Shown here piece after piece: positions 1-28,132 of a DNA stretch of 28,132 nt. The translations under genes were made by a program, and so were the position numbers. The stretch lies in the IMG/VR virus record IMGVR_UViG_3300005613_000333, positions 1-28,132 of that record; one strand, written 5' to 3'. The notes beneath the pieces are model-generated. The model did not search any database. It had not been told where the DNA came from and worked only from the letters and a program-made list of their open reading frames with translations. Source of the stretch: a virus. Each line of letters begins with the position of its first letter. Position 1 is the first letter of the stretch.

Positions 1-123
1 ATCAATTAATTTAAGATTAAATAATTCATCTAATATTACATTACACCATACATTGGATTTAAATTGAATTATTAAAACAATTCTATCATTGAAATCATAT
101 GAACGAATATATTGAATTCCATA
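1..123. repeat. Terminal overlap, left copy (circular join)
   Basis: These 123 bases are identical to the last 123 bases of the window (28010-28132). An open reading frame runs without a break through the overlap. The best reading is that the contig closes into a 28,009-bp circle, with the repeat being assembly overlap and not a physical terminal repeat. Confidence 0.93.
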
Positions 124-174
124 TCCTATTATATCAATATTTTTATTTATAAAAGCTTTTTTTAATCCTTCCAT
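1..174 (-). CDS. Junction-spanning hypothetical protein, N-terminal part
   Basis: This is the first 58 codons of a 112-residue minus-strand gene that crosses the join and ends at 27845. The ATG is the reverse complement of 172-174, and the protein begins MEGLKKAFINKN. A class 2 promoter-like element (180-202) ends only 5 bases before the ATG, so the transcript would be leaderless or nearly so. The joined protein alternates short hydrophobic strands and charged turns (for example RIVLIIQF, then NVWCNVILDELFNL) and ends FKNNWRFAK. No family is recognised. It looks like a small soluble alpha/beta protein of the early minus-strand cluster. Confidence 0.75.
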   Translation of the reverse strand, partial: MEGLKKAFINKNIDIIGYGIQYIRSYDFNDRIVLIIQFKSNVWCNVILDELFNLKLID

Positions 175-179
175 ACTAA

Positions 180-202
180 TAAATATATGCTTATTTAGCA
201 AA
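180..202 (-). promoter_or_regulatory. Class 2 promoter-like element for the junction-spanning gene
   Basis: On the minus strand, TTTG (202-199), 12 bases, then ATATTTA (186-180). The ATG follows after 5 bases. The TATATTTA stretch resembles the Bacteroidota -7 box (TAnnTTTG). Confidence 0.5.
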
Positions 203-223
203 GCGCCAATTATTTTTAAATTT
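190..223. repeat. 34-bp direct repeat, copy A
   Basis: Identical over 34 bases to 27844-27877. The copies are 355 bp apart across the join and bracket the 112-residue gene. Read on the minus strand, this copy could encode FKNNWRFAK plus a stop, but it has no start codon. Here it acts only as sequence upstream of the gene and includes the TTTG box of the class 2 element. Confidence 0.9.
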
Positions 224-258
224 AATATTATTATTTGAATTATTCAATTAGCTTTGAA

Positions 259-278
259 TTAAAATCACCAGATTTTAA
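259..278 (-). terminator. Weak hairpin, possible 3' end of the structured RNA
   Basis: Perfect 8-bp AT-rich stem (259-266 with 271-278) and a 4-base loop, just downstream of the candidate RNA in its direction of transcription. There is no clear U-tract, so the terminator call is weak. Confidence 0.25.
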
Positions 279-293
279 CACACTATTTTTGAA

Positions 294-549
294 GGTAGAA
301 TAAACAAGTTTATCACTGCCCCTGCCCCTGAAGATTTTAGCAATGATAAACTTATTTACTACCAATACTATTTTAGTGAGGCTGATAGAAGGTAACAAGT
401 TTTTCGAAGACCAATCTCTATCATTTAAAGTAATTTTACAACAACTGTCTATTGAGAATTGTTGGATGAGTTAATAAATAACTCCTGAGGTTTTCTCCCT
501 CTCTAGACCACGGTTACATCTCATCCCTTCACAGTTATCAACCTGTTAC
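294..549 (-). ncRNA. Candidate structured noncoding RNA, about 255-290 nt
   Basis: The only gap over 300 bases in this gene-dense genome (175-646) holds a stretch visibly richer in G+C than its surroundings, with no usable reading frame. It folds into consecutive hairpins on the minus strand: 546-543 with 534-531; 526-520 with 470-464, containing 501-498 with 490-487; 464-459 with 444-439; 423-417 with 389-383, extended by 412-410 with 393-391; and a long stem, 363-359 plus 358-344 paired with 315-301 plus 298-294, around a 28-nt loop containing GGGGCAGGGGCAG. The single irregular pair in the 15-bp arm is G-U if transcribed leftward but A-C if rightward, which favours the minus strand. A class 2 promoter-like element ends at 555, just before the structured part, and the transcript would open with ATG TAA, so it is not coding. 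No known RNA family is recognised. The ends are approximate. Confidence 0.6.
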
Positions 550-554
550 ATTAA

Positions 555-577
555 TAAATATACGCTAACTTACCAAA
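555..577 (-). promoter_or_regulatory. Class 2 promoter-like element for the structured RNA
   Basis: On the minus strand, TTTG (577-574), 12 bases, then ATATTTA (561-555) followed by TTAATG. Its spacer resembles that of the element at 180-202 (both have TAA early and AGC near the ATATTTA). It points into the hairpin-rich stretch and no reading frame follows, so it most likely drives the RNA. Confidence 0.5.
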
Positions 578-607
578 AGTATAAATATTATAAAAAAAAT
601 TTTAACT

Positions 608-630
608 TTTTTAAAAATAGCCGATATTTA
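608..630 (+). promoter_or_regulatory. Weak class 2-like element before the first sigma-like gene
   Basis: TTTT (608-611), 12 bases, ATATTTA (624-630), 16 bases before the ATG at 647. It has the class 2 spacing but TTTT in place of TTTG. It is divergent from the element at 555-577. Confidence 0.3.
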
Positions 631-646
631 ATATAAAAGAATAAAT

Positions 647-1372
647 ATGAAAGAAGAAGAATTGTATGAAAAAATTAAAGAGCTAATAACCAAAAACCAA
701 TATTATAGTCAAATCAAAAATAAAATAGATAGAGAAAGCATCTTAAATGATACCTATATCTATATATGGCAAAAGATAAATGAAAATAAATTATCAAATG
801 ACTGGGAAGAGATTAAAGGATATTGCTTTATTTCTTGCCGAAACAACTGCCTAAACTATTTAAGACAAAAACAAAAGGAAAGGTCCATCTTATCAATAGA
901 AGACGCAATAGGCACAAAATATGATTCATATGAAATAGAAGAATTAGATGAGGATATTATAAGAAAAGTTAAATGGGTATTTAATACATTGCCTTTTGAT
1001 ATTGATAAAAAAATAATGAGAATGAGATTGGAGGGTTATCAACTAAAAGAAATAGCTCAAGAATTGGATATTGATCAAAATAGAATAATTATGATAAATA
1101 AATCAATTAGGAATTTCCTTAGAAATAAATGGGAAAATGAAGATACCCCTAGATATTTGCCTAGATTAAAGAATAGAGTATATGTGGTAATGGATATCGA
1201 AACAGGTGAGAAAGTATTTAAGAGCACAGTTAAAAGAGTAATATCAAATAAATATTCATTAGATAGAAAGAATATTAATGACTGGATTGATACAGGAAGA
1301 GTTTTTAATGAAAAATTAATTATCAAAACAGAGTATTTTAGGAATGAAAGCAAAAAAATTAATCTAAAATAA
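647..1372 (+). CDS. Sigma-70-like transcription factor with extra C-terminal domain
   Basis: A 241-residue protein with the two-helical-domain layout of group IV (ECF-like) sigma factors. A region 2-like part lies at about 30-75 (SILNDTYIYIWQKI, then CFISCRNNCLNYLRQKQ, the typical Nxxxxx-LR-xxxR pattern). A region 4-like helix-turn-helix lies at about 112-162 (LPFDIDKKIMRMRL, then YQLKEIAQELDIDQNRI). Beyond ordinary sigma factors there is a third segment at about 177-229, VYVVMDIETGEKVFKSTVKR followed by INDWIDTGRVFNEKL. It resembles the small NUMOD-type DNA-binding modules of homing endonucleases. The gene opens the plus-strand early region next to the divergent structured RNA. It probably binds host RNA polymerase and directs it to phage promoters, but could be a DNA-binding regulator that no longer binds core enzyme. 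Confidence 0.65.
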   Translation: MKEEELYEKIKELITKNQYYSQIKNKIDRESILNDTYIYIWQKINENKLSNDWEEIKGYCFISCRNNCLNYLRQKQKERSILSIEDAIGTKYDSYEIEELDEDIIRKVKWVFNTLPFDIDKKIMRMRLEGYQLKEIAQELDIDQNRIIMINKSIRNFLRNKWENEDTPRYLPRLKNRVYVVMDIETGEKVFKSTVKRVISNKYSLDRKNINDWIDTGRVFNEKLIIKTEYFRNESKKINLK

Positions 1373-1376
1373 GTTT

Positions 1377-1399
1377 TTTGATAAAGAAAGGCATATTTA
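1377..1399 (+). promoter_or_regulatory. Class 2 promoter-like element for the nuclease/sigma operon
   Basis: TTTG (1377-1380), 12 bases, ATATTTA (1393-1399). The GGCATATTTAT core is identical to that at 27834-27856. The first ATG (1407) is 7 bases downstream, the second (1416) 16 bases. Confidence 0.5.
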
Positions 1400-1406
1400 T
1401 TATAAA

Positions 1407-1868
1407 ATGGGATATATGAATAACTTTAATGGATACGAAAAACGAGAGAGAAAATTCTTAAACTGGTATATTAATTTAAAATCAGAACATAAATTAGAAG
1501 AAGAATCAGCCATAGGTAGCTACGAAAGAAACGATTTTGTAATGTTATCAGGAAGAACTTATGTGATGGGTGAAATTAAAATAAGAACCTTTGAATGGGA
1601 TAAATATCCAACAGCAGTATTAGAATTAGATAAGGTGGAAGCTTTAGTGGATAAGTTCCAATCTTACCATCAAATGGGTCAAACCAATAAATTATATTAT
1701 TACGCAGTTTATCCTAAAAGCAGAACCATTCTAATATTTGATATAATGACTTCTCCGGGGACTTTAACATATGAATGGTGTCCTATTACCACAGCAAAAG
1801 ATAAAGGTTATAAATGGAAGGCAATGATGAACTATAAATTAAAAGACGCAATTAAAATAAACTACTAA
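1407..1868 (+). CDS. PD-(D/E)XK-like nuclease
   Basis: A 153-residue protein with a candidate PD-(D/E)XK core. Asp43 (in ERNDFVML) is followed, after a strand pair, by a strand carrying Glu56-Ile-Lys58 (VMGEIKIR), the usual spacing of the metal-binding D...ExK set. Glu31-Glu33 in the preceding helix could supply the upstream acid. A later helix-strand unit (LDKVEALVDKF, then NKLYYYAVYP) fits the rest of the fold. The assignment rests on motif and predicted fold only. Such nucleases in phages degrade host DNA, resolve junctions or trim replication products. Translation may start at ATG 1407 or at 1416 (giving 150 residues); the second start gives the promoter-to-ATG distance seen at other genes. 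The stop overlaps the next micro-ORF as TAATG. Confidence 0.6.
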   Translation: MGYMNNFNGYEKRERKFLNWYINLKSEHKLEEESAIGSYERNDFVMLSGRTYVMGEIKIRTFEWDKYPTAVLELDKVEALVDKFQSYHQMGQTNKLYYYAVYPKSRTILIFDIMTSPGTLTYEWCPITTAKDKGYKWKAMMNYKLKDAIKINY

Positions 1869-1948
1869 TGAAAAGAGAAGAAATAATATTATTAATCAAA
1901 ATCACCACAATAGGGGCATTACTACAATTTTTAATCAATATGATATGA
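1868..1948 (+). CDS. 26-residue hydrophobic micropeptide
   Basis: A 26-codon frame, MKREEIILLIKITTIGALLQ followed by FLINMI. It starts within TAATG (sharing the A of the nuclease stop) and ends within ATGA (its TGA overlaps the ATG of the next gene at 1945). These stop-start couplings on both sides are the main evidence that it is translated. After a charged N-terminus, residues 6-26 are almost entirely apolar, enough for one membrane helix. It could be a membrane micropeptide or merely a coupling frame that carries ribosomes to the next gene. Confidence 0.5.
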   Translation: MKREEIILLIKITTIGALLQFLINMI

Positions 1949-2364
1949 TAAATGAAGAACTAAATTATCTGATTGACAAGATGTTAATCAATAATGAGGA
2001 TTATACTGATGAGATATATGAAAGCTTAAACTTAACTTTAATCAAAAAAATAGAATCCAATATCTTACTTAACAATTTATTACAACTATATGCTGAAGAG
2101 GTTGATATTGAAGATAAAATAACAGATGAACTGTACCAAATATTAAGCACAGCTGGATTGTGTATTATTTTATTTAATAAATCAGAGAAATACGAATATA
2201 GTCAAAAGATATATAATAATTTAAAAGATTTATATGTACAATCTGTAATGATAGTTGAGAAGAATAAAATTAATATAAAGAAACTAGAAGAAGAATTTAG
2301 AAAATTACTGAGCCAAGTTATTCAATCGATAGAGGCTTATGAAGGATGGAAAGATTTAAACTAA
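1945..2364 (+). CDS. Hypothetical acidic helical protein
   Basis: A 139-residue protein that is almost wholly helical in character, rich in Glu, Lys, Leu, Ile and Tyr, with no Cys-pair, signal peptide or membrane segment. It starts at the ATGA overlap with the micro-ORF and ends one base before the second sigma-like gene. It is therefore co-transcribed, and probably translationally coupled, with the nuclease and sigma-like proteins. The position suggests an early regulatory or takeover role, but no family is recognised and no function should be assigned. Confidence 0.7.
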   Translation: MINEELNYLIDKMLINNEDYTDEIYESLNLTLIKKIESNILLNNLLQLYAEEVDIEDKITDELYQILSTAGLCIILFNKSEKYEYSQKIYNNLKDLYVQSVMIVEKNKINIKKLEEEFRKLLSQVIQSIEAYEGWKDLN

Positions 2365-2365
2365 T

Positions 2366-2884
2366 ATGGATATTAATAGAATTATAGAAGAAATATGTAA
2401 AACAGGCTCAGTATATGATGAAATAATAAATAATATTATTAGCCCAAGAATAGATTTAAAACCTCAATTGATATCAGAGATAGCATTAAATTTCTTAGAG
2501 AATAGCAAAAAGATAGAAAAGGTATGGCAAGAAAAATATTTTAAATATTATTTTATAGCAACAGTTAGAAATCAAGTACATTCCAATACCAGTAGTTTCC
2601 ATAAGAATGTTAGAATTTATAATGATTATGGTAATTTAGATAATATAGACTTAGAAGATGATGTTACAATAGAAGATAAAATAGAATTTGAGAATAAATT
2701 AGCCAAGATTAATAAAACTTATAAGGAAGTAAAAAAGAATTATTTTCAAGAAAGGATGTGGGAAGAATATTTTATCAATGATAAGACTTATAGACAAATA
2801 GAAAAAGAATATGGAATAGATCATTGTTTGGTATGGAATAATGTTAATACAATTAAAAAGAAGATTAAAAGAATAATTAAATAA
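2366..2884 (+). CDS. Second sigma-70-like protein
   Basis: A 172-residue protein organised like a small sigma factor. A helical region 2-like segment lies at about 33-75 (QLISEIALNFLEN, then KYFKYYFIATVRNQVHSN, resembling the end of region 2). An acidic linker follows at about 90-110 (LDNIDLEDDVTIEDKIEFEN). The C-terminal helix-turn-helix at about 137-168 reads INDKTYRQIEKEYGIDHCLV, then WNNVNTIKKKIKRI, as in region 4. It has little similarity to the 241-residue protein beyond this layout and lacks its third domain. It is last in the early operon, directly before a terminator and just before the first class 1 element. This makes it a good candidate for the late-promoter factor. An alternative is a plain helix-turn-helix regulator. 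Confidence 0.6.
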   Translation: MDINRIIEEICKTGSVYDEIINNIISPRIDLKPQLISEIALNFLENSKKIEKVWQEKYFKYYFIATVRNQVHSNTSSFHKNVRIYNDYGNLDNIDLEDDVTIEDKIEFENKLAKINKTYKEVKKNYFQERMWEEYFINDKTYRQIEKEYGIDHCLVWNNVNTIKKKIKRIIK

Positions 2885-2910
2885 GGGGGTTTAAAAACCC
2901 TCTTTTTTTT
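2885..2910 (+). terminator. Rho-independent terminator of the early operon
   Basis: Stem 2885-2892 with 2895-2902 (one G-U pair), then eight T (2903-2910). It begins at the base after the stop codon of the second sigma-like gene. Confidence 0.85.
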
Positions 2911-2928
2911 GCTTATAACCAAAAATTA

Positions 2929-2954
2929 AAACAAAAATAAGTGTTTAATATTTA
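2929..2954 (+). promoter_or_regulatory. Class 1 promoter-like element before 2975
   Basis: AAACA (2929-2933), 14 bases, ATATTTA (2948-2954); ATG follows after 20 bases. First class 1 site after the early terminator. Its downstream bases (AAAAAAACGA) match those of the site at 5607-5632. Confidence 0.6.
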
Positions 2955-2974
2955 TTAATATAAAAAAACGAAAA

Positions 2975-3649
2975 ATGAGTAATGGAATTAATAGTCAATA
3001 TGATTTCTTTAAAAAGATCTGTTTGGATGATAATGGTTTATTATGTGGTATAGAAGGCATATCAAATGGCTTGTACAAATTAAACGTACAATTCGAAGAA
3101 TTATCGAAAGCATTAAGTGGGAATACTTGTTGTAATGAAATAATCATCAATAATAATATTGGTGGCACTACTAAAAAAAAAGTTGTTAGATATAGCTGTA
3201 ACAATTCAGTATGTAAACCAAAGGTAATAAATAACTTCATACCAACACCTAGGTTCTTTAAAAAAATAACCTATCAACCAATTAGATGTGGAAATGAAGT
3301 ATTAACAATATTAAATATAAATGGCTTTGCCGTAGTAACTACTAGTAGGTATCCTAGACCAATGAATCCTAGTAAGGCAATAAAAATACCAAGAAAAGAT
3401 ACAGTATTAATACAAGAAAGAGATTCTAATGGCCATATAAAACCAACAGAGGTATTAAAGAAAGGATTACCCAAACTTAAAATACCATTTGGATATGTAT
3501 ACCCAGACGGAACAAAAACACCTGTTATACCTGAGGCCTATATAGACTCAAAAGGAAAATTAAAAAGACCACCACAACATATGGTTGGAAGTAAGAACTG
3601 GTCAGCATCCTGGAAATTACCAGAATATCAACAATACTTAAATAAATAA
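2975..3649 (+). CDS. Putative virion protein with fibre-type N-terminal motif
   Basis: A 224-residue protein. Its first 25 residues (MSNGINSQYDFFKKICLDDN, then GLLCG) match the start of the YadA-like fibre at 24501 and of the small protein at 24303. The shared pattern is FFK or FFE, a short segment, then D-x-N-G. After a Cys-containing stretch (CCN, SCNNSVC at about 52-80), the C-terminal half is basic and rich in Pro, Gly and Tyr, ending in a KNWSASWKLPEYQQYL segment. It opens the class 1 unit that carries the terminase genes. The shared N-terminus suggests that it docks onto the same virion site as the fibres. The C-terminal domain is not recognised. Confidence 0.65.
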   Translation: MSNGINSQYDFFKKICLDDNGLLCGIEGISNGLYKLNVQFEELSKALSGNTCCNEIIINNNIGGTTKKKVVRYSCNNSVCKPKVINNFIPTPRFFKKITYQPIRCGNEVLTILNINGFAVVTTSRYPRPMNPSKAIKIPRKDTVLIQERDSNGHIKPTEVLKKGLPKLKIPFGYVYPDGTKTPVIPEAYIDSKGKLKRPPQHMVGSKNWSASWKLPEYQQYLNK

Positions 3650-3652
3650 AAT

Positions 3653-3958
3653 ATGGAACAAGAATTAAAAGATGAAATCGAAAGATTATTGAGTTTGAGA
3701 AAAACAACTAAAACTGATGTTAGATCATTGGTTACAATTTTAAAAGAACACGTAGATAAAAGAATTGCTATATGTGCTCATTGTAAAGCACAGATTAAAT
3801 TCGGTATGAAACAACTTAGTAACTGGTATACAAATGTTAATCAAAATACAAGTGTAGAATATAAGGTTAAAAGATGTCAGATTTGTAATATCGAATTGGA
3901 AGATAAAAGACGTAAGGTCTGTAAAGAATGTAAAAGCAATGGGGTATCAAAAGCGTGA
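3653..3958 (+). CDS. Small zinc-finger-like protein
   Basis: A 101-residue protein with a helical N-terminus (about 1-38) and three CxxC pairs: CAHC at 41-44, CQIC at 75-78 and CKEC at 90-93. The last two pairs are 12 residues apart in a basic context (KRCQICNIELEDKRRKVCKE) and probably bind one zinc ion. The first pair may bind another with residues not obvious here. It starts three bases after the stop of the upstream gene and lies directly before terminase. DNA binding or an HNH-like remnant are possible, but no catalytic HNH histidines are visible, so no enzyme activity is proposed. Confidence 0.65.
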   Translation: MEQELKDEIERLLSLRKTTKTDVRSLVTILKEHVDKRIAICAHCKAQIKFGMKQLSNWYTNVNQNTSVEYKVKRCQICNIELEDKRRKVCKECKSNGVSKA

Positions 3959-4064
3959 TAAGATAGATAAACCAAAGGACCAATTGGTTTTGGATAATGC
4001 TTGGATAAGAGCATTAAATTTGGAAATAAAGAAAAGTTATGGCAAAAAAGAAATTAACACCTAA
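3939..4064 (+). CDS. Possible 41-residue overlapping ORF before terS
   Basis: ATG at 3939, overlapping the last 20 bases of the zinc-finger gene and the first 26 bases of terS. It gives MGYQKRDKIDKPKDQLVLDN followed by AWIRALNLEIKKSYGKKEIN and T. It fills the only untranslated stretch between the zinc-finger gene and terS, has a polar amphipathic composition and could couple translation of the two. There is no homology evidence, and the overlaps on both sides could be chance. Confidence 0.4.
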   Translation: MGYQKRDKIDKPKDQLVLDNAWIRALNLEIKKSYGKKEINT

Positions 4065-4428
4065 ACAATTTAAATTTGTTCAGGAATATCTAATTGATAT
4101 GAATGCTACACAAGCCGCTATAAGAGCAGGTTATAGTGAAAAAACTGCTTATTCACAAGGCCAAAGACTGTTGAAAAAAGGTGAGGTACAAGATTTATTA
4201 AATAAAAAACAAGAACAACACGAAATTCAATGTGATATCAAAAAAGAAGATATCATTAAAGATCTAATAAAAATAAAGGAAGATAATATAGAAGACTGGC
4301 CACCACACGCATTAAAAGCATTAGAAATGTTAAATAGAATGTTAGGTTATAATGAAGCTGAAAAAATAGATCATACAGTAAAACAAGAGCCACCTATGTT
4401 TTCCGATGATGATTTACTTGAAGAATAA
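4039..4428 (+). CDS. terS: Terminase small subunit
   Basis: A 129-residue DNA-packaging recognition protein of the Terminase_2 family. The N-terminus has the family signature: LTPKQFKFVQEYLIDMNATQ, then AAIRAGYSEKTAYSQGQRLL (about 6-45), a helix-turn-helix that binds the packaging site. A central helical oligomerisation part (about 50-100) and an acidic C-terminal tail (FSDDDLLEE) follow; such tails commonly contact the large subunit. The stop shares one base with the terL start (TAATG), so the two are translationally coupled. The length is normal for the family. Confidence 0.93.
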   Translation: MAKKKLTPKQFKFVQEYLIDMNATQAAIRAGYSEKTAYSQGQRLLKKGEVQDLLNKKQEQHEIQCDIKKEDIIKDLIKIKEDNIEDWPPHALKALEMLNRMLGYNEAEKIDHTVKQEPPMFSDDDLLEE

Positions 4429-5606
4429 TGGAATTTCAGTATACTAAAGCGATATCCAAAATAAGGAAATTAAAAAAACGTATCAAAGTAATACAAGGAG
4501 GTTCTAGTGCTGGTAAAACAATAGCAATCCTAGCAATACTAATAGATAAATGTTTAAAGACTGACAATTTGTCAGTATCCGTAGTAGCTGAATCTACACC
4601 TCATCTTAGAAGAGGTGCTATTCGTGATTTTATTAATATCTTAAAAGCGACAAAAAGATTTGATCAAAATCAATGGCATACTACTAATTCAACTTATAGA
4701 TTTCAAAATGGTTCTTATATTGAATTCTTCTCAGCAGACCAAGGAGATAAGTTAAGAGGAGCTAGAAGAGATATTTTATATATTAATGAAGCTAACAACA
4801 TACAACGTGATGCTTACTTAGAATTAGCGATGAGAACTAATCAAGATATTTTTATTGATTATAACCCAAGTCATAACTTTTGGAATAAAGAGGTTTTAGA
4901 GGATGATAATTCAGAATTACTTATCCTAACCTATAAAGATAATAATGGTTTGCCACAGAACGTTATAGACTTCTTAGAATCAAAAAGAGAATTGGCTAAA
5001 AGTAGTGAATATTGGAATAATTGGTGTAAAGTATACCTTGATGGACTTGAAGGTAAATTACAAGGTACCATTTTCAATGATTACAAGATAATAGATAAAA
5101 TACCTGAAGAAGCTAGATTATTAGGATTAGGAATGGACTTTGGTTTTACCAATGACCCATCAACTTTAATTGCTATCTATAAATGGAACGATGAAATTAT
5201 AGCTGATGAAATATTCTATCAAAAAGGATTACTTAATTCAGATATTGCCAAATTAATTAAAAATAATGGCTTTGATAGAAATATTATTTATGCTGATTCA
5301 GCTGAACCTAAATCTATTGCTGAATTAAAAAGATATGGTATTAAAATAATGGCAACAGATAAAGGTAGAGATTCTGTTAACTATGGTATTGAATTAATAC
5401 AAGAGCAGAAATTATCCATAACCAAAAGATCTAAGAATTTACTAGACGAACTATCTAAATATATTTGGAAGTTGGATAAGGAAGGTAATAATACCAATGT
5501 ACCTATAGATGCTTTTAACCACGCAATAGATTCTTTAAGATACGCAGTAATGATGTTATTGAAGAAGAAACGAGTGGAAGGATTTAAACCATTTAAGATA
5601 ATGTAA
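4428..5606 (+). CDS. terL: Terminase large subunit
   Basis: A 392-residue packaging motor of the PBSX/Terminase_3 type. The ATPase half has Walker A at 24-31 (GGSSAGKT) and Walker B at about 116-121 (ILYINE, with Glu121 as catalytic glutamate). The coupling region follows at about 141-145. The RNase H-like nuclease half has Asp237 in GMDFGFTNDPST, Asp290 in IIYADSAEPKSI and Asp361/Asp368 in DAFNHAIDSLRY, a full metal-binding set. It cuts concatemers or circles and pumps DNA into the prohead through the portal encoded at 21091. The length is slightly below the usual 400-450. Portal and protease genes do not follow directly, unlike in many siphophages. Confidence 0.96.
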   Translation: MEFQYTKAISKIRKLKKRIKVIQGGSSAGKTIAILAILIDKCLKTDNLSVSVVAESTPHLRRGAIRDFINILKATKRFDQNQWHTTNSTYRFQNGSYIEFFSADQGDKLRGARRDILYINEANNIQRDAYLELAMRTNQDIFIDYNPSHNFWNKEVLEDDNSELLILTYKDNNGLPQNVIDFLESKRELAKSSEYWNNWCKVYLDGLEGKLQGTIFNDYKIIDKIPEEARLLGLGMDFGFTNDPSTLIAIYKWNDEIIADEIFYQKGLLNSDIAKLIKNNGFDRNIIYADSAEPKSIAELKRYGIKIMATDKGRDSVNYGIELIQEQKLSITKRSKNLLDELSKYIWKLDKEGNNTNVPIDAFNHAIDSLRYAVMMLLKKKRVEGFKPFKIM

Positions 5607-5632
5607 AAACAAATAAGATGAAATAATATTTA
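5607..5632 (+). promoter_or_regulatory. Class 1 promoter-like element before the tail chaperone gene
   Basis: AAACA (5607-5611) immediately after the terL stop, 14 bases, ATATTTA (5626-5632); ATG after 17 bases. Confidence 0.6.
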
Positions 5633-5649
5633 TAAATAAAAAAACGATT

Positions 5650-6234
5650 ATGGTAAAAATAGTAACAAATTTAGATGATGAAACTAAGGAATTTATGATT
5701 CCAGAAAATTGGGATGAGGTCACTGTAGGCCAATTCACTCAGTTATTTGATATCAATAGAAAGGCATTAAACCAATATGAGATATCAGTTAAGATGATTA
5801 ATATCTTCTCAGACATACCTGAAGATTTAATTTTTATGATGCCTGTAGCTGACTTTGAAAAGATAGCACAAGTATTAGAATTTACCTTAACAGATATTCA
5901 AGGTGATTTGGCTGATTCTATTGAATTAGAAGGTGAGACTTATTTTTTAAAGAAAGACTTTGAATCACTAACTATGGGTGAGGTAATAAGTATTGAAACA
6001 CTTATTAATAGTGCTGATGGTAATTTATTCAAGGTAATGGATAAATTATTATGTTTATTTTTAAGAAAGAAAAAAGAGAATGGTAAACTAGAAACATTTA
6101 AAACTGATTTTATGGAAAGAGCTGATTTATTTAAGAAAGCTCCTATTGGTAAGATTTATAACATATTTAATTTTTTTTCAGATGGCGTAAGTTCATCAGG
6201 GACCAGTATGAAGGAATCTTTACCAAAAGTGTAA
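5650..6234 (+). CDS. Tail assembly chaperone, short (G-like) product
   Basis: A 194-residue zero-frame product. It is acidic and mostly helical after a short beta N-terminus (MVKIVTNLDDETKEFMIPEN, then WDEVTVGQFTQLFDI). This opening is typical of phage chaperones that read 'WdelTlgqf'. It is the first gene of a tail unit and carries a T-run near its 3' end that would allow a -1 shift into a long downstream frame. This is the gpG/gpGT arrangement of siphophages. The chaperone coats the tape measure protein during tail assembly and is absent from the mature virion. The sequence similarity is weak; the call rests largely on the frameshift architecture. The tape measure gene is unusually far away (14552). 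Confidence 0.7.
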   Translation: MVKIVTNLDDETKEFMIPENWDEVTVGQFTQLFDINRKALNQYEISVKMINIFSDIPEDLIFMMPVADFEKIAQVLEFTLTDIQGDLADSIELEGETYFLKKDFESLTMGEVISIETLINSADGNLFKVMDKLLCLFLRKKKENGKLETFKTDFMERADLFKKAPIGKIYNIFNFFSDGVSSSGTSMKESLPKV

Positions 6235-6449
6235 ATAAGAAAAAACAAAAAAGTAGATTCGATGATTTACGCCAAGAATTAGAATTAGATGATAAATATA
6301 AATGGTTGGAAATGGTTCATTTATTATTAAAAGAGTTAAATACAACCGATACAGAGATATATAAAAAAAATTACATTAGCTGTTTGAATTGGATAGCCTA
6401 TTTTTATCAAAGAGCTAAGATTAATGAAAGTAAAAAAGGAAAAATATGA
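5650..6449 (+). CDS. Tail assembly chaperone, -1 frameshift (GT-like) product
   Basis: Predicted 266-residue product. It comprises 176 residues of the zero frame up to codon 6175-6177, then a -1 slip on the T-run, then 90 residues ending at TGA 6447-6449. The downstream -1 frame (FRWRKFIRDQYEGIFTKSVN onward, to RAKINESKKGKI) is open for the whole 215-bp gap that otherwise has no gene and has no start codon of its own near the slip. It also ends in an ATGA overlap with the next gene. It has ordinary protein composition (KYKWLEMVHLLLKEL). In lambda-like phages the T extension binds the tail tube protein and the G part the tape measure; the same division is inferred here. Confidence 0.72.
6171..6178 (+). 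other. Slippery site for -1 ribosomal frameshifting
   Basis: Eight T in a row, with the zero frame reading AAT TTT TTT TCA. The heptamer T TTT TTT fits the X XXY YYZ rule and both tRNAs can re-pair after slipping back one base. No strong stimulatory hairpin is obvious just downstream. Confidence 0.7.
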
Positions 6450-7555
6450 GTACTAACATAATATCATTAAACCAGTTGGTAGATTTATTTAAGAGTTTCG
6501 CTGATAGACATTATTTTATTAATGATTTTGGGTATGGGCCAACAAGTGATATCGGTACTAGCAGACAAATGGATTTCCCTTATATGTGGTTAACCTTAGA
6601 TCAACCATCAACTATAAGGGTACAAAATAAAACAACAATACCAGACCTTTATTTCTCAGTCTTATTTATGGACAAAATTAATATTCAAAAAAATTATTTA
6701 GATATTAATGGTGTTGATTCTGATAATAGCCAAGAAGTATTAAGTGATATGCTTCAGTTATTACAAGATTTAATAGTAGAAATAGAAACTAAATGGGGTA
6801 ATTATGGTATTAAAATAGAAGGTGATGTTTCTTGTTATCCAGCAGTGGATGAAACAACAGACAAAGTTAATGGTTGGGTTGGACAATTCTTATTAAAGAT
6901 TAAATATGCCAATTGTATTTTACCAACAGGTGATATCGTACAAACTAATATTAGTCCAATTAACCCTTATACACGTTATCTTACTTGTGATACACTTTCC
7001 AATTGTGAGCTAATACAGAATATAGAAAATACTTTAAATGCTGCCAATCTAAGATTATTTAGTCAAACAGGTGATTCTGTAACAATAATCAATACCGATG
7101 TTGAAACAAGTATTATAGATGGCGGTGTAGGTACTTTAAATGTTCCAGCCAATGGTTTTAATATCGGAGATTCTTTTAGAGTTGTAATGAGTGGACGTCT
7201 TTCTAATTTAAATAATACTGATATTAGAATTAAGTTAAAATCAGGTTCAGTAATATTAGCTGATAGTGGTTTCCAAAGCATAATACAACACAATAATGAT
7301 ATCTATAAAATTGAAACTGATTTCACTATTAGAAATATAGGTGGAGCTGGTACAGCAGAAATAGTTACAATAGGTACATTCCAAACAACAAAGAAAAATA
7401 GTTCCACTGTAACAGGCTTTGCGTATGAAGATACTAATAACACTACTTTTGATACTACAATACCTAATACATTAGATATTACAGTAGAATGGGCTACAGC
7501 TAGTACTAGTAATTCAATAAAATCACAAGTATTTACCTTAACTAAAACATACTAA
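6446..7555 (+). CDS. Tail completion/terminator-like protein with C-terminal beta domain
   Basis: A 369-residue protein. The N-terminal part (about 1-170) has the size and pattern of tail terminator or completion proteins: a helix with HYFINDFGYGP, strands WLTLDQPSTIRV and LYFSVLFMDK, a long helix SDMLQLLQDLIVEIE, then GQFLLKIKYANC. The C-terminal part (about 190-369) is a jelly-roll-like beta domain. Its signature IINTDVETSIIDGGVGTLNV, then PANGFNIGDSFRVVMSGRLS, recurs in phage surface and fibre proteins. The gene starts in an ATGA overlap with the frameshifted chaperone and overlaps the next gene by one base. The fusion of an internal tail part with a surface-type domain suggests exposure at the tail or neck. 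The role is inferred. Confidence 0.6.
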   Translation: MSTNIISLNQLVDLFKSFADRHYFINDFGYGPTSDIGTSRQMDFPYMWLTLDQPSTIRVQNKTTIPDLYFSVLFMDKINIQKNYLDINGVDSDNSQEVLSDMLQLLQDLIVEIETKWGNYGIKIEGDVSCYPAVDETTDKVNGWVGQFLLKIKYANCILPTGDIVQTNISPINPYTRYLTCDTLSNCELIQNIENTLNAANLRLFSQTGDSVTIINTDVETSIIDGGVGTLNVPANGFNIGDSFRVVMSGRLSNLNNTDIRIKLKSGSVILADSGFQSIIQHNNDIYKIETDFTIRNIGGAGTAEIVTIGTFQTTKKNSSTVTGFAYEDTNNTTFDTTIPNTLDITVEWATASTSNSIKSQVFTLTKTY

Positions 7556-8007
7556 TGGCTGATAATAAATTAATATCTGATAAAAAGTTAAACGAGTTCG
7601 GTAAGGACTATGTTAAAATTCTATATAGATTATTAAGAAAAAAAGATAAGGTTGCTACTGGAGCCTTAATTAATTCTTTAAATCATACTATTAGAGAAGA
7701 TGCTAATCAAATATTAATACAAATAGAGGCTAATGATTATTTAAAGTGGGTTGATGAAGGTAGAAGACCTGGTACTTATCCACCAATTAGACCTTTAGTA
7801 GAATGGACACAAGTAAGAGGAATTAATCCTGGCGTAGCATACGCAATACAAAAATCCATCTATAAATTTGGTATTAAACCAACAAATGTAATACAAGAAA
7901 CAATTACAGAAATAGAATCATCACCAACACTACAAAGAAAATATGAAGATGAGGTGGTTGATAACTTAATAAAAATGATAAATAACGATTTTAATTTAAA
8001 ACAATAA
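7555..8007 (+). CDS. HK97 gp10-like tail completion protein
   Basis: A 150-residue protein resembling HK97 gp10-type neck/tail completion proteins. An N-terminal helix is followed by ATGALINSLNHTI (the family's 'tGrLr.Si' region). Strands ILIQIEANDYLKWVDEGRRP then lead to GTYPPIRPLVEWTQVRGIN and a C-terminal helical part, AIQKSIYKFGIKP. The 'Y..wvdeGr.pg..PPi..l..W...kg' pattern is characteristic. The ATG overlaps the preceding stop by one base (TAATG), and the next gene starts one base after its stop. It should join head connector to tail or cap the tail tube. Confidence 0.78.
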   Translation: MADNKLISDKKLNEFGKDYVKILYRLLRKKDKVATGALINSLNHTIREDANQILIQIEANDYLKWVDEGRRPGTYPPIRPLVEWTQVRGINPGVAYAIQKSIYKFGIKPTNVIQETITEIESSPTLQRKYEDEVVDNLIKMINNDFNLKQ

Positions 8008-8008
8008 T

Positions 8009-10303
8009 ATGGCTTATTCAGCGATAACACAACCTCACGAATATATGGCTGCTTATTCAGCAGTACCACTTAAATTATATAGTGATGATTACAATGTTAG
8101 TGATAACTATAAGTATTTGGTTAATATCTTTTATAATAAAGTTAGAATTAATGCTGCCACATCTTATGTATTAAATAATAATGTACAAACAAAACTAACA
8201 TCAGTAGATAGCATTGAATTTAATGAAGGTGATTACATTCTTTTAAACGATGAGGATAATGCCAATCTTTACACAGGTTATTATATTATCACTAAAATAA
8301 TAGATGCTAATAATTTCGTTATTGATTTAGTTTTAACTCAGCCATTTGGTGGTAATACAGCTTTAGCGGGTAATTTTATTAGATACAAATTTAGTCCTGA
8401 TTTAGATGGTTACGCTAAAATGGACTTATCAACAGTATTAAAAGACTTTGTTAGCCAAAATTTAACAGGTGAAGATGTTAATTATGCGTTAGAATATGAA
8501 GGACCTGATACAGTATTTGAATATGATTTACTTTGTGGGGCTGAAAGTAACTATAAAGTTAATTTTGAGGATAATATATTCTCAGGTGGTTCAGTAGGTT
8601 TTTATAATTCAGCAATCACATCTTTAGCTAATATCCCATTTCAAGTAGGAGATCAAATTAATGTAGTACAAGATATCTATGGTTGGGATTATATTGATAA
8701 TTTATTTTCAACAGGTTTGGTTGGTTTTACAGGTTCAACAACAATGCCATTCGCAGTAGGACAAAATATTACAGTTACAGGACAAGAAACTTATCCATAC
8801 TATAATGGGCCTACAGCAATATCATCAACAGGTACCACAACTCAAATGTTGGTAACAGATAAATCTTGGCAAGGTTCCTCACCAGTTGAAGGTGGAACAA
8901 TATATGGTGTACCAAAACCTGAATACAATGGTGTGGCAACGATTCAGGCAATCTTTATTGACCCAACATATGGATTGGTTATTATGACCAATAAACCATT
9001 TACAGGCAATAGCCCAGCAATACCTGGACAAATAGGATACGCATATAATAGAAAAGTATTACAACCAAATTTATTAAAAATAGAAAATTTAAAAGTCTAT
9101 AACTCACATTTAAATAAAAATGAATATAGTATAGATGGTTTTGATAGTTATGTTATTCAATCTAATGGTATGTCCACTGATTATAACATATCTACTATTT
9201 TAGGTGTAGAAAACAAATATAGAATTGAACCATCAACAATAGGCTTTTTATTAACACACCAAGAATCATCTGGCTTAACAACTGGTATGGGTTATGAATT
9301 CTTTGATAGCTCTAATAATCAATTAGGAATGTTATTATTGACTGGCTCAACTACTTGGGAAGATTATTACTCACCAATTGGTATTGATCAATTAAATGAG
9401 GTAACAGAATATTATGACTTTGGAACACCATTCTCATCTTATACAAGTTCTATTGATAGTTATTGTTTATTCGCATCTAATGATTGTGAATGCAACTGTT
9501 TAGATATTAATTTAGTTTTTAAACCTGGCCAAGGTACTAACACAACTGTTAGTGTTTGTAAAGAAGATGGTTTAATCAATGGTGAAAATTATTGGTTATT
9601 CGAAATTAATGGTCAACCAGCTCAATTAGCTTATTTACCTGAACCATCAATAGAAGATGGGTGGTATATAACTGAAACTGGTGTAACACAATATTCAGCA
9701 GTAACAACATTCTACGCTTTTGATAAATTAAATGATACAGATTGTCCAGCATCAGATACTTGGTCAACACCTATTGCTTCACCATTAAGTGGTGGTACTG
9801 GTATTGGTACTAGTGTTGAAAGAGATGTTTTAGCTTGTATGACACAAAAAACAAATAAGGTATGTTTTAAATTAAACGATGATTGTAGTAGATATCAAAT
9901 TTATCACTTAATGTGGAAAGATAAAAATGGCTCTTTTATTTCATATCCTTTTAAATACATATCAAGAGACAATATTGAGGCTGAACGTAAGAATTATTAT
10001 AAACAAGAAGGTACTTGGAAGAATGATACCTTTGGTTATGAAGATTATGGGCGAGGTGAAAAAGACTTTTATGTTAGAAGTAGAAAATCTATAATCTTAA
10101 ATTCAGGTTGGTTATATGAGTTTGAGAGAGATTTAATGGAAGATTTGATACAATCACCTTCTGTTTATATTCAAACACCGGAGAATCGATTATTCGCTGG
10201 TAGATTAGAAGAAAAGAAAATAGAAATATATAAACAGGTCAATGACGAATTATTCAGTTATTCATTCAACTTTATATTCTCATCAAACGAAAATAGATTC
10301 TAA
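8009..10303 (+). CDS. Large tail/baseplate structural protein
   Basis: A 764-residue beta-rich protein. The N-terminus (MAYSAITQPHEYMAAYSAVP, then LKLYSDDYNVSDNYKYLVNI) is of a type I associate with Bacteroidota phage tail proteins. The middle (about 180-340) has at least two similar beta units (IFSGGSVGFYNSAIT..., LFSTGLVGFTGSTTM...), each followed by 'P-F-x-V-G-x-x-I-x-V'. A cysteine cluster NDCECNC lies at about 491-497 before another beta region. The C-terminus (about 620-764) includes YISRDNIEAERKNYYKQEGT and ends in a basic-aromatic segment. It is the last gene of its unit, before a strong terminator. A distal tail or baseplate hub role fits its position before the tip/fibre gene, but no catalytic domain is seen. 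Confidence 0.65.
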   Translation: MAYSAITQPHEYMAAYSAVPLKLYSDDYNVSDNYKYLVNIFYNKVRINAATSYVLNNNVQTKLTSVDSIEFNEGDYILLNDEDNANLYTGYYIITKIIDANNFVIDLVLTQPFGGNTALAGNFIRYKFSPDLDGYAKMDLSTVLKDFVSQNLTGEDVNYALEYEGPDTVFEYDLLCGAESNYKVNFEDNIFSGGSVGFYNSAITSLANIPFQVGDQINVVQDIYGWDYIDNLFSTGLVGFTGSTTMPFAVGQNITVTGQETYPYYNGPTAISSTGTTTQMLVTDKSWQGSSPVEGGTIYGVPKPEYNGVATIQAIFIDPTYGLVIMTNKPFTGNSPAIPGQIGYAYNRKVLQPNLLKIENLKVYNSHLNKNEYSIDGFDSYVIQSNGMSTDYNISTILGVENKYRIEPSTIGFLLTHQESSGLTTGMGYEFFDSSNNQLGMLLLTGSTTWEDYYSPIGIDQLNEVTEYYDFGTPFSSYTSSIDSYCLFASNDCECNCLDINLVFKPGQGTNTTVSVCKEDGLINGENYWLFEINGQPAQLAYLPEPSIEDGWYITETGVTQYSAVTTFYAFDKLNDTDCPASDTWSTPIASPLSGGTGIGTSVERDVLACMTQKTNKVCFKLNDDCSRYQIYHLMWKDKNGSFISYPFKYISRDNIEAERKNYYKQEGTWKNDTFGYEDYGRGEKDFYVRSRKSIILNSGWLYEFERDLMEDLIQSPSVYIQTPENRLFAGRLEEKKIEIYKQVNDELFSYSFNFIFSSNENRF

Positions 10304-10312
10304 AAATAAGAG

Positions 10313-10336
10313 AGGGGGTTTTAGACCCCCTTTTTT
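10313..10336 (+). terminator. Rho-independent terminator after 10303
   Basis: Stem 10313-10318 with 10326-10331 (AGGGGG/CCCCCT), 7-base loop, then six T (10331-10336). Confidence 0.9.
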
Positions 10337-10343
10337 ATTTAAA

Positions 10344-10369
10344 AAACAATACATCATAAAAAATATTTA
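10344..10369 (+). promoter_or_regulatory. Class 1 promoter-like element before the tip/fibre gene
   Basis: AAACA (10344-10348), 14 bases, ATATTTA (10363-10369); ATG after 15 bases. It lies directly after the terminator, so a new transcript is needed here. Confidence 0.65.
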
Positions 10370-10384
10370 TATTAAAACCAAAAG

Positions 10385-13300
10385 ATGAATAAATTTACTA
10401 TTATAGCAAACGGGAAAGAATTAGATACATATGATAATGTTAATATTAGCTTTAACTATCAAATAGAAGATATTCTAGATATCACAAAAAAGAAATCAAA
10501 CTATAGTAAAACAATAACTCTACCTGGTACATCATTCAATAATAATTTCTTTAAGCAATTATTCGATGTCAATATAGATAATGTTACCTTTAATCCAAAG
10601 AAGGCAATACCTTGTGTTATTCAAATTGGTAATAGTGACATTATGTCAGGTAATTTACAACTATTAAATGTTGTTAGCAATCAAAAACAAGTCGATTATG
10701 AAGTAGTTATATTAGGTCAGCTTAAAAATATTATGACACAATTCGATGATTATAGTTTAAAGAATCTAGATTTATCCAAATGGGACCATATTAGGTCACA
10801 AGAAAATATTGTTAGCTCTTGGAATTATGATGTTATTGAATGGAATACATTAAATTCTTATTCTGAACCTGGTAATGGTTATGTTTATCCTTATATTATA
10901 TATGGTCAACATAGTGATATTTATAGTCACTTATATACATCAGACATATTTCCAGCTTTTTATTTAAAAACCATTATAGATGAAATGTTTAATTTCGCTG
11001 ATTATACTTATACATCCAAATTCTTTAATTCTGATTACTTTAAAAAGCTAATTTTACCATTTAATGAAGATAAATTACAATTAAGTGAGGAAGAATTTAA
11101 TCAACGTAAAACTGTTATTGGTATTGATGGTACTATAAATGAAACCACATATCCATTAAGAAACTTTTATACCGATACTTATGGTGATATTAGTACTGCC
11201 ACAGGTTATAGAGCTATTAGTACATTAAGAATAAATTCCCCAGGATGGTTTTATAATGATTTTCAAGGATATTGGATACCATTAGAAAGAGAATCTGGTT
11301 TATATAATGATGTAACATTTCAAGATCCTTTAGATTCGTGGTTTGAATTAAATCAAGACCCAACAGTTGGCCCTTCTTACGCATATTATGAATGTCAACA
11401 ATCAGGTTATTATGATATTAATTTTGATGCTAATGTTATAATGCGTTATGTACACGAAGATGGTAATAATATAGAATACCAAGGTGGTAGTACTATTAAA
11501 ATGAGGACTCAATTATTAAAGGTACATAATGGTTCTATCATATCTTTAGATGATACAGGTTCAATTGATTTCACACCATCTACAGGTTCTAATTCTTCAC
11601 CTTGGAAAGATACCCAAAACCCAATATCAATAGATGTTTCAGCAAGTAATATATTCTTATATGAAGGTGATAGATTATATATTAGATTTGGTTTTAATTA
11701 TGGTGGATCCAATTGGGCTGGTAATGATCAAAAAGTATTCGCACAAGCTTTATTACCTACTGTAGCGTCTGACAAGATAACAGCTTTTAATGTGATACCA
11801 TCAAATAATACTTTAGCTGGTATAGATGATGCTATTAACGTTAATCAAGTTATTCCTGATATGAAGATGAAAGATTTATTCGTATCTATTATTAAGATGT
11901 TTAATTTAGTTGTGGTTGATGATCCAAATGATGAGAATAATCTTATTATTGAACCTAGAGATGATTACTATAAATCAAGGCAAAAGGTCTTAGATTGGAC
12001 TTATAAATTAGATCATAATTCAGATATTACAATTACACCTATGTCTGAGTTGGATGCCAATTCTTTCTTATATACTTATAAACAAGATTCTGATTATTAC
12101 AATGAACAATACGATAGTGAGACTGGTAGAATATATGGTGATTATGAAATAGATGTTGATAATGATTTCTCAGATAAAGAAGAAAAATTAGAATTAGCGT
12201 TCTCACCAACACCAAACGGTCAATGGGGTATATGGGATAGAATAGCACCATTCTTTACCACTATAGATGATTTAGATATTAAACCTAAAAAAGTTAAACC
12301 TAGAATATTATTTTATGGTGGTTTAGTTGATATGGGCTTAGGTATTTATTTAAAAGACTTCGTAGGTCAGGCCTTAGTTGAAAGTACTTTTATGGAACAA
12401 TATCCTTATTGTGGTATGTGGGATAATCCTTATACACCAACATATGATCTAGGCTTTGGTACAACTGATAAAATTTATTTTGACGCTAATTATTATCCTG
12501 TCAATAACCTAATAGAACAATTCCATAAAAATACTTTATTAGATATTATAGATGTTAACAGTAAATTATTGGAGGCTAGTTTTTATCTAACACCTAAAGA
12601 TATTGCTGAATTAGATTTTAGGGATATTATTTTAATCGATAATTCTTATTGGAGAATTAATAAAGTTAAAGATTATGATCCAATTGGTTCAGATAGTTTA
12701 ACCAAAGTTATTTTATATAAGATAAATGATGTTAATATCTTTAATCCTGATACTGAGGATTTAGCAATAAGCAATGATAGTTGTCCTTCTGATATTAGAG
12801 CAGTAAAAACAATACAAGGAGTTTATTATATTAGTGATAGTGGACAATCAATAAACGAAGATTGTTGTTCCGCTTTAGGTGGTGATTGGATTGGTGGTAC
12901 TTGTTGGTATAGAACCAAATGGGAAACTATTTCTTATAATGAAGCTTATAAAACCTTAGTTAAAAAAGGTAGCAATAATATCACACCAACAGCACAAGTA
13001 AAAACAGAGAAAGAATTTAGTAATAATAATTCTGTTGATAGTTTTGATGTAACAGTAAAAGGATTTAATAATGTAATAGGTCCTAATGTTCAGTCTAGTG
13101 CTATTTATGGTGATAATAATGGTATTGTACCACAATCTAATAATATACAGTTATACGGTAATAATAACACTGTAAATACAGGTATTAATAACGCTATCAT
13201 ATTAGGTAATAATAGTTCAATAGAATTACCTTCATTATTAAGTGGGGCTACATCAGCAACAACAGCAACCTCTTTAAATAATGTTGTTATATTTGGTGAT

Positions 13301-14233
13301 AATATTGTAGCAACAGAACCAAATACATTATATACTAATAATATAATAATGACTTCAGGTTCCACTATTAATGGTACACCTATAACAACCATAATATCAG
13401 CAGCAACACCTACATTAGATTTTGTTTTAAGCAATGGTAATCAGACTTTAGGTAACGATATTTTAATGACATCAGGTGATGTTATAGAAAGCACCCAATC
13501 AGCTGGTTATTTAGATTTAGCTTTGGCTGGTGATCAAATAATAGAATTAAGTGTATCAGACGGTACTATAACAGATTTTTTACAATTAGACCCAGGTATA
13601 GTTAATAATGGTACTGAATTATCTTCATTAGATACCGTATCAAATGATAAATCAGCCTTATATGTAGACCCACAATCATTTAATTTATATACAACAGATG
13701 ATAATACTGATTATCAAGGAATTGTAGAATCTAATTATGTTGCTTTTACTAATACTTTAACAACACAAATAAAAGCTGAAGATTTATTAAATACCAATCA
13801 AGCTAGTGTTACATTACAAGCTGATATTGGTGCTGGTACTACTGATATTAATATTTTAGCTGATACGATAGATGTCAATGGTGATTTGGAAGTTGATAAC
13901 ATATCTTTTGATGCTGGTACAACTAAATGGGTATTTACTGAAATTAATATCGGTGATTGGGATATGGATACTACCGCTACATTATTTGTTAATCACGGTT
14001 TATCTGTGACAGAATGGAAAACAATAACAAATGTACAAGTAATAGTAAGAGATGATTTTGATATTACCTATTATCCATTAAGTGATTATAATGGTACTTC
14101 AGCGGGTGTTAATTATTTTGATTCCACTGCATTTCTATTAGCGAGACAAACAGGTGGTTCATTTGATACACCATCATTTTCAACCACACCATTCAATAGG
14201 GGGTTTGTTTCTTTTTGGTATAAACCTGATTAA
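10385..14233 (+). CDS. Tail tip/fibre protein, 1282 residues
   Basis: The longest gene. The N-terminal domain (about 1-120) reads DTYDNVNISFNYQIEDILDI, then KKSNYSKTITLPGTSFNNNF, a conserved-looking opening that I associate with tail-tip proteins of Bacteroidota phages. A large beta region follows to about 790. A Cys-rich knot lies at about 797-840 (DSCPSD, then NEDCCSALGGDWIGGTCWYR). A glycine-asparagine repeat zone at about 890-975 has units such as YGDNNGI, YGNNNTV, LGNNSSI and FGDNIVA, resembling the left-handed beta-roll of YadA heads and related to the fibre at 24501. The last 105 residues (TTKWVFTEINIGDWDMDTTA onward) form a separate beta domain, the likely receptor-contacting tip. It probably links tail-tip structure and host recognition in one chain. 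Confidence 0.7.
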   Translation: MNKFTIIANGKELDTYDNVNISFNYQIEDILDITKKKSNYSKTITLPGTSFNNNFFKQLFDVNIDNVTFNPKKAIPCVIQIGNSDIMSGNLQLLNVVSNQKQVDYEVVILGQLKNIMTQFDDYSLKNLDLSKWDHIRSQENIVSSWNYDVIEWNTLNSYSEPGNGYVYPYIIYGQHSDIYSHLYTSDIFPAFYLKTIIDEMFNFADYTYTSKFFNSDYFKKLILPFNEDKLQLSEEEFNQRKTVIGIDGTINETTYPLRNFYTDTYGDISTATGYRAISTLRINSPGWFYNDFQGYWIPLERESGLYNDVTFQDPLDSWFELNQDPTVGPSYAYYECQQSGYYDINFDANVIMRYVHEDGNNIEYQGGSTIKMRTQLLKVHNGSIISLDDTGSIDFTPSTGSNSSPWKDTQNPISIDVSASNIFLYEGDRLYIRFGFNYGGSNWAGNDQKVFAQALLPTVASDKITAFNVIPSNNTLAGIDDAINVNQVIPDMKMKDLFVSIIKMFNLVVVDDPNDENNLIIEPRDDYYKSRQKVLDWTYKLDHNSDITITPMSELDANSFLYTYKQDSDYYNEQYDSETGRIYGDYEIDVDNDFSDKEEKLELAFSPTPNGQWGIWDRIAPFFTTIDDLDIKPKKVKPRILFYGGLVDMGLGIYLKDFVGQALVESTFMEQYPYCGMWDNPYTPTYDLGFGTTDKIYFDANYYPVNNLIEQFHKNTLLDIIDVNSKLLEASFYLTPKDIAELDFRDIILIDNSYWRINKVKDYDPIGSDSLTKVILYKINDVNIFNPDTEDLAISNDSCPSDIRAVKTIQGVYYISDSGQSINEDCCSALGGDWIGGTCWYRTKWETISYNEAYKTLVKKGSNNITPTAQVKTEKEFSNNNSVDSFDVTVKGFNNVIGPNVQSSAIYGDNNGIVPQSNNIQLYGNNNTVNTGINNAIILGNNSSIELPSLLSGATSATTATSLNNVVIFGDNIVATEPNTLYTNNIIMTSGSTINGTPITTIISAATPTLDFVLSNGNQTLGNDILMTSGDVIESTQSAGYLDLALAGDQIIELSVSDGTITDFLQLDPGIVNNGTELSSLDTVSNDKSALYVDPQSFNLYTTDDNTDYQGIVESNYVAFTNTLTTQIKAEDLLNTNQASVTLQADIGAGTTDINILADTIDVNGDLEVDNISFDAGTTKWVFTEINIGDWDMDTTATLFVNHGLSVTEWKTITNVQVIVRDDFDITYYPLSDYNGTSAGVNYFDSTAFLLARQTGGSFDTPSFSTTPFNRGFVSFWYKPD

Positions 14234-14234
14234 T

Positions 14235-14528
14235 ATGATAATTAAATTAAAACTATTAAATAGAACTAAAATATTAGGAATTACATTATGGCCTTTCATC
14301 TTTGTTAAGCCTAATGTTAATGATGTGGTTATTAATCACGAAAGAATACATATAGAACAACAAAAAGAATTATTAGTTCTAGGCTTCTATATTTTGTATC
14401 TATGGTGGTCTATAAAGTATGGCTATAGAAATAACCCATTAGAAGAAGAAGCATACAACTGGGAGAGAGTAGGCAATTATATGAAGATTAGAAAGAGATG
14501 GAATTACTTTAAAAACAATAGTAAATAA
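14235..14528 (+). CDS. Small HExxH protein, possible zinc peptidase
   Basis: A 97-residue protein (MIIKLKLLNRTKILGITLWP onward) with HERIHIEQQ at about 37-45, a perfect HExxH zinc motif. A further acidic site follows the hydrophobic segment (NPLEEEAYNWERVG), about where a third ligand would lie. A hydrophobic stretch, LVLGFYILYLWWSIKYGY (about 49-66), may be membrane-associated. I know this short 'NHERIH..QQ' protein as a hypothetical family in Bacteroidota. The ATG at 14235 is chosen over an in-frame ATG at 14154 because it is one base after the preceding stop, whereas the longer form would overlap the fibre gene by 80 bases. In the absence of an endolysin it could act in lysis, wall penetration or virion processing; none of these is shown. 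Confidence 0.6.
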   Translation: MIIKLKLLNRTKILGITLWPFIFVKPNVNDVVINHERIHIEQQKELLVLGFYILYLWWSIKYGYRNNPLEEEAYNWERVGNYMKIRKRWNYFKNNSK

Positions 14529-14538
14529 AAAATATTTA
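14513..14538 (+). promoter_or_regulatory. Class 1 promoter-like element before the tape measure gene
   Basis: AAACA (14513-14517, within the last codons of the HExxH gene), 14 bases, ATATTTA (14532-14538); ATG after 13 bases. Confidence 0.6.
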
Positions 14539-14551
14539 ATAAAAAAGAATT

Positions 14552-17098
14552 ATGGCTCAAACCGCTCAAATAAATATCAATTTAAATGCTAAACAAGCAC
14601 AATCAGAATTCGATAATTTAAGAAAGAATCTAAGTGTTGCCAATAAAGAATTAGAATCACTAATCAAAACATATGGTGAGAATTCCAAACAGGCTGATAA
14701 GCAACGTAAAGTAATTGCTGGTCTATCACTTGAATACGATAAATTAAATAAAGAATTTACTGATTTAGGTGCTACCTTTGAAGATGTTGCTGGTGAAATG
14801 AAACCATTAACAGGTAGATTAGGTGAAATAGAAGATCGATTATATGAATTAAGTTTAGCTGGTGAAGCAGGTACCAAAACATTCAATGATTTGGTTGCTG
14901 AAGCTGGTAGAATGAGACAAACCATTATTGAAACTGATAGACAAGTTGATGCTGCCGCATTAACATTAGACCAAAAATTAGGTGGAGCTTTAATGGGTAT
15001 TACCTCTACCTTCGCTATAGCACAAGGAGCTATGGGTATATTTGGTGCTGAATCAGAGAATGTTGAGAAGGCACTATTAAAGGTTCAATCAGCGGTAGCA
15101 TTATTACAAGGATTTAAAGAATTAAAAGAGGCAGCACCAATCTTTAAAGGTATAGCAACTCAAGTATTAAAAACACAAGCTGGTCAAATGGCATTAAACG
15201 CAGCAATGAAAGTATATGCTGTGGTAACAAAAGCAATGACAGCTGTACAATGGGCCTTCAATGCCGCACTAAATGCTAACCCAATTGGTGCTATAGTTAT
15301 TGCCATAACTGCTTTAATTGCTGCTGGTTACGCTTTAATAAAATTATTCTCTTGGTTTACAGAAGATACAATATCTGCTGCTGAGGCAAACGAACAGTTA
15401 AATGCTAGTATTGAGAAACAAAACGCTTTATTCGAAGATAACGCTAATAAAATAAGAAAGAATGCTGAGAATAGAAGAAGATTATTGGAAATATCTGGAG
15501 CCTCAGAAGAACAATTACATCAAGATACATTAAGAAGATTAAAAGAAGAAGAGGATTTAAGAAAAGAAGAATTAACTAATGTAAAAGATCGTTTAAAAGA
15601 ACGTAGAGAGTTATATAAACAAGCTAAAAAAGAAGAAGATGATGATACTGCTAGAGCAATTAAAGAAGAAATACAAAAAGATAAAGAAAGATACAAAGAG
15701 CTAGAATTAAATAATAAAGAATATAATATAGCTGTAAAAGAAGAGAATAAGAGGTATCAAGAAGAAAAAGAAAAAGAAGATCAAAAAGCAGCTGAAGAAG
15801 AAGATAGAAGAAGACGTGAGGCTATAGATAAGTATAAACAATATCTACAAAATAGACTTTCAGCTGAAAGACAAATACAAGATTTAGAACTTTCTTTAAT
15901 GAAAGAAGGTTTAGATAAACAATTAAAAGAAAATGAATTAAACTTCGATAGATTAGTTGAGGATACAAAAAGTAATACCAACTTAACTCAAAAAGAAAAA
16001 GAGAGGATAATCTCTTTATATGAAAAACAAAGAAAAGATAAAGAAGATAAAATAAGAAAAGATTTCTTAGATGCTGAAAAAGAAAAGTTAGATAAACAAA
16101 ATCAACAAATAAAAGCAGCACAAGATGAATGGGCTCAACAAGAAGAAGATTTTTATGCTGAATATGAACAAAATACTTTATCGACACAAGAATTAGAAGT
16201 TAGAGCTGTAGAAGATAAATATTTTAGATTAATAGAACTTGCCAAACAATATGGTTTAGATACAGCAGAATTAGAAAGAAGACAACAAGAAGAAATTAAT
16301 AAGATTAATAAAGAGTATGAGGATGAAAGAATAGCTAATACTAAAACTAGTGTTCAAAAATTCGCTGAAAATGCTTTAGAAGTAATCGATACTTGGGGTA
16401 GTCAAGTTTTGGCTGTTGGTCAAGCAGTAGCTGATGCCTTTAATGTTATAGCTGAAAATCAATTAGCTCAAATTGAACAAAGTTATAATGAAGAGGCGAC
16501 AGCACAAGAACAAATGTTAGCTAATGGTCTTATTAATCGTCAAGAATATGATGACAATCTTGAACAACTTGACCGTTCAAGAATGGAAAAAGAAAAGGCT
16601 ATAAAAAGAAAACAGTTCCAAATAGATAAAGCTAATAGAATAGCTGAAGCGATTATGAGTGGAGCTCAATCAGTATTATCAGCCTTAACTATTCCACCAC
16701 CAGTAGGTACAATAATGGCAGCAATAAATGGAGCTTTAGCAGCAACACAAATTGGTATAATATCAGCACAACAATTTAAGGCAGCAAGAGGTGGTATTGT
16801 TCCAGGTAATGGTCCAGGTAATGTTGATTCGGTACCTTCGTTATTAGCTCCAGGTGAAGCAGTTATTAACGCTAATTCAGCAGCAATGTTCCCTAATCTA
16901 TTATCAATGGTTAATCAGGCTGGTGGAGGACAACCATTGGTACCTGATACTGCTAATATTGGTTCAGGTTCAGCTGGTAGTGGTACTATCTTTACTGAAA
17001 ATAAACAACAATCACCATTAAAGGCTTATGTTGTGGAATCAGAAATGACATCAGCACAAAAAAGAGTTAACAGAATCGAAAGAGCTGTTGAGTATTAA
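14552..17098 (+). CDS. Tape measure protein
   Basis: An 848-residue protein with the classic layout. An N-terminal coiled coil (about 10-75) is followed by hydrophobic segments: GALMGITSTFAIAQGAMGIF at about 145-165, and ANPIGAIVIAITALIAAGYA at about 245-270. A very long charged coiled coil (about 280-620, dense in KEEE/RRR runs) comes next. Another hydrophobic stretch near 700-750 leads to a Gly-Pro-rich end containing GGIVPGNGPGNVDSVPSLLA, then PGEAVINANSAAMF, a C-terminal signature widely shared by tape measures. It sets tail length and helps DNA cross the host envelope. At the usual ~0.15 nm per residue it predicts a tail of roughly 125 nm, implying a long-tailed (siphovirus-like) particle. 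Confidence 0.93.
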   Translation: MAQTAQININLNAKQAQSEFDNLRKNLSVANKELESLIKTYGENSKQADKQRKVIAGLSLEYDKLNKEFTDLGATFEDVAGEMKPLTGRLGEIEDRLYELSLAGEAGTKTFNDLVAEAGRMRQTIIETDRQVDAAALTLDQKLGGALMGITSTFAIAQGAMGIFGAESENVEKALLKVQSAVALLQGFKELKEAAPIFKGIATQVLKTQAGQMALNAAMKVYAVVTKAMTAVQWAFNAALNANPIGAIVIAITALIAAGYALIKLFSWFTEDTISAAEANEQLNASIEKQNALFEDNANKIRKNAENRRRLLEISGASEEQLHQDTLRRLKEEEDLRKEELTNVKDRLKERRELYKQAKKEEDDDTARAIKEEIQKDKERYKELELNNKEYNIAVKEENKRYQEEKEKEDQKAAEEEDRRRREAIDKYKQYLQNRLSAERQIQDLELSLMKEGLDKQLKENELNFDRLVEDTKSNTNLTQKEKERIISLYEKQRKDKEDKIRKDFLDAEKEKLDKQNQQIKAAQDEWAQQEEDFYAEYEQNTLSTQELEVRAVEDKYFRLIELAKQYGLDTAELERRQQEEINKINKEYEDERIANTKTSVQKFAENALEVIDTWGSQVLAVGQAVADAFNVIAENQLAQIEQSYNEEATAQEQMLANGLINRQEYDDNLEQLDRSRMEKEKAIKRKQFQIDKANRIAEAIMSGAQSVLSALTIPPPVGTIMAAINGALAATQIGIISAQQFKAARGGIVPGNGPGNVDSVPSLLAPGEAVINANSAAMFPNLLSMVNQAGGGQPLVPDTANIGSGSAGSGTIFTENKQQSPLKAYVVESEMTSAQKRVNRIERAVEY

Positions 17099-17122
17099 AC
17101 ATAACAATAAAAAAAATATTTA
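17097..17122 (+). promoter_or_regulatory. Class 1 promoter-like element before the protease gene
   Basis: AAACA (17097-17101, overlapping the tape measure stop codon), 14 bases, ATATTTA (17116-17122). The ATG is only 5 bases further, which implies a leaderless transcript. Confidence 0.55.
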
Positions 17123-17127
17123 AGATT

Positions 17128-17796
17128 ATGGAAAAAAATAATAAAGATATACCAGTTATTTATTTGGATATTGATGAGTTAGATATGAAGTCGGGAATGG
17201 ACGCTTTATCTTTTGTATCTTCTCCAGCAACAGAAATAACTTGGACTATGTTTAAGAATGAAAATATTGGTAACGATATTCTAACTAAAGCAGTATTCGA
17301 AAAAGATAAAAATGGTGATTATAAAAAAATGATTACCTCTCCTATAATGTTAGCTGAAACTGAAATCCTAAGATTTAACCCAATCATAGGGCATTATTAT
17401 GTTAAATTCACAGAGGATACCATTCTAAAAATGATGAAGAAGTATTTTAAAGAAAATAAAATACATAGAATCAATGAACAACACGACCCAACAAGAGCTG
17501 TTGATAATGTTTTTATGGTTGAATCATTTATAGTTGGTGATAATGTAAAATCTGAGTTATATCCTAATATTCCAAAAGGTAGTTGGGTAGCCACTTTTTA
17601 TGTTGAAGATGACCAATATTGGGATGATAAAGTTTTAAATGGTGAATTTACAGGTTTTTCTTTAGAAGGTGGTTTTATCGAAATGTGGGAAAAAGATCTT
17701 TATGATATGATTTATTCCAAAATAGAAGAAGTTTTATTCTCAGAATCAACTGAGGACCAAATAATAGAAGAATTAAAAAACATACTTAATTTATGA
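17128..17796 (+). CDS. Prohead maturation protease, XkdF-like (Peptidase_S78_2)
   Basis: A 222-residue serine protease of the PBSX XkdF type. Characteristic segments are MDALSFVSSPATEITW (24-39), INEQHDPTRAVDNVFMVESF (115-134) and WVATFYVEDDQYWDDKVLNG (153-172), ending in EFTGFSLEGGF. His119 and Ser133 are the likely catalytic pair, as in related capsid proteases. It would cleave the scaffold and capsid N-terminus during head maturation. It lies two genes before the scaffold-like protein and major capsid, consistent with that role, although portal is far downstream instead of adjacent. Its end overlaps the holin start by ATGA. The C-terminal 30 residues are an acidic helix of unknown use. Confidence 0.85.
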   Translation: MEKNNKDIPVIYLDIDELDMKSGMDALSFVSSPATEITWTMFKNENIGNDILTKAVFEKDKNGDYKKMITSPIMLAETEILRFNPIIGHYYVKFTEDTILKMMKKYFKENKIHRINEQHDPTRAVDNVFMVESFIVGDNVKSELYPNIPKGSWVATFYVEDDQYWDDKVLNGEFTGFSLEGGFIEMWEKDLYDMIYSKIEEVLFSESTEDQIIEELKNILNL

Positions 17797-18224
17797 AAAC
17801 TTTTTTATACGGATTACTAAGCTCAATATTTGTATTCTTAACACCTGTCTTACCATTAATCATTTTGGTGGGATTCTTTATTTCAGCTGATACAATATTA
17901 GGTGTTTATACAGCTAAAAAATTAAAGAATAAAGTAACTAGTCGTAAACTATCTAGAATAATCGGTAAACTAATTATTTACAATGGAACTATTTTATTAG
18001 TCTTTGGTTTAGATACACAGATATTTGGGATGTTTATTGAAACAGATTTATTGATCACCAAGTTGGGAGCTGGTGTACTTTGTTTCATCGAAGGATTCTC
18101 AATAGATGAAAACATTAGAAAAATCAATAAAGATAAAGGTATCGTTTATTATGTACAAAAGATGTTTGACTTAATAAAAACAACTAAAAGTAAATATAAC
18201 GATACTTTTATAAAGGATAATTAA
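17793..18224 (+). CDS. Holin (phi29/Cph1-like type)
   Basis: A 143-residue membrane protein with hydrophobic segments at about 4-40, 57-75 and 88-103. The family-like sequence ADTILGVYTAKKLKNKVTSR lies between the first and second, where a 'D..lG...A.k....sS..l' pattern is typical of Phage_holin_4-type proteins. The C-terminus is charged and cytoplasmic-looking. It would form lesions in the inner membrane at the end of infection. It is embedded between the protease and scaffold genes, not beside an endolysin, and no endolysin is recognised anywhere. Start overlaps the protease stop (ATGA). Confidence 0.78.
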   Translation: MKTFLYGLLSSIFVFLTPVLPLIILVGFFISADTILGVYTAKKLKNKVTSRKLSRIIGKLIIYNGTILLVFGLDTQIFGMFIETDLLITKLGAGVLCFIEGFSIDENIRKINKDKGIVYYVQKMFDLIKTTKSKYNDTFIKDN

Positions 18225-18228
18225 TATT

Positions 18229-18254
18229 AAACAGTATTAAATAATAAATATTTA
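18229..18254 (+). promoter_or_regulatory. Class 1 promoter-like element before scaffold and major capsid
   Basis: AAACA (18229-18233), 14 bases, ATATTTA (18248-18254); ATG after 15 bases. Nearest recognisable promoter for the capsid gene. Confidence 0.62.
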
Positions 18255-18269
18255 GTTAAAAATATAACA

Positions 18270-19037
18270 ATGGATAAGAAAACTATTATAACACAAATTA
18301 AAGAATTCTTTTCATCAACTGAAGAAAAATTCGAAAAGGACTATAAGACTGTAGACGGTAGAATTATTAGATGTTACGGTGAAGGATTAGAAGTAGGTGA
18401 AGAAGTTAAAGAAATCACTGAAGAAGGAGAAATGGCATTAGAAGATGCTAATTATGAACTAGAAGATGGTTTAGTTATTTCAGTAATAGAAGGTAAAATA
18501 TCTGAAATTCAAGAAGTAACAGCTCCTGAAGAAGTAGAAGAATCATTAGAACAAGAAACAACTATTGAAATGGCTGAAGTTGAAACTGAATTAACTGATG
18601 GTACTAAAGTTAAAGTTACTACTGTAGCTGAAGATGGTACATTAGCAATCGGTGACAAAGTTGAAGTTATGGATGAAGAAGGTAATTGGGTTAACGCTCC
18701 TGAAGGTAAACACGAAACTGTAGATGGTTTAATCATCTATGTTGATGCTGAAGGTTTAATCAATGAAATCGAAACTCCAGCAACTGAAGAAGTTACTGAA
18801 GAAATGGAAGAAGTTGTTGAAGAAGTTAACGATGAAATGTTTAATTCAATCAATCTAATCTTAGAAGAGGTTAAATCATTAAGAGAAGAATTAAATTCAA
18901 TAAAAGAAGAAAATACAGAACTTAAATCTAGAGTTGAAACATTTGCTAAGGCACCATCTGATAAGCCTTTAAATAAAACTCCTGATTTTAATAAATTAAA
19001 TAAAGAAGAAAGACTAAAATTCTTCGGAAAAAAATAA
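18270..19037 (+). CDS. Scaffold-like acidic protein
   Basis: A 255-residue, very acidic protein directly before the major capsid gene, with scaffold architecture. Two similar beta modules come first. One is at about 25-88, reading VDGRIIRCYGEGLEVGEEVK and then ELEDGLVISVIEGKISEIQE. The other is at about 107-167, reading LTDGTKVKVTTVAEDGTLAI and then ETVDGLIIYVDAEGLINEIE. A Glu/Val-rich linker (170-190) follows, then a C-terminal coiled coil (about 190-225, INLILEEVKSLREELNSIKE) and a short basic tail ending RLKFFGKK. Scaffolds typically combine acidity, coiled coil and a basic C-terminus that contacts capsid. It is likely removed by the protease at 17128. Codons are richer in C-ending forms than in early genes, as in the capsid gene. 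Confidence 0.72.
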   Translation: MDKKTIITQIKEFFSSTEEKFEKDYKTVDGRIIRCYGEGLEVGEEVKEITEEGEMALEDANYELEDGLVISVIEGKISEIQEVTAPEEVEESLEQETTIEMAEVETELTDGTKVKVTTVAEDGTLAIGDKVEVMDEEGNWVNAPEGKHETVDGLIIYVDAEGLINEIETPATEEVTEEMEEVVEEVNDEMFNSINLILEEVKSLREELNSIKEENTELKSRVETFAKAPSDKPLNKTPDFNKLNKEERLKFFGKK

Positions 19038-19062
19038 TAAAAATTAATAAAAAAAATTAGTT

Positions 19063-19992
19063 ATGGCATTAAATGTAAATGGTTTGACGGCATATGTTGA
19101 CGAAAACAAAATGGCGTTAATCAAAAAAGCAGTATTAGGTGGTAGAACATTAGAATTTATTACAGTTCAACCTGATATCAAAAGTTCAGCAACAATCAAT
19201 ATCATTAATTCTGATTTGGTTGCTCAAGCTGGTTCTTGTGGTTGGGATGAAGATGGTGAGACTATCTTAACTCAACAAAGTCTTTCAGTATGTCCAATTA
19301 AAGTAAACGAAGCTATTTGTTTGGATACATTGGAAACTTATTACACTCAAAAAATGATGAACCCAGGTTCATATAACGAGGACATTCCTTTTGAAGAAAT
19401 TTTTTCTTCTGAGAAAGCTGACAAAATCAACGCTCTTATCGATGATATCGTATGGAAAGGTGATACTGTCGCTGGTTCTGGTAACTTAGCATTATGTGAT
19501 GGTTACATCTATTTGGCTGATAATGATTGGGCAGGTACAGTTGTTACTGGTAACACAGGAGCTGTTACAGCTGTTACAGCAGCAAACGTTATCGATGTTG
19601 TTGACGCAATGACAGCAGTTGTTCCTTCTGATGTAATCGCAATGAATGACTTAGTATTATTTATGGGTTATGATATGTACAGAACATATTCATTAGCTCT
19701 TAGAAACGCTAACTTATTCCACTACACAGGAGCTGAAAACCAAGGAGAAGATTTCTCTCAAATGGTTCCTGGTACTAACATCAAAGTTGTAGCAGTTAGA
19801 GGTCTTAACGGTACTAACAAAATGTTCTTATCTCCAGCATCTAACTTGTATTTCGGTACTGATCTATTATCAGATTCTGAAGAGTTTAGAATTTTCTATT
19901 CTCAAGACAACGATGAAGTAAGATTCAGAGCTAAGTGGAAAATGGGTGTACAAGCTGCGTTCCCTGAATTCGTAGTTTATTTCTCTCTATAA
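19063..19992 (+). CDS. Major capsid protein
   Basis: A 309-residue protein, HK97-fold type by position and features, starting MALNVNGLTAYVDENKMALI. The elements are an N-terminal helix, then PDIKSSATINIINSDLVAQA, then ETYYTQKMMNPGSYNEDIPF (long helix and E-loop area). A P-domain helix (ADKINALIDDIVWKGDT) follows, and the C-terminal strands read EFRIFYSQDNDEVRFRAKWK, then MGVQAAFPEFVVYFSL. The A-rich leader, C-ending codons (AAC, ATC, TTC) and following strong terminator fit very high expression. The protein-family similarity is my recollection of Bacteroidota phage capsids, not a search result. Confidence 0.85.
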   Translation: MALNVNGLTAYVDENKMALIKKAVLGGRTLEFITVQPDIKSSATINIINSDLVAQAGSCGWDEDGETILTQQSLSVCPIKVNEAICLDTLETYYTQKMMNPGSYNEDIPFEEIFSSEKADKINALIDDIVWKGDTVAGSGNLALCDGYIYLADNDWAGTVVTGNTGAVTAVTAANVIDVVDAMTAVVPSDVIAMNDLVLFMGYDMYRTYSLALRNANLFHYTGAENQGEDFSQMVPGTNIKVVAVRGLNGTNKMFLSPASNLYFGTDLLSDSEEFRIFYSQDNDEVRFRAKWKMGVQAAFPEFVVYFSL

Positions 19993-20007
19993 TATATTAA
20001 TATGATT

Positions 20008-20030
20008 GGGGGAGTTTATCTCCCCCTTTT
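20008..20030 (+). terminator. Terminator after the capsid gene, inside a larger stem
   Basis: Stem 20008-20014 with 20020-20026 (GGGGGAG/CTCCCCC), 5-base loop, then four T. An outer 8-bp stem (19983-19990 CTCTCTAT with 20031-20038 ATAGAGAG) encloses it and reaches into the capsid stop codon. The T-tract is short and no class 1 element follows before the next gene, so partial read-through is likely. Confidence 0.82.
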
Positions 20031-20078
20031 ATAGAGAGTAGAAAAAAAATAATAAAATTAAAATAAAAAAATAAAATT

Positions 20079-20600
20079 ATGGCATTTAATTGTATATTAG
20101 ACCAAGGTTATACATTAGGTTGTTCATCAATTGGTGGTGTTGAAAAAGTATGGATTGGAACTTGGAGTTCTGATTCTGAATACTCTTTTGACATTGACAA
20201 TGTGATAACTGGTGTAACTAGTGGTGCAACTGTATATTTAATGGAAACTGATATCGAGATTGCTGGTCTTACACAAACAGGACAATTCTCAAGAGAGAAT
20301 GGTACGGTATTTTATGAATCAACTCTTTCTATTAAATTTATGGAATTGACAGCAGAAGTAAGAAACTTAGCGGTAGCTATCGGTAGAGCTCCATTATTCG
20401 CAGTTATTAAATCTAACGCAGGAGCATACTACGTATGTGGTTTAGAAACAGCAGGTAGAGCTACTACAGGTGAACTTTCATTAGGAGTTGCTTTAGGTGA
20501 TATGAATGGTGCTTCATTCGAAATCACTTGGAAATCAGCTAATGGTGTATATCTAATGGAAGAAGCAGTTCTTGGAACAGATATTACAGTAGGATCTTAA
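20079..20600 (+). CDS. Probable major tail tube protein
   Basis: A 173-residue beta-rich protein starting MAFNCILDQGYTLGCSSIGG. Features are VEKVWIGTWSSDSEYSFDID, then TVYLMETDIEIAGLTQTGQF (tube-type beta sandwich with a long loop), and a helix SIKFMELTAEVRNLAVAIGR, then ELSLGVALGDMNGASFEITW. Size, fold pattern, the single-gene setting between terminators and C-enriched codons match a tail tube subunit expressed in hundreds of copies. A head decoration protein is the main alternative. No class 1 element lies between the upstream terminator and this gene; only an A-rich leader is seen. It may depend on read-through from the capsid transcript. Confidence 0.68.
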   Translation: MAFNCILDQGYTLGCSSIGGVEKVWIGTWSSDSEYSFDIDNVITGVTSGATVYLMETDIEIAGLTQTGQFSRENGTVFYESTLSIKFMELTAEVRNLAVAIGRAPLFAVIKSNAGAYYVCGLETAGRATTGELSLGVALGDMNGASFEITWKSANGVYLMEEAVLGTDITVGS

Positions 20601-20612
20601 TCTTTCATCATC

Positions 20613-20630
20613 AAGGATTCTGTCCTTTTT
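20613..20630 (+). terminator. First of two tandem hairpins after the tail tube gene
   Basis: Stem 20613-20617 with 20623-20627 (AAGGA/TCCTT) and a T-run at 20626-20630. A short terminator. Confidence 0.55.
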
Positions 20631-20645
20631 CGTTTTAGTATATGG

Positions 20646-20670
20646 ACCCCCGCAGAAATGTGGGGGTTTC
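20646..20670 (+). terminator. Second, stronger hairpin after the tail tube gene
   Basis: 9-bp stem 20646-20654 with 20659-20667 (five G-C pairs, one G-T) capped by a GAAA tetraloop, followed by a broken T-tract. Together with the preceding hairpin it insulates the highly expressed gene. Confidence 0.75.
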
Positions 20671-20681
20671 TTATTTAATTT

Positions 20682-20707
20682 AAACAAAAAAATAGATCCT
20701 ATATTTA
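20682..20707 (+). promoter_or_regulatory. Class 1 promoter-like element before the portal unit
   Basis: AAACA (20682-20686), 14 bases, ATATTTA (20701-20707); ATG after 12 bases, just downstream of the double terminator. Confidence 0.65.
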
Positions 20708-20719
20708 TAATAAAATTAT

Positions 20720-21088
20720 ATGATTAAGCTCTATAAAAATGAAACCAATTTGGTACCTTTTACTTTGTTTGAGAAAACAACTTTGGTTGGTGCTGAATAT
20801 ATATGTCAGTTATATAGTAATCAGAATCACGATTTAACCACTTTTTGGTTAACAGGAGACACTACTAATAACAATGCTAGGTATAATTATTTCCCAATAA
20901 ATGAAACCGCCTTAAATCTATTGCCAGGTACTTATGATTATATGGTATGGCAAACAACAGGTGCTACATTAACAGTATCAGGATTAACAGTAAATGATGT
21001 TGTAGAAACAGGTTTATGTAGAGTTATTGGTGATACTCCTACAGGATCGACATTTAACAATAATAAAACGGAATACACATTTAATTAA
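20720..21088 (+). CDS. Small beta-sandwich virion protein before portal
   Basis: A 122-residue beta protein: MIKLYKNETNLVPFTLFEKT, then YICQLYSNQNHDLTTFWLTG, then RYNYFPINETALNLLPGTYD, then GLTVNDVVETGLCRVIGDTP. The order 'MI.LYkn..N...fTl.Ekttl....Y...l.s', 'RYN.F.i', 'l..G.y.Y.v', 'vetGl..V' belongs to a recurrent protein type next to head-neck genes of Bacteroidota phages, whose function I do not know. It resembles a small Ig-like neck or decoration protein. It leads the class 1 unit that encodes portal and ends two bases before the portal ATG. Confidence 0.62.
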   Translation: MIKLYKNETNLVPFTLFEKTTLVGAEYICQLYSNQNHDLTTFWLTGDTTNNNARYNYFPINETALNLLPGTYDYMVWQTTGATLTVSGLTVNDVVETGLCRVIGDTPTGSTFNNNKTEYTFN

Positions 21089-21090
21089 TT

Positions 21091-22197
21091 ATGGAAAAAA
21101 ATTTTAAAATATACTCATTTAATCAGGCCTATCAGGCACCTGAATATAAATGGGATGCTAAAAATGGATTTATTACTTGGGGGTCAGATAATAATTATCC
21201 TCAATATCTAATAGATCTATATAATATTAATGGTTCAGCAACACATAAATCAATCATTAATAAAAAATCTAGATTGGCAACAGGATTCGGTATCAAACCA
21301 GTAACAAATCCTGAATTAAGTAAATTTATTAAAGATAAAAAATTAGAGAAATTATTTAGAAGATTAGAAAAAGACTTTGAAATCTTTAATGGTTATGCTT
21401 TTGAAATAATATGGAATAATGATGGTTCAGATTTCTCTATAAATTATGTTCCATTACATAAAATAAGAATTGGTATTCAAAATGAAGAATATTCTGAGCC
21501 ACATTTTTGGTTTAGTACTGATTGGACTAAGTATAAAAAAGAAGAATATAAGCCACAATATATAGCTAAATTCGATCCTAATATTAGAAAAGGAAAACAA
21601 CTATATTATTATACAGAAGAAAATCCACAAGCAGATGATTTATATCCAATTGCTGGTTATTCTTCAGCTATAAACTGGATTGAATTGGATTATGAAGTAT
21701 CTAAATTTCATTTAAATCAAGTTAAACAAGGATTCGCCCCATCCTTTATATTAAACTTTGCCACAGGTATTCCTACTGAAGAAGAAATGGATGAGTTTTA
21801 TCGTGATTTTAAACGTAATTATTCATCAGCTGAAAACGCAGGTAAAATAATTATCACATATTCAGAAGGAGCTGATGGTAAACCTGAATTAATACCAATT
21901 CAATTAAATGACTCTGATGAGCGTTTTATTATGTTACAGGATATGGTTGAAAAGAATATTGTTATGGGTCACGAAGTACCACCACAATTGGTTATTTTAA
22001 CACCTGGTAAATTAGGGTCTACAGATGAACGTAAGGAACTTTTACAAGAATTCCAATCATACTATATAACACCTCGTCAAGAACAATTAGAGGAGGGTGT
22101 AAATGAAGCAGTATCTTTATTAGGGTTTGGTGAAGAAGTTAAATTAAACGAATATAAAGATGTGGAAAATAAAGATAATAAACAAATAATACAGTAA
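21091..22197 (+). CDS. Portal protein
   Basis: A 368-residue portal-like protein. The N-terminal region is FITWGSDNNYPQYLIDLYNI, then GSATHKSIINKKSRLATGFG (about 27-67). The wing contains LEKDFEIFNGYAFEIIWNND. The stem/crown helix region includes IPTEEEMDEFYRDFKRNYSS and LNDSDERFIMLQDMVEKNIV, followed by GHEVPPQLVILTPGKLGSTD, a stretch close to typical portal 'f.vPp.llG....' motifs. A long helix, ELLQEFQSYYITPRQEQLEE, ends the core. The dodecameric ring at the head vertex is the docking site for terminase. It is shorter than most portals (400-500), as in minimal Bacteroidota phages. It lies downstream of the capsid gene, not next to terL. Confidence 0.83.
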   Translation: MEKNFKIYSFNQAYQAPEYKWDAKNGFITWGSDNNYPQYLIDLYNINGSATHKSIINKKSRLATGFGIKPVTNPELSKFIKDKKLEKLFRRLEKDFEIFNGYAFEIIWNNDGSDFSINYVPLHKIRIGIQNEEYSEPHFWFSTDWTKYKKEEYKPQYIAKFDPNIRKGKQLYYYTEENPQADDLYPIAGYSSAINWIELDYEVSKFHLNQVKQGFAPSFILNFATGIPTEEEMDEFYRDFKRNYSSAENAGKIIITYSEGADGKPELIPIQLNDSDERFIMLQDMVEKNIVMGHEVPPQLVILTPGKLGSTDERKELLQEFQSYYITPRQEQLEEGVNEAVSLLGFGEEVKLNEYKDVENKDNKQIIQ

Positions 22198-22199
22198 TT

Positions 22200-22784
22200 A
22201 TGGCAACATTAAAAGTTAAATTTATCAGTACTGACTATTTAAAAGAAAATACAACAATAGAAGAAAATGTTGATGACCATAAATTGGTTCCATTTATTTA
22301 TTCAGCACAAGATACACATATACAACAAGTATTAGGTGCTTCATTTTATAATAGATTAAAAGAAGGTGTGGTTAATAATAACTTAAATTCGGATGAAGAA
22401 GATTTATTACGTGATTATATTCAACCAGCATTAGCTCAATGGTCGTTTTATGAGGTTTATCCTTTTTTAAATTTTAAAGCAACCAATAAAGCAATATCAA
22501 AAGAATCTTCTGAATGGTCTCAAGCATCTGAATTGGATGAAATTAAGTATATGAGACAAAGTATTAGAGATTTGGCTGAATTTTATTTAAAAAGATTAGT
22601 TAAATTTTTATGTGATTATACACATTTATTCCCTAAATATCAGAACCCTGATTCAAAAGATAATTTACCTAAGAATAGTAAGGCCTATTTCAACGGTGTT
22701 TATTTAAGCAGACAAAAACCTAAGTGGGATATCCCAACTTATAATGAGCCTGATGAAGGTCCTGATGGATGTTACGATTGTTAA
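22200..22784 (+). CDS. Head-tail connector protein
   Basis: A 194-residue mostly helical protein two bases after the portal stop. The core pattern is VKFISTDYLKENTTIEENVD, then LVPFIYSAQDTHIQQVLGAS, then EDLLRDYIQPALAQWSFYEV. It resembles head-tail adaptor proteins (gp6/gp15-like), in which a helical bundle with a 'i..aQ..yi...lG..fy..l' motif sits under the portal. The C-terminal tail is Pro/Asp-rich and ends in GCYDC. It should link portal to the completion protein encoded at 7555. Confidence 0.72.
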   Translation: MATLKVKFISTDYLKENTTIEENVDDHKLVPFIYSAQDTHIQQVLGASFYNRLKEGVVNNNLNSDEEDLLRDYIQPALAQWSFYEVYPFLNFKATNKAISKESSEWSQASELDEIKYMRQSIRDLAEFYLKRLVKFLCDYTHLFPKYQNPDSKDNLPKNSKAYFNGVYLSRQKPKWDIPTYNEPDEGPDGCYDC

Positions 22785-22795
22785 AATAGAATATT

Positions 22796-23848
22796 ATGCC
22801 ATTAATGAAATGTAGAAAAGATAATAAACCAGGATTTAAATGGGGTCCTGAAGGCAAATGTTATACTTATGATCCAAAGTCACAGATATCAAAAGATAAT
22901 GCTAGAAATAAAGCATTAAAACAAGGTAAAGCAATAGAAATATCAAAGGGTGTTTTTGAGACATCTAAGATTAGTTTTGACTTTGATGGTGTACTTACTA
23001 CTAAAAGAGGTAAAGAGCTTGCCTTACGTAAAATAATGGATGGATATCAGGTTTATATAATATCAGCCAGACATAATAATTATGATATTTTACCAATAGC
23101 TAAAGATTTGGGTATTTTGGAGAGCAGAGTTTATGTTACAGGTTCCAATGAAGCTAAAATAAAAAAGATTTTAGAACTTAATATCGATACACATTATGAT
23201 AATAATCTTAATGTTATTGATCAATTAGATTCTGTTGGGTATAAATTTGAATCTTATAATGATTACCCTAAAGCAGCATCAGAGAATGCTTGTAGAGCTA
23301 TTAAATGGGCTGAAGAAAATGGATGGGGTGATTGTGGTGAAGCTACAGGTAAACGTAGAGCATCACAATTATGTAAAAGAGAAAATATTAGTAGAGATAC
23401 AATAGCAAGAATGGCCTCATTTAAACGTCATCAACAACATAAAGAAGTTAAATACGATGAAGGTTGTGGTGGATTAATGTGGGACGCTTGGGGTGGAGAT
23501 GAAGGTATTGAATGGGCCATCCGTAAATTAAAACAAATAGATAAAAATAATTTTGAATTTAGAAAATGGCGCAGTACTCCAACCTCATCTAATGTTAATA
23601 AAATAATGTATAACGATGAAAGTGAGGAGATGTTTATTCAATTCAAAGATAAATCTATTTATACCTATTATAACGTATCTTTTGATTTATTCTTAAATGT
23701 CTCTGGTGGTAAAGCAACTTGTATTACATCAGGTGAAAATAGATATGGTGAATGGTATATAGGTAAAACACCTTCAGTTGGTGCCTCTGTACATAAATAC
23801 TTGGTTAAGGCAGGAATAAGATATGCTAAGGGTGGGACCCTAAGATAA
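22796..23848 (+). CDS. Four-part fusion with HAD-like phosphatase and KTSC domains
   Basis: A 350-residue protein assembled from recognisable pieces. At 1-50, MPLMKCRKDNKPGFKWGPEG and then KCYTYDPKSQ plus a helix is a short Cys/Trp module common in phage head genes. At about 58-150 there is a HAD-like hydrolase: SFDFDGVL with Asp62/Asp64, IISAR with Ser90, Lys121 and THYDNN. At about 155-248, YPKAASENACRAIKWAEENG, then GKRRASQLCKREN, then GGLMWDAWGGDEGIEWAIRK forms the small domain often seen at the front of capsid maturation proteins. At about 257-345 there is a KTSC-type domain (SSNVNKIMYNDESEEMFIQF, then YTYYNVSFDLFLNVSG). The HAD acids look intact, so nucleotide or polynucleotide phosphatase activity is possible. 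Placement after portal and connector suggests a minor virion or DNA-end processing role. Confidence 0.72.
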   Translation: MPLMKCRKDNKPGFKWGPEGKCYTYDPKSQISKDNARNKALKQGKAIEISKGVFETSKISFDFDGVLTTKRGKELALRKIMDGYQVYIISARHNNYDILPIAKDLGILESRVYVTGSNEAKIKKILELNIDTHYDNNLNVIDQLDSVGYKFESYNDYPKAASENACRAIKWAEENGWGDCGEATGKRRASQLCKRENISRDTIARMASFKRHQQHKEVKYDEGCGGLMWDAWGGDEGIEWAIRKLKQIDKNNFEFRKWRSTPTSSNVNKIMYNDESEEMFIQFKDKSIYTYYNVSFDLFLNVSGGKATCITSGENRYGEWYIGKTPSVGASVHKYLVKAGIRYAKGGTLR

Positions 23849-23873
23849 TAATAAAAATTAAAATAAAAAAAAA

Positions 23874-24263
23874 ATGTTAAATTACAAATCAAAATTAGAA
23901 TACATTAATAACTGTTTGGAGTTATTGACTAATGATATAAAATATATTGTATCAGATTCTAGAATATTAGAGTATAAAGATTCTTCATTAAAACCGTATT
24001 GGTATTTTGAAGTAATAAATAAAGAAATGGTTAAATATGATGCTTATATGACTAAAACTACAGCAGGTAAATCATCACTTAAATTACCATCAGCTATTAA
24101 TAAAGGCAGATTAAACTCTAATTTATTCTTATTATCAATCACTAAGAATACTATTTGGAAAGAATTAATATTCGGTACAATAGAAAATTTTAAATCTAAA
24201 TTGGTACCATTATTAAGAGATCCTAATGATAGAGGTGATGCTGGAGATATCAAGCGTAAATAA
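23874..24263 (+). CDS. Hypothetical protein after the fusion gene
   Basis: A 129-residue protein with an N-terminal helix (KLEYINNCLELLTNDIKYIV), then aromatic strands (LKPYWYFEVINKEMVKYDAY). The basic second half (FKSKLVPLLRDPNDRGDAGD, then IKRK) is presumably exposed. It starts after a long A-rich leader and closes the portal unit. No family is recognised; size and position suit a minor head or neck protein. Confidence 0.65.
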   Translation: MLNYKSKLEYINNCLELLTNDIKYIVSDSRILEYKDSSLKPYWYFEVINKEMVKYDAYMTKTTAGKSSLKLPSAINKGRLNSNLFLLSITKNTIWKELIFGTIENFKSKLVPLLRDPNDRGDAGDIKRK

Positions 24264-24265
24264 TT

Positions 24266-24291
24266 AAACAAAATAAATAATAAAATATTAA
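24266..24291 (+). promoter_or_regulatory. Class 1 promoter-like element, one mismatch, before the fibre unit
   Basis: AAACA (24266-24270), 14 bases, ATATTAA (24285-24291) in place of ATATTTA; ATG after 11 bases. The preserved spacing supports it. Confidence 0.45.
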
Positions 24292-24302
24292 AATAAAAGA
24301 AT

Positions 24303-24482
24303 ATGGCTTTATCACAACATTTAAAGGAGTTTTTTGAGAAGATTAGTGTTGATACTAATGGTAATATCAATATTGTTATTGTACCAAAAGTTAATCCAGT
24401 TCAAAAAGGTGTTAGTGAATATAACACAATAAAACAAGTAGAATTAACACCTGAAGGTTATTTAAAGGTGTATGAAGCATAA
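24303..24482 (+). CDS. 59-residue protein with fibre-type N-terminal motif
   Basis: ATG 24303 to TAA 24480, starting MALSQHLKEFFEKISVDTNG and continuing NINIVIVPKVNPV. The FFEKISVDTNGNI part matches DFFKLVNVDANGNI at the start of the next gene and DFFKKICLDDNG at 2975. The remainder (about 30 residues) is short and beta-prone. It starts with an A-rich leader and is followed 18 bases later by the YadA-like fibre. It may be a capping or adaptor form of the shared docking motif, or a fibre gene reduced to its base. Conserved composition and the motif make it a real gene despite its size. Confidence 0.72.
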   Translation: MALSQHLKEFFEKISVDTNGNINIVIVPKVNPVQKGVSEYNTIKQVELTPEGYLKVYEA

Positions 24483-24500
24483 AATAAAAAATTAAATAAA

Positions 24501-25694
24501 ATGAGTTCAAACGTAAATAATCAATTCGATTTCTTCAAACTAGTTAATGTTGATGCTAATGGTAATATTGGTGTTAATATAATTGGTGGAGGTACAGGTA
24601 GTACAGGAACAGATTTATTTGAAGTAAGTACTGGTTCAGAAAGTATTGTAAGTATAAATACAGTTAATCCCAATTCAGCTTCAGGTGATAGAGCCTTTGT
24701 TGGTGGTGGTCAATTTAGTCAGGCTAATGGTAAAGATTCAGCTGTTATTGCTGGTAATAAAAACTTAGCTGGAACTTTAGAATCAGTTGTTGTTGGTGGT
24801 AAATCTAATAATATTGGTGGTTCATCACCAGATGTATTTATTGGAGGTGGTACTAGAAATGTTGTTAATGTTACTAGTACATATGGTAAGACTGGATCAC
24901 CTACTTTTGGTCACTTTGTTATTGGTGGTGATTATAATCAAATATTAGGTTCAACTCTTGGTAATGAATATACAATGAGAAGTGGTATTGTTGGTGGTAC
25001 TAACAATATATTAAGGGGTAGAGATACAGTAGCTATTAATAGTTCCAATCTTAATATGTATACTTCTAATTCTAATACTTTTATTAATGGTTTAAGTGAT
25101 TATAGTATTGGTTGTAATTATACAACATTAATAAATACAAAAGGAACCAATATAAATGGTGTTACTTCTTCATTAGTTAGTGGTAACTTAAATCAAGTTA
25201 CATCAGGACAACATCATAACATACTTGGATATCGTAATAGTGTTCAAAATTTTAACTATAATACTAATGTATTATCTAATTATGGTAATATAACAACAAA
25301 TAAATCTACTTACGCTTATACATATAACTATAATAACACACTTATAGGTGGATTAAAAAATAGAATGTATTGGAATATTCAGTATGATTATGGTTATTCT
25401 TATAACAATAATAATGCTATTTTAGGTGGTTATAGAAATACTATAAGAAATAATACTCAATATGGTTCTTATTCACATATTAATAATGTAATCATAGGTG
25501 GTCAAAATAATAATATAACCACTACAGATGTCGCAGTAAAAAATACTGTTATTATTGGTGGTGAGAGTATTACAGCAACACAATCAGATACTGTATACTT
25601 ACCAAAGTTAATAATGACTAATGTACCAACAGCATCATCTGGCTTAACAACTGGTTCAGTATGGAGTGATGGTGGAACCCTAAAAATAGTTTAA
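24501..25694 (+). CDS. YadA-like trimeric tail fibre
   Basis: A 397-residue fibre. Residues 1-27 carry the shared docking motif (NNQFDFFKLVNVDANGNIGV). From about 70 to 365 come repeated units ending in V/I-x-G-G or similar: FVGGGQFSQANGKD, VIAGNKNLAGTL, VVVGGKSNNIGG, FIGGGTRNVV, VIGGDYNQILGS, IVGGTNNILRG, LIGGLKNRMY, ILGGYRNTIR, VIIGGQNNNI and VIIGGESITA. Their spacing resembles the turns of the left-handed parallel beta-roll in YadA-type adhesin heads. The C-terminus (ASSGLTTGSVWSDGGTLKIV) is a short cap seen in phage fibres. Trimeric, receptor-facing structure is inferred. Asn/Tyr-rich irregular turns at about 240-340 may be the variable surface. Confidence 0.78.
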   Translation: MSSNVNNQFDFFKLVNVDANGNIGVNIIGGGTGSTGTDLFEVSTGSESIVSINTVNPNSASGDRAFVGGGQFSQANGKDSAVIAGNKNLAGTLESVVVGGKSNNIGGSSPDVFIGGGTRNVVNVTSTYGKTGSPTFGHFVIGGDYNQILGSTLGNEYTMRSGIVGGTNNILRGRDTVAINSSNLNMYTSNSNTFINGLSDYSIGCNYTTLINTKGTNINGVTSSLVSGNLNQVTSGQHHNILGYRNSVQNFNYNTNVLSNYGNITTNKSTYAYTYNYNNTLIGGLKNRMYWNIQYDYGYSYNNNNAILGGYRNTIRNNTQYGSYSHINNVIIGGQNNNITTTDVAVKNTVIIGGESITATQSDTVYLPKLIMTNVPTASSGLTTGSVWSDGGTLKIV

Positions 25695-25706
25695 TAAATA
25701 AAGAAA

Positions 25707-25925
25707 ATGGAAAATTTATATAATTTTAGAGCATATGGTAAGGAAATAGAGTTAAATGACGGTTCAACTGTTATTCTTTTCGCTATTAATAAAATAGAAA
25801 ATTCACAAAAGATTATGGCTAGAATAGCTAATCAAGGTATTGAATTATGGAGTGGAGCTGATTACACAACACACCTTGAAGATAGTGAAGAAGATCTAAT
25901 AAATAGATTTATAGCTGTTATGTAA
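25707..25925 (+). CDS. Hypothetical 72-residue protein after the fibre
   Basis: Starts MENLYNFRAYGKEIELNDGS and continues TVILFAINKI; a small beta-then-helix protein ending LEDSEEDLINRFIAVM. It follows the fibre by 12 bases and is the last gene before a terminator. A fibre assembly chaperone would fit its size and place, but nothing in the sequence proves it. Confidence 0.65.
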   Translation: MENLYNFRAYGKEIELNDGSTVILFAINKIENSQKIMARIANQGIELWSGADYTTHLEDSEEDLINRFIAVM

Positions 25926-25945
25926 TTATCATAAAAGATTATTAA

Positions 25946-25975
25946 AAGGGGAATCTAAACAGTTTCCCCTTTTTT
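25946..25975 (+). terminator. Terminator of the fibre unit, overlapping the next promoter
   Basis: Stem 25946-25953 with 25964-25971 (AAGGGGAA/TTCCCCTT), then T to 25975. The loop contains the AAACA box of the next class 1 element, and the T-tract touches its ATATTTA. Confidence 0.85.
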
Positions 25976-25982
25976 ATATTTA
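25957..25982 (+). promoter_or_regulatory. Class 1 promoter-like element before the sulfotransferase
   Basis: AAACA (25957-25961), 14 bases, ATATTTA (25976-25982); ATG after 14 bases. The element sits on the terminator hairpin of the previous unit. Confidence 0.62.
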
Positions 25983-25996
25983 ATTAAAACGAAATT

Positions 25997-26809
25997 ATGG
26001 TGAATAAAATATTCTTTCAAAGCTCTTTGCCTAGAGCTGGTTCTACTTTATTACAACAAATTATGGGTCAAAACCCTGATTTTTATGTAACACCAACATC
26101 AGGTCTAGTAGAATTACTAACAATAACCAAACAAGTTTATACACAATCTGATTCTATTAGGGCACAAGATCCAAAAACAATGGAATTAGCATATAAATCT
26201 TTTTTAAAAAATGCTATGTTTGGTTATTTTAATGGTATTACAGATAAGCCTTATGTCTTAGATAAGAATAGAGGTTGGATTAGCAATAAAAGATTCTTAA
26301 ATCAATTCTATCCCAACCCAAAAATAGTTTATATGGTAAGAGATATTAGAGCTATTTATACTAGTCTAGAAAAAGCTTTTAGAAAAAACCCACTTAAGTT
26401 TACAGATGTAAATAATATGGTATTAGAACAAAGAATTAATCATTGGATTACTAATTCTTTTGTTGCTGGAACATTGGAGAGACTAAAAGAAGGCTTTAAT
26501 GATCAATCAGTACAAAATGTTTTCTTTATTAAATATGAAGAATTTGTTAAAGACCCAAAACCAATAATGGAAAATCTATACCAATATTTGGAGTTACCTT
26601 ACTTTGAACATAATTTTGATAATATAGAACAAATAACAGAAGAAAATGATATTATCCACGGCATATATGGTGATCATAAAATTAAAAATAAATTAATGCC
26701 AGTTAATCCTGATTGGGAAGATATTATTGGCAAAGAAATATCTGATCAGATTTGGGATCATTATTTTTGGTTTAATAGAATATTTGGGTATGAAAAAAAC
26801 GCTAATTAA
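25997..26809 (+). CDS. Sulfotransferase
   Basis: A 270-residue enzyme of the PAPS-dependent sulfotransferase family. The N-terminal 5'-phosphosulfate loop is SLPRAGSTLLQQIM (10-23), matching the 'lpRSGSTll' form. The 3'-phosphate-binding segment is IVYMVRDIRAIYTSLEKAF (110-128, with Arg115 and Ser123). The C-terminal half, NVFFIKYEEFVKDPKPIMEN, then LYQYLELPYFEHNFDNI, is the common 'v.Yedlv.dp...l..i..fLgl' block. It would move sulfate from PAPS to a hydroxyl or amine on a carbohydrate or protein. It has its own class 1 promoter directly after the fibre unit, so sulfation of fibre, capsid or host surface glycans are all possible. Substrate unknown. Confidence 0.85.
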   Translation: MVNKIFFQSSLPRAGSTLLQQIMGQNPDFYVTPTSGLVELLTITKQVYTQSDSIRAQDPKTMELAYKSFLKNAMFGYFNGITDKPYVLDKNRGWISNKRFLNQFYPNPKIVYMVRDIRAIYTSLEKAFRKNPLKFTDVNNMVLEQRINHWITNSFVAGTLERLKEGFNDQSVQNVFFIKYEEFVKDPKPIMENLYQYLELPYFEHNFDNIEQITEENDIIHGIYGDHKIKNKLMPVNPDWEDIIGKEISDQIWDHYFWFNRIFGYEKNAN

Positions 26810-27164
26810 ACAAATTGAAGGCAAAGGTCTTGCTGTTATCGCTGATGAAGATATTAAAAAAGGTGATATAATTGAGGAGACATTACTTTTAATGTTGCCT
26901 AAAGATATTTCACACCATTTTGGTAACTATGTATTTATATACCCAAAAGATATTGCCACAGCAAAAGAAATTAATTATTGTTTACCATTGGGTAATGGAA
27001 TAATTTATAATCATTCTGATGATAATAATTGTATGTGGTTTGATTGGGAAGATAATGGCATACCAATGTTTAGATTTATTGCTCAAAGAGATATTAAAAG
27101 AGGTGAAGAAATCTGTACATATTATGGTCAGAATTGGTGGAATGATAAAAATAATAAGCAATAA
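26790..27164 (+). CDS. SET-domain protein, putative lysine methyltransferase
   Basis: A 124-residue protein with compact SET-domain motifs: GKGLAVIADEDIKKGDIIEE (11-30), the cofactor-binding NHS at 74-76 within YNHSDDNNC, and FIAQRDIKRGEEICTYYGQN (96-115) with the tyrosine pair at the active site. SET enzymes methylate protein lysines using S-adenosylmethionine. The ATG at 26790 is chosen over an in-frame ATG at 26727 because the SET signature begins close to it and overlap with the sulfotransferase is only 20 bases. It is co-transcribed with the sulfotransferase, and both may modify virion or host proteins. The pre-/post-SET cysteine clusters of eukaryotic enzymes are absent, as in most bacterial and viral SET proteins. 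Confidence 0.8.
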   Translation: MKKTLIKQIEGKGLAVIADEDIKKGDIIEETLLLMLPKDISHHFGNYVFIYPKDIATAKEINYCLPLGNGIIYNHSDDNNCMWFDWEDNGIPMFRFIAQRDIKRGEEICTYYGQNWWNDKNNKQ

Positions 27165-27254
27165 GAATATGGATAAAAAGACTAAAAGAAGACAAGACTC
27201 TTTATAATACTGATAAATTACAAAGACTAAATGGTTTTTTAATGAAATAAGAAA

Positions 27255-27293
27255 CCCCTCAGATGGGATGTAACTGAGGGGCTTCACTTTTTT
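27255..27293. terminator. Strong, probably bidirectional terminator between converging units
   Basis: 8-bp stem 27255-27262 with 27274-27281 (CCCCTCAG/CTGAGGGG), 11-base loop, then CTTCAC and six T on the plus strand. On the minus strand the same stem is followed by TTTCTTATTT. It separates the SET gene from the minus-strand cluster. Confidence 0.85.
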
Positions 27294-27348
27294 ATACTCA
27301 ATGTCAATACAAGTATAAAGTTAACAATAAGATTCTTTTTTGTAAATA

Positions 27349-27609
27349 TTAATTACAATATCTTTCTTTATCTTTTTTTCTTTCATTATAATTGAACTCT
27401 GCTTGTTCCCAATCATCAGCTGTTACTTGGCTTGGGTTATTATAAAGTTCATATGTTGCTTGTGTTAAACGATCTTCAGCTTCCACAAGTCTTTGTTCAG
27501 CCAATTTACAATCTTGTTTGTTACAAGAGAATAACATTAATAAGATTAATACTAATGATGCTGTCCACGATAGATATGCTACCATATCTTTAATTTTAAT
27601 TGTTCTCAT
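27349..27609 (-). CDS. Small putative lipoprotein
   Basis: An 86-residue minus-strand protein. After a basic start (MRTIKIKDM) comes a hydrophobic run YLSWTASLVLILLMLFSC, with Cys29 in a lipobox-like LFSC, so signal peptidase II processing is plausible. The mature part is short, helical and charged (KLAEQRLVEAEDRLTQATYE), ending near KERYCN. An outer-membrane lipoprotein with a coiled coil is the shape of an outer-membrane spanin subunit, but no matching inner-membrane spanin is seen and the gene is not beside the holin. Superinfection exclusion is another option. Overlaps the upstream gene by 14 bases. Confidence 0.7.
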   Translation of the reverse strand: MRTIKIKDMVAYLSWTASLVLILLMLFSCNKQDCKLAEQRLVEAEDRLTQATYELYNNPSQVTADDWEQAEFNYNERKKDKERYCN

Positions 27610-27802
27610 ATAATTCTATTAATTTGGTTAAGCTTATAACTTCATTTAAATTATGCTTTATTTGAGTTGATAAGCAGTTATAAGTAATATTATGAAAAAT
27701 TCCTTGAAAGGTCAAATCATAATAACTGATATTGCCTTCTTTATTAATCATTTTTTCAATGTGATTTAATTCCATTTGTAATTCTTCAATAATTTCCATC
27801 AT
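27596..27802 (-). CDS. Hypothetical helical protein of the minus-strand cluster
   Basis: A 68-residue protein (MMEIIEELQMELNHIEKMIN onward; the second ATG, 27799, is an equal candidate). Amphipathic helices flank a short central part, ISYYDLTFQGIFHNITYN. A class 2 element lies 31 bases before the start, leaving a longer leader than at other phage genes. It is first in a two-gene minus-strand unit with the lipoprotein. No family is recognised. Confidence 0.68.
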   Translation of the reverse strand: MMEIIEELQMELNHIEKMINKEGNISYYDLTFQGIFHNITYNCLSTQIKHNLNEVISLTKLIELYENN

Positions 27803-27833
27803 TTTAGTTTCTTTTAGTATTGTTATCTATATA

Positions 27834-27856
27834 TAAATATGCCCTTATTTAGCAAA
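27834..27856 (-). promoter_or_regulatory. Class 2 promoter-like element for the 27802 unit
   Basis: On the minus strand, TTTG (27856-27853), 12 bases, ATATTTA (27840-27834). It lies on the 34-bp repeat and overlaps the 3' end of the junction-spanning gene. Confidence 0.5.
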
Positions 27857-27877
27857 GCGCCAATTATTTTTAAATTT
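27844..27877. repeat. 34-bp direct repeat, copy B
   Basis: Second copy of the 34-bp repeat. On the minus strand it encodes the final residues (FKNNWRFAK) and stop of the junction-spanning gene. It also supplies the TTTG box of the class 2 element for the 68-residue gene starting at 27802. Confidence 0.9.
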
Positions 27878-28132
27878 TTTTTGAATATTGAAGTTGTAAG
27901 ATTTCATTAAATGATCCATAAGATTATTAATCTTATATGAATCCATTACCATAGTACCATCATAAAATTGATATCCTTCATTTGTAATTCTAAGATCTAA
28001 AGTATAACTATCAATTAATTTAAGATTAAATAATTCATCTAATATTACATTACACCATACATTGGATTTAAATTGAATTATTAAAACAATTCTATCATTG
28101 AAATCATATGAACGAATATATTGAATTCCATA
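27845..28132 (-). CDS. Junction-spanning hypothetical protein, C-terminal part
   Basis: This is the 3' part of the 112-residue minus-strand gene whose start is at base 174. The stop is the reverse complement of 27845-27847, and bases 28010-28132 duplicate codons also present at 1-123. The last codons (FKNNWRFAK, stop) lie inside a 34-bp sequence repeated upstream of this same gene. That sequence also contains the promoter-like element of the next minus-strand gene. The 3' end therefore serves both as coding sequence and as control region. The function is unknown. Confidence 0.75.
   Translation of the reverse strand, partial: YGIQYIRSYDFNDRIVLIIQFKSNVWCNVILDELFNLKLIDSYTLDLRITNEGYQFYDGTMVMDSYKINNLMDHLMKSYNFNIQKKFKNNWRFAK
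28010..28132. repeat. Terminal overlap, right copy (circular join)
   Basis: Exact copy of bases 1-123. Base 28010 corresponds to base 1. Removing one copy gives a circular or circularly permuted genome of 28,009 bp. Confidence 0.93.

Follow-up and report, generated by a model that had tools for sequence, protein, structure and literature searches.

What reads a short two-part sequence that recurs, always on one strand, ahead of the late genes of a small phage? The window analysed here, a stretch of 28,132 nt, is a 28.1-kb linear IMG/VR phage record with terminase, tail tape measure, protease, MCP-like and portal genes, its portal being nearest to those of the Nonlabens phages P12024S/L (26% identity). 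A sequence-only reading had listed eight sites in which AAACA and ATATTTA are separated by an invariant 14-base spacer, plus a ninth with one mismatch, and had suggested that they are not chance AT-rich matches and that a phage-encoded sigma factor may read them. All eight are exact matches to AAACA-N14-ATATTTA. A regular-expression search of both strands returned matches on the + strand only, and the same two blocks at any other spacer from 5 to 30 gave none on either strand of the window. Markov simulations predict 0.07 (order-1) or 0.09 (order-3) forward matches per window, with a maximum of 2 in 300 simulations; eight sites thus stand against about 0.1 expected, and the observation is confirmed and stronger than first put. 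We trained a 36-column matrix on 120 sites taken from other phages, leaving the window out, and it ranked exactly these eight and the ninth at the top (all ≥18.9 bits); the next + strand site reached 10.9 bits and the best − strand site 6.6 bits. Two-block unsupervised EM on the upstream regions of the window alone also returned AAACA-14-ATATTTA, with a score of 55.4 vs 25.3 for the best of six shuffles. The claim that the spacer sequence differs between sites held only in part, since the spacer bases are A/T-biased rather than free.

The sites had been placed just upstream of the first gene of each late unit, and this holds with small corrections: they start inside or just past the gap behind the preceding gene, and an ATG follows 31-46 bases after the first base of each. 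All are on the + strand, and nearly every block of virion genes has one at its start. The site at 2929-2954 (22.2 bits) precedes gene 2975; that at 5607-5632 (25.5 bits), directly 3′ of terL, begins at the base right after the stop codon and precedes gene 5650; and that at 10344-10369 (27.7 bits) precedes gene 10385 (1282 aa). The site at 14513-14538 (28.4 bits) overlaps the 3′ end of ORF 14154-14528 and precedes the tape measure gene 14552, while the one at 17097-17122 (20.7 bits) overlaps the last two bases of the preceding gene and serves the head maturation protease-like gene 17128. Gene 18270 and the MCP gene 19063 follow the site at 18229-18254 (24.5 bits), and gene 20720 and the portal gene 21091 follow that at 20682-20707 (26.4 bits). 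The ninth site, at 24266-24291, carries ATATTAA; it was confirmed at 20.6 bits by the relatives' matrix and serves a 59-aa ORF at 24303, then gene 24501. The last, at 25957-25982 (18.9 bits), precedes gene 25997. Several sites were also said to follow a terminator directly. Terminator-like hairpins do lie upstream of 2929 (2885-2914, + strand, of the form GGGGG...CCCTC-T8), 10344 and 20682 (20644-20669), and 25957 is interwoven with one at 25948-25968.

Stretch 25948-25982 is a composite of the hairpin GGGGAATCTAAACAGTTTCCCC and a T tract. The −35 block AAACA sits in the loop, and the T tract makes up some of the spacer, so that certain bases belong to both terminator and promoter. Downstream, a SET-domain protein gene (26727-27164, Pfam E 9e-14) overlaps the end of gene 25997-26809 in the last late unit, labelled sulfotransferase-like from its sequence only. 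Genes 2975-3649 and 24501-25694 contain a weakly similar stretch (jackhmmer 4e-12), and each lies just 3′ of a late promoter (24501 after the 59-aa ORF).

Relatives were collected through the MCP: one scan gave 52, and a second scan with an alignment gave more. Single-protein IMG/VR scans with the 647-1372 sigma (discussed below) or TerL returned no relatives, and an MCP scan of genome contigs found nothing, the alignment scan adding one distant Chitinophaga cymbidii locus for which EM was uninformative. The comparison set comprises these MCP-sharing relatives, the window and the Chitinophaga locus (110 contigs, 1.45 Mb). Across it, spacing 14 occurs 153 times on the forward, late-gene strand and 3 times on the reverse, against 0-9 for other spacings from 10 to 18; 141 sites lie mostly outside genes. 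A reversed control pattern had no match in 29 records. EM stayed at shuffle level or returned another motif in several contigs with exact sites (e.g., G011, G030, G032 and G045). The marks of a phage late promoter class are met, namely a repeated motif, consistent in strand, upstream of late units and kept in relatives. The sites are therefore likely to act as late promoters in a small tailed phage, probably one of Bacteroidota, although the host is not known and there are no transcript data.

The terminase gene shows a pattern of its own. TerL of motif-positive relatives is of two types, with about 24% vs 55-69% identity to that of the window (4428-5606), while the motif is unchanged; such different TerL types beside the same motif imply that the terminase has been exchanged. 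The 34-kb contig G006, behind L019, has two terL genes (2365-3711 and 30280-31674), each with terS and a zinc-ribbon-like gene.

Contigs lacking ATATTTA often carry a changed form of the motif. An early conclusion that the motif is absent in distant relatives was dropped when a de novo search turned up altered −10 boxes, often with AAACA retained. In G013, G016, G017, G019 and G027 the −10 is TATATAT, and many sites have the ATG at index 31 (counting the first A of AAACA as 0). G049 has six AAACA-N14-CTGTTTTATAAAAAA sites, G048 five sites combining the −35 end variant AAACG with AATATTT, and G021 has GAAC with ATATATA; L123 carries AGACA, and G056 has ATATTA with the ATG at index 32. CTGTTTT is also among the −10 variants, as is CGTTAATA. 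In the cultured Nonlabens phage P12024S, seven gene starts are preceded by AAACA-N16/17-GTTAATA-like sites, the ATG lying at index 33 in most; the promoter can also be written AAACA-N16-CGTTAATA, with a CGTT box that agrees with the CGT −10 known from ECF promoters in Flavobacterium (PMC9723704). Other lineages thus keep the AAAC core of the −35 and differ in the −10 or, as with AAACG, at the −35 end.

A third, nearly invariant block, AAA(A), occupies index 30-33, six bases after ATATTTA. It is present at index 31-32 in 98-100% of sites with the ATG at index 36-45 and in 83% of those with the ATG further away; its position is fixed relative to ATATTTA and not to the ATG, whether the latter falls at 36-39, 40-45 or beyond. 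We therefore assign the block to the promoter, and it probably marks the transcription start, an inference made without transcript data. A translation signal was considered and rejected, since the distance to the ATG varies from 29 to more than 300 bases, whereas the spacer and the A block do not vary. Index 32-33 is avoided by the ATG, which falls exactly at 31 in 11 of 146 sites and mostly at 36 or beyond in the others. Site 17097 is of the former kind, with the ATG of protease gene 17128 at index 31, so this message is predicted to be leaderless. In one motif class and in P12024S, as at site 17097, the ATG lies at or adjoining the predicted +1, which would imply leaderless late mRNAs. In Bacteroidota, the probable phylum of the hosts, such messages are the exception: they make up 5.5% in F. 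psychrophilum (PMC9723704), and most F. johnsoniae mRNAs are leadered (PMC6847099).

The sequence-only reading named no sigma factor. Two candidates exist in the window, and the evidence favours gene 2366-2884 (+ strand) over the better-scoring 647-1372. The former encodes a 172-aa protein that meets the ECF criterion of sigma2 and sigma4 only in about 170-200 aa. Its match to NCBIfam TIGR02937 (sigma70-ECF; E 1.8e-6, residues 35-169) reaches 27.7 bits and its homologues reach up to 38.2 bits (1.1e-9), both below the curated cut-off of 42.9. The AlphaFold model (pLDDT 86.9) shows two helical domains at high confidence, and its PDB matches are mostly ECF sigmas across both domains (M. tuberculosis SigL, E. 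coli sigmaE, AlgU and SigW domain 4), with weak Foldseek E-values (best 0.064). The family is present in 21/21 contigs that hold terL and the DNA before it. In three contigs (G023, G050 and G052) the sigma is present and no motif was found. The terminator-like hairpin at 2885-2914 separates the gene from the first late promoter, and the first late site lies at most 150 bases from the sigma stop codon, sometimes overlapping it, in 10 contigs that represent four motif classes. This order of sigma gene, terminator and first site resembles a pre-late to late boundary, with the timing inferred. In G042 and G004 a site precedes the sigma gene, by 119 and 466 bases respectively, and the sigma is thus not always strictly pre-late.

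The other candidate, at 647-1372 (+ strand), is an ECF-type sigma gene with 43.9 bits against TIGR02937, above the 42.9 cut-off, and a match to phrog_1740 (6.7e-11). It was at first taken as the reader and then dropped owing to its patchy distribution: its family was not detected in G005, G006 and G025, all of them motif-positive. Upstream of the conserved sigma these contigs encode other proteins with a match to sigma70 region 2 (G005 24613-25287, −; G006 25992-26669, −; G025 3722-4495, +; coordinates after MCP orientation), one above the cut-off, one just below it and one, in G025, weak. A further sigma slot of variable content thus exists: it holds an ECF-type gene in the window and in about 14 more contigs, and proteins matching sigma70 region 2 in others. 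It suggests a two-sigma cascade in which this slot could possibly hold an early or middle sigma; 647-1372 is probably not the reader of AAACA-N14-ATATTTA.

If the promoter changes by lineage, does the sigma change with it? In the 25 contigs with a motif class, we compared pairwise identities of same- and different-class pairs. Identity in the 2366-2884 family is at least 0.38 within a class and at most 0.36 between classes, without overlap (AUC 1.000); MCP gave 0.814 and TerL 0.685, and the portal, protease and several other genes also reached about 0.98, every one of these families overlapping. The sigma family is thus the only one whose divergence fully separates the motif variants. Phylogeny is a partial confounder of this co-variation, and all but two of the motif classes are represented by no more than a single sigma-bearing contig. 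The strongest single contrast is computed from a dissociation of MCP and sigma: G038, G042 and G045 have an MCP only 56-61% identical to that of the window, yet a window-type sigma and motif, whereas G013, G016 and G019, at 65-68% in MCP, have a divergent sigma and TATATAT. Between these two classes sigma2 identity is 0.16 and sigma4 identity 0.19, vs 0.60 and 0.45 within the window class; the direction fits a changed −10 and a kept −35, but the effect is weak.

We consider it likely that the 2366-2884 ECF-type sigma, together with host RNAP, reads the late promoters. The sigma would be made from the pre-late region; sigma4 would bind AAACA (about −31 to −27) and sigma2 would open ATATTTA (about −12 to −6), with the start at the conserved A-run about six bases further downstream (index 30-33). 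Every late unit would have its own promoter, often behind a terminator, and an mRNA leader of about 0-15 nt. The promoter would evolve together with its sigma, and some lineages would start transcription at the ATG itself. The sites and their statistics, conservation, sigma homology and fold, co-distribution and co-variation are computed; core RNAP binding, promoter binding, initiation, +1, timing and leaderlessness are inferred, in the absence of transcript, binding or infection data.

Other readers of the promoters can be imagined. The 647-1372 sigma might read them, leaving 2366-2884 with another role. It has the best score against ECF models (43.9 bits), and all contigs in which it was found share the motif class of the window, but it was not detected in three motif-positive contigs, as noted above, while no contig that includes terL and the preceding DNA lacks the 2366-2884 family; we regard this as unlikely. 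Even less probable is a host sigma, primary or ECF, with the variants mirroring different hosts. The −10 TATATTTA does look like TAnnTTTG, the −7 box of Bacteroidota, which has the same location (PMC9723704), and the hosts use ECF sigmas. Against this, a TTTG element at the proper distance is lacking, pairs resembling sigma-A boxes occur for the most part about as often as chance predicts and chiefly within genes, virion genes would be odd members of a stress ECF regulon, and the variants track the phage sigma gene.

Fixed bipartite motifs are also known for phage RNA polymerases and DNA-binding activators, and the sites could be promoters or binding sites of that kind. We consider this very unlikely: the bipartite motif, the A block at +1 and the ECF-type sigma gene fit sigma recognition better, and a search of 16 long contigs yielded no match to a single-subunit RNAP, although the control was negative as well. 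Recognition by a phage-encoded sigma is therefore supported as the best reading, in silico and without 5′-end or binding data, because spacing and strand are fixed in relatives, a third block sits at the expected +1, and the motif follows an ECF-type sigma of the phages both in its distribution and in its variation.

A bolder reading, towards which we lean by a narrow margin, is that widespread small Bacteroidota phages carry a fast-evolving ECF sigma/promoter pair with co-evolved specificities, and that in several lineages the distance from −10 to ATG has become locked, giving leaderless late mRNAs. Phylogenetic confounding and the unknown hosts are the main weaknesses of the case as a whole. 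If the sigma reading is right, small Bacteroidota phages, a group with hardly any work on its transcription, would have a defined switch for their late genes; the naturally diverged sigma/promoter pairs, which include at least six variants of the −10 or −35, would help to work out the DNA-reading rules of ECF sigmas; and the predicted leaderless late mRNAs would probe initiation by ribosomes that do not use Shine-Dalgarno sequences.

How does this promoter compare with known ones? The sequence-only reading had called it unlike the Bacteroidota TTTG/TAnnTTTG consensus, and this holds: the two share an A/T-rich −10 with TTT at a similar place, but a TTTG about 19 bases before TAnnTTTG, the −33 element, is lacking, and the sites have AAACA instead. 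There is also a likeness to ECF promoters. The Bacillus SigW promoter is TGAAAC-N16-CGTA, and the Flavobacterium SM6 ECF promoter has a CGT −10 box (PMC9723704); the −35 of the phages shares the AAC core, and the spacing can be read as AAAC-N16-TATT in the window. The retained core and this geometry fit ECF-type recognition. What differs from bacterial ECF promoters is the −10 of the window, made of A and T only, and a regulon consisting of phage late genes.

Sigma factors of phage origin for middle and late genes are established in T4 (gp55) and SPO1 (gp28/gp34) (PMC9429907). As there, a phage sigma would redirect host RNAP to a phage-specific promoter class ahead of the late genes, and, as in SPO1, the window phage and its relatives have more than one sigma gene. 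T4 gp55 additionally needs gp33 and gp45. The present case differs from both in its ECF-type sigma, its ECF-like AAAC −35, its lineage-specific −10 and its genomes of about 30 kb. We found no description of this promoter/sigma family in the open-access literature searched. Late genes driven by a phage sigma are thus already known; what appears to be new is that, in small Bacteroidota phages, the late sigma is of ECF type and paired with a bipartite AAAC promoter, that sigma and promoter drift together from lineage to lineage, and that late mRNAs are predicted to be leaderless although such messages are a minority in the phylum.
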